This document shows, one piece after another, positions 1 to 64,000 of a stretch of 64,000 nt of DNA. This stretch comes from Cinnamomum chago (lineage: Eukaryota; Streptophyta; Magnoliopsida; Laurales; Lauraceae). The translations under genes were made by a program, and so were the position numbers. Each line of letters opens with the position of its first letter. Position 1 is the stretch's first letter. The stretch is from assembly GCA_038049695.1 (NCBI GenBank), contig CP142452.1, forward strand, positions 52,162,501-52,226,500, given 5' to 3'. A model generated the notes under the pieces. That model saw only the letters and a list, made by a program, of their open reading frames with translations. It was not told where the DNA came from and made no database searches.

Positions 1-2136
1 TTAAGTTTTATTACTTGTTCTTGATCGTTGGATACATGTTTGCACATATGCTTCTTGTCACATTTCTATTGATTTCGAAATGCATATGAATTGGTTTTTC
101 TCTCTTGTTAAATCTCTTGGAACTCTTGGGAATGTATGCATTTTATTTAGTCAAGTTTGTTCATATGGTTTTATAAGGAATGAGGTTGGATTGGCTATTC
201 ATGGTTATGTTATAAGTCACATTGACTTGAATTGATACTCATTTAAAGAGGTGTTTGAATTTAATTGTTCATTAGAGTTCAATGAGGATTTGAAGTGATT
301 TTGGAAGAGAAATGCAAGTGGATGGTTTGAATGTTATTAAGTTTTATGAGAAAATCTTAAGTTTTATTACTTGTTCTTGATCATTGGATACATGTTTGCA
401 CATATGCTTCTTGATTCATTTCTATTGATTTCGAAATGCATATGAATTGGTTTTTCTCTCTTGTTAAATCTCTTGGAACTCTTGGGAATGTATGCATTTT
501 ATTTAGTCAAGTTTGTTCATATGGTTTTATAAGGAATGAGGTTGGATTGGCTATTCATGGTTATGTTATAAGTCACATTGACTTGACTTGATACTCATTT
601 AAAGAGGTGTTTGAATTTAATTGTTCATTGGAGTTTAATGAGGATTTGAAGTGATTTTGGAAGAGAAATGCAAGTGGATGGTTTGAATGTTATTAAGTTT
701 TATGAGAAAATCTTAAGTTTTATTACTTGTTCTTGATCATTGGATACATGTTTGCACATATGCTTCTTGTCACATTTCTATTGATTTCGAAATGCATATG
801 AATTGGTTTTTCTCTCTTGTTAAATCTCTTGGAACTCTTGGGAATGTATGCATTTTATTTAGTCAAGTTTGTTCATATGGTTTTATAAGGAATGAGGTTG
901 GATTGGCTATTCATGGTTATGTTATAAGTCACATTGACTTGAATTGATACTCATTTAAAGAGGTGTTTGAATTTAATTGTTCATTGGAGTTTAATGAGGA
1001 TTTGAAGTGATTTTGGAAGAGAAATGCAAGTGGATGGTTTGAATGTTATTAAAACTTTATGAGAAAATCTTAAGTTTTATTACTTGTTCTTGATCATTGG
1101 ATACATGTTTGCACATATGCTTCTTGTCACATTTCTATTGATTTCGAAATGCATATGAATTGGTTTTTCTCTCTTGTTAAATCTCCTGGAACTCTTGGGA
1201 ATGTATGCATTTTATTTAGTCAAGTTTGTTCATATGGTTTTATAAGGAATGAGGTTGGATTGGCAATTCATGGTAATGTTATAAGTTACATTGACTTGAA
1301 TTGACACTCATTTAAAGTGGTGTTTGAATTTAATTCTTCATTGGAGTTTAATGAGGATTTGAAGTGATTTTGGAAGAGAAATGCAAGTGGATGGTTTGAA
1401 TGTTATTAAGTTTTATGAGAAAATCTTAAGTTTTATTACTTGTTCTTGATCGTTGGATACATGTTTGCACATATGCTTCTTGTCACATTTCTATTGATTT
1501 CGAAATGCATATGAATTGGTTTTTCTCTCTTGTTAAATCTCTTGGACTCTTGGGAATGTATGCATTTTATTTAGTCAAGTTTGTTCATATGGTTTTATAA
1601 GGAATGAGGTTGGATTGGCTATTCATGGTTATGTTATAAGTCACATTGAGTTGAATTGATACTCATTTAAAGAGGTGTTTGAATTTAATTGTTCATTGGA
1701 GTTTAATGAGGATTTGAAGTGATTTTGGACGAGAAATGCAAGTGGATGGTTTGAATGTTATTAAGTTTTATGAGAAAATCTTAAGTTTTATTACTTGTTC
1801 TTGATCGTTGGATACATGTTTGCACATATGCTTCTTGTCACATTTCTATTGATTTCGAAATGCATATGAATTGGTTTTTCTCTCTTGTTAAATCTCTTGG
1901 AACTCTTGGGAATGTGTGCATTTTATTTAGTCAAGTTTGTTCATATGGTTTTATATGGAATGAGGTTGGATTGGCTATTCATGGTTATGTTATAAGTCAC
2001 ATTGACTTGAATTGATACTCATTTAAAGAGGTGTTTGAATTTAATTGTTCATTGGAGTTTAATGAGGATTTGAAGTGATTTTGGAAGAGAAATGCAAGTG
2101 GATGGTTTGAATGTTATTAAGTTTTATGAGAAAATC

Positions 2137-2492
2137 TTAAGTTTTATTACTTGTTCTTGATCATTGGATACATGTTTGCACATATGCTTCTTGTCACATT
2201 TCTATTGATTTCGAAATGCATATGAATTGGTTTTTCTCTCTTGTTAAATCTCTTGGAACTCTTGGGAATGTATGCATTTTATTTAGTCAAGTTTGTTCAT
2301 ATGGTTTTATAAGGAATGAGGTTGGATTGGCTATTCATGGTTATGTTATAAGTCACATTGACTTGAATTGATACTCATTTAAAGAGGTGTTTGAATTTAA
2401 TTGTTCATTGGAGTTTAATGAGGATTTGAAGTGATTTTGGAAGAGAAATGCAAGTGGATGGTTTGAATGTTATTAAGTTTTATGAGAAAATC
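2137..2492 (+). repeat. Representative plain monomer (M7)
   Basis: This copy lacks the marked variants and serves as a reference; positions below are within the monomer. It begins TTAAGTTTTATT and ends ATGAGAAAATC. Hand count gives 356 bp, 107 G+C. Position 27 is A here and G in many other copies, which turns a CpG on or off. The only constant CpG is in TTCGAA at 74-79, which overlaps ATGCAT (80-85) and CATATG (83-88) to make a cluster of palindromic hexamers; CATATG also occurs at 45-50 and 162-167. All six frames are broken by stops, so the plain monomer has no coding capacity. An 8-bp word GTCACATT appears at about 57 and 216, a faint hint of internal duplication. Confidence 0.9.
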
Positions 2493-5400
2493 TTAAGTTT
2501 TATTACTTGTTCTTGATCGTTGGATACATGTTTGCACATATGCTTCTTGTCACATTTCTATTGATTTCGAAAAGCATATGAATTGGTTTTTCTCTCTTGT
2601 TAAATCTCTTGGAACTCTTGGGAATGTATGCATTTTATTTAGTCAAGTTTGTTCATATGGTTTTATAAGGAATGAGGTTGGATTGGCTATTCATAGTTAT
2701 GTTATAAGTCACATTGACTTGAATTGATACTCATTTAAAGAGGTGTTTGAATTTAATTGTTCATTGGAGTTTAATGAGGATTTGAAGTGATTTTGGACGA
2801 GAAATGCAAGTGGATGGTTTGAATGTTATTAAGTTTTATGAGAAAATCTTAAGTTTTATTACTTGTTCTTGATCGTTGGATACATGTTTGCACATATGCT
2901 TCTTGTCACATTTCTATTGATTTCGAAATGCATATGAATTGGTGTTTCTCTCTTGTTAAATCTCTTGGAACTCTTGGGAATGTGTGCATTTTATTTAGTC
3001 AAGTTTGTTCATATGGTTTTATAAGGAATGAGGTTGGATTGGCTATTCATGGTTATGTTATAAGTCACATTGACTTGAATTGATACTCATTTAAAGAGGT
3101 GTTTGAATTTAATTGTTCATTGGAGTTTAATGAGGATTTGAAGTGATTTTGGAAGAGAAATGCAAGTGGATGGTTTGAATGTTATTAAAACTTTATGAGA
3201 AACTCTTAAGTTTTATTACTTGTTCTTGATCATTGGATACATGTTTGCACATATGCTTCTTGTCACATTTCTATTGATTTCGAAATGCATATGAATTGGT
3301 TTTTCTCTCTTGTTAAATCTCTTGGAACTCTTGGGAATGTATGCATTTTATTTAGTCAAGTTTGTTCATATGGTTTTATAAGGAATGAGGTTGGATTGGC
3401 TATTCATGGTTATGTTATAAGTCACATTGACTTGAATTGATACTCATTTAAAGAGGTGTTTGAATTTAATTGTTCATTGGAGTTTAATGAGGATTTGAAG
3501 TGATTTTGGAAGAGAAATGCAAGTAGATGGTTTGAATGTTATTAAGTTTTATGAGAAAATCTTAAGTTTTATTACTTGTTCTTGATCATTGGATACATGT
3601 TTGCACATATGCTTCTTGTCACATTCCTATTGATTTCGAAATGCATATGAATTGGTTTTTCTCTCTTGTTAAATCTCTTGGAACTCTTGGGAATGTATGC
3701 ATTTTATTTAGTCAAGTTTGTTCATATGGTTTTATAAGGAATGAGGTTGGATTTGCTATTCATGGTTATGTTATAAGTCACATTGACTTGAATTGATACT
3801 CATTTAAAGAGGTGTTTGAATTTAATTGTTCATTGGAGTTTAATGAGGATTTGAAGTGATTTTGGAAGAGAAATGCAAGTTGATGGTTTGAATGTTATTA
3901 AGTTTTATGAGAAAATCTTAAGTTTTATTACTTGTTCTTGATCGTTGGATACATGTTTGCACATATGCTTCTTGTCACATTTCTATTGATTTCGAAATGC
4001 ATATGAATTGGTTTTTCTCTCTTGTTAAATCTCTTGGAACTCTTGGGAATGTATGCATTTTATTTAGTCAAGTTTGTTCATATGGTTTTATAAGGAATGA
4101 GGTTGGATTGGCTATTCATGGTTATGTTATAAGTCACATTGACTTGAATTGATACTCATTTAAAGAGGTGTTTGAATTTAATTGTTCATTGGAGTTTAAT
4201 GAGGATTTGAAGTGATTTTGGAAGAGAAATGCAAGTGGATGGTTTGAATGTTATTAAGTTTTATGAGAAAATCTTAAGTTTTATTACTTGTTCTTGATCG
4301 TTGGATACATGTTTGCACATATGCTTCTTGTCACATTTCTATTGATTTCGAAAAGCATATGAATTGGTTTTTCTCTCTTGTTAAATCTCTTGGAACTCTT
4401 GGGAATGTATGCATTTTATTTAGTCAAGTTTGTTCATATGGTTTTATAAGGAATGAGGTTGGATTGGCTATTCATAGTTATGTTATAAGTCACATTGACT
4501 TGAATTGATACTCATTTAAAGAGGTGTTTGAATTTAATTGTTCATTGGAGTTTAATGAGGATTTGAAGTGATTTTGGACGAGAAATGCAAGTGGATGGTT
4601 TGAATGTTATTAAGTTTTATGAGAAAATCTTAAGTTTTATTACTTGTTCTTGATCGTTGGATACATGTTTGCACATATGCTTCTTGTCACATTTCTATTG
4701 ATTTCGAAATGCATATGAATTGGTTTTTCTCTCTTGTTAAATCTCTTGGAACTCTTGGGAATGTGTGCATTTTATTTAGTCAAGTTTGTTCATATGGTTT
4801 TATAAGGAATGAGGTTAGATTGGCTATTCATGGTTATGTTATAAGTCACATTGACTTGAATTGATACTCATTTAAAGAGGTGTTTGAATTTAAGTGTTCA
4901 TTGGAGTTTAATGAGGATTTGAAGTGATTTTGGAAGAGAAATGCAAGTGGATGGTTTGAATGTTATTAAGTTTTATGAGAAAATCTTAAGTTTTATTACT
5001 TGTTCTTGATCATTGGATACATGTTTGCACATATGCTTCTTGTCACATTTCTATTGATTTCGAAATGCATATGAATTGGTTTTTCTCTCTTGTTAAATCT
5101 CTTGGAACTCTTGGGAATGTATGCATTTTATTTAGTCAAGTTTGTTCATATGGTTTTATAAGGAATGAGGTTGGATTGGCTATTCATGGTTATGTTATAA
5201 GTCACATTGAGTTGAATTGATACTCATTTAAAGAGGTGTTTGAATTTAATTGTTCATTGGAGTTTAATGAGGATTTGAAGTGATTTTGGACGAGAAATGC
5301 AAGTGGATGGTTTGAATGTTATTAAGTTTTATGAGAAAATCTTAAGTTTTATTACTTGTTCTTGATCGTTGGATACATGTTTGCACATATGCTTCTTGTC

Positions 5401-5697
5401 ACATTTCTATTGATTTCGAAATGCATATGAATTGGTTTTTCTCTCTTGTTAAATCTCTTGGAACTCTTGGGAATGTGTGCATTTTATTTAGTCAAGTTTG
5501 TTCATATGGTTTTATAAGGAATGAGGTTGGATTGGCTATTCATGGTTATGTTATAAGTCACATTGACTTGAATTGATACTCATTTAAAGAGGTGTTTGAA
5601 TTTAATTGTTCATTGGAGTTTAATGAGGATTTGAAGTGATTTTGGAAGAGAAATGCAAGTGGATGGTTTGAATGTTATTAAGTTTTATGAGAAAATC

Positions 5698-7122
5698 TTA
5701 AGTTTTATTACTTGTTCTTGATCATTGGATACATGTTTGCACATATGCTTCTTGTCACATTTCTATTGATTTCGAAATGCATATGAATTGGTTTTTCTCT
5801 CTTGTTAAATCTCTTGGAACTCTTGGGAATGTATGCATTTTATTTAGTCAAGTTTGTTCATATGGTTTTATAAGGAATGAGGTTGGATTGGCTATTCATG
5901 GTTATGTTATAAGTCACATTGACTTGAATTGATACTCATTTAAAGAGGTGTTTGAATTTAATTGTTCATTGGAGTTTAATGAGGATTTGAAGTGATTTTG
6001 GAAGAGAAATGCAAGTGGATGGTTTGAATGTTATTAAAACTTTATGAGAAAATCTTAAGTTTTATTACTTGTTCTTGATCATTGGATACATGTTTGCACA
6101 TATGCTTCTTGTCACATTTCTATTGATTTCGAAATGCATATGAATTGGTTTTTCTCTCTTGTTAAATCTCCTGGAACTCTTGGGAATGTATGCATTTTAT
6201 TTAGTCAAGTTTGTTCATATGGTTTTATAAGGAATGAGGTTGGATTGGCAATTCATGGTAATGTTATAAGTTACATTGACTTGAATTGACACTCATTTAA
6301 AGTGGTGTTTGAATTTAATTCTTCATTGGAGTTTAATGAGGATTTGAAGTGATTTTGGAAGAGAAATGCAAGTGGATGGTTTGAATGTTATTAAGTTTTA
6401 TGAGAAAATCTTAAGTTTTATTACTTGTTCTTGATCGTTGGATACATGTTTGCACATATGCTTCTTGTCACATTTCTATTGATTTTGAAATGCATATGAA
6501 TTGGTTTTTCTCTCTTGTTAAATCTCTTGGAACTCTTGGGAATGTATGCATTTTATTTAGTCAAGTTTGTTCATATGGTTTTATAAGGAATGAGGTTGGA
6601 TTGGCTATTCATGGTTATGTTATAAGTCACATTGAGTTGAATTGATACTCATTTAAAGAGGTGTTTGAATTTAATTGTTCATTGGAGTTTAATGAGGATT
6701 TGAAGTGATTTTGGACGAGAAATGCAAGTGGATGGTTTGAATGTTATTAAGTTTTATGAGAAAATCTTAAGTTTTATTACTTGTTCTTGATCGTTGGATA
6801 CATGTTTGCACATATGCTTCTTGTCACATTTCTATTGATTTCGAAATGCATATGAATTGGTTTTTCTCCCTTGTTAAATCTCTTGGAACTCTTGGGAATG
6901 TGTGCATTTTATTTAGTCAAGTTTGTTCATATGGTTTTTTAAGGAATGAGGTTGGATTGGCTATTCATGGTTATGTTATAAGTCACATTGACTTGAATTG
7001 ATACTCATTTAAAGAGGTGTTTGAATTTAATTGTTCATTGGAGTTTAATGAGGATTTGAAGTGATTTTGGAAGAGAAATGCAAGTGGATGGTTTGAATGT
7101 TATTAAGTTTTATGAGAAAATC
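5698..7122 (+). repeat. 4-monomer sub-repeat, copy 1 (M17-M20)
   Basis: This is a 1425-bp block inside the 25-monomer unit. The order is a monomer ending AAAACTTTATG, a CTCCTGG/GGTAATG monomer, a GGACGAG monomer and a GTGTGC monomer. The next block at 7123 has the same order and the same length. M3-M6 (713-2136) show a similar order, so the four-monomer motif occurs three times in the unit. Confidence 0.8.
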
Positions 7123-8547
7123 TTAAGTTTTATTACTTGTTCTTGATCATTGGATACATGTTTGCACATATGCTTCTTGTCACATTTCTATTGATTTCGA
7201 AATGCATATGAATTGGTTTTTCTCTCTTGTTAAATCTCTTGGAACTCTTGGGAATGTATGCATTTTATTTAGTCAAGTTTGTTCATATGGTTTTATAAGG
7301 AATGAGGTTGGATTGGCTATTCATGGTTATGTTATAAGTCACATTGACTTGAATTGATACTCATTTAAAGAGGTGTTTGAATTTAATTGTTCATTGGAGT
7401 TTAATGAGGATTTGAAGTGATTTTGGAAGAGAAATGCAAGTGGATGGTTTGAATGTTATTAAAACTTTATGAGAAAATCTTAAGTTTTATTACTTGTTCT
7501 TGATCATTGGATACATGTTTGCACATATGCTTCTTGTCAGATTTCTATTGATTTCGAAATGCATATGAATTGGTTTTTCTCTCTTGTTAAATCTCCTGGA
7601 ACTCTTGGGAATGTATGCATTTTATTTAGTCAAGTTTGTTCATATGGTTTTATAAGGAATGAGGTTGGATTGGCAATTCATGGTAATGTTATAAGTCACA
7701 TTGACTTGAATTGACACTCATTTAAAGTGGTGTTTGAATTTAATTGTTCATTGGAGTTTAATGAGGATTTGAAGTGATTTTGGAAGAGAAATGCAAGTGG
7801 ATGGTTTGAATGTTATTAAGTTTTATGAGAAAATCTTAAGTTTTATTACTTGTTCTTGATCGTTGGATACATGTTTGCACATATGCTTCTTGTCACATTT
7901 CTATTGATTTCGAAATGCATATGAATTGGTTTTTCTCTCTTGTAAAGTCTCTTGGAACTCTTGGGAATGTATGCATTTTATTTAGTCAAGTTTGTTCATA
8001 TGGTTTTATAAGGAATGAGGTTGGATTGGCTATTCATGGTTATGTTATAAGTCACATTGACTTGAATTGATACTCATTTAAAGAGGTGTTTGAATTTAAT
8101 TGTTCATTGGAGTTTAATGAGGATTTGAAGTGATTTTGGACGAGAAATGCAAGTGGATGGTTTGAATGTTATTAAGTTTTATGAGAAAATCTTAAGTTTT
8201 ATTACTTGTTCTTGATCGTTGGATACATGTTTGCACATATGCTTCTTGTCACATTTCTATTGATTTCGAAATGCATATGAATTGGTTTTTCTCTCTTGTT
8301 AAATCTCTTGGAACTCTTGGGAATGTGTGCATTTTATTTAGTCAAGTTTGTTCATATGGTTTTATAAGGAATGAGGTTAGATTGGCTATTCATGGTTATG
8401 TTATAAGTCACATTGACTTGAATTGATACTCATTTAAAGAGGTGTTTGAATTTAAGTGTTCATTGGAGTTTAATGAGGATTTGAAGTGATTTTGGAAGAG
8501 AAATGCAAGTGGATGGTTTGAATGTTATTAAGTTTTATGAGAAAATC
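7123..8547 (+). repeat. 4-monomer sub-repeat, copy 2 (M21-M24)
   Basis: Same length (1425 bp) and marker order as 5698-7122, but more diverged from it than most HOR copies here. M22 has GTCAGATTT and keeps GTCACA and TTGTTCA where M18 has GTTACA and TTCTTCA. M23 has GTAAAGTC. M24 carries GTTAGAT and TTTAAGTGTTC, which M14 also has. The mix suggests that copies have been reshuffled by exchange or conversion since duplication. Confidence 0.75.
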
Positions 8548-8903
8548 TTAAGTTTTATTACTTGTTCTTGATCATTGGATACATGTTTGCACATATGCTT
8601 CTTGTCACATTTCTATTGATTTCGAAATGCATATGAATTGGTTTTTCTCTCTTGTTAAATCTCTTGGAACTCTTGGGAATGTATGCATTTTATTTAGTCA
8701 AGTTTGTTCATATGGTTTTATAAGGAATGAGGTTGGATTGGCTATTCATGGTTATGTTATAAGTCACATTGACTTGAATTGATACTCATTTAAAGAGGTG
8801 TTTGAATTTAATTGTTCATTGGAGTTTAATGAGGATTTGAAGTGATTTTGGACGAGAAATGCAAGTGGATGGTTTGAATGTTATTAAGTTTTATGAGAAA
8901 ATC

Positions 8904-11900
8904 TTAAGTTTTATTACTTGCTCTTGATCGTTGGATACATGTTTGCACATATGCTTCTTGTCACATTTCTATTGATTTCGAAATGCATATGAATTGGTTT
9001 TTCTCTCTTGTTAAATCTCTTGGAACTCTTGGGAATGTATGCATTTTATTTAGTCAAGTTTGTTCATATGGTTTTATAAGGAATGAGGTTGGATTGGCTA
9101 TTAATGGTTATGTTATAAGTCACATTGACTTGAATTGATACTCATTTAAAGAGGTGTTTGAATTTAATTGTTCATTAGAGTTCAATGAGGATTTGAAGTG
9201 ATTTTGGAAGAGAAATGCAAGTGGATGGTTTGAATGTTATTAAGTTTTATGAGAAAATCTTAAGTTTTATTACTTGTTCTTGATCATTGGATACATGTTT
9301 GCACATATGCTTCTTGATTCATTTCTATTGATTTCGAAATGCATATGAATTGGTTTTTCTCTCTTGTTAAATCTCTTGGAACTCTTGGGAATGTATGCAT
9401 TTTATTTAGTCAAGTTTGTTCATATGGTTTTATAAGGAATGAGGTTGGATTGGCTATTCATGGTTATGTTATAAGTCACATTGACTTGACTTGATACTCA
9501 TTTAAAGAGGTGTTTGAATTTAATTGTTCATTGGAGTTTAATGAGGATTTGAAGTGATTTTGGAAGAGAAATGCAAGTGGATGGTTTGAATGTTATTAAG
9601 TTTTATGAGAAAATCTTAAGTTTTATTACTTGTTCTTGATCATTGGATACATGTTTGCACATATGCTTCTTGTCACATTTCTATTGATTTCGAAATGCAT
9701 ATGAATTGGTTTTTCTCTCTTGTTAAATCTCTTGGAACTCTTGGGAATGTATGCATTTTATTTAGTCAAGTTTGTTCATATGGTTTTATAAGGAATGAGG
9801 TTGGATTGGCTATTCATGGTTATGTTATAAGTCACATTGACTTGAATTGATACTCATTTAAAGAGGTGTTTGAATTTAATTGTTCATTGGAGTTTAATGA
9901 GGATTTGAAGTGATTTTGGAAGAGAAATGCAAGTGGATGGTTTGAATGTTATTAAAACTTTATGAGAAAATCTTAAGTTTTATTACTTGTTCTTGATCAT
10001 TGGATACATGTTTGCACATATGCTTCTTGTCACATTTCTATTGATTTCGAAATGCATATGAATTGGTTTTTCTCTCTTGTTAAATCTCCTGGAACTCTTG
10101 GGAATGTATGCATTTTATTTAGTCAAGTTTGTTCATATGGTTTTATAAGGAATGAGGTTGGATTGGCAATTCATGGTAATGTTATAAGTTACATTGACTT
10201 GAATTGACACTCATTTAAAGTGGTGTTTGAATTTAATTCTTCATTGGAGTTTAATGAGGATTTGAAGTGATTTTGGAAGAGAAATGCAAGTGGATGGTTT
10301 GAATGTTATTAAGTTTTATGAGAAAATCTTAAGTTTTATTACTTGTTCTTGATCGTTGGATACATGTTTGCACATATGCTTCTTGTCACATTTCTATTGA
10401 TTTCGAAATGCATATGAATTGGTTTTTCTCTCTTGTTAAATCTCTTGGACTCTTGGGAATGTATGCATTTTATTTAGTCAAGTTTGTTCATATGGTTTTA
10501 TAAGGAATGAGGTTGGATTGGCTATTCATGGTTATGTTATAAGTCACATTGAGTTGAATTGATACTCATTTAAAGAGGTGTTTGAATTTAATTGTTCATT
10601 GGAGTTTAATGAGGATTTGAAGTGATTTTGGACGAGAAATGCAAGTGGATGGTTTGAATGTTATTAAGTTTTATGAGAAAATCTTAAGTTTTATTACTTG
10701 TTCTTGATCGTTGGATACATGTTTGCACATATGCTTCTTGTCACATTTCTATTGATTTCGAAATGCATATGAATTGGTTTTTCTCTCTTGTTAAATCTCT
10801 TGGAACTCTTGGGAATGTGTGCATTTTATTTAGTCAAGTTTGTTCATATGGTTTTATATGGAATGAGGTTGGATTGGCTATTCATGGTTATGTTATAAGT
10901 CACATTGACTTGAATTGATACTCATTTAAAGAGGTGTTTGAATTTAATTGTTCATTGGAGTTTAATGAGGATTTGAAGTGATTTTGGAAGAGAAATGCAA
11001 GTGGATGGTTTGAATGTTATTAAGTTTTATGAGAAAATCTTAAGTTTTATTACTTGTTCTTGATCATTGGATACATGTTTGCACATATGCTTCTTGTCAC
11101 ATTTCTATTGATTTCGAAATGCATATGAATTGGTTTTTCTCTCTTGTTAAATCTCTTGGAACTCTTGGGAATGTATGCATTTTATTTAGTCAAGTTTGTT
11201 CATATGGTTTTATAAGGAATGAGGTTGGATTGGCTATTCATGGTTATGTTATAAGTCACATTGACTTGAATTGATACTCATTTAAAGAGGTGTTTGAATT
11301 TAATTGTTCATTGGAGTTTAATGAGGATTTGAAGTGATTTTGGAAGAGAAATGCAAGTGGATGGTTTGAATGTTATTAAGTTTTATGAGAAAATCTTAAG
11401 TTTTATTACTTGTTCTTGATCGTTGGATACATGTTTGCACATATGCTTCTTGTCACATTTCTATTGATTTCGAAAAGCATATGAATTGGTTTTTCTCTCT
11501 TGTTAAATCTCTTGGAACTCTTGGGAATGTATGCATTTTATTTAGTCAAGTTTGTTCATATGGTTTTATAAGGAATGAGGTTGGATTGGCTATTCATAGT
11601 TATGTTATAAGTCACATTGACTTGAATTGATACTCATTTAAAGAGGTGTTTGAATTTAATTGTTCATTGGAGTTTAATGAGGATTTGAAGTGATTTTGGA
11701 CGAGAAATGCAAGTGGATGGTTTGAATGTTATTAAGTTTTATGAGAAAATCTTAAGTTTTATTACTTGTTCTTGATCGTTGGATACATGTTTGCACATAT
11801 GCTTCTTGTCACATTTCTATTGATTTCGAAATGCATATGAATTGGTGTTTCTCTCTTGTTAAATCTCTTGGAACTCTTGGGAATGTGTGCATTTTATTTA

Positions 11901-13532
11901 GTCAAGTTTGTTCATATGGTTTTATAAGGAATGAGGTTGGATTGGCTATTCATGGTTATGTTATAAGTCACATTGACTTGAATTGATACTCATTTAAAGA
12001 GGTGTTTGAATTTAATTGTTCATTGGAGTTTAATGAGGATTTGAAGTGATTTTGGAAGAGAAATGCAAGTGGATGGTTTGAATGTTATTAAAACTTTATG
12101 AGAAACTCTTAAGTTTTATTACTTGTTCTTGATCATTGGATACATGTTTGCACATATGCTTCTTGTCACATTTCTATTGATTTCGAAATGCATATGAATT
12201 GGTTTTTCTCTCTTGTTAAATCTCTTGGAACTCTTGGGAATGTATGCATTTTATTTAGTCAAGTTTGTTCATATGGTTTTATAAGGAATGAGGTTGGATT
12301 GGCTATTCATGGTTATGTTATAAGTCACATTGACTTGAATTGATACTCATTTAAAGAGGTGTTTGAATTTAATTGTTCATTGGAGTTTAATGAGGATTTG
12401 AAGTGATTTTGGAAGAGAAATGCAAGTAGATGGTTTGAATGTTATTAAGTTTTATGAGAAAATCTTAAGTTTTATTACTTGTTCTTGATCATTGGATACA
12501 TGTTTGCACATATGCTTCTTGTCACATTCCTATTGATTTCGAAATGCATATGAATTGGTTTTTCTCTCTTGTTAAATCTCTTGGAACTCTTGGGAATGTA
12601 TGCATTTTATTTAGTCAAGTTTGTTCATATGGTTTTATAAGGAATGAGGTTGGATTTGCTATTCATGGTTATGTTATAAGTCACATTGACTTGAATTGAT
12701 ACTCATTTAAAGAGGTGTTTGAATTTAATTGTTCATTGGAGTTTAATGAGGATTTGAAGTGATTTTGGAAGAGAAATGCAAGTTGATGGTTTGAATGTTA
12801 TTAAGTTTTATGAGAAAATCTTAAGTTTTATTACTTGTTCTTGATCGTTGGATACATGTTTGCACATATGCTTCTTGTCACATTTCTATTGATTTCGAAA
12901 TGCATATGAATTGGTTTTTCTCTCTTGTTAAATCTCTTGGAACTCTTGGGAATGTATGCATTTTATTTAGTCAAGTTTGTTCATATGGTTTTATAAGGAA
13001 TGAGGTTGGATTGGCTATTCATGGTTATGTTATAAGTCACATTGACTTGAATTGATACTCATTTAAAGAGGTGTTTGAATTTAATTGTTCATTGGAGTTT
13101 AATGAGGATTTGAAGTGATTTTGGAAGAGAAATGCAAGTGGATGGTTTGAATGTTATTAAGTTTTATGAGAAAATCTTAAGTTTTATTACTTGTTCTTGA
13201 TCGTTGGATACATGTTTGCACATATGCTTCTTGTCACATTTCTATTGATTTCGAAAAGCATATGAATTGGTTTTTCTCTCTTGTTAAATCTCTTGGAACT
13301 CTTGGGAATGTATGCATTTTATTTAGTCAAGTTTGTTCATATGGTTTTATAAGGAATGAGGTTGGATTGGCTATTCATAGTTATGTTATAAGTCACATTG
13401 ACTTGAATTGATACTCATTTAAAGAGGTGTTTGAATTTAATTGTTCATTGGAGTTTAATGAGGATTTGAAGTGATTTTGGACGAGAAATGCAAGTGGATG
13501 GTTTGAATGTTATTAAGTTTTATGAGAAAATC
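8904..13532 (+). repeat. 25-monomer higher-order repeat, partial copy 2 (M26-M38)
   Basis: M26-M38 repeat M1-M13 marker for marker at an offset of 8903 bases, including private variants such as CTTGATTCATTT (M2 and M27), the 1-bp shorter CTTGGACTC (M5 and M30) and CATTCCTA (M11 and M36). Differences seen are few, for example CTCTTG for TTCTTG and ATTAATGG for ATTCATGG in M26. Similarity ends with M38: M14 has GTTAGAT and TTTAAGTGTTC, whereas M39 at 13533 has GTTTTTTC and GACAAATG. The copy is therefore cut at about 13.5 kb and joined to another variant set. Confidence 0.9.
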
Positions 13533-14244
13533 TTAAGTTTTATTACTTGTTCTTGATCGTTGGATACATGTTTGCACATATGCTTCTTGTCACATTTCTA
13601 TTGATTTCGAAATGCATATGAATTGGTTTTTCTCTCTTGTTAAATCTCTTGGAACTCTTGGGAATGTGTGCATTTTATTTAGTCAAGTTTTTTCATATGG
13701 TTTTATAAGGAATGAGGTTGGATTGGCTATTCATGGTTATGTTATAAGTCACATTGACTTGAATTGATACTCATTTAAAGAGGTGTTTGAATTTAATTGT
13801 TCATTGGAGTTTAATGAGGATTTGAAGTGATTTTGGAAGACAAATGCAAGTGGATGGTTTGAATGTTATTAAGTTTTATGAGAAAATCTTAAGTTTTATT
13901 ACTTGTTCTTGATCATTGGATACATGTTTGCACATATGCTTCGTGTCACATTTCTATTGATTTCGAAATGCATATGAATTGGTTTTTCTCTCTTGTTAAA
14001 TCTCTTGGAACTCTTGGGAATGTATGCATTTTATTTAGTCAAGTTTGTTCATATGGTTTTATAAGGAATGAGGTTGGATTGGCTATTCATGGTTATGTTA
14101 TAAGTCACATTGAGTTGAATTGATACTCATTTAAAGAGGTGTTTGAATTTAATTGTTCATTGGAGTTTAATGAGGATTTGAAGTGATTTTGGAAGAGAAA
14201 TGCAAGTGGATGGTTTGAATGTTATTAAGTTTTATGAGAAAATC
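13533..14244 (+). repeat. Transition monomers M39-M40
   Basis: Two monomers that link the left variant domain to the middle one. M39 has GTGTGC, GTTTTTTC and GACAAATG; M40 has GCTTCGTG and GAGTTGAA. With M38 before and M41 after they match M59-M61 and M66-M69 further right, so this stretch belongs by descent to the middle domain. The junction with the 25-monomer unit lies at about 13.5 kb. Confidence 0.8.
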
Positions 14245-16738
14245 TTAAGTTTTATTACTTGTTCTTGATCGTTGGATACATGTTTGCACATATGCTTCTT
14301 GTCACATTTCTATTGATTTCGAAATGCATATGAATTGGTTTTTCTCTCTTGTTAAATCTCTTGGAACTCTTGGGAATGTATGCATTTTATTTAGTCAAGT
14401 TTGTTCATATGGTTTTATAAGGAATGAGGTTGGATTGGCTATTCATGGTTATGTTATAAGTCACATTGACTTGAATTGATACTCATTTAAAGAGGTGTTT
14501 GAATTTAATTGTTCATTGGAGTTTAATGAGGATTTGAAGTGATTTTGGAAGAGAAATGCAGGTGGATGGTTTGAATGTTATTAAGTTTTATGAGAAAATC
14601 TTAAGTTTTATTACTTGTTCTTGATCATTGGATACATGTTTGCACATATGCTTCTTGTCACATTTCTATTGATTTCGAAATGCATATGAATTGGTTTTTC
14701 TCTCTTGTTAAATCTCTTGGAACTCTTGGGAATGTATGCATTTTATTTAGTCAAGTTTGTTCATATGGTTTTATAAGGAATGAGGTTGGATTGGCTATTC
14801 ATGGTTATGTTATAAGTCACATTGACTTGAAATGAAACTCATTTGAAGAGGTGTTTGAATTTAATTGTTCATTGGAGTTTAATGAGGATTTGAAGTGATT
14901 TTGGAAGAGAAATGCAAGTTGATGGTTTGAATGTTATTAAGTTTTATGAGAAAATCTTAAGTTTTATTACTTGTTCTTGATCGTTGGATACATGTTTGCA
15001 CATATGCTTCTTGTCACATTTCTATTGATTTCGAAATGCATATGAATTGGTTTTTCTCTCTTGTTAAATCTCTTGGAACTCTTGGGAATGTATGCATTTT
15101 ATTTAGTCAAGTTTGTTCATATGGTTTTATAAGGAATGAGGTTGGATTGGCTATTCATGGTTATGTTATAAGTCACATTGACTTGAATTGATACTCATTT
15201 AAAGAGGTGTTTGAATTTAATTGTTCATTGGAGTTTAATGAGGATTTGAAGTGATTTTGGAAGAGAAATGCAAGTGGATGGTTTGAATGTTATTAAGTTT
15301 TATGAGAAAATCTTAAGTTTTATTACTTGTTCTTGATCATTGGATACATGTTTGCACATATGCTTCTTGTCACATTTCTATTGATTTTGGAAATGCATAT
15401 GAATTGGTTTTTCTCTCTTGTTAAATCTCTTGGAACTCTTGGGAATGTATGCATTTTATTTAGTCAAGTTTGTTCATATGGTTTTATAAGGAATGAGGTT
15501 GGATTGGCTATTCATAGTTATGTTATAAGTCACATTGACTTGAATTGATACTCATTTAAAGAGGTGTTTGAATTTAATTGTTCATTGGAGTTTAATGAGG
15601 ATTTGAAGTGATTTTGGAAGACAAATGCAAGTGGATGGTTTGAATGTTATTAAGTTTTATGAGAAAATCTTAAGTTTTATTACTTGTTCTTGATCATTGG
15701 ATACATGTTTGCACATATGCTTCTTGTCACATTTCTATTGATTTCGAAATGCATATGAATTGGTTTTTCTCTCTTGTTAAATCTCTTGGAACTCTTGGGA
15801 ATGTATGCATTTTATTTAGTCAAGTTTGTTCATATGGTTTTATAAGGAATGAGGTTGGATTGGCTATTCATGGTTATGTTATAAGTCACATTGACTTGAA
15901 TTGATACTCATTTAAAGAGGTGTTTGAATTTAATTGTTCATTGGAGTTTAATGAGGATTTGAAGTGATTTTGGAAGAGAAATGCAGGTGGATGGTTTGAA
16001 TGTTATTAAGTTTTAGGAGAAAATCTTAAGTTTTATTACTTGTTCTTGATCATTGGATATATGTTTGCACATATGCTTCTTGTCACATTTCTATTGATTT
16101 CGAAATGCATATGAATTGGTTTTTCTCTCTTGTTAAATCTCTTGGAACTCTTGGGAATGTATGCATTTTATTTAGTCAAGTTTGTTCATAAGGTTTGATA
16201 AGGAATGAGGTTGGATTGGCTATTCATGGTTATGTTATAAGTCACATTGACTTGAATTGATACTCATTTAAAGAGGTGTTTCAATTTAATTGTTCATTGG
16301 AGTTTAATGAGGATTTGAAGTGATTTTGGAAGAGAAATGCAAGTGGATGGTTTGAATGTTATTAAAACTTTATGAGATAATCTTAAGTTTTATTACTTGT
16401 TCTTGATCATTGGATACATGTTCGCACATATGCTTCTTGTCACATTTCTATTGATTTCGAAATGCATATGAATTGGTTTTTCTCTCTTGTTAAATCTCTT
16501 GGAACTCTTGGGAATGTATGCATTTTATTTAGTCAAGTTTGTTCATATGGTTTTATAAGGAATGAGGTTGGATTGGCTATTCATGGTTATGTTATAAGTT
16601 ACATTGACTTGAATTGATACTCATTTAAAGAGGTGTTTGAATTTAATTGTTCATTAGAGTTCAATGAGGATTTGAAGTGATTTTGGAAGAGAAATGCAAG
16701 TGGATGGTTTGAATGTTATTAAGTTTTATGAGAAAATC
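14245..16738 (+). repeat. 7-monomer higher-order repeat B, copy 1 (M41-M47)
   Basis: Order: GCAGGTGG monomer; AAATGAAACTCATTTGAAG monomer ending AAGTTGATGG; plain monomer with G at 27; TTTTGGAAATGC monomer with an open frame; GCAGGTGG monomer; GGATATATG monomer with CATAAGGTTTGAT, GTTTCAAT and the GAGATAATC end; ATGTTCGC monomer with GTTACATT and TTAGAGTTCAATG. The next 2494 bp repeat this order. M45 carries a private TTTTAGGAG. Confidence 0.88.
15327..15548 (+). other. Fortuitous 73-codon open frame in the TTTTGGAAATGC monomer; ten identical copies
   Basis: Identical frames start at 15327, 17821, 25301, 28507, 31714, 38125, 46674, 52375, 57719 and 62706. They exist only where GATTTCGAAATG has become GATTTTGGAAATG, a C-to-T change plus one G, which avoids the TGA met in plain monomers. 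The frame as drawn begins with TTG; the first ATG is codon 8, leaving 66 codons. The peptide is rich in L, I, F and M, and residues 1-25 could look like a membrane segment, but that is expected from T-rich DNA. There is no ribosome-binding site, intron signal or family match that I recognise. Identity among copies follows from array homogenisation, so I do not call it a gene. Confidence 0.85.
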
Positions 16739-19232
16739 TTAAGTTTTATTACTTGTTCTTGATCATTGGATACATGTTTGCACATATGCTTCTTGTCACA
16801 TTTCTATTGATTTCGAAATGCATATGAATTGGTTTTTCTCTCTTGTTAAATCTCTTGGAACTCTTGGGAATGTATGCATTTTATTTAGTCAAGTTTGTTC
16901 ATATGGTTTTATAAGGAATGAGGTTGGATTGGCTATTCATGGTTATGTTATAAGTCACATTGACTTGAATTGATACTCATTTAAAGAGGTGTTTGAATTT
17001 AATTGTTCATTGGAGTTTAATGAGGATTTGAAGTGATTTTGGAAGAGAAATGCAGGTGGATGGTTTGAATGTTATTAAGTTTTATGAGAAAATCTTAAGT
17101 TTTATTACTTGTTCTTGATCATTGGATACATGTTTGCACATATGCTTCTTGTCACATTTCTATTGATTTCGAAATGCATATGAATTGGTTTTTCTCTCTT
17201 GTTAAATCTCTTGGAACTCTTGGGAATGTATGCATTTTATTTAGTCAAGTTTGTTCATATGGTTTTATAAGGAATGAGGTTGGATTGGCTATTCATGGTT
17301 ATGTTATAAGTCACATTGACTTGAAATGAAACTCATTTGAAGAGGTGTTTGAATTTAATTGTTCATTGGAGTTTAATGAGGATTTGAAGTGATTTTGGAA
17401 GAGAAATGCAAGTTGATGGTTTGAATGTTATTAAGTTTTATGAGAAAATCTTAAGTTTTATTACTTGTTCTTGATCGTTGGATACATGTTTGCACATATG
17501 CTTCTTGTCACATTTCTATTGATTTCGAAATGCATATGAATTGGTTTTTCTCTCTTGTTAAATCTCTTGGAACTCTTGGGAATGTATGCATTTTATTTAG
17601 TCAAGTTTGTTCATATGGTTTTATAAGGAATGAGGTTGGATTGGCTATTCATGGTTATGTTATAAGTCACATTGACTTGAATTGATACTCATTTAAAGAG
17701 GTGTTTGAATTTAATTGTTCATTGGAGTTTAATGAGGATTTGAAGTGATTTTGGAAGAGAAATGCAAGTGGATGGTTTGAATGTTATTAAGTTTTATGAG
17801 AAAATCTTAAGTTTTATTACTTGTTCTTGATCATTGGATACATGTTTGCACATATGCTTCTTGTCACATTTCTATTGATTTTGGAAATGCATATGAATTG
17901 GTTTTTCTCTCTTGTTAAATCTCTTGGAACTCTTGGGAATGTATGCATTTTATTTAGTCAAGTTTGTTCATATGGTTTTATAAGGAATGAGGTTGGATTG
18001 GCTATTCATAGTTATGTTATAAGTCACATTGACTTGAATTGATACTCATTTAAAGAGGTGTTTGAATTTAATTGTTCATTGGAGTTTAATGAGGATTTGA
18101 AGTGATTTTGGAAGACAAATGCAAGTGGATGGTTTGAATGTTATTAAGTTTTATGAGAAAATCTTAAGTTTTATTACTTGTTCTTGATCATTGGATACAT
18201 GTTTGCACATATGCTTCTTGTCACATTTCTATTGATTTCGAAATGCATATGAATTGGTTTTTCTCTCTTGTTAAATCTCTTGGAACTCTTGGGAATGTAT
18301 GCATTTTATTTAGTCAAGTTTGTTCATATGGTTTTATAAGGAATGAGGTTGGATTGGCTATTCATGGTTATGTTATAAGTCACATTGACTTGAATTGATA
18401 CTCATTTAAAGAGGTGTTTGAATTTAATTGTTCATTGGAGTTTAATGAGGATTTGAAGTGATTTTGGAAGAGAAATGCAGGTGGATGGTTTGAATGTTAT
18501 TAAGTTTTATGAGAAAATCTTAAGTTTTATTACTTGTTCTTGATCATTGGATATATGTTTGCACATATGCTTCTTGTCACATTTCTATTGATTTCGAAAT
18601 GCATATGAATTGGTTTTTCTCTCTTGTTAAATCTCTTGGAACTCTTGGGAATGTATGCATTTTATTTAGTCAAGTTTGTTCATAAGGTTTGATAAGGAAT
18701 GAGGTTGGATTGGCTATTCATGGTTATGTTATAAGTCACATTGACTTGAATTGATACTCATTTAAAGAGGTGTTTCAATTTAATTGTTCATTGGAGTTTA
18801 ATGAGGATTTGAAGTGATTTTGGAAGAGAAATGCAAGTGGATGGTTTGAATGTTATTAAAACTTTATGAGATAATCTTAAGTTTTATTACTTGTTCTTGA
18901 TCATTGGATACATGTTCGCACATATGCTTCTTGTCACATTTCTATTGATTTCGAAATGCATATGAATTGGTTTTTCTCTCTTGTTAAATCTCTTGGAACT
19001 CTTGGGAATGTATGCATTTTATTTAGTCAAGTTTGTTCATATGGTTTTATAAGGAATGAGGTTGGATTGGCTATTCATGGTTATGTTATAAGTTACATTG
19101 ACTTGAATTGATACTCATTTAAAGAGGTGTTTGAATTTAATTGTTCATTAGAGTTCAATGAGGATTTGAAGTGATTTTGGAAGAGAACTGCAAGTGGATG
19201 GTTTGAATGTTATTAAGTTTTATGAGAAAATC
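16739..19232 (+). repeat. 7-monomer higher-order repeat B, copy 2 (M48-M54)
   Basis: Marker for marker the same as 14245-16738 and the same length, 2494 bp. Differences seen: M48 has A instead of G at monomer position 27, M52 lacks the TTTTAGGAG change, and M54 has GAACTGCAAG. The next monomer, M55, carries the GCATCTTG marker and starts a different 7-monomer unit. The same series recurs at M69-M75 at an offset of 7480 bp from M48. Confidence 0.88.
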
Positions 19233-21725
19233 TTAAGTTTTATTACTTGTTCTTGATCATTGGATACATGTTTGCACATATGCATCTTGTCACTTTTCTA
19301 TTGATTTCGAAATGCATATGAATTGGTTTTTCTCTCTTGTTAAATCTCTTGGAACTCTTGGGAATGTATGCATTTTATTTAGTCAAGTTTGTTCATATGG
19401 TTTTATAAGGAATGAGGTTGGATTGGCTATTCATGGTTATGTTATAAGTCACATTGACTTGAAATGAAACTCATTTGAAGAGGTGTTTGAATTTAATTGT
19501 TCATTGGAGTTTAATGAGGATTTGAAGTGATTTTGGAAGAGAAATGCAAGTGGATGGTTTGAATGTTATTAAAACTTTATGAGAAACTCTTAAGTTTTAT
19601 TACTTGTTCTTGATCGTTGGATACATGTTTGCACATATGCTTCTTGTCACATTTCTATTGATTTCGAAATGCATATGAATTGGTTTTTCTCTCTTGTTAA
19701 ATCTCTTGGAACTCTTGGGAATGTATGCATTTTATTTAGTCAAGTTTGTTCATATGGTTTTATAAGGAATGAGGTTGGATTGGCTATTCATGGTTATGTT
19801 ATAAGTCACATTGACTTGAATTGATACTCATTTAAAGAGGTGTTTGAATTTAATTGTACATTGGAGTTTAATGAGGATTTGAAGTGATTTTGGAAGACAA
19901 ATGCAAGTAGATGGTTTGAATGTTATTAAGTTTTATGAGAAAATCTTAAGTTTTATTACTTGTTCTTGATCATTGGATACATGTTTGCACATATGCTTCT
20001 TGTCACATTTCTATTGATTTCGAAATGCATATGAATTGGTTTTTCTCTCTTGTTAAATCTCTTGGAACTCTTGGGAATGTATGCATTTTATTTAGTCAAG
20101 TTTGTTCATATGGTTATATAAGGAATGAGGTTAGATTGGCTATTCATGGTTATGTTATAAGTCACATTGACTTGAATTGATACTCATTTAAAGAGGTGTT
20201 TGAATTTAATTGTTCATTGGAGTTTAATGAGGATTTGAAGTGATTTTGGAAGAGAAATGCAGGTGGATGGTTTGAATGTTATTAAGTTTTATGAGAAAAT
20301 CTTAAGTTTTATTACTTGTTCTTGATCATTGGATACATGTTTGCACATATGCTTCTTGTCACATTTCTATTGATTTCGAAATGCATAAGAATTGGTTTTT
20401 CTCTCTTGTTAAATCTCTTGGAACTCTTGGGAATGTATGCATTTTATTTAGTCAAGTTTGTTCATATGGTTTTATAAGGAATGAGGTTGGATTGGCTATT
20501 CATGGTTATGTTATAAGTCACATTGACTTGAATTGATACTCATTTAAAGAGGTGTTTGAATTTAATTGTTCATTGGAGTTTAATGAGGATTTGAAGTGAT
20601 TTTGGAAGAGAAATGCAAGTGGATGGTTTGAATGTTATTAAGTTTTATGAGAAAATCTTAAGTTTTATTACTTGTTCTTGATCGTTGGATACATGTTTGC
20701 ACATATGCTTCTTGTCACATTTCTATTGATTTCGAAAAGCATATGAATTGGTTTTTCTCTCTTGTTAAATCTCTTGGAACTCTTGGGAATGTATGCATTT
20801 TATTTAGTCAAGTTTGTTCATATGGTTTTATAAGGAATGAGGTTGGATTGGCTATTCATAGTTATGTTATAAGTCACATTGACTTGAATTGATACTCATT
20901 TAAAGAGGTGTTTGAATTTAATTGTTCATTGGAGTTTAATGAGGATTTGAAGTGATTTTGGACGAGAAATGCAAGTGGATGGTTTGAATGTTATTAAGTT
21001 TTATGAGAAAATCTTAAGTTTTATTACTTGTTCTTGATCGTTGGATACATGTTTGCACATATGCTTCTTGTCACATTTCTATTGATTTCGAAATGCATAT
21101 GAATTGGTTTTTCTCTCTTGTTAAATCTCTTGGAACTCTTGGGAATGTGTGCATTTTATTTAGTCAAGTTTTTTCATATGGTTTTATAAGGAATGAGGTT
21201 GGATTGGCTATTCATGGTTATGTTATAAGTCACATTGACTTGAATTGATACTCATTTAAAGAGGTGTTTGAATTTAATTGTTCATTGGAGTTTAATGAGG
21301 ATTTGAAGTGATTTTGGAAGACAAATGCAAGTGGATGGTTTGAATGTTATTAAGTTTTATGAGAAAATCTTAAGTTTTATTACTTGTTCTTGATCATTGG
21401 ATACATGTTTGCACATATGCTTCGTGTCACATTTCTATTGATTTCGAAATGCATATGAATTGGTTTTTCTCTCTTGTTAAATCTCTTGGAACTCTTGGGA
21501 ATGTATGCATTTTATTTAGTCAAGTTTGTTCATATGGTTTTATAAGGAATGAGGTTGGATTGGCTATTCATGGTTATGTTATAAGTCACATTGACTTGAA
21601 TTGATACTCATTTAAAGAGGTGTTTGAATTTAATTGTTCATTGGAGTTTAATGAGGATTTGAAGTGATTTTGGAAGAGAAATGCAAGTGGATGGTTTGAA
21701 TGTTATTAAGTTTTATGAGAAAATC
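19233..21725 (+). repeat. 7-monomer higher-order repeat C, copy 1 (M55-M61)
   Basis: Order: GCATCTTGTCACTTTT monomer with AAATGAAAC and the GAGAAACTC end; GACAAATGCAAGTAGATGG monomer; GGTTATATAAGG/GTTAGAT monomer with GCAGGTGG; CATAAGAATT monomer; AAAAGCATATG/CATAGTT/GGACGAG monomer; GTGTGC/GTTTTTTC monomer; GCTTCGTG monomer. Length 2493 bp, repeated directly after. M56 has a private TTGTACATTGG. Confidence 0.88.
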
Positions 21726-22082
21726 TTAAGTTTTATTACTTGTTCTTGATCGTTGGATACATGTTTGCACATATGCATCTTGTCACTTTTCTATTGATTT
21801 CGAAATGCATATGAATTGGTTTTTCTCTCTTGTTAAATCTCTTGGAACTCTTGGGAATGTATGCATTTTATTTAGTCAAGTTTGTTCATATGGTTTTATA
21901 AGGAATGAGGTTGGATTGGCTATTCATGGTTATGTTATAAGTCACATTGACTTGAAATGAAACTCATTTGAAGAGGTGTTTGAATTTAATTGTTCATTGG
22001 AGTTTAATGAGGATTTGAAGTGATTTTGGAAGAGAAATGCAAGTGGATGGTTTGAATGTTATTAAAACTTTATGAGAAACTC
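21726..22082 (+). repeat. Junction monomer M62
   Basis: M62 has G at base 21752, as expected of the GCAGGTGG monomer that normally follows a GCTTCGTG monomer (M41, M69). From base 21777 onward it carries the GCATCTTG, AAATGAAAC and GAGAAACTC markers of M55. The switch therefore lies within about 25 bp. It is the likely junction of the 7-monomer tandem duplication 19233-24218. Confidence 0.65.
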
Positions 22083-24218
22083 TTAAGTTTTATTACTTGT
22101 TCTTGATCGTTGGATACATGTTTGCACATATGCTTCTTGTCACATTTCTATTGATTTCGAAATGCATATGAATTGGTTTTTCTCTCTTGTTAAATCTCTT
22201 GGAACTCTTGGGAATGTATGCATTTTATTTAGTCAAGTTTGTTCATATGGTTTTATAAGGAATGAGGTTGGATTGGCTATTCATGGTTATGTTATAAGTC
22301 ACATTGACTTGAATTGATACTCATTTAAAGAGGTGTTTGAATTTAATTGTTCATTGGAGTTTAATGAGGATTTGAAGTGATTTTGGAAGACAAATGCAAG
22401 TAGATGGTTTGAATGTTATTAAGTTTTATGAGAAAATCTTAAGTTTTATTACTTGTTCTTGATCATTGGATACATGTTTGCACATATGCTTCTTGTCACA
22501 TTTCTATTGATTTCGAAATGCATATGAATTGGTTTTTCTCTCTTGTTAAATCTCTTGGAACTCTTGGGAATGTATGCATTTTATTTAGTCAAGTTTGTTC
22601 ATATGGTTATATAAGGAATGAGGTTAGATTGGCTATTCATGGTTATGTTATAAGTCACATTGACTTGAATTGATACTCATTTAAAGAGGTGTTTGAATTT
22701 AATTGTTCATTGGAGTTTAATGAGGATTTGAAGTGATTTTGGAAGAGAAATGCAGGTGGATGGTTTGAATGTTATTAAGTTTTATGAGAAAATCTTAAGT
22801 TTTATTACTTGTTCTTGATCATTGGATACATGTTTGCACATATGCTTCTTGTCACATTTCTATTGATTTCGAAATGCATAAGAATTGGTTTTTCTCTCTT
22901 GTTAAATCTCTTGGAACTCTTGGGAATGTATGCATTTTATTTAGTCAAGTTTGTTCATATGGTTTTATAAGGAATGAGGTTGGATTGGCTATTCATGGTT
23001 ATGTTATAAGTCACATTGACTTGAATTGATACTCATTTAAAGAGGTGTTTGAATTTAATTGTTCATTGGAGTTTAATGAGGATTTGAAGTGATTTTGGAA
23101 GAGAAATGCAAGTGGATGGTTTGAATGTTATTAAGTTTTATGAGAAAATCTTAAGTTTTATTACTTGTTCTTGATCGTTGGATACATGTTTGCACATATG
23201 CTTCTTGTCACATTTCTATTGATTTCGAAAAGCATATGAATTGGTTTTTCTCTCTTGTTAAATCTCTTGGAACTCTTGGGAATGTATGCATTTTATTTAG
23301 TCAAGTTTGTTCATATGGTTTTATAAGGAATGAGGTTGGATTGGCTATTCATAGTTATGTTATAAGTCACATTGACTTGAATTGATACTCATTTAAAGAG
23401 GTGTTTGAATTTAATTGTTCATTGGAGTTTAATGAGGATTTGAAGTGATTTTGGACGAGAAATGCAAGTGGATGGTTTGAATGTTATTAAGTTTTATGAG
23501 AAAATCTTAAGTTTTATTACTTGTTCTTGATCGTTGGATACATGTTTGCACATATGCTTCTTGTCACATTTCTATTGATTTCGAAATGCATATGAATTGG
23601 TTTTTCTCTCTTGTTAAATCTCTTGGAACTCTTGGGAATGTGTGCATTTTATTTAGTCAAGTTTTTTCATATGGTTTTATAAGGAATGAGGTTGGATTGG
23701 CTATTCATGGTTATGTTATAAGTCACATTGACTTGAATTGATACTCATTTAAAGAGGTGTTTGAATTTAATTGTTCATTGGAGTTTAATGAGGATTTGAA
23801 GTGATTTTGGAAGACAAATGCAAGTGGATGGTTTGAATGTTATTAAGTTTTATGAGAAAATCTTAAGTTTTATTACTTGTTCTTGATCATTGGATACATG
23901 TTTGCACATATGCTTCGTGTCACATTTCTATTGATTTCGAAATGCATATGAATTGGTTTTTCTCTCTTGTTAAATCTCTTGGAACTCTTGGGAATGTATG
24001 CATTTTATTTAGTCAAGTTTGTTCATATGGTTTTATAAGGAATGAGGTTGGATTGGCTATTCATGGTTATGTTATAAGTCACATTGACTTGAATTGATAC
24101 TCATTTAAAGAGGTGTTTGAATTTAATTGTTCATTGGAGTTTAATGAGGATTTGAAGTGATTTTGGAAGAGAAATGCAAGTGGATGGTTTGAATGTTATT
24201 AAGTTTTATGAGAAAATC
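21726..24218 (+). repeat. 7-monomer higher-order repeat C, copy 2 (M62-M68)
   Basis: Repeats 19233-21725 marker for marker at an offset of 2493 bp, including the rare CATAAGAATT of M58 in M65. Its first monomer, M62, differs from M55 by having G at position 27 (base 21752) while keeping the GCATCTTG marker. This suggests that the duplication junction lies inside M62. Confidence 0.88.
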
Positions 24219-25286
24219 TTAAGTTTTATTACTTGTTCTTGATCGTTGGATACATGTTTGCACATATGCTTCTTGTCACATTTCTATTGATTTCGAAATG
24301 CATATGAATTGGTTTTTCTCTCTTGTTAAATCTCTTGGAACTCTTGGGAATGTATGCATTTTATTTAGTCAAGTTTGTTCATATGGTTTTATAAGGAATG
24401 AGGTTGGATTGGCTATTCATGGTTATGTTATAAGTCACATTGACTTGAATTGATACTCATTTAAAGAGGTGTTTGAATTTAATTGTTCATTGGAGTTTAA
24501 TGAGGATTTGAAGTGATTTTGGAAGAGAAATGCAGGTGGATGGTTTGAATGTTATTAAGTTTTATGAGAAAATCTTAAGTTTTATTACTTGTTCTTGATC
24601 ATTGGATACATGTTTGCACATATGCTTCTTGTCACATTTCTATTGATTTCGAAATGCATATGAATTGGTTTTTCTCTCTTGTTAAATCTCTTGGAACTCT
24701 TGGGAATGTATGCATTTTATTTAGTCAAGTTTGTTCATATGGTTTTATAAGGAATGAGGTTGGATTGGCTATTCATGGTTATGTTATAAGTCACATTGAC
24801 TTGAAATGAAACTCATTTGAAGAGGTGTTTGAATTTAATTGTTCATTGGAGTTTAATGAGGATTTGAAGTGATTTTGGAAGAGAAATGCAAGTTGATGGT
24901 TTGAATGTTATTAAGTTTTATGAGAAAATCTTAAGTTTTATTACTTGTTCTTGATCGTTGGATACATGTTTGCACATATGCTTCTTGTCACATTTCTATT
25001 GATTTCGAAATGCATATGAATTGGTTTTTCTCTCTTGTTAAATCTCTTGGAACTCTTGGGAATGTATGCATTTTATTTAGTCAAGTTTGTTCATATGGTT
25101 TTATAAGGAATGAGGTTGGATTGGCTATTCATGGTTATGTTATAAGTCACATTGACTTGAATTGATACTCATTTAAAGAGGTGTTTGAATTTAATTGTTC
25201 ATTGGAGTTTAATGAGGATTTGAAGTGATTTTGGAAGAGAAATGCAAGTGGATGGTTTGAATGTTATTAAGTTTTATGAGAAAATC
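24219..25286 (+). repeat. Linking monomers M69-M71
   Basis: Three monomers between the 7-monomer HOR and the 9-monomer HOR: GCAGGTGG with G at 27; AAATGAAAC with AAGTTGATGG; plain with G at 27. They match M41-M43 in order and markers, so M66-M75 as a whole corresponds to M38-M47. Confidence 0.82.
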
Positions 25287-28200
25287 TTAAGTTTTATTAC
25301 TTGTTCTTGATCATTGGATACATGTTTGCACATATGCTTCTTGTCACATTTCTATTGATTTTGGAAATGCATATGAATTGGTTTTTCTCTCTTGTTAAAT
25401 CTCTTGGAACTCTTGGGAATGTATGCATTTTATTTAGTCAAGTTTGTTCATATGGTTTTATAAGGAATGAGGTTGGATTGGCTATTCATAGTTATGTTAT
25501 AAGTCACATTGACTTGAATTGATACTCATTTAAAGAGGTGTTTGAATTTAATTGTTCATTGGAGTTTAATGAGGATTTGAAGTGATTTTGGAAGACAAAT
25601 GCAAGTGGATGGTTTGAATGTTATTAAGTTTTATGAGAAAATCTTAAGTTTTATTACTTGTTCTTGATCATTGGATACATGTTTGCACATATGCTTCTTG
25701 TCACATTTCTATTGATTTCGAAATGCATATGAATTGGTTTTTCTCTCTTGTTAAATCTCTTGGAACTCTTGGGAATGTATGCATTTTATTTAGTCAAGTT
25801 TGTTCATATGGTTTTATAAGGAATGAGGTTGGATTGGCTATTCATGGTTATGTTATAAGTCACATTGACTTGAATTGATACTCATTTAAAGAGGTGTTTG
25901 AATTTAATTGTTCATTGGAGTTTAATGAGGATTTGAAGTGATTTTGGAAGAGAAATGCAGGTGGATGGTTTGAATGTTATTAAGTTTTATGAGAAAATCT
26001 TAAGTTTTATTACTTGTTCTTGATCATTGGATATATGTTTGCACATATGCTTCTTGTCACATTTCTATTGATTTCGAAATGCATATGAATTGGTTTTTCT
26101 CTCTTGTTAAATCTCTTGGAACTCTTGGGAATGTATGCATTTTATTTAGTCAAGTTTGTTCATAAGGTTTGATAAGGAATGAGGTTGGATTGGCTATTCA
26201 TGGTTATGTTATAAGTCACATTGACTTGAATTGATACTCATTTAAAGAGGTGTTTCAATTTAATTGTTCATTGGAGTTTAATGAGGATTTGAAGTGATTT
26301 TGGAAGAGAAATGCAAGTGGATGGTTTGAATGTTATTAAAACTTTATGAGATAATCTTAAGTTTTATTACTTGTTCTTGATCATTGGATACATGTTCGCA
26401 CATATGCTTCTTGTCACATTTCTATTGATTTCGAAATGCATATGAATTGGTTTTTCTCTCTTGTTAAATCTCTTGGAACTCTTGGGAATGTATGCATTTT
26501 ATTTAGTCAAGTTTGTTCATATGGTTTTATAAGGAATGAGGTTGGATTGGCTATTCATGGTTATGTTATAAGTTACATTGACTTGAATTGATACTCATTT
26601 AAAGAGGTGTTTGAATTTAATTGTTCATTAGAGTTCAATGAGGATTTGAAGTGATTTTGGAAGAGAAATGCAAGTGGATGGTTTGAATGTTATTAAGTTT
26701 TATGAGAAAATCTTAAGTTTTATTACTTGTTCTTGATCATTGGATACATGTTTGCACATATGCATCTTGTCACTTTTCTATTGATTTCGAAATGCATATG
26801 AATTGGTTTTTCTCTCTTGTTAAATCTCTTGGAACTCTTGGGAATGTATGCATTTTATTTAGTCAAGTTTGTTCATATGGTTTTATAAGGAATGAGGTTG
26901 GATTGGCTATTCATGGTTATGTTATAAGTCACATTGACTTGAAATGAAACTCATTTGAAGAGGTGTTTGAATTTAATTGTTCATTGGAGTTTAATGAGGA
27001 TTTGAAGTGATTTTGGAAGAGAAATGCAAGTGGATGGTTTGAATGTTATTAAAACTTTATGAGAAACTCTTAAGTTTTATTACTTGTTCTTGATCGTTGG
27101 ATACATGTTTGCACATATGCTTCTTGTCACATTTCTATTGATTTCGAAATGCATATGAATTGGTTTTTCTCTCTTGTTAAATCTCTTGGAACTCTTGGGA
27201 ATGTATGCATTTTATTTAGTCAAGTTTGTTCATATGGTTTTATAAGGAATGAGGTTGGATTGGCTATTCATGGTTATGTTATAAGTCACATTGACTTGAA
27301 TTGATACTCATTTAAAGAGGTGTTTGAATTTAATTGTTCATTGGAGTTTAATGAGGATTTGAAGTGATTTTGGAAGACAAATGCAAGTCGATGGTTTGAA
27401 TGTTATTAAGTTTTATGAGAAAATCTTAAGTTTTATTACTTGTTCTTGATCATTGGATACATGTTTGCACATATGCTTCTTGTCACATTTCTATTGATTT
27501 CGAAATGCATATGAATTGGTTTTTCTCTCTTGTTAAATCTCTTGGAACTCTTGGGAATGTATGCATTTTATTTAGTCAAGTTTGTTCATATGGTTATATA
27601 AGGAATGAGGTTAGATTGGCTATTCATGGTTATGTTATAAGTCACATTGACTTGAATTGATACTCATTTAAAGAGGTGTTTGAATTTAATTGTTCATTGG
27701 AGTTTAATGAGGATTTGAAGTGATTTTGGAAGAGAAATGCAGGTGGATGGTTTGAATGTTATTAAGTTTTATGAGAAAATCTTAAGTTTTATTACTTGTT
27801 CTTGATCATTGGATACATGTTTGCACATATGCTTCTTGTCACATTTCTATTGATTTCGAAATGCATATGAATTGGTTTTTCTCTCTTGTTAAATCTCTTG
27901 GAACTCTTGGGAATGTATGCATTTTATTTAGTCAAGTTTGTTCATATGGTTTTATAAGGAATGAGGTTGGATTGGCTATTCATGGTTATGTTATAAGTCA
28001 CATTGACTTGAATTGATACTCATTTAAAGAGGTGTTTGAATTTAATTGTTCATTGGAGTTTAATGAGGATTTGAAGTGATTTTGGAAGAGAAATGCAAGT
28101 GGATGGTTTGAATGTTATTAAGTTTTATGAGAAAATCTTAAGTTTTATTACTTGTTCTTGATCGTTGGATACATGTTTGCACATATGCTTCTTGTCACAT

Positions 28201-28492
28201 TTCTATTGATTTCGAAAAGCATATGAATTGGTTTTTCTCTCTTGTTAAATCTCTTGGAACTCTTGGGAATGTATGCATTTTATTTAGTCAAGTTTGTTCA
28301 TATGGTTTATAAGGAATGAGGTTGGATTGGCTATTCATAGTTATGTTATAAGTCACATTGACTTGAATTGATACTCATTTAAAGAGGTGTTTGAATTTAA
28401 TTGTTCATTGGAGTTTAATGAGGATTTGAAGTGATTTTGGAAGACAAATGCAAGTGGATGGTTTGAATGTTATTAAGTTTTATGAGAAAATC
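25287..28492 (+). repeat. 9-monomer higher-order repeat, copy 1 (M72-M80)
   Basis: Order: TTTTGGAAATGC monomer; GCAGGTGG; GGATATATG with CATAAGGTTTGAT; ATGTTCGC; GCATCTTG with AAATGAAAC; GACAAATG with AAGTCGATGG; TTATATAAGG with GTTAGAT; plain; AAAAGCATATG with CATAGTT and GACAAATG. It is 3206 bp, one base shorter than the following copies because M80 reads ATGGTTTATAAGG with one T fewer. M80 has GACAAATG where the older AAAAGCATATG monomers have GGACGAG. Confidence 0.92.
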
Positions 28493-31400
28493 TTAAGTTT
28501 TATTACTTGTTCTTGATCATTGGATACATGTTTGCACATATGCTTCTTGTCACATTTCTATTGATTTTGGAAATGCATATGAATTGGTTTTTCTCTCTTG
28601 TTAAATCTCTTGGAACTCTTGGGAATGTATGCATTTTATTTAGTCAAGTTTGTTCATATGGTTTTATAAGGAATGAGGTTGGATTGGCTATTCATAGTTA
28701 TGTTATAAGTCACATTGACTTGAATTGATACTCATTTAAAGAGGTGTTTGAATTTAATTGTTCATTGGAGTTTAATGAGGATTTGAAGTGATTTTGGAAG
28801 ACAAATGCAAGTGGATGGTTTGAATGTTATTAAGTTTTATGAGAAAATCTTAAGTTTTATTACTTGTTCTTGATCATTGGATACATGTTTGCACATATGC
28901 TTCTTGTCACATTTCTATTGATTTCGAAATGCATATGAATTGGTTTTTCTCTCTTGTTAAATCTCTTGGAACTCTTGGGAATGTATGCATTTTATTTAGT
29001 CAAGTTTGTTCATATGGTTTTATAAGGAATGAGGTTGGATTGGCTATTCATGGTTATGTTATAAGTCACATTGACTTGAATTGATACTCATTTAAAGAGG
29101 TGTTTGAATTTAATTGTTCATTGGAGTTTAATGAGGATTTGAAGTGATTTTGGAAGAGAAATGCAGGTGGATGGTTTGAATGTTATTAAGTTTTATGAGA
29201 AAATCTTAAGTTTTATTACTTGTTCTTGATCATTGGATATATGTTTGCACATATGCTTCTTGTCACATTTCTATTGATTTCGAAATGCATATGAATTGGT
29301 TTTTCTCTCTTGTTAAATCTCTTGGAACTCTTGGGAATGTATGCATTTTATTTAGTCAAGTTTGTTCATAAGGTTTGATAAGGAATGAGGTTGGATTGGC
29401 TATTCATGGTTATGTTATAAGTCACATTGACTTGAATTGATACTCATTTAAAGAGGTGTTTCAATTTAATTGTTCATTGGAGTTTAATGAGGATTTGAAG
29501 TGATTTTGGAAGAGAAATGCAAGTGGATGGTTTGAATGTTATTAAAACTTTATGAGATAATCTTAAGTTTTATTACTTGTTCTTGATCATTGGATACATG
29601 TTCGCACATATGCTTCTTGTCACATTTCTATTGATTTCGAAATGCATATGAATTGGTTTTTCTCTCTTGTTAAATCTCTTGGAACTCTTGGGAATGTATG
29701 CATTTTATTTAGTCAAGTTTGTTCATATGGTTTTATAAGGAATGAGGTTGGATTGGCTATTCATGGTTATGTTATAAGTTACATTGACTTGAATTGATAC
29801 TCATTTAAAGAGGTGTTTGAATTTAATTGTTCATTAGAGTTCAATGAGGATTTGAAGTGATTTTGGAAGAGAAATGCAAGTGGATGGTTTGAATGTTATT
29901 AAGTTTTATGAGAAAATCTTAAGTTTTATTACTTGTTCTTGATCATTGGATACATGTTTGCACATATGCATCTTGTCACTTTTCTATTGATTTCGAAATG
30001 CATATGAATTGGTTTTTCTCTCTTGTTAAATCTCTTGGAACTCTTGGGAATGTATGCATTTTATTTAGTCAAGTTTGTTCATATGGTTTTATAAGGAATG
30101 AGGTTGGATTGGCTATTCATGGTTATGTTATAAGTCACATTGACTTGAAATGAAACTCATTTGAAGAGGTGTTTGAATTTAATTGTTCATTGGAGTTTAA
30201 TGAGGATTTGAAGTGATTTTGGAAGAGAAATGCAAGTGGATGGTTTGAATGTTATTAAAACTTTATGAGAAACTCTTAAGTTTTATTACTTGTTCTTGAT
30301 CGTTGGATACATGTTTGCACATATGCTTCTTGTCACATTTCTATTGATTTCGAAATGCATATGAATTGGTTTTTCTCTCTTGTTAAATCTCTTGGAACTC
30401 TTGGGAATGTATGCATTTTATTTAGTCAAGTTTGTTCATATGGTTTTATAAGGAATGAGGTTGGATTGGCTATTCATGGTTATGTTATAAGTCACATTGA
30501 CTTGAATTGATACTCATTTAAAGAGGTGTTTGAATTTAATTGTTCATTGGAGTTTAATGAGGATTTGAAGTGATTTTGGAAGACAAATGCAAGTCGATGG
30601 TTTGAATGTTATTAAGTTTTATGAGAAAATCTTAAGTTTTATTACTTGTTCTTGATCATTGGATACATGTTTGCACATATGCTTCTTGTCACATTTCTAT
30701 TGATTTCGAAATGCATATGAATTGGTTTTTCTCTCTTGTTAAATCTCTTGGAACTCTTGGGAATGTATGCATTTTATTTAGTCAAGTTTGTTCATATGGT
30801 TATATAAGGAATGAGGTTAGATTGGCTATTCATGGTTATGTTATAAGTCACATTGACTTGAATTGATACTCATTTAAAGAGGTGTTTGAATTTAATTGTT
30901 CATTGGAGTTTAATGAGGATTTGAAGTGATTTTGGAAGAGAAATGCAGGTGGATGGTTTGAATGTTATTAAGTTTTATGAGAAAATCTTAAGTTTTATTA
31001 CTTGTTCTTGATCATTGGATACATGTTTGCACATATGCTTCTTGTCACATTTCTATTGATTTCGAAATGCATATGAATTGGTTTTTCTCTCTTGTTAAAT
31101 CTCTTGGAACTCTTGGGAATGTATGCATTTTATTTAGTCAAGTTTGTTCATATGGTTTTATAAGGAATGAGGTTGGATTGGCTATTCATGGTTATGTTAT
31201 AAGTCACATTGACTTGAATTGATACTCATTTAAAGAGGTGTTTGAATTTAATTGTTCATTGGAGTTTAATGAGGATTTGAAGTGATTTTGGAAGAGAAAT
31301 GCAAGTGGATGGTTTGAATGTTATTAAGTTTTATGAGAAAATCTTAAGTTTTATTACTTGTTCTTGATCGTTGGATACATGTTTGCACATATGCTTCTTG

Positions 31401-31699
31401 TCACATTTCTATTGATTTCGAAAAGCATATGAATTGGTTTTTCTCTCTTGTTAAATCTCTTGGAACTCTTGGGAATGTATGCATTTTATTTAGTCAAGTT
31501 TGTTCATATGGTTTTATAAGGAATGAGGTTGGATTGGCTATTCATAGTTATGTTATAAGTCACATTGACTTGAATTGATACTCATTTAAAGAGGTGTTTG
31601 AATTTAATTGTTCATTGGAGTTTAATGAGGATTTGAAGTGATTTTGGAAGACAAATGCAAGTGGATGGTTTGAATGTTATTAAGTTTTATGAGAAAATC
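28493..31699 (+). repeat. 9-monomer higher-order repeat, copy 2 (M81-M89)
   Basis: The same nine variants in the same order as copy 1, 3207 bp. I saw almost no difference beyond the restored T in the last monomer. Even AAGTCGATGG, found only in M77 and M86, is shared, so these two copies are the most closely related of the three. Confidence 0.92.
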
Positions 31700-34600
31700 T
31701 TAAGTTTTATTACTTGTTCTTGATCATTGGATACATGTTTGCACATATGCTTCTTGTCACATTTCTATTGATTTTGGAAATGCATATGAATTGGTTTTTC
31801 TCTCTTGTTAAATCTCTTGGAACTCTTGGGAATGTATGCATTTTATTTAGTCAAGTTTGTTCATATGGTTTTATAAGGAATGAGGTTGGATTGGCTATTC
31901 ATAGTTATGTTATAAGTCACATTGACTTGAATTGATACTCATTTAAAGAGGTGTTTGAATTTAATTGTTCATTGGAGTTTAATGAGGATTTGAAGTGATT
32001 TTGGAAGACAAATGCAAGTGGATGGTTTGAATGTTATTAAGTTTTATGAGAAAATCTTAAGTTTTATTACTTGTTCTTGATCATTGGATACATGTTTGCA
32101 CATATGCTTCTTGTCACATTTCTATTGATTTCGAAATGCATATGAATTGGTTTTTCTCTCTTGTTAAATCTCTTGGAACTCTTGGGAATGTATGCATTTT
32201 ATTTAGTCAAGTTTGTTCATATGGTTTTATAAGGAATGAGGTTGGATTGGCTATTCATGGTTATGTTATAAGTCACATTGACTTGAATTGATACTCATTT
32301 AAAGAGGTGTTTGAATTTAATTGTTCATTGGAGTTTAATGAGGATTTGAAGTGATTTTGGAAGAGAAATGCAGGTGGATGGTTTGAATGTTATTAAGTTT
32401 TATGAGAAAATCTTAAGTTTTATTACTTGTTCTTGATCATTGGATATATGTTTGCACATATGCTTCTTGTCACATTTCTATTGATTTCGAAATGCATATG
32501 AATTGGTTTTTCTCTCTTGTTAAATCTCTTGGAACTCTTGGGAATGTATGCATTTTATTTAGTCAAGTTTGTTCATAAGGTTTGATAAGGAATGAGGTTG
32601 GATTGGCTATTCATGGTTATGTTATAAGTCACATTGACTTGAATTGATACTCATTTAAAGAGGTGTTTCAATTTAATTGTTCATTGGAGTTTAATGAGGA
32701 TTTGAAGTGATTTTGGAAGAGAAATGCAAGTGGATGGTTTGAATGTTATTAAAACTTTATGAGATAATCTTAAGTTTTATTACTTGTTCTTGATCATTGG
32801 ATACATGTTCGCACATATGCTTCTTGTCACATTTCTATTGATTTCGAAATGCATATGAATTGGTTTTTCTCTCTTGTTAAATCTCTTGGAACTCTTGGGA
32901 ATGTATGCATTTTATTTAGTCAAGTTTGTTCATATGGTTTTATAAGGAATGAGGTTGGATTGGCTATTCATGGTTATGTTATAAGTTACATTGACTTGAA
33001 TTGATACTCATTTAAAGAGGTGTTTGAATTTAATTGTTCATTAGAGTTCAATGAGGATTTGAAGTGATTTTGGAAGAGAAATGCAAGTGGATGGTTTGAA
33101 TGTTATTAAGTTTTATGAGAAAATCTTAAGTTTTATTACTTGTTCTTGATCATTGGATACATGTTTGCACATATGCATCTTGTCACTTTTCTATTGATTT
33201 CGAAATGCATATGAATTGGTTTTTCTCTCTTGTTAAATCTCTTGGAACTCTTGGGAATGTATGCATTTTATTTAGTCAAGTTTGTTCATATGGTTTTATA
33301 AGGAATGAGGTTGGATTGGCTATTCATGGTTATGTTATAAGTCACATTGACTTGAAATGAAACTCATTTGAAGAGGTGTTTGAATTTAATTGTTCATTGG
33401 AGTTTAATGAGGATTTGAAGTGATTTTGGAAGAGAAATGCAAGTGGATGGTTTGAATGTTATTAAAACTTTATGAGAAACTCTTAAGTTTTATTACTTGT
33501 TCTTGATCGTTGGATACATGTTTGCACATATGCTTCTTGTCACATTTCTATTGATTTCGAAATGCATATGAATTGGTTTTTCTCTCTTGTTAAATCTCTT
33601 GGAACTCTTGGGAATGTATGCATTTTATTTAGTCAAGTTTGTTCATATGGTTTTATAAGGAATGAGGTTGGATTGGCTATTCATGGTTATGTTATAAGTC
33701 ACATTGACTTGAATTGATACTCATTTAAAGAGGTGTTTGAATTTAATTGTTCATTGGAGTTTAATGAGGATTTGAAGTGATTTTGGAAGACAAATGCAAG
33801 TAGATGGTTTGAATGTTATTAAGTTTTATGAGAAAATCTTAAGTTTTATTACTTGTTCTTGATCATTGGATACATGTTTGTACATATGCTTCTTGTCACA
33901 TTTCTATTGATTTCGAAATGCATATGAATTGGTTTTTCTCTCTTGTTAAATCTCTTGGAACTCTTGGGAATGTATGCATTTTATTTAGTCAAGTTTGTTC
34001 ATATGGTTATATAAGGAATGAGGTTAGATTGGCTATTCATGGTTATGTTATAAGTCACATTGACTTGAATTGATACTCATTTAAAGAGGTGTTTGAATTT
34101 AATTGTTCATTGGAGTTTAATGAGGATTTGAAGTGATTTTGGAAGAGAAATGCAGGTGGATGGTTTGAATGTTATTAAGTTTTATGAGAAAATCTTAAGT
34201 TTTATTACTTGTTCTTGATCATTGGATACATGTTTGCACATATGCTTCTTGTCACATTTCTATTGATTTCGAAATGCATATGAATTGGTTTTTCTCTCTT
34301 GTTAAATCTCTTGGAACTCTTGGGAATGTATGCATTTTATTTAGTCAAGTTTGTTCATATGGTTTTATAAGGAATGAGGTTGGATTGGCTATTCATGGTT
34401 ATGTTATAAGTCACATTGACTTGAATTGATACTCATTTAAAGAGGTGTTTGAATTTAATTGTTCATTGGAGTTTAATGAGGATTTGAAGTGATTTTGGAA
34501 GAGAAATGCAAGTGGATGGTTTGAATGTTATTAAGTTTTATGAGAAAATCTTAAGTTTTATTACTTGTTCTTGATCGTTGGATACATGTTTGCACATATG

Positions 34601-34906
34601 CTTCTTGTCACATTTCTATTGATTTCGAAAAGCATATGAATTGGTTTTTCTCTCTTGTTAAATCTCTTGGAACTCTTGGGAATGTATGCATTTTATTTAG
34701 TCAAGTTTGTTCATATGGTTTTATAAGGAATGAGGTTGGATTGGCTATTCATAGTTATGTTATAAGTCACATTGACTTGAATTGATACTCATTTAAAGAG
34801 GTGTTTGAATTTAATTGTTCATTGGAGTTTAATGAGGATTTGAAGTGATTTTGGAAGACAAATGCAAGTGGATGGTTTGAATGTTATTAAGTTTTATGAG
34901 AAAATC
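31700..34906 (+). repeat. 9-monomer higher-order repeat, copy 3 (M90-M98)
   Basis: The same nine variants in the same order, 3207 bp. It differs from copies 1 and 2 by AAGTAGATGG in M95 and GTTTGTACAT in M96, and shares both with the copies further right. From M94 (33126) it also forms the start of the 8.9-kb unit, so repeat levels overlap here. Confidence 0.92.
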
Positions 34907-36330
34907 TTAAGTTTTATTACTTGTTCTTGATCATTGGATACATGTTTGCACATATGCTTCGTGTCACATTTCTATTGATTTCGAAATGCATATGAATTGG
35001 TTTTTCTCTCTTGTTAAATCTCTTGGAACTCTTGGGAATGTATGCATTTTATTTAGTCAAGTTTGTTCATATGGTTTTATAAGGAATGAGGTTGGATTGG
35101 CTATTCATGGTTATGTTATAAGTCACATTGACTTGAATTGATACTCATTTAAAGAGGTGTTTGAATTTAATTGTTCATTGGAGTTTAATGAGGATTTGAA
35201 GTGATTTTGGAAGAGAAATGCAAGTGGATGGTTTGAATGTTATTAAGTTTTATGAGAAAATCTTAAGTTTTATTACTTGTTCTTGATCATTGGATACATG
35301 TTTGCACATATGCTTCTTGTCACATTTCTATTGATTTCGAAATGCATATGAATTGGTTTTTCTCTCTTGTTAAATCTCTTGGAACTCTTGGGAATGTATG
35401 CATTTTATTTAGTCAAGTTTGTTCATATGGTTTTATAAGGAATGAGGTTGGATTGGCTATTCATGGTTATGTTATAAGTCACATTGACTTGAATTGATAC
35501 TCATTTAAAGAGGTGTTTGAATTTAATTGTTCATTGGAGTTTAATGAGGATTTGAAGTGATTTTGGAAGAGAAATGCAGGTGGATGGTTTGAATGTTATT
35601 AAGTTTTATGAGAAAATCTTAAGTTTTATTACTTGTTCTTGATCATTGGATACATGTTTGCACATATGCTTCTTGTCACATTTCTATTGATTTCGAAATG
35701 CATATGAATTGGTTTTTCTCTCTTGTTAAATCTCTTGGAACTCTTGGGAATGTATGCATTTTATTTAGTCAAGTTTGTTCATATGGTTTTATAAGGAATG
35801 AGGTTGGATTGGCTATTCATGGTTATGTTATAAGTCACATTGACTTGAAATGAAACTCATTTGAAGAGGTGTTTGAATTTAATTGTTCATTGGAGTTTAA
35901 TGAGGATTTGAAGTGATTTTGGAAGAGAAATGCAAGTTGATGGTTTGAATGTTATTAAGTTTTATGAGAAAATCTTAAGTTTTATTACTTGTTCTTGATC
36001 GTTGGATACATGTTTGCACATATGCTTCTTGTCACATTTCTATTGATTTCGAAATGCATATGAATTGGTTTTTCTCTCTTGTTAAATCTCTTGGAACTCT
36101 TGGGAATGTATGCATTTTATTTAGTCAAGTTTGTTCATATGGTTTTATAAGGAATGAGGTTGGATTGGCTATTCATGGTTATGTTATAAGTCACATTGAC
36201 TTGAATTGATACTCATTTAAAGAGGTGTTTGAATTTAATTGTTCATTGGAGTTTAATGAGGATTTGAAGTGATTTTGGAAGAGAAATGCAAGTGGATGGT
36301 TTGAATGTTATTAAGTTTTATGAGAAAATC
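34551..36330 (+). repeat. 5-monomer repeat, copy 1 (M98-M102)
   Basis: Order: AAAAGCATATG monomer; GCTTCGTG monomer; GCAGGTGG monomer; AAATGAAAC monomer with AAGTTGATGG; plain monomer with G at 27. Length 1780 bp, directly repeated. It overlaps the last monomer of the 9-monomer HOR, which marks where one repeat order passes into the next. M100 has A at position 27, whereas its partner M105 has G. Confidence 0.86.
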
Positions 36331-38110
36331 TTAAGTTTTATTACTTGTTCTTGATCGTTGGATACATGTTTGCACATATGCTTCTTGTCACATTTCTATT
36401 GATTTCGAAAAGCATATGAATTGGTTTTTCTCTCTTGTTAAATCTCTTGGAACTCTTGGGAATGTATGCATTTTATTTAGTCAAGTTTGTTCATATGGTT
36501 TTATAAGGAATGAGGTTGGATTGGCTATTCATAGTTATGTTATAAGTCACATTGACTTGAATTGATACTCATTTAAAGAGGTGTTTGAATTTAATTGTTC
36601 ATTGGAGTTTAATGAGGATTTGAAGTGATTTTGGAAGACAAATGCAAGTGGATGGTTTGAATGTTATTAAGTTTTATGAGAAAATCTTAAGTTTTATTAC
36701 TTGTTCTTGATCATTGGATACATGTTTGCACATATGCTTCGTGTCACATTTCTATTGATTTCGAAATGCATATGAATTGGTTTTTCTCTCTTGTTAAATC
36801 TCTTGGAACTCTTGGGAATGTATGCATTTTATTTAGTCAAGTTTGTTCATATGGTTTTATAAGGAATGAGGTTGGATTGGCTATTCATGGTTATGTTATA
36901 AGTCACATTGACTTGAATTGATACTCATTTAAAGAGGTGTTTGAATTTAATTGTTCATTGGAGTTTAATGAGGATTTGAAGTGATTTTGGAAGAGAAATG
37001 CAAGTGGATGGTTTGAATGTTATTAAGTTTTATGAGAAAATCTTAAGTTTTATTACTTGTTCTTGATCGTTGGATACATGTTTGCACATATGCTTCTTGT
37101 CACATTTCTATTGATTTCGAAATGCATATGAATTGGTTTTTCTCTCTTGTTAAATCTCTTGGAACTCTTGGGAATGTATGCATTTTATTTAGTCAAGTTT
37201 GTTCATATGGTTTTATAAGGAATGAGGTTGGATTGGCTATTCATGGTTATGTTATAAGTCACATTGACTTGAATTGATACTCATTTAAAGAGGTGTTTGA
37301 ATTTAATTGTTCATTGGAGTTTAATGAGGATTTGAAGTGATTTTGGAAGAGAAATGCAGGTGGATGGTTTGAATGTTATTAAGTTTTATGAGAAAATCTT
37401 AAGTTTTATTACTTGTTCTTGATCATTGGATACATGTTTGCACATATGCTTCTTGTCACATTTCTATTGATTTCGAAATGCATATGAATTGGTTTTTCTC
37501 TCTTGTTAAATCTCTTGGAACTCTTGGGAATGTATGCATTTTATTTAGTCAAGTTTGTTCATATGGTTTTATAAGGAATGAGGTTGGATTGGCTATTCAT
37601 GGTTATGTTATAAGTCACATTGACTTGAAATGAAACTCATTTGAAGAGGTGTTTGAATTTAATTGTTCATTGGAGTTTAATGAGGATTTGAAGTGATTTT
37701 GGAAGAGAAATGCAAGTTGATGGTTTGAATGTTATTAAGTTTTATGAGAAAATCTTAAGTTTTATTACTTGTTCTTGATCGTTGGATACATGTTTGCACA
37801 TATGCTTCTTGTCACATTTCTATTGATTTCGAAATGCATATGAATTGGTTTTTCTCTCTTGTTAAATCTCTTGGAACTCTTGGGAATGTATGCATTTTAT
37901 TTAGTCAAGTTTGTTCATATGGTTTTATAAGGAATGAGGTTGGATTGGCTATTCATGGTTATGTTATAAGTCACATTGACTTGAATTGATACTCATTTAA
38001 AGAGGTGTTTGAATTTAATTGTTCATTGGAGTTTAATGAGGATTTGAAGTGATTTTGGAAGAGAAATGCAAGTGGATGGTTTGAATGTTATTAAGTTTTA
38101 TGAGAAAATC
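36331..38110 (+). repeat. 5-monomer repeat, copy 2 (M103-M107)
   Basis: Same order and length (1780 bp) as 34551-36330. The only marker difference seen is G rather than A at position 27 of the GCAGGTGG monomer (M105). It is followed at 38111 by the TTTTGGAAATGC monomer M108. Both copies sit inside the 8.9-kb unit, and the second 8.9-kb copy also contains this pair, with one monomer lost. Confidence 0.86.
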
Positions 38111-38823
38111 TTAAGTTTTATTACTTGTTCTTGATCATTGGATACATGTTTGCACATATGCTTCTTGTCACATTTCTATTGATTTTGGAAATGCATATGA
38201 ATTGGTTTTTCTCTCTTGTTAAATCTCTTGGAACTCTTGGGAATGTATGCATTTTATTTAGTCAAGTTTGTTCATATGGTTTTATAAGGAATGAGGTTGG
38301 ATTGGCTATTCATAGTTATGTTATAAGTCACATTGACTTGAATTGATACTCATTTAAAGAGGTGTTTGAATTTAATTGTTCATTGGAGTTTAATGAGGAT
38401 TTGAAGTGATTTTGGAAGACAAATGCAAGTGGATGGTTTGAATGTTATTAAGTTTTATGAGAAAATCTTAAGTTTTATTACTTGTTCTTGATCATTGGAT
38501 ACATGTTTGCACATATGCTTCTTGTCACATTTCTATTGATTTCGAAATGCATATGAATTGGTTTTTCTCTCTTGTTAAATCTCTTGGAACTCTTGGGAAT
38601 GTATGCATTTTATTTAGTCAAGTTTGTTCATATGGTTTTATAAGGAATGAGGTTGGATTGGCTATTCATGGTTATGTTATAAGTCACATTGACTTGAATT
38701 GATACTCATTTAAAGAGGTGTTTGAATTTAATTGTTCATTGGAGTTTAATGAGGATTTGAAGTGATTTTGGAAGAGAAATGCAGGTGGATGGTTTGAATG
38801 TTATTAAGTTTTATGAGAAAATC

Positions 38824-39536
38824 TTAAGTTTTATTACTTGTTCTTGATCATTGGATATATGTTTGCACATATGCTTCTTGTCACATTTCTATTGATTTCG
38901 AAATGCATATGAATTGGTTTTTCTCTCTTGTTAAATCTCTTGGAACTCTTGGGAATGTATGCATTTTATTTAGTCAAGTTTGTTCATAAGGTTTGATAAG
39001 GAATGAGGTTGGATTGGCTATTCATGGTTATGTTATAAGTCACATTGACTTGAATTGATACTCATTTAAAGAGGTGTTTGAATTTAATTGTTCATTGGAG
39101 TTTAATGAGGATTTGAAGTGATTTTGGAAGACAAATGCAAGTAGATGGTTTGAATGTTATTAAGTTTTATGAGAAAATCTTAAGTTTTATTACTTGTTCT
39201 TGATCATTGGATACATGTTTGTACATATGCTTCTTGTCACATTTCTATTGATTTCGAAATGCATATGAATTGGTTTTTCTCTCTTGTTAAATCTCTTGGA
39301 ACTCTTGGGAATGTATGCATTTTATTTAGTCAAGTTTGTTCATATGGTTATATAAGGAATGAGGTTAGATTGGCTATTCATGGTTATGTTATAAGTCACA
39401 TTGACTTGAATTGATACTCATTTAAAGAGGTGTTTGAATTTAATTGTTCATTGGAGTTTAATGAGGATTTGAAGTGATTTTGGAAGAGAAATGCAGGTGG
39501 ATGGTTTGAATGTTATTAAAACTTTATGAGATAATC
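38824..39536 (+). repeat. Chimeric monomer pair M110-M111
   Basis: M110 begins as the GGATATATG/CATAAGGTTTGAT type but continues with GTTTGAAT and GACAAATGCAAGTAGATGG, as the M95 type does. M111 begins as the GTTTGTACAT/TTATATAAGG type (M96) but ends AAAACTTTATGAGATAATC, which otherwise closes the GGATATATG type. In effect one monomer length of M95/M96-type sequence sits inside a GGATATATG monomer. The next monomer is ATGTTCGC, the normal follower of that type. The same pair recurs at 47373-48085, so it predates the 8.9-kb duplication. Confidence 0.8.
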
Positions 39537-40961
39537 TTAAGTTTTATTACTTGTTCTTAATCATTGGATACATGTTCGCACATATGCTTCTTGTCACATT
39601 TCTATTGATTTCGAAATGCATATGAATTGGTTTTTCTCTCTTGTTAAATCTCTTGGAACTCTTGGGAATGTATGCATTTTATTTAGTCAAGTTTGTTCAT
39701 ATGGTTTTATAAGGAATGAGGTTGGATTGGCTATTCATGGTTATGTTATAAGTTACATTGACTTGAATTGATACTCATTTAAAGAGGTGTTTGAATTTAA
39801 TTGTTCATTAGAGTTCAATGAGGATTTGAAGTGATTTTGGAAGAGAAATGCAAGTGGATGGTTTGAATGTTATTAAGTTTTATGAGAAAATCTTAAGTTT
39901 TATTACTTGTTCTTGATCATTGGATACATGTTTGCACATATGCATCTTGTCACTTTTCTATTGATTTCGAAATGCATATGAATTGGTTTTTCTCTCTTGT
40001 TAAATCTCTTGGAACTCTTGGGAATGTATGCATTTTATTTAGTCAAGTTTGTTCATATGGTTTTATAAGGAATGAGGTTGGATTGGCTATTCATGGTTAT
40101 GTTATAAGTCACATTGACTTGAATTGATACTCATTTAAAGAGGTGTTTGAATTTAATTGTTCATTAGAGTTTAATGAGGATTTGAAGTGATTTTGGAAGA
40201 GAAATGCAAGTGGATGGTTTGAATGTTATTAAGTTTTATGAGAAAATCTTAAGTTTTATTACTTGTTCTTGATCATTGGATACATGTTTGCACATATGCT
40301 TCTTGTCACATTTCTATTGATTTCGAAATGCATATGAATTGGTTTTTCTATCTTGTTAAATCTCTTGGAACTCTTGGGAATGTATGCATTTTATTTAGTC
40401 AAGTTTGTTCATATGGTTTTATAAGGAATGAGGTTGGATTGGCTATTCATGGTTATGTTATAAGTCACATTGACTTGAATTGATACTCATTTAAAGAGGT
40501 GTTTGAATTTAATTGTTCATTGGAGTTTAATGAGGATTTGAAGTGATTTTGGAAGAGAAATGCAAGTGGATGGTTTGAATGTTATTAAAACTTTATGAGA
40601 AACTCTTAAGTTTTATTACTTGTTCTTGATCATTGGATACATGTTTGCACATATGCTTCTTGTCACATTTCTATTGATTTCGAAATGCATATGAATTGGT
40701 TTTTCTCTCTTGTTAAATCTCTTGGAACTCTTGGGAATGTATGCATTTTATTTAGTCAAGTTTGTTCATATGGTTTTATAAGGGATGAGGTTGGATTGGC
40801 TATTCATGGTTATGTTATAAGTCACATTGACTTGAATTGATACTCATTTAAAGAGGTGTTTGAATTTAATTGTTCATTGGAGTTTAATGAGGATTTGAAG
40901 TGATTTTGGAAGACAAATGCAGGTGGATGGTTTGAATGTTATTAAGTTTTATGAGAAAATC
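39537..40961 (+). repeat. 4-monomer sub-repeat inside the 8.9-kb unit (M112-M115)
   Basis: Order: ATGTTCGC, GCATCTTG with TTAGAGTTTAATG, CTATCTTG ending GAGAAACTC, GGGATGAGG with GACAAATGCAGG. Length 1425 bp. The following M116-M118 (40962-42030) repeat the first three, with GATCCTTGG in M116. The same arrangement is at 48086-49510 and 49511-50579 in copy 2 of the larger unit. Confidence 0.82.
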
Positions 40962-43900
40962 TTAAGTTTTATTACTTGTTCTTGATCCTTGGATACATGT
41001 TCGCACATATGCTTCTTGTCACATTTCTATTGATTTCGAAATGCATATGAATTGGTTTTTCTCTCTTGTTAAATCTCTTGGAACTCTTGGGAATGTATGC
41101 ATTTTATTTAGTCAAGTTTGTTCATATGGTTTTATAAGGAATGAGGTTGGATTGGCTATTCATGGTTATGTTATAAGTTACATTGACTTGAATTGATACT
41201 CATTTAAAGAGGTGTTTGAATTTAATTGTTCATTAGAGTTCAATGAGGATTTGAAGTGATTTTGGAAGAGAAATGCAAGTGGATGGTTTGAATGTTATTA
41301 AGTTTTATGAGAAAATCTTAAGTTTTATTACTTGTTCTTGATCATTGGATACATGTTTGCACATATGCATCTTGTCACTTTTCTATTGATTTCGAAATGC
41401 ATATGAATTGGTTTTTCTCTCTTGTTAAATCTCTTGGAACTCTTGGGAATGTATGCATTTTATTTAGTCAAGTTTGTTCATATGGTTTTATAAGGAATGA
41501 GGTTGGATTGGCTATTCATGGTTATGTTATAAGTCACATTGACTTGAATTGATACTCATTTAAAGAGGTGTTTGAATTTAATTGTTCATTAGAGTTTAAT
41601 GAGGATTTGAAGTGATTTTGGAAGAGAAATGCAAGTGGATGGTTTGAATGTTATTAAGTTTTATGAGAAAATCTTAAGTTTTATTACTTGTTCTTGATCA
41701 TTGGATACATGTTTGCACATATGCTTCTTGTCACATTTCTATTGATTTCGAAATGCATATGAATTGGTTTTTCTATCTTGTTAAATCTCTTGGAACTCTT
41801 GGGAATGTATGCATTTTATTTAGTCAAGTTTGTTCATATGGTTTTATAAGGAATGAGGTTGGATTGGCTATTCATGGTTATGTTATAAGTCACATTGACT
41901 TGAATTGATACTCATTTAAAGAGGTGTTTGAATTTAATTGTTCATTGGAGTTTAATGAGGATTTGAAGTGATTTTGGAAGAGAAATGCAAGTGGATGGTT
42001 TGAATGTTACTAAAACTTTATGAGAAACTCTTAAGTTTTATTACTTGTTCTTGATCATTGGATACATGTTTGCACATATGCATCTTGTCACTTTTCTATT
42101 GATTTCGAAATGCATATGAATTGGTTTTTCTCTCTTGTTAAATCTCTTGGAACTCTTGGGAATGTATGCATTTTATTTAGTCAAGTTTGTTCATATGGTT
42201 TTATAAGGAATGAGGTTGGATTGGCTATTCATGGTTATGTTATAAGTCACATTGACTTGAAATGAAACTCATTTGAAGAGGTGTTTGAATTTAATTGTTC
42301 ATTGGAGTTTAATGAGGATTTGAAGTGATTTTGGAAGAGAAATGCAAGTGGATGGTTTGAATGTTATTAAAACTTTATGAGAAACTCTTAAGTTTTATTA
42401 CTTGTTCTTGATCGTTGGATACATGTTTGCACATATGCTTCTTGTCACATTTCTATTGATTTCGAAATGCATATGAATTGGTTTTTCTCTCTTGTTAAAT
42501 CTCTTGGAACTCTTGGGAATGTATGCATTTTATTTAGTCAAGTTTGTTCATATGGTTTTATAAGGAATGAGGTTGGATTGGCTATTCATGGTTATGTTAT
42601 AAGTCACATTGACTTGAATTGATACTCATTTAAAGAGGTGTTTGAATTTAATTGTTCATTGGAGTTTAATGAGGATTTGAAGTGATTTTGGAAGACAAAT
42701 GCAAGTAGATGGTTTGAATGTTATTAAGTTTTATGAGAAAATCTTAAGTTTTATTACTTGTTCTTGATCATTGGATACATGTTTGTACATATGCTTCTTG
42801 TCACATTTCTATTGATTTCGAAATGCATATGAATTGGTTTTTCTCTCTTGTTAAATCTCTTGGAACTCTTGGGAATGTATGCATTTTATTTAGTCAAGTT
42901 TGTTCATATGGTTATATAAGGAATGAGGTTAGATTGGCTATTCATGGTTATGTTATAAGTCACATTGACTTGAATTGATACTCATTTAAAGAGGTGTTTG
43001 AATTTAATTGTTCATTGGAGTTTAATGAGGATTTGAAGTGATTTTGGAAGAGAAATGCAGGTGGATGGTTTGAATGTTATTAAGTTTTATGAGAAAATCT
43101 TAAGTTTTATTACTTGTTCTTGATCATTGGATACATGTTTGCACATATGCTTCTTGTCACATTTCTATTGATTTCGAAATGCATATGAATTGGTTTTTCT
43201 CTCTTGTTAAATCTCTTGGAACTCTTGGGAATGTATGCATTTTATTTAGTCAAGTTTGTTCATATGGTTTTATAAGGAATGAGGTTGGATTGGCTATTCA
43301 TGGTTATGTTATAAGTCACATTGACTTGAATTGATACTCATTTAAAGAGGTGTTTGAATTTAATTGTTCATTGGAGTTTAATGAGGATTTGAAGTGATTT
43401 TGGAAGAGAAATGCAAGTGGATGGTTTGAATGTTATTAAGTTTTATGAGAAAATCTTAAGTTTTATTACTTGTTCTTGATCGTTGGATACATGTTTGCAC
43501 ATATGCTTCTTGTCACATTTCTATTGATTTCGAAAAGCATATGAATTGGTTTTTCTCTCTTGTTAAATCTCTTGGAACTCTTGGGAATGTATGCATTTTA
43601 TTTAGTCAAGTTTGTTCATATGGTTTTATAAGGAATGAGGTTGGATTGGCTATTCATAGTTATGTTATAAGTCACATTGACTTGAATTGATACTCATTTA
43701 AAGAGGTGTTTGAATTTAATTGTTCATTGGAGTTTAATGAGGATTTGAAGTGATTTTGGAAGACAAATGCAAGTGGATGGTTTGAATGTTATTAAGTTTT
43801 ATGAGAAAATCTTAAGTTTTATTACTTGTTCTTGATCATTGGATACATGTTTGCACATATGCTTCGTGTCACATTTCTATTGATTTCGAAATGCATATGA

Positions 43901-46303
43901 ATTGGTTTTTCTCTCTTGTTAAATCTCTTGGAACTCTTGGGAATGTATGCATTTTATTTAGTCAAGTTTGTTCATATGGTTTTATAAGGAATGAGGTTGG
44001 ATTGGCTATTCATGGTTATGTTATAAGTCACATTGACTTGAATTGATACTCATTTAAAGAGGTGTTTGAATTTAATTGTTCATTGGAGTTTAATGAGGAT
44101 TTGAAGTGATTTTGGAAGAGAAATGCAAGTGGATGGTTTGAATGTTATTAAGTTTTATGAGAAAATCTTAAGTTTTATTACTTGTTCTTGATCATTGGAT
44201 ACATGTTTGCACATATGCTTCTTGTCACATTTCTATTGATTTCGAAATGCATATGAATTGGTTTTTCTCTCTTGTTAAATCTCTTGGAACTCTTGGGAAT
44301 GTATGCATTTTATTTAGTCAAGTTTGTTCATATGGTTTTATAAGGAATGAGGTTGGATTGGCTATTCATGGTTATGTTATAAGTCACATTGACTTGAATT
44401 GATACTCATTTAAAGAGGTGTTTGAATTTAATTGTTCATTGGAGTTTAATGAGGATTTGAAGTGATTTTGGAAGAGAAATGCAGGTGGATGGTTTGAATG
44501 TTATTAAGTTTTATGAGAAAATCTTAAGTTTTATTACTTGTTCTTGATCATTGGATACATGTTTGCACATATGCTTCTTGTCACATTTCTATTGATTTCG
44601 AAATGCATATGAATTGGTTTTTCTCTCTTGTTAAATCTCTTGGAACTCTTGGGAATGTATGCATTTTATTTAGTCAAGTTTGTTCATATGGTTTTATAAG
44701 GAATGAGGTTGGATTGGCTATTCATGGTTATGTTATAAGTCACATTGACTTGAAATGAAACTCATTTGAAGAGGTGTTTGAATTTAATTGTTCATTGGAG
44801 TTTAATGAGGATTTGAAGTGATTTTGGAAGAGAAATGCAAGTTGATGGTTTGAATGTTATTAAGTTTTATGAGAAAATCTTAAGTTTTATTACTTGTTCT
44901 TGATCGTTGGATACATGTTTGCACATATGCTTCTTGTCACATTTCTATTGATTTCGAAATGCATATGAATTGGTTTTTCTCTCTTGTTAAATCTCTTGGA
45001 ACTCTTGGGAATGTATGCATTTTATTTAGTCAAGTTTGTTCATATGGTTTTATAAGGAATGAGGTTGGATTGGCTATTCATGGTTATGTTATAAGTCACA
45101 TTGACTTGAATTGATACTCATTTAAAGAGGTGTTTGAATTTAATTGTTCATTGGAGTTTAATGAGGATTTGAAGTGATTTTGGAAGAGAAATGCAAGTGG
45201 ATGGTTTGAATGTTATTAAGTTTTATGAGAAAATCTTAAGTTTTATTACTTGTTCTTGATCGTTGGATACATGTTTGCACATATGCTTCTTGTCACATTT
45301 CTATTGATTTCGAAAAGCATATGAATTGGTTTTTCTCTCTTGTTAAATCTCTTGGAACTCTTGGGAATGTATGCATTTTATTTAGTCAAGTTTGTTCATA
45401 TGGTTTTATAAGGAATGAGGTTGGATTGGCTATTCATAGTTATGTTATAAGTCACATTGACTTGAATTGATACTCATTTAAAGAGGTGTTTGAATTTAAT
45501 TGTTCATTGGAGTTTAATGAGGATTTGAAGTGATTTTGGAAGACAAATGCAAGTGGATGGTTTGAATGTTATTAAGTTTTATGAGAAAATCTTAAGTTTT
45601 ATTACTTGTTCTTGATCATTGGATACATGTTTGCACATATGCTTCGTGTCACATTTCTATTGATTTCGAAATGCATATGAATTGGTTTTTCTCTCTTGTT
45701 AAATCTCTTGGAACTCTTGGGAATGTATGCATTTTATTTAGTCAAGTTTGTTCATATGGTTTTATAAGGAATGAGGTTGGATTGGCTATTCATGGTTATG
45801 TTATAAGTCACATTGACTTGAATTGATACTCATTTAAAGAGGTGTTTGAATTTAATTGTTCATTGGAGTTTAATGAGGATTTGAAGTGATTTTGGAAGAG
45901 AAATGCAAGTGGATGGTTTGAATGTTATTAAGTTTTATGAGAAAATCTTAAGTTTTATTACTTGTTCTTGATCGTTGGATACATGTTTGCACATATGCTT
46001 CTTGTCACATTTCTATTGATTTCGAAATGCATATGAATTGGTTTTTCTCTCTTGTTAAATCTCTTGGAACTCTTGGGAATGTATGCATTTTATTTAGTCA
46101 AGTTTGTTCATATGGTTTTATAAGGAATGAGGTTGGATTGGCTATTCATGGTTATGTTATAAGTCACATTGACTTGAATTGATACTCATTTAAAGAGGTG
46201 TTTGAATTTAATTGTTCATTGGAGTTTAATGAGGATTTGAAGTGATTTTGGAAGAGAAATGCAGGTGGATGGTTTGAATGTTATTAAGTTTTATGAGAAA
46301 ATC

Positions 46304-46659
46304 TTAAGTTTTATTACTTGTTCTTGATCATTGGATACATGTTTGCACATATGCTTCTTGTCACATTTCTATTGATTTCGAAATGCATATGAATTGGTTT
46401 TTCTCTCTTGTTAAATCTCTTGGAACTCTTGGGAATGTATGCATTTTATTTAGTCAAGTTTGTTCATATGGTTTTATAAGGAATGAGGTTGGATTGGCTA
46501 TTCATGGTTATGTTATAAGTCACATTGACTTGAATTGATACTCATTTAAAGAGGTGTTTGAATTTAATTGTTCATTGGAGTTTAATGAGGATTTGAAGTG
46601 ATTTTGGAAGAGAAATGCAAGTGGATGGTTTGAATGTTATTAAGTTTTATGAGAAAATC
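46304..46659 (+). repeat. Single fused monomer M131 in place of two
   Basis: At the matching place in copy 1 there are two monomers: M106 (37399, A at 27, AAATGAAAC, AAGTTGATGG) and M107 (37755, G at 27, plain back). Here only one is found. It has A at 27, like M106, and GAATTGATACTC with AAGTGGATGG, like M107. This is what a recombination within the monomer between the two neighbours would leave, and it accounts for the 356-bp shortfall of copy 2. A plain A-type monomer from elsewhere could look the same. Confidence 0.7.
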
Positions 46660-47372
46660 TTAAGTTTTATTACTTGTTCTTGATCATTGGATACATGTTT
46701 GCACATATGCTTCTTGTCACATTTCTATTGATTTTGGAAATGCATATGAATTGGTTTTTCTCTCTTGTTAAATCTCTTGGAACTCTTGGGAATGTATGCA
46801 TTTTATTTAGTCAAGTTTGTTCATATGGTTTTATAAGGAATGAGGTTGGATTGGCTATTCATAGTTATGTTATAAGTCACATTGACTTGAATTGATACTC
46901 ATTTAAAGAGGTGTTTGAATTTAATTGTTCATTGGAGTTTAATGAGGATTTGAAGTGATTTTGGAAGACAAATGCAAGTGGATGGTTTGAATGTTATTAA
47001 GTTTTATGAGAAAATCTTAAGTTTTATTACTTGTTCTTGATCATTGGATACATGTTTGCACATATGCTTCTTGTCACATTTCTATTGATTTCGAAATGCA
47101 TATGAATTGGTTTTTCTCTCTTGTTAAATCTCTTGGAACTCTTGGGAATGTATGCATTTTATTTAGTCAAGTTTGTTCATATGGTTTTATAAGGAATGAG
47201 GTTGGATTGGCTATTCATGGTTATGTTATAAGTCACATTGACTTGAATTGATACTCATTTAAAGAGGTGTTTGAATTTAATTGTTCATTAGAGTTTAATG
47301 AGGATTTGAAGTGATTTTGGAAGAGAAATGCAGGTGGATGGTTTGAATGTTATTAAGTTTTATGAGAAAATC

Positions 47373-48085
47373 TTAAGTTTTATTACTTGTTCTTGATCAT
47401 TGGATCTATGTTTGCACATATGCTTCTTGTCACATTTCTATTGATTTCGAAATGCATATGAATTGGTTTTTCTCTCTTGTTAAATCTCTTGGAACTCTTG
47501 GGAATGTATGCATTTTATTTAGTCAAGTTTGTTCATAAGGTTTGATAAGGAATGAGGTTGGATTGGCTATTCATGGTTATGTTATAAGTCACATTGACTT
47601 GAATTGATACTCATTTAAAGAGGTGTTTGAATTTAATTGTTCATTGGAGTTTAATGAGGATTTGAAGTGATTTTGGAAGACAAATGCAAGTAGATGGTTT
47701 GAATGTTATTAAGTTTTATGAGAAAATCTTAAGTTTTATTACTTGTTCTTGATCATTGGATACATGTTTGTACATATGCTTCTTGTCACATTTCTATTGA
47801 TTTCGAAATGCATATGAATTGGTTTTTCTCTCTTGTTAAATCTCTTGGAACTCTTGGGAATGTATGCATTTTATTTAGTCAAGTTTGTTCATATGGTTAT
47901 ATAAGGAATGAGGTTAGATTGGCTATTCATGGTTATGTTATAAGTCACATTGACTTGAATTGATACTCATTTAAAGAGGTGTTTGAATTTAATTGTTCAT
48001 TGGAGTTTAATGAGGATTTGAAGTGATTTTGGAAGAGAAATGCAGGTGGATGGTTTGAATGTTATTAAAACTTTATGAGATAATC
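47373..48085 (+). repeat. Chimeric monomer pair M134-M135
   Basis: Second copy of the mosaic pair at 38824-39536, with the same front and back markers. The GGATATATG word has changed to GGATCTATG in M134. Its position in the order (after GCAGGTGG, before ATGTTCGC) is unchanged. Confidence 0.8.
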
Positions 48086-50579
48086 TTAAGTTTTATTACT
48101 TGTTCTTGATCATTGGATACATGTTCGCACATATGCTTCTTGTCACATTTCTATTGATTTCGAAATGCATATGAATTGGTTTTTCTCTCTTGTTAAATCT
48201 CTTGGAACTCTTGGGAATGTATGCATTTTATTTAGTCAAGTTTGTTCATATGGTTTTATAAGGAATGAGGTTGGATTGGCTATTCATGGTTATGTTATAA
48301 GTTACATTGACTTGAATTGATACTCATTTAAAGAGGTGTTTGAATTTAATTGTTCATTAGAGTTCAATGAGGATTTGAAGTGATTTTGGAAGAGAAATGC
48401 AAGTGGATGGTTTGAATGTTATTAAGTTTTATGAGAAAATCTTAAGTTTTATTACTTGTTCTTGATCATTGGATACATGTTTGCACATATGCATCTTGTC
48501 ACTTTTCTATTGATTTCGAAATGCATATGAATTGGTTTTTCTCTCTTGTTAAATCTCTTGGAACTCTTGGGAATGTATGCATTTTATTTAGTCAAGTTTG
48601 TTCATATGGTTTTATAAGGAATGAGGTTGGATTGGCTATTCATGGTTATGTTATAAGTCACATTGACTTGAATTGATACTCATTTAAAGAGGTGTTTGAA
48701 TTTAATTGTTCATTAGAGTTTAATGAGGATTTGAAGTGATTTTGGAAGAGAAATGCAAGTGGATGGTTTGAATGTTATTAAGTTTTATGAGAAAATCTTA
48801 AGTTTTATTACTTGTTCTTGATCATTGGATACATGTTTGCACATATGCTTCTTGTCACATTTCTATTGATTTCGAAATGCATATGAATTGGTTTTTCTAT
48901 CTTGTTAAATCTCTTGGAACTCTTGGGAATGTATGCATTTTATTTAGTCAAGTTTGTTCATATGGTTTTATAAGGAATGAGGTTGGATTGGCTATTCATG
49001 GTTATGTTATAAGTCACATTGACTTGAATTGATACTCATTTAAAGAGGTGTTTGAATTTAATTGTTCATTGGAGTTTAATGAGGATTTGAAGTGATTTTG
49101 GAAGAGAAATGCAAGTGGATGGTTTGAATGTTATTAAAACTTTATGAGAAACTCTTAAGTTTTATTACTTGTTCTTGATCATTGGATACATGTTTGCACA
49201 TATGCTTCTTGTCACATTTCTATTGATTTCGAAATGCATATGAATTGGTTTTTCTCTCTTGTTAAATCTCTTGGAACTCTTGGGAATGTATGCATTTTAT
49301 TTAGTCAAGTTTGTTCATATGGTTTTATAAGGGATGAGGTTGGATTGGCTATTCATGGTTATGTTATAAGTCACATTGACTTGAATTGATACTCATTTAA
49401 AGAGGTGTTTGAATTTAATTGTTCATTGGAGTTTAATGAGGATTTGAAGTGATTTTGGAAGACAAATGCAGGTGGATGGTTTGAATGTTATTAAGTTTTA
49501 TGAGAAAATCTTAAGTTTTATTACTTGTTCTTGATCCTTGGATACATGTTCGCACATATGCTTCTTGTCACATTTCTATTGATTTCGAAATGCATATGAA
49601 TTGGTTTTTCTCTCTTGTTAAATCTCTTGGAACTCTTGGGAATGTATGCATTTTATTTAGTCAAGTTTGTTCATATGGTTTTATAAGGAATGAGGTTGGA
49701 TTGGCTATTCATGGTTATGTTATAAGTTACATTGACTTGAATTGATACTCATTTAAAGAGGTGTTTAAATTTAATTGTTCATTAGAGTTCAATGAGGATT
49801 TGAAGTGATTTTGGAAGAGAAATGCAAGTGGATGGTTTGAATGTTATTAAGTTTTATGAGAAAATCTTAAGTTTTATTACTTGTTCTTGATCATTGGATA
49901 CATGTTTGCACATATGCATCTTGTCACTTTTCTATTGATTTCGAAATGCATATGAATTGGTTTTTCTCTCTTGTTAAATCTCTTGGAACTCTTGGGAATG
50001 TATGCATTTTATTTAGTCAAGTTTGTTCATATGGTTTTATAAGGAATGAGGTTGGATTGGCTATTCATGGTTATGTTATAAGTCACATTGACTTGAATTG
50101 ATACTCATTTAAAGAGGTGTTTGAATTTAATTGTTCATTAGAGTTTAATGAGGATTTGAAGTGATTTTGGAAGAGAAATGCAAGTGGATGGTTTGAATGT
50201 TATTAAGTTTTATGAGAAAATCTTAAGTTTTATTACTTGTTCTTGATCATTGGATACATGTTTGCACATATGCTTCTTGTCACATTTCTATTGATTTCGA
50301 AATGCATATGAATTGGTTTTTCTATCTTGTTAAATCTCTTGGAACTCTTGGGAATGTATGCATTTTATTTAGTCAAGTTTGTTCATATGGTTTTATAAGG
50401 AATGAGGTTGGATTGGCTATTCATGGTTATGTTATAAGTCACATTGACTTGAATTGATACTCATTTAAAGAGGTGTTTGAATTTAATTGTTCATTGGAGT
50501 TTAATGAGGATTTGAAGTGATTTTGGAAGAGAAATGCAAGTGGATGGTTTGAATGTTACTAAAACTTTATGAGAAACTC

Positions 50580-52360
50580 TTAAGTTTTATTACTTGTTCT
50601 TGATCATTGGATACATGTTTGCACATATGCATCTTGTCACTTTTCTATTGATTTCGAAATGCATATGAATTGGTTTTTCTCTCTTGTTAAATCTCTTGGA
50701 ACTCTTGGGAATGTATGCATTTTATTTAGTCAAGTTTGTTCATATGGTTTTATAAGGAATGAGGTTGGATTGGCTATTCATGGTTATGTTATAAGTCACA
50801 TTGACTTGAAATGAAACTCATTTGAAGAGGTGTTTGAATTTAATTGTTCATTGGAGTTTAATGAGGATTTGAAGTGATTTTGGAAGAGAAATGCAAGTGG
50901 ATGGTTTGAATGTTATTAAAACTTTATGAGAAACTCTTAAGTTTTATTACTTGTTCTTGATCGTTGGATACATGTTTGCACATATGCTTCTTGTCACATT
51001 TCTATTGATTTCGAAATGCATATGAATTGGTTTTTCTCTCTTGTTAAATCTCTTGGAACTCTTGGGAATGTATGCATTTTATTTAGTCAAGTTTGTTCAT
51101 ATGGTTTTATAAGGAATGAGGTTGGATTGGCTATTCATGGTTATGTTATAAGTCACATTGACTTGAATTGATACTCATTTAAAGAGGTGTTTGAATTTAA
51201 TTGTTCATTGGAGTTTAATGAGGATTTGAAGTGATTTTGGAAGACAAATGCAAGTAGATGGTTTGAATGTTATTAAGTTTTATGAGAAAATCTTAAGTTT
51301 TATTACTTGTTCTTGATCATTGGATACATGTTTGTACATATGCTTCTTGTCACATTTCTATTGATTTCGAAATGCATATGAATTGGTTTTTCTCTCTTGT
51401 TAAATCTCTTGGAACTCTTGGGAATGTATGCATTTTATTTAGTCAAGTTTGTTCATATGGTTATATAAGGAATGAGGTTAGATTGGCTATTCATGGTTAT
51501 GTTATAAGTCACATTGACTTGAATTGATACTCATTTAAAGAGGTGTTTGAATTTAATTGTTCATTGGAGTTTAATGAGGATTTGAAGTGATTTTGGAAGA
51601 GAAATGCAGGTGGATGGTTTGAATGTTATTAAGTTTTATGAGAAAATCTTAAGTTTTATTACTTGTTCTTGATCATTGGATACATGTTTGCACATATGCT
51701 TCTTGTCACATTTCTATTGATTTCGAAATGCATATGAATTGGTTTTTCTCTCTTGTTAAATCTCTTGGAACTCTTGGGAATGTATGCATTTTATTTAGTC
51801 AAGTTTGTTCATATGGTTTTATAAGGAATGAGGTTGGATTGGCTATTCATGGTTATGTTATAAGTCACATTGACTTGAATTGATACTCATTTAAAGAGGT
51901 GTTTGAATTTAATTGTTCATTGGAGTTTAATGAGGATTTGAAGTGATTTTGGAAGAGAAATGCAAGTGGATGGTTTGAATGTTATTAAGTTTTATGAGAA
52001 AATCTTAAGTTTTATTACTTGTTCTTGATCGTTGGATACATGTTTGCACATATGCTTCTTGTCACATTTCTATTGATTTCGAAAAGCATATGAATTGGTT
52101 TTTCTCTCTTGTTAAATCTCTTGGAACTCTTGGGAATGTATGCATTTTATTTAGTCAAGTTTGTTCATATGGTTTTATAAGGAATGAGGTTGGATTGGCT
52201 ATTCATAGTTATGTTATAAGTCACATTGACTTGAATTGATACTCATTTAAAGAGGTGTTTGAATTTAATTGTTCATTGGAGTTTAATGAGGATTTGAAGT
52301 GATTTTGGAAGACAAATGCAAGTGGATGGTTTGAATGTTATTAAGTTTTATGAGAAAATC
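50580..52360 (+). repeat. 8.9-kb higher-order unit, start of copy 3 (M143-M147)
   Basis: Five monomers repeat M94-M98 and M119-M123: GCATCTTG/AAATGAAAC, AAGTAGATGG, GTTTGTACAT, plain, AAAAGCATATG. The expected next monomer is the GCTTCGTG type; instead M148 at 52361 is the TTTTGGAAATGC type, so the unit breaks off here. Confidence 0.85.
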
Positions 52361-55300
52361 TTAAGTTTTATTACTTGTTCTTGATCATTGGATACATGTT
52401 TGCACATATGCTTCTTGTCACATTTCTATTGATTTTGGAAATGCATATGAATTGGTTTTTCTCTCTTGTTAAATCTCTTGGAACTCTTGGGAATGTATGC
52501 ATTTTATTTAGTCAAGTTTGTTCATATGGTTTTATAAGGAATGAGGTTGGATTGGCTATTCATAGTTATGTTATAAGTCACATTGACTTGAATTGATACT
52601 CATTTAAAGAGGTGTTTGAATTTAATTGTTCATTGGAGTTTAATGAGGATTTGAAGTGATTTTGGAAGACAAATGCAAGTGGATGGTTTGAATGTTATTA
52701 AGTTTTATGAGAAAATCTTAAGTTTTATTACTTGTTCTTGATCATTGGATACATGTTTGCACATATGCTTCTTGTCACATTTCTATTGATTTCGAAATGC
52801 ATATGAATTGGTTTTTCTCTCTTGTTAAATCTCTTGGAACTCTTGGGAATGTATGCATTTTATTTAGTCAAGTTTGTTCATATGGTTTTATAAGGAATGA
52901 GGTTGGATTGGCTATTCATGGTTATGTTATAAGTCACATTGACTTGAATTGATACTCATTTAAAGAGGTGTTTGAATTTAATTGTTCATTGGAGTTTAAT
53001 GAGGATTTGAAGTGATTTTGGAAGAGAAATGCAAGTGGATGGTTTGAATGTTATTAAAACTTTATGAGAAACTCTTAAGTTTTATTACTTGTTCTTGATC
53101 ATTGGATACATGTTTGCACATATGCTTCTTGTCACATTTCTATTGATTTCGAAATGCATATGAATTGGTTTTTCTCTCTTGTTAAATCTCTTGGAACTCT
53201 TGGGAATGTATGCATTTTATTTAGTCAAGTTTGTTCATATGGTTTTATAAGGGATGAGGTTGGATTGGCTATTCATGGTTATGTTATAAGTCACATTGAC
53301 TTGAATTGATACTCATTTAAAGAGGTGTTTGAATTTAATTGTTCATTGGAGTTTAATGAGGATTTGAAGTGATTTTGGAAGACAAATGCAGGTGGATGGT
53401 TTGAATGTTATTAAGTTTTATGAGAAAATCTTAAGTTTTATTACTTGTTCTTGATCATTGGATACATGTTCGCACATATGCTTCTTGTCACATTTCTATT
53501 GATTTCGAAATGCATATGAATTGGTTTTTCTCTCTTGTTAAATCTCTTGGAACTCTTGGGAATGTATGCATTTTATTTAGTCAAGTTTGTTCATATGGTT
53601 TTATAAGGAATGAGGTTGGATTGGCTATTCATGGTTATGTTATAAGTTACATTGACTTGAATTGATACTCATTTAAAGAGGTGTTTGAATTTAATTGTTC
53701 ATTAGAGTTCAATGAGGATTTGAAGTGATTTTGGAAGAGAAATGCAAGTGGATGGTTTGAATGTTATTAAGTTTTATGAGAAAATCTTAAGTTTTATTAC
53801 TTGTTCTTGATCATTGGATACATGTTTGCACATATGCATCTTGTCACTTTTCTATTGATTTCGAAATGCATATGAATTGGTTTTTCTCTCTTGTTAAATC
53901 TCTTGGAACTCTTGGGAATGTATGCATTTTATTTAGTCAAGTTTGTTCATATGGTTTTATAAGGAATGAGGTTGGATTGGCTATTCATGGTTATGTTATA
54001 AGTCACATTGACTTGAATTGATACTCATTTAAAGAGGTGTTTGAATTTAATTGTTCATTAGAGTTTAATGAGGATTTGAAGTGATTTTGGAAGAGAAATG
54101 CAAGTGGATGGTTTGAATGTTATTAAGTTTTATGAGAAAATCTTAAGTTTTATTACTTGTTCTTGATCATTGGATACATGTTTGCACATATGCTTCTTGT
54201 CACATTTCTATTGATTTCGAAATGCATATGAATTGGTTTTTCTATCTTGTTAAATCTCTTGGAACTCTTGGGAATGTATGCATTTTATTTAGTCAAGTTT
54301 GTTCATATGGTTTTATAAGGAATGAGGTTGGATTGGCTATTCATGGTTATGTTATAAGTCACATTGACTTGAATTGATACTCATTTAAAGAGGTGTTTGA
54401 ATTTAATTGTTCATTGGAGTTTAATGAGGATTTGAAGTGATTTTGGAAGAGAAATGCAAGTGGATGGTTTGAATGTTATTAAAACTTTATGAGAAACTCT
54501 TAAGTTTTATTACTTGTTCTTGATCATTGGATACATGTTTGCACATATGCATCTTGTCACTTTTCTATTGATTTCGAAATGCATATGAATTGGTTTTTCT
54601 CTCTTGTTAAATCTCTTGGAACTCTTGGGAATGTATGCATTTTATTTAGTCAAGTTTGTTCATATGGTTTTATAAGGAATGAGGTTGGATTGGCTATTCA
54701 TGGTTATGTTATAAGTCACATTGACTTGAAATGAAACTCATTTGAAGAGGTGTTTGAATTTAATTGTTCATTGGAGTTTAATGAGGATTTGAAGTGATTT
54801 TGGAAGAGAAATGCAAGTGGATGGTTTGAATGTTATTAAAACTTTATGAGAAACTCTTAAGTTTTATTACTTGTTCTTGATCGTTGGATACATGTTTGCA
54901 CATATGCTTCTTGTCACATTTCTATTGATTTCGAAATGCATATGAATTGGTTTTTCTCTCTTGTTAAATCTCTTGGAACTCTTGGGAATGTATGCATTTT
55001 ATTTAGTCAAGTTTGTTCATATGGTTTTATAAGGAATGAGGTTGGATTGGCTATTCATAGTTATGTTATAAGTCACATTGACTTGAATTGATACTCATTT
55101 AAAGAGGTGTTTGAATTTAATTGTTCATTGGAGTTTAATGAGGATTTGAAGTGATTTTGGAAGACAAATGCAAGTGGATGGTTTGAATGTTATTAAGTTT
55201 TATGAGAAAATCTTAAGTTTTATTACTTGTTCTTGATCATTGGATACATGTTTGCACATATGCTTCTTGTCACATTTCTATTGATTTCGAAATGCATATG

Positions 55301-57704
55301 AATTGGTTTTTCTCTCTTGTTAAATCTCTTGGAACTCTTGGGAATGTATGCATTTTATTTAGTCAAGTTTGTTCATATGGTTTTATAAGGAATGAGGTTG
55401 GATTGGCTATTCATGGTTATGTTATAAGTCACATTGACTTGAATTGATACTCATTTAAAGAGGTGTTTGAATTTAATTGTTCATTGGAGTTTAATGAGGA
55501 TTTGAAGTGATTTTGGAAGAGAAATGCAGGTGGATGGTTTGAATGTTATTAAGTTTTATGAGAAAATCTTAAGTTTTATTACTTGTTCTTGATCATTGGA
55601 TACATGTTTGCACATATGCTTCTTGTCACATTTCTATTGATTTCGAAATGCATATGAATTGGTTTTTCTCTCTTGTTAAATCTCTTGGAACTCTTGGGAA
55701 TGTATGCATTTTATTTAGTCAAGTTTGTTCATATGGTTTTATAAGGAATGAGGTTGGATTGGCTATTCATGGTTATGTTATAAGTCACATTGACTTGAAT
55801 TGATACTCATTTAAAGAGGTGTTTGAATTTAATTGTTCATTGGAGTTTAATGAGGATTTGAAGTGATTTTGGAAGAGAAATGCAAGTGGATGGTTTGAAT
55901 GTTATTAAGTTTTATGAGAAAATCTTAAGTTTTATTACTTGTTCTTGATCGTTGGATACATGTTTGCACATATGCTTCTTGTCACATTTCTATTGATTTC
56001 GAAAAGCATATGAATTGGTTTTTCTCTCTTGTTAAATCTCTTGGAACTCTTGGGAATGTATGCATTTTATTTAGTCAAGTTTGTTCATATGGTTTTATAA
56101 GGAATGAGGTTGGATTGGCTATTCATAGTTATGTTATAAGTCACATTGACTTGAATTGATACTCATTTAAAGAGGTGTTTGAATTTAATTGTTCATTGGA
56201 GTTTAATGAGGATTTGAAGTGATTTTGGAAGAGAAATGCAAGTGGATGGTTTGAATGTTAATAAGTTTTATGAGAAAATCTTAAGTTTTATTACTTGTTC
56301 TTGATCATTGGATACATGTTTGCACATATGCTTCTTGTCACATTTCTATTGATTTCGAAATGCATATGAATTGGTTTTTCTCTCTTGTTAAATCTCTTGG
56401 AACTCTTGGGAATGTATGCATTTTATTTAGTCAAGTTTGTTCATATGGTTTTATAAGGAATGAGGTTGGATTGGCTATTCATGGTTATGTTATAAGTCAC
56501 ATTGACTTGAATTGATACTCATTTAAAGAGGTGTTTGAATTTAATTGTTCATTGGAGTTTAATGAGGATTTGAAGTGATTTTGGAAGAGAAATGCAAGTG
56601 GATGGTTTGAATGTTATTAAGTTTTATGAGAAAATCTTAAGTTTTATTACTTGTTCTTGATCGTTGGATACATGTTTGCACATATGCTTCTTGTCACATT
56701 TCTATTGATTTCGAAATGCATATGAATTGGTTTTTCTCTCTTGTTAAATCTCTTGGAACTCTTGGGAATGTATGCATTTTATTTAGTCAAGTTTGTTCAT
56801 ATGGTTTTATAAGGAATGAGGTTGGATTGGCTATTCATGGTTATGTTATAAGTCACATTGACTTGAATTGATACTCATTTAAAGAGGTGTTTGAATTTAA
56901 TTGTTCATTGGAGTTTAATGAGGATTTGAAGTGATTTTGGAAGAGAAATGCAGGTGGATGGTTTGAATGTTATTAAGTTTTATGAGAAAATCTTAAGTTT
57001 TATTACTTGTTCTTGATCATTGGATACATGTTTGCACATATGCTTCTTGTCACATTTCTATTGATTTCGAAATGCATATGAATTGGTTTTTCTCTCTTGT
57101 TAAATCTCTTGGAACTCTTGGGAATGTATGCATTTTATTTAGTCAAGTTTGTTCATATGGTTTTATAAGGAATGAGGTTGGATTGGCTATTCATGGTTAT
57201 GTTATAAGTCACATTGACTTGAAATGAAACTCATTTGAAGAGGTGTTTGAATTTAATTGTTCATTGGAGTTTAATGAGGATTTGAAGTGATTTTGGAAGA
57301 GAAATGCAAGTTGATGGTTTGAATGTTATTAAGTTTTATGAGAAAATCTTAAGTTTTATTACTTGTTCTTGATCGTTGGATACATGTTTGCACATATGCT
57401 TCTTGTCACATTTCTATTGATTTCGAAATGCATATGAATTGGTTTTTCTCTCTTGTTAAATCTCTTGGAACTCTTGGGAATGTATGCATTTTATTTAGTC
57501 AAGTTTGTTCATATGGTTTTATAAGGAATGAGGTTGGATTGGCTATTCATGGTTATGTTATAAGTCACATTGACTTGAATTGATACTCATTTAAAGAGGT
57601 GTTTGAATTTAATTGTTCATTGGAGTTTAATGAGGATTTGAAGTGATTTTGGAAGAGAAATGCAAGTGGATGGTTTGAATGTTATTAAGTTTTATGAGAA
57701 AATC
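52361..57704 (+). repeat. 15-monomer unit (M148-M162)
   Basis: Order: TTTTGGAAATGC; monomer ending GAGAAACTC; GGGATGAGG; ATGTTCGC; GCATCTTG; CTATCTTG; GCATCTTG/AAATGAAAC; G-at-27 with CATAGTT; GCAGGTGG; plain; AAAAGCATATG ending TTAATAAG; plain; GCAGGTGG; AAATGAAAC; plain. Length 5344 bp. Thirteen of its monomers have a counterpart in order in the next block, including the rare TTAATAAG (M158 and M172). M155-M156 differ from M169-M170. Confidence 0.85.
54857..55212 (+). repeat. Mosaic monomer M155
   Basis: The front has G at 27 and a plain middle, as in the AAGTAGATGG type that normally follows GCATCTTG/AAATGAAAC (M144, M169). The back has CATAGTT and GACAAATGCAAGTGGATGG, as in AAAAGCATATG or TTTTGGAAATGC monomers. 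It is followed by a GCAGGTGG monomer, the usual follower of the TTTTGGAAATGC type. The back half and its neighbour thus appear to come from another place in the array. Confidence 0.65.
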
Positions 57705-60700
57705 TTAAGTTTTATTACTTGTTCTTGATCATTGGATACATGTTTGCACATATGCTTCTTGTCACATTTCTATTGATTTTGGAAATGCATATGAATTGGT
57801 TTTTCTCTCTTGTTAAATCTCTTGGAACTCTTGGGAATGTATGCATTTTATTTAGTCAAGTTTGTTCATATGGTTTTATAAGGAATGAGGTTGGATTGGC
57901 TATTCATAGTTATGTTATAAGTCACATTGACTTGAATTGATACTCATTTAAAGAGGTGTTTGAATTTAATTGTTCATTGGAGTTTAATGAGGATTTGAAG
58001 TGATTTTGGAAGAGAAATGCAAGTGGATGGTTTGAATGTTATTAAGTTTTATGAGAAAATCTTAAGCTTTATTACTTGTTCTTGATCATTGGATACATGT
58101 TTGCACATATGCTTCTTGTCACATTTCTATTGATTTCGAAATGCATATGAATTGGTTTTTCTCTCTTGTTAAATCTCTTGGAACTCTTGGGAATGTATGC
58201 ATTTTATTTAGTCAAGTTTGTTCATATGGTTTTATAAGGGATGAGGTTGGATTGGCTATTCATGGTTATGTTATAAGTCACATTGACTTGAATTGATACT
58301 CATTTAAAGAGGTGTTTGAATTTAATTGTTCATTGGAGTTTAATGAGGATTTGAAGTGATTTTGGAAGACAAATGCAGGTGGATGGTTTGAATGTTATTA
58401 AGTTTTATGAGAAAATCTTAAGTTTTATTACTTGTTCTTGATCATTGGATACATGTTCGCACATATGCTTCTTGTCACATTTCTATTGATTTCGAAATGC
58501 ATATGAATTGGTTTTTCTCTCTTGTTAAATCTCTTGGAACTCTTGGGAATGTATGCATTTTATTTAGTCAAGTTTGTTCATATGGTTTTATAAGGAATGA
58601 GGTTGGATTGGCTATTCATGGTTATGTTATAAGTTACATTGACTTGAATTGATACTCATTTAAAGAGGTGTTTGAATTTAATTGTTCATTAGAGTTCAAT
58701 GAGGATTTGAAGTGATTTTGGAAGAGAAATGCAAGTGGATGGTTTGAATGTTATTAAGTTTTATGAGAAAATCTTAAGTTTTATTACTTGTTCTTGATCA
58801 TTGGATACATGTTTGCACATATGCATCTTGTCACTTTTCTATTGATTTCGAAATGCATATGAATTGGTTTTTCTCTCTTGTTAAATCTCTTGGAACTCTT
58901 GGGAATGTATGCATTTTATTTAGTCAAGTTTGTTCATATGGTTTTATAAGGAATGAGGTTGGATTGGCTATTCATGGTTATGTTATAAGTCACATTGACT
59001 TGAATTGATACTCATTTAAAGAGGTGTTTGAATTTAATTGTTCATTAGAGTTTAATGAGGATTTGAAGTGATTTTGGAAGAGAAATGCAAGTGGATGGTT
59101 TGAATGTTATTAAGTTTTATGAGAAAATCTTAAGTTTTATTACTTGTTCTTGATCATTGGATACATGTTTGCACATATGCTTCTTGTCACATTTCTATTG
59201 ATTTCGAAATGCATATGAATTGGTTTTTCTATCTTGTTAAATCTCTTGGAACTCTTGGGAATGTATGCATTTTATTTAGTCAAGTTTGTTCATATGGTTT
59301 TATAAGGAATGAGGTTGGATTGGCTATTCATGGTTATGTTATAAGTCACATTGACTTGAATTGATACTCATTTAAAGAGGTGTTTGAATTTAATTGTTCA
59401 TTGGAGTTTAATGAGGATTTGAAGTGATTTTGGAAGAGAAATGCAAGTGGATGGTTTGAATGTTATTAAAACTTTATGAGAAACTCTTAAGTTTTATTAC
59501 TTGTTCTTGATCATTGGATACATGTTTGCACATATGCATCTTGTCACTTTTCTATTGATTTCGAAATGCATATGAATTGGTTTTTCTCTCTTGTTAAATC
59601 TCTTGGAACTCTTGGGAATGTATGCATTTTATTTAGTCAAGTTTGTTCATATGGTTTTATAAGGAATGAGGTTGGATTTGCTATTCATGGTTATGTTATA
59701 AGTCACATTGACTTGAAATGAAACTCATTTGAAGAGGTGTTTGAATTTAATTGTTCATTGGAGTTTAATGAGGATTTGAAGTGATTTTGGAAGAGAAATG
59801 CAAGTGGATGGTTTGAATGTTATTAAAACTTTATGAGAAACTCTTAAGTTTTATTACTTGTTCTTGATCGTTGGATACATGTTTGCACATATGCTTCTTG
59901 TCACATTTCTATTGATTTCGAAATGCATATGAATTGGTTTTTCTCTCTTGTTAAATCTCTTGGAACTCTTGGGAATGTATGCATTTTATTTAGTCAAGTT
60001 TGTTCATATGGTTTTATAAGGAATGAGGTTGGATTGGCTATTCATGGTTATGTTATAAGTCACATTGACTTGAATTGATACTCATTTAAAGAGGTGTTTG
60101 AATTTAATTGTTCATTGGAGTTTAATGAGGATTTGAAGTGATTTTGGAAGACAAATGCAAGTAGATGGTTTGAATGTTATTAAGTTTTATGAGAAAATCT
60201 TAAGTTTTATTACTTGTTCTTGATCATTGGATACATGTTTGTACATATGCTTCTTGTCACATTTCTATTGATTTCGAAATGCATATGAATTGGTTTTTCT
60301 CTCTTGTTAAATCTCTTGGAACTCTTGGGAATGTATGCATTTTATTTAGTCAAGTTTGTTCATATGGTTATATAAGGAATGAGGTTAGATTGGCTATTCA
60401 TGGTTATGTTATAAGTCACATTGACTTGAATTGATACTCATTTAAAGAGGTGTTTGAATTTAATTGTTCATTGGAGTTTAATGAGGATTTGAAGTGATTT
60501 TGGAAGAGAAATGCAGGTGGATGGTTTGAATGTTATTAAGTTTTATGAGAAAATCTTAAGTTTTATTACTTGTTCTTGATCATTGGATACATGTTTGCAC
60601 ATATGCTTCTTGTCACATTTCTATTGATTTCGAAATGCATATGAATTGGTTTTTCTCTCTTGTTAAATCTCTTGGAACTCTTGGGAATGTATGCATTTTA

Positions 60701-62691
60701 TTTAGTCAAGTTTGTTCATATGGTTTTATAAGGAATGAGGTTGGATTGGCTATTCATGGTTATGTTATAAGTCACATTGACTTGAATTGATACTCATTTA
60801 AAGAGGTGTTTGAATTTAATTGTTCATTGGAGTTTAATGAGGATTTGAAGTGATTTTGGAAGAGAAATGCAAGTGGATGGTTTGAATGTTATTAAGTTTT
60901 ATGAGAAAATCTTAAGTTTTATTACTTGTTCTTGATCGTTGGATACATGTTTGCACATATGCTTCTTGTCACATTTCTTTTGATTTCGAAAAGCATATGA
61001 ATTGGTTTTTCTCTCTTGTTAAATCTCTTGGAACTCTTGGGAATGTATGCATTTTATTTAGTCAAGTTTGTTCATATGGTTTTATAAGGAATGAGGTTGG
61101 ATTGGCTATTCATAGTTATGTTATAAGTCACATTGACTTGAATTGATACTCATTTAAAGAGGTGTTTGAATTTAATTGTTCATTGGAGTTTAATGAGGAT
61201 TTGAAGTGATTTTGGAAGAGAAATGCAAGTGGATGGTTTGAATGTTAATAAGTTTTATGAGAAAATCTTAAGTTTTATTACTTGTTCTTGATCATTGGAT
61301 ACATGTTTGCACATATGCTTCTTGTCACATTTCTATTGATTTCGAAATGCATATGAATTGGTTTTTCTCTCTTGTTAAATCTCTTGGAACTCTTGGGAAT
61401 GTATGCATTTTATTTAGTCAAGTTTGTTCATATGGTTTTATAAGGAATGAGGTTGGATTGGCTATTCATGGTTATGTTATAAGTCACATTGACTTGAATT
61501 GATACTCATTTAAAGAGGTGTTTGAATTTAATTGTTCATTGGAGTTTAATGAGGATTTGAAGTGATTTTGGAAGAGAAATGCAAGTGGATGGTTTGAATG
61601 TTATTAAGTTTTATGAGAAAATCTTAAGTTTTATTACTTGTTCTTGATCGTTGGATACATGTTTGCACATATGCTTCTTGTCACATTTCTATTGATTTCG
61701 AAATGCATATGAATTGGTTTTTCTCTCTTGTTAAATCTCTTGGAACTCTTGGGAATGTATGCATTTTATTTAGTCAAGTTTGTTCATATGGTTTTATAAG
61801 GAATGAGGTTGGATTGGCTATTCATGGTTATGTTATAAGTCACATTGACTTGAATTGATACTCATTTAAAGAGGTGTTTGAATTTAATTGTTCATTGGAG
61901 TTTAATGAGGATTTGAAGTGATTTTGGAAGAGAAATGCAGGTGGATGGTTTGAATGTTATTAAGTTTTATGAGAAAATCTTAAGTTTTATTACTTGTTCT
62001 TGATCATTGGATACATGTTTGCACATATGCTTCTTGTCACATTTCTATTGATTTCGAAATGCATATGAATTGGTTTTTCTCTCTTGTTAAATCTCTTGGA
62101 ACTCTTGGGAATGTATGCATTTTATTTAGTCAAGTTTGTTCATATGGTTTTATAAGGAATGAGGTTGGATTGGCTATTCATGGTTATGTTATAAGTCACA
62201 TTGACTTGAAATGAAACTCATTTGAAGAGGTGTTTGAATTTAATTGTTCATTGGAGTTTAATGAGGATTTGAAGTGATTTTGGAAGAGAAATGCAAGTTG
62301 ATGGTTTGAATGTTATTAAGTTTTATGAGAAAATCTTAAGTTTTATTACTTGTTCTTGATCGTTGGATACATGTTTGCACATATGCTTCTTGTCACATTT
62401 CTATTGATTTCGAAATGCATATGAATTGGTTTTTCTCTCTTGTTAAATCTCTTGGAACTCTTGGGAATGTATGCATTTTATTTAGTCAAGTTTGTTCATA
62501 TGGTTTTATAAGGAATGAGGTTGGATTGGCTATTCATGGTTATGTTATAAGTCACATTGACTTGAATTGATACTCATTTAAAGAGGTGTTTGAATTTAAT
62601 TGTTCATTGGAGTTTAATGAGGATTTGAAGTGATTTTGGAAGAGAAATGCAAGTGGATGGTTTGAATGTTATTAAGTTTTATGAGAAAATC
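57705..62691 (+). repeat. 14-monomer unit (M163-M176)
   Basis: A 4987-bp counterpart of 52361-57704, one monomer shorter. M163 has the TTTTGGAAATGC front of M148 and a GGAAGAG back like M149, so it may be a fusion of the two. M169-M170 carry AAGTAGATGG, GTTTGTACAT and TTATATAAGG, as in the 8.9-kb unit, where the 15-monomer copy has other variants. M164 starts CTTAAGCTTT and M172 has TTTCTTTTGATT, both seen once. Confidence 0.85.
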
Positions 62692-64000
62692 TTAAGTTTT
62701 ATTACTTGTTCTTGATCATTGGATACATGTTTGCACATATGCTTCTTGTCACATTTCTATTGATTTTGGAAATGCATATGAATTGGTTTTTCTCTCTTGT
62801 TAAATCTCTTGGAACTCTTGGGAATGTATGCATTTTATTTAGTCAAGTTTGTTCATATGGTTTTATAAGGAATGAGGTTGGATTGGCTATTCATAGTTAT
62901 GTTATAAGTCACATTGACTTGAATTGATACTCATTTAAAGAGGTGTTTGAATTTAATTGTTCATTGGAGTTTAATGAGGATTTGAAGTGATTTTGGAAGA
63001 CAAATGCAAGTGGATGGTTTGAATGTTATTAAGTTTTATGAGAAAATCTTAAGTTTTATTACTTGTTCTTGATCATTGGATACATGTTTGCACATATGCT
63101 TCTTGTCACATTTCTATTGATTTCGAAATGCATATGAATTGGTTTTTCTCTCTTGTTAAATCTCTTGGAACTCTTGGGAATGTATGCATTTTATTTAGTC
63201 AAGTTTGTTCATATGGTTTTATAAGGAATGAGGTTGGATTGGCTATTCATGGTTATGTTATAAGTCACATTGACTTGAATTGATACTCATTTAAAGAGGT
63301 GTTTGAATTTAATTGTTCATTGGAGTTTAATGAGGATTTGAAGTGATTTTGGAAGAGAAATGCAGGTGGATGGTTTGAATGTTATTAAGTTTTATGAGAA
63401 AATCTTAAGTTTTATTACTTGTTCTTGATCATTGGATATATGTTTGCACATATGCTTCTTGTCACATTTCTATTGATTTCGAAATGCATATGAATTGGTT
63501 TTTCTCTCTTGTTAAATCTCTTGGAACTCTTGGGAATGTATGCATTTTATTTAGTCAAGTTTGTTCATAAGGTTTGATAAGGAATGAGGTTGGATTGGCT
63601 ATTCATGGTTATGTTATAAGTCACATTGAATTGAATTGATACTCATTTAAAGAGGTGTTTCAATTTAATTGTTCATTGGAGTTTAATGAGGATTTGAAGT
63701 GATTTTGGAAGAGAAATGCAAGTGGATGGTTTGAATGTTATTAAAACTTTATGAGATAATCTTAAGTTTTATTACTTGTTCTTGATCATTGGATACATGT
63801 TCGCACATATGCTTCTTGTCACATTTCTATTGATTTCGAAATGCATATGAATTGGTTTTTCTCTCTTGTTAAATCTCTTGGAACTCTTGGGAATGTATGC
63901 ATTTTATTTAGTCAAGTTTGTTCATATGGTTTTATAAGGAATGAGGTTGGATTGGCTATTCATGGTTATGTTATAAGTTACATTGACTTGAATTGATACT
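62692..64000 (+). repeat. Start of a further unit, cut by the window end (M177-M180)
   Basis: TTTTGGAAATGC, GCAGGTGG, GGATATATG with CATAAGGTTTGAT and GTTTCAAT, then ATGTTCGC. This is the opening order of the 9-monomer HOR and of HOR B. M179 has a private GAATTGAATTG. M180 begins at 63762 and is truncated by the window after 239 bp. Confidence 0.85.

Follow-up and report, generated by a model that had tools for sequence, protein, structure and literature searches.

A 356-bp satellite array with shifting and nested higher-order periods, and a probable 14-monomer ancestor for most of it

The array and its monomer

The window analysed here, a stretch of 64,000 bases, is a single head-to-tail array of a 356-bp satellite (179.7 copies, 98% matches). 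It spans positions 1..64000 on the forward strand, to which all features described below also belong, and its 179 full monomers and one partial monomer of 239 bp reach both window ends. There are 179 exact occurrences of the box TTAAGTTTTATT, and one more, at 58062, carries a single-base change, which leaves a 713-bp gap between exact boxes. There are 61 distinct monomer sequences in the array. The consensus has a G+C content of 30% (107/356), with a single CG site against 6.8 expected and no CHG site, again against 6.8 expected, a depletion that hints at a methylated plant genome; the lack of CHG sites would also argue against a fly origin. The array would appear to be a non-coding satellite of plant type, probably centromeric or pericentromeric in location.

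Two ideas about the monomer itself were discarded. Read as two 178-bp halves of a dimer, it has a best score of 16.5, within the null (mean 10.2, maximum 19 over 20 shuffles), and a strong single-strand fold of one monomer is not apparent (z 0.34; 62 of 100 shuffles fold equally well). There are no inverted copies of 20 bases in the window. No match was returned by Rfam for positions 1-8000 (8,000 of the 64,000 bases), by blastn with three monomers (1-1069) against plasmids and against phages, or for one exact 32-base fragment against viral contigs, one exact 24-base fragment against genome contigs and 12 exact fragments, reverse complements included, against paper text.

Variant classes and block structure

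The array was cut at the TTAAGTTTTATT boxes, its monomers were clustered by average linkage, and the array was written as a string of class letters. Thresholds of 1.5, 2.5 and 3.5 differences yield 35, 27 and 22 classes, the last of these agreeing with the original prediction that roughly 20 variants are re-used. At threshold 1.5 there are 72 matched runs of at least three monomers, whereas the mean over 200 shuffles is 2.1 and the maximum 9; the longest run extends over 18 monomers against no more than 6 in any shuffle. With exact sequences (threshold 0.5), 34 runs persist, the longest of 12 monomers, against a shuffle mean of 0.24. At 2.5, where 82 runs compare with a shuffle mean of 19 and maximum of 47 and the longest run is 18 against 6, the contrast with shuffles is weaker in run number, not in run length.

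Monomers m1-38, at the start of the window, have just three classes (C, G and H) in common with what follows. The 12-monomer block BCDEFGHIGJGH (m2-13, 357..4629) recurs with an exactly matching class string at a lag of 25 (m27-38, 9260..13532), the two copies being separated by the spacer KLFCDMNCOPKLQ (m14-26, 4630..9259). Positions 201-4787 are identical to 9104-13690, and at 4,587 bp this is the longest exact direct repeat in the window. The 25-monomer period predicted for this region therefore stands for 12 of its 25 monomers and is not a full tandem unit, as m14-26 are unrepeated after copy 2. Monomers m1-38 as a whole would form a separate domain, with a 12-monomer duplication too young to show any difference.

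From m39 on, the predicted series of lags (7, 7, 9, 5, 25/24 and a nested 4) was recovered from the class string. TUGVTWX stands twice at m41-54 (14245..19232), with 7/7 classes equal between m41-47 and m48-54 and 3 site differences, and YZaGHRS stands twice at m55-68 (19233..24218), again with 7/7 classes equal (m55-61 and m62-68) and with 2 site differences. The adjoining copies read TUGVTWXYZaGHRS without interruption at m48-61 (16739..21725), in which T and G each occur twice, the re-use of classes within a unit that characterises cascading higher-order repeats (HORs). VTWXYZaGb follows three times at m72-98 (25287..34906), where m72-80, m81-89 and m90-98 agree at 9/9 classes twice and the copy pairs differ at 1, 2 and 3 sites, and bSTUG twice at m98-107 (34551..38110; m98-102 and m103-107, 5/5 classes, 1 site difference). 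The 25-mer YZaGbSTUGbSTUGVTcdXefghef (m94-118, 33126..42030) is succeeded by a 24-mer copy with one U monomer fewer (m119-142, 42031..50579) and then by an incomplete third copy (m143-147, 50580-52360); the lag is 25 over m94-105/119-130 (12/12 classes) and 24 over m107-123/131-147 (17/17).

Nested within the 25-mer is a 4-monomer repeat, Xefg/hef (m112-118, 39537..42030), in which Xef and hef agree in 2/3 classes both at m112-114/116-118 and at m136-138/140-142; class h differs from X at a single base. The final predicted tier, of 15 and 14 monomers, proved to be the distances between X monomers at m136, m151 and m165. The 15-spacing shares only a run of 3, while the 14-spacing holds in part, as two imperfect modules (m151-164 and m165-178, 53431..63404) that agree in 11/13 classes with 8 site differences.

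Between block copies there are 0 to 2.8 site differences per kb, whereas any two monomers differ on average at 6.3 sites (17.7 per kb), and it is on the low divergence of the copies that their description as HORs is based. The 7, 7, 9, 5 and 25/24 units are moreover adjacent, as tandem units, with the first 25 only partial. The proposal that block order can be read as a record of duplications is borne out by this divergence and by one case of nesting, as the 4-mer is present in both copies of the 25/24-mer and is thus an older duplication carried within a younger one. Divergence offers no separation in age between the 7-mers (1.20 and 0.80 per kb) and the 14-monomer traces (1.02 and 1.28 per kb).

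Descent from a 14-monomer unit and competing explanations

When tandem duplications were removed greedily, largest first, the procedure took 9, 9, 7, 7, then a 14-mer (GHRSTUGVTWXYZa) and then 5; the 14-mer copies are not adjacent in the raw string, and the tandem 14 appears only once the 7-mers have been removed. Aligned to this 14-cycle, 98 of the 141 monomers of m39-179 fall in place, against a mean of 46.1 and a maximum of 53 in 100 shuffles, and 83 of 140 transitions match (shuffle mean 10.1, maximum 21). Outside the stretch that defines the cycle, in m76-179, the figure is 48/103 against 6.3 (maximum 15), a comparison that was not blind, the full string being known before the cycle was chosen. 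For the later half, a 25-mer cycle derived from it gives the better fit, at 77/103 transitions, and the 14-mer does not extend to m1-38, where 4/37 transitions match.

The tiers had been presented as separate orders of re-used variants, which would make them independent HORs, each formed on its own from a common stock of about 20 variants. The first domain, with its own 12-monomer block and only three classes in common with the rest, is what such origins would produce, but because m39-179 align to a single 14-cycle the tiers there are not independent, and we consider this explanation quite improbable. A satellite with in-register block turnover, in which a 14-monomer ancestor has decayed, is the best explanation of the array as a whole, and we give it a probability of about 0.75. 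We infer the order and direction of events as follows: from m39 on, TUGVTWXYZaGHRS would once have been tandemly repeated before decaying; a single duplication of each half would have given the two 7-mers; the deletion of one monomer would have joined H to R as b; a further deletion, of four monomers, would have left the 9-mer, which then tripled; the b block would have given rise to the 5-mer; and a module with gained inserts would have been duplicated to give the 25/24 pair.

In such turnover, copies in register may exchange, or slip during replication, through unequal sister exchange or break-induced replication, with each event duplicating or deleting one block of monomers. In simulations of in-register unequal exchange (36 runs, 6 settings), many short-lived periods arose and similar multi-period arrays resulted, so no special mechanism is needed and a cause beyond exchange was set aside; no setting reproduced all four measures together.

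Three of the monomer classes resemble splice products, a view that draws on single cases chosen after inspection. Class b, the first of whose eight monomers is m80 (28138..28492), can be read as the 5′ part of H (or i) joined to the 3′ part of R (or V), with no mismatch in the class consensus. At m110-111 (38824..39536), c would combine the 5′ part of W with the 3′ part of Z, and d the 5′ part of a with the 3′ part of W; W+Z is the sole two-part fit to c without mismatch, a+W is the sole fit to d with one mismatch, and the pair is copied again at m134-135. Neighbours are as the splices require, with a after Z in 8/8 cases, T before W in 6/6 and X after W in 5/5 (W with a full successor). More systematically, 9 of 35 classes have perfect two-part fits, against a mean of 2.6 and a maximum of 6 in 60 site permutations. 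The mean gain of two-part models is close to its null (1.54 against 1.42, maximum 1.86), and a neighbour test failed, with 2 of 9 classes passing against a mean of 3.7 in shuffled orders, 959 of 1000 of which do as well or better; an earlier form of it gave 3 of 10 classes against 4.0. In shuffles this test is biased towards frequent classes, and c and d, being each other's neighbours, cannot be scored by it, but it lends the splice reading no support. Among the systematic splice tests, only the count of perfect fits beats its null.

The c-d pair bears directly on whether the blocks were made by template switching (break-induced replication or synthesis-dependent repair) and not by reciprocal exchange. 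Read as W / Z-a / W, it would be a single event in which the template switched twice and one monomer was gained, W having been interrupted by a one-monomer copy of the 3′ part of Z and the 5′ part of a, and a review reports that break-induced replication has been invoked to explain the complex nested HORs of human arrays (PMC8997354). To judge from monomer order, however, the pair would also follow from two plain deletions in a tandem 14-mer, one from W to Z and one from a to W; in simulation the overall pattern needs nothing more than plain exchange, and the same review notes that the replication model also meets conflicts. Template switching as the general source of the blocks is possible but rather doubtful. 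That the block order is wholly or partly a product of assembly we regard as very unlikely: the longest identical copies, of 4,587 and 4,506 bp, which end near 4787, 13690, 37629 and 46534, are the sort of site at which an assembler can go wrong, but 12 of the 14 block pairs compared contain differences, and direct repeats with at most 5 mismatches extend to 6,147 bp, a length that ordinary long reads can cover. At these lengths the repeats should be crossed by reads of more than about 10 kb.

Returning to descent from the 14-mer, a more specific version, held tentatively and at just under even odds, is that the stages in the decay of one 14-mer are preserved in sequence along a 50-kb stretch, with daughter units of at most three copies, blocks being born and broken too fast for any period to become dominant, and splice monomers locating the sites of exchange with a precision of a few dozen to a few hundred bases.

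Relation to known satellites

Shifting and nested HOR periods are already known, and what is seen here is ordinary array turnover, unusually readable. The array serves as a tidy worked example, in which much of the event order can be read within 64 kb from the ages of the blocks, their nesting and the possible splice monomers, and it could help to separate exchange from template switching. The contrast originally drawn with satellites that have no period or a single one was overstated, as human alpha satellite is described as having mixed and nested HORs, and a neutral model of plain exchange gives such arrays in simulation.

Among the matches listed in the literature for a 356-bp satellite (the Drosophila 1.688 family, which has a 356-bp member (PMC8122249), Allium cepa AcepSAT356, and a maize retrotransposon RNA paper) none was taken as a match to the array. 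AcepSAT356 shares the length of 356, and identity with it was rejected, its G+C being 46.6-47.2% in Allium cepa against 30% here (PMC6387171). Trifolium repens TrR350 has a G+C of 32% and, judging from its name, a similar length; 24-nt submotifs are reported for it (PMC5996420), and a lag of 24 falls outside the top 8 self-match lags of our consensus, a comparison made with the published description only.

In organisation the array resembles the published descriptions of poplar Palv156 (PMC12046899) and of Arabidopsis CEN178 (as cited there), plant satellites whose HOR blocks have distributions of lengths and distances and not a single period; monomer length differs. The cascading HORs of human chromosome 15 alpha satellite comprise 429 copies of a 15-mer with sub-periods of 4, 7 and 11 inside it, and they likewise re-use monomer classes within the unit and place variant units beside canonical ones (PMC11050224); unlike them, the present array has one to three copies per unit in the window, a 356-bp monomer and about 2% monomer divergence. 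Human chromosome 8 differs in monomer and host, and CENP-A has been mapped on it; its layered HORs, in which 4-, 7- and 8-mers are mixed with a parent 11-mer (PMC8997354), are nonetheless a close parallel to the 7-, 9- and 5-mers that would here derive from a 14-mer.

Order of the monomer classes along the array

One satellite array spans the window from end to end, appearing in Tandem Repeats Finder as a single row with a period of 356, 179.7 copies and 98% matches. Cutting at the TTAAGTTTTATT box, which has one base changed at 58062, delimits 179 full monomers (m1 to m179, 355 to 357 bp) and one partial monomer of 239 bp; 61 of the 179 sequences are distinct, and the mean pairwise difference between monomers is 6.3 sites, or 17.7 per kb.

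When the array is written as a string of 35 sequence classes, it contains 72 matched runs of at least three monomers, the longest being 18, compared with a mean of 2.1 runs (maximum 9) and a longest run of no more than 6 in 200 shuffles. The same holds for the 61 exact sequence classes, which give 34 runs, the longest of 12, where shuffles average 0.24. The original prediction had been of several higher-order repeat (HOR) periods in one array, and these are recovered at lags of 7, 7, 9, 5, 25, 24, 14 and 4 monomers, whereas the first 25 and the 15-spacing are weaker than claimed: the former is a pair of 12-monomer copies (m2-13 and m27-38) with 13 other monomers intervening, and the latter has a common run only three monomers long. 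Of the 17 classes used in m1-38 (1-13532), only C, G and H are seen again later, and m1-38 is therefore a separate domain with its border at m38/39.

Divergence between block copies rests on small counts, 0 to 8 sites per comparison, such that only the extremes can be safely ordered. In site differences per kb, the copies of the first 25 differ by 0, the 9-mers by 0.31, 0.62 and 0.94, the 5-mers by 0.56, the two 7-mers by 1.20 and 0.80, and the 14-spacing copies by 1.73. The pair of 25 and 24 monomers (m94-118 and m119-142) differs by 0 per kb across 12 monomers and 0.83 across 17, so that all five differing sites fall in 17 of 29 monomers (chance probability of such uneven spread, 0.07). The nested 4-mer shows 2.81 per kb in each of two copies; as its differences are equal in number and fall in corresponding monomers in the two halves of the 25/24 pair, it probably predates that duplication.

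A hidden 14-monomer cycle and its possible derivatives

Successive stripping of tandem duplications from the class string, in order of decreasing size, removed 9, 9, 7 and 7, then a tandem 14 (GHRSTUGVTWXYZa) that is non-adjacent in the raw string, then 5. The proposed ancestral 14-mer, TUGVTWXYZaGHRS, runs without interruption at m48-61, and its lag-28 and lag-21 traces differ by 1.02 and 1.28 sites per kb. Aligning m39-179 to an endless repetition of this unit placed 98 of 141 monomers (100 shuffles: mean 46.1, maximum 53), and 83 of 140 transitions match the cycle (shuffle maximum 21). Within m76-179, which lies outside the stretch from which the cycle was read yet is not a blind test, the match is 48 of 103 (shuffle maximum 15); a 25-mer cycle taken from the later half does better there, at 77 of 103, as is to be expected.

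The direction of change, with the 14-mer ancestral, is argued from the resemblance of classes b, c and d to splice products of its monomers, cases that were chosen after inspection. Class b is reproduced without mismatch by a 5' part of H or i joined to a 3' part of R or V, c is fitted without mismatch only by W then Z, and d only by a then W, with 1 mismatch. Deriving W out of c and d instead leaves 2 mismatches, and would leave the Z-a order of the c-d pair as coincidence. Perfect two-part fits number 9 among the 35 classes, above the null (60 permutations, mean 2.6, maximum 6), several of them being trivial cases of classes one base from another class. The mean gain of two-part models is not above the null (1.54 vs 1.42), nor is the neighbour test for splice products, which 2 of 9 classes pass while shuffles average 3.7.

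The c-d pair could record either a single template switch or, within a tandem 14-mer, a pair of deletions. Arrays undergoing point mutation and random in-register duplication and deletion, with breakpoints within monomers, were simulated in 36 runs under 6 settings, yielding many short periods side by side. In the three settings closest to the data, the mean number of distinct monomers ranged from 40 to 64 (observed, on exact sequences, 61), the mean difference from 4.8 to 10.6 sites (observed 6.3), the mean number of runs from 36 to 64 (observed 34) and the mean longest run from 16 to 20 (observed 12); none of the six settings matched all four measures at once. Since such periods coexist in the simulated arrays, ordinary exchange, or a replication-based equivalent, suffices for a pattern of this kind.

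Base composition and methylation contexts

The consensus monomer is 30% G+C and contains one CG, where shuffles predict 6.8 (P 0.004), and no CHG, where 6.8 are likewise expected (P 0.0003); the absence of CAG/CTG is improbable under a first-order model too (P 0.0007). Monomer variants hold some of these, with 38 CAG/CTG and 260 CG across the window. Depletion of CG and CHG together is consistent with plant-type cytosine methylation, of which it is here a hint, not proof, a single consensus being one observation. The most frequent polymorphism lies at consensus position 27, where 58 of the 179 monomers have CG, 119 have CA and 2 have CC, as decay of methylated CG would give. A ten-base palindrome, ATTTCGAAAT (consensus 72-81), includes the sole CG of the consensus, and the C at consensus position 76 is changed to T in 11 of 179 monomers.

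The + strand of 1-64000 is strongly asymmetric, T outnumbering A by 27397 to 17284 and G outnumbering C by 13288 to 6031. Each monomer has two copies of an 11-base box, TTAAGTTTTAT, at consensus positions 1-11 and 337-347, and copies on either side of a monomer boundary begin 20 bp from each other; one three-change variant of the inner copy is shared by 30 of 179 monomers. Inverted 20-mer copies are absent from the window.

Comparison with known satellites

No similar sequence was found in viral and prokaryotic collections using one exact fragment each (32 and 24 bases), or in plasmid and phage collections using blastn with 1-1069, and 12 sequence fragments had no match in the text of the papers searched. 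The onion 356-bp satellite AcepSAT356 (PMC6387171) is unlike this one in base composition, and white clover TrR350 is reported to have submotifs (PMC5996420) that are not evident in the window's consensus. Human chromosome 8 alpha satellite mixes 4-, 7- and 8-mers with an 11-mer, the HORs coming from one longer unit (PMC8997354), that of chromosome 15 has cascading HOR units (PMC11050224), and satellite arrays of poplar and, by citation, Arabidopsis lie in HOR blocks (PMC12046899). No unit in the present array exceeds three copies within 64 kb, which seems less usual relative to the two human arrays, the only ones compared in this respect. The array of the window belongs to a known kind, that of these HOR arrays of human and plant satellites.
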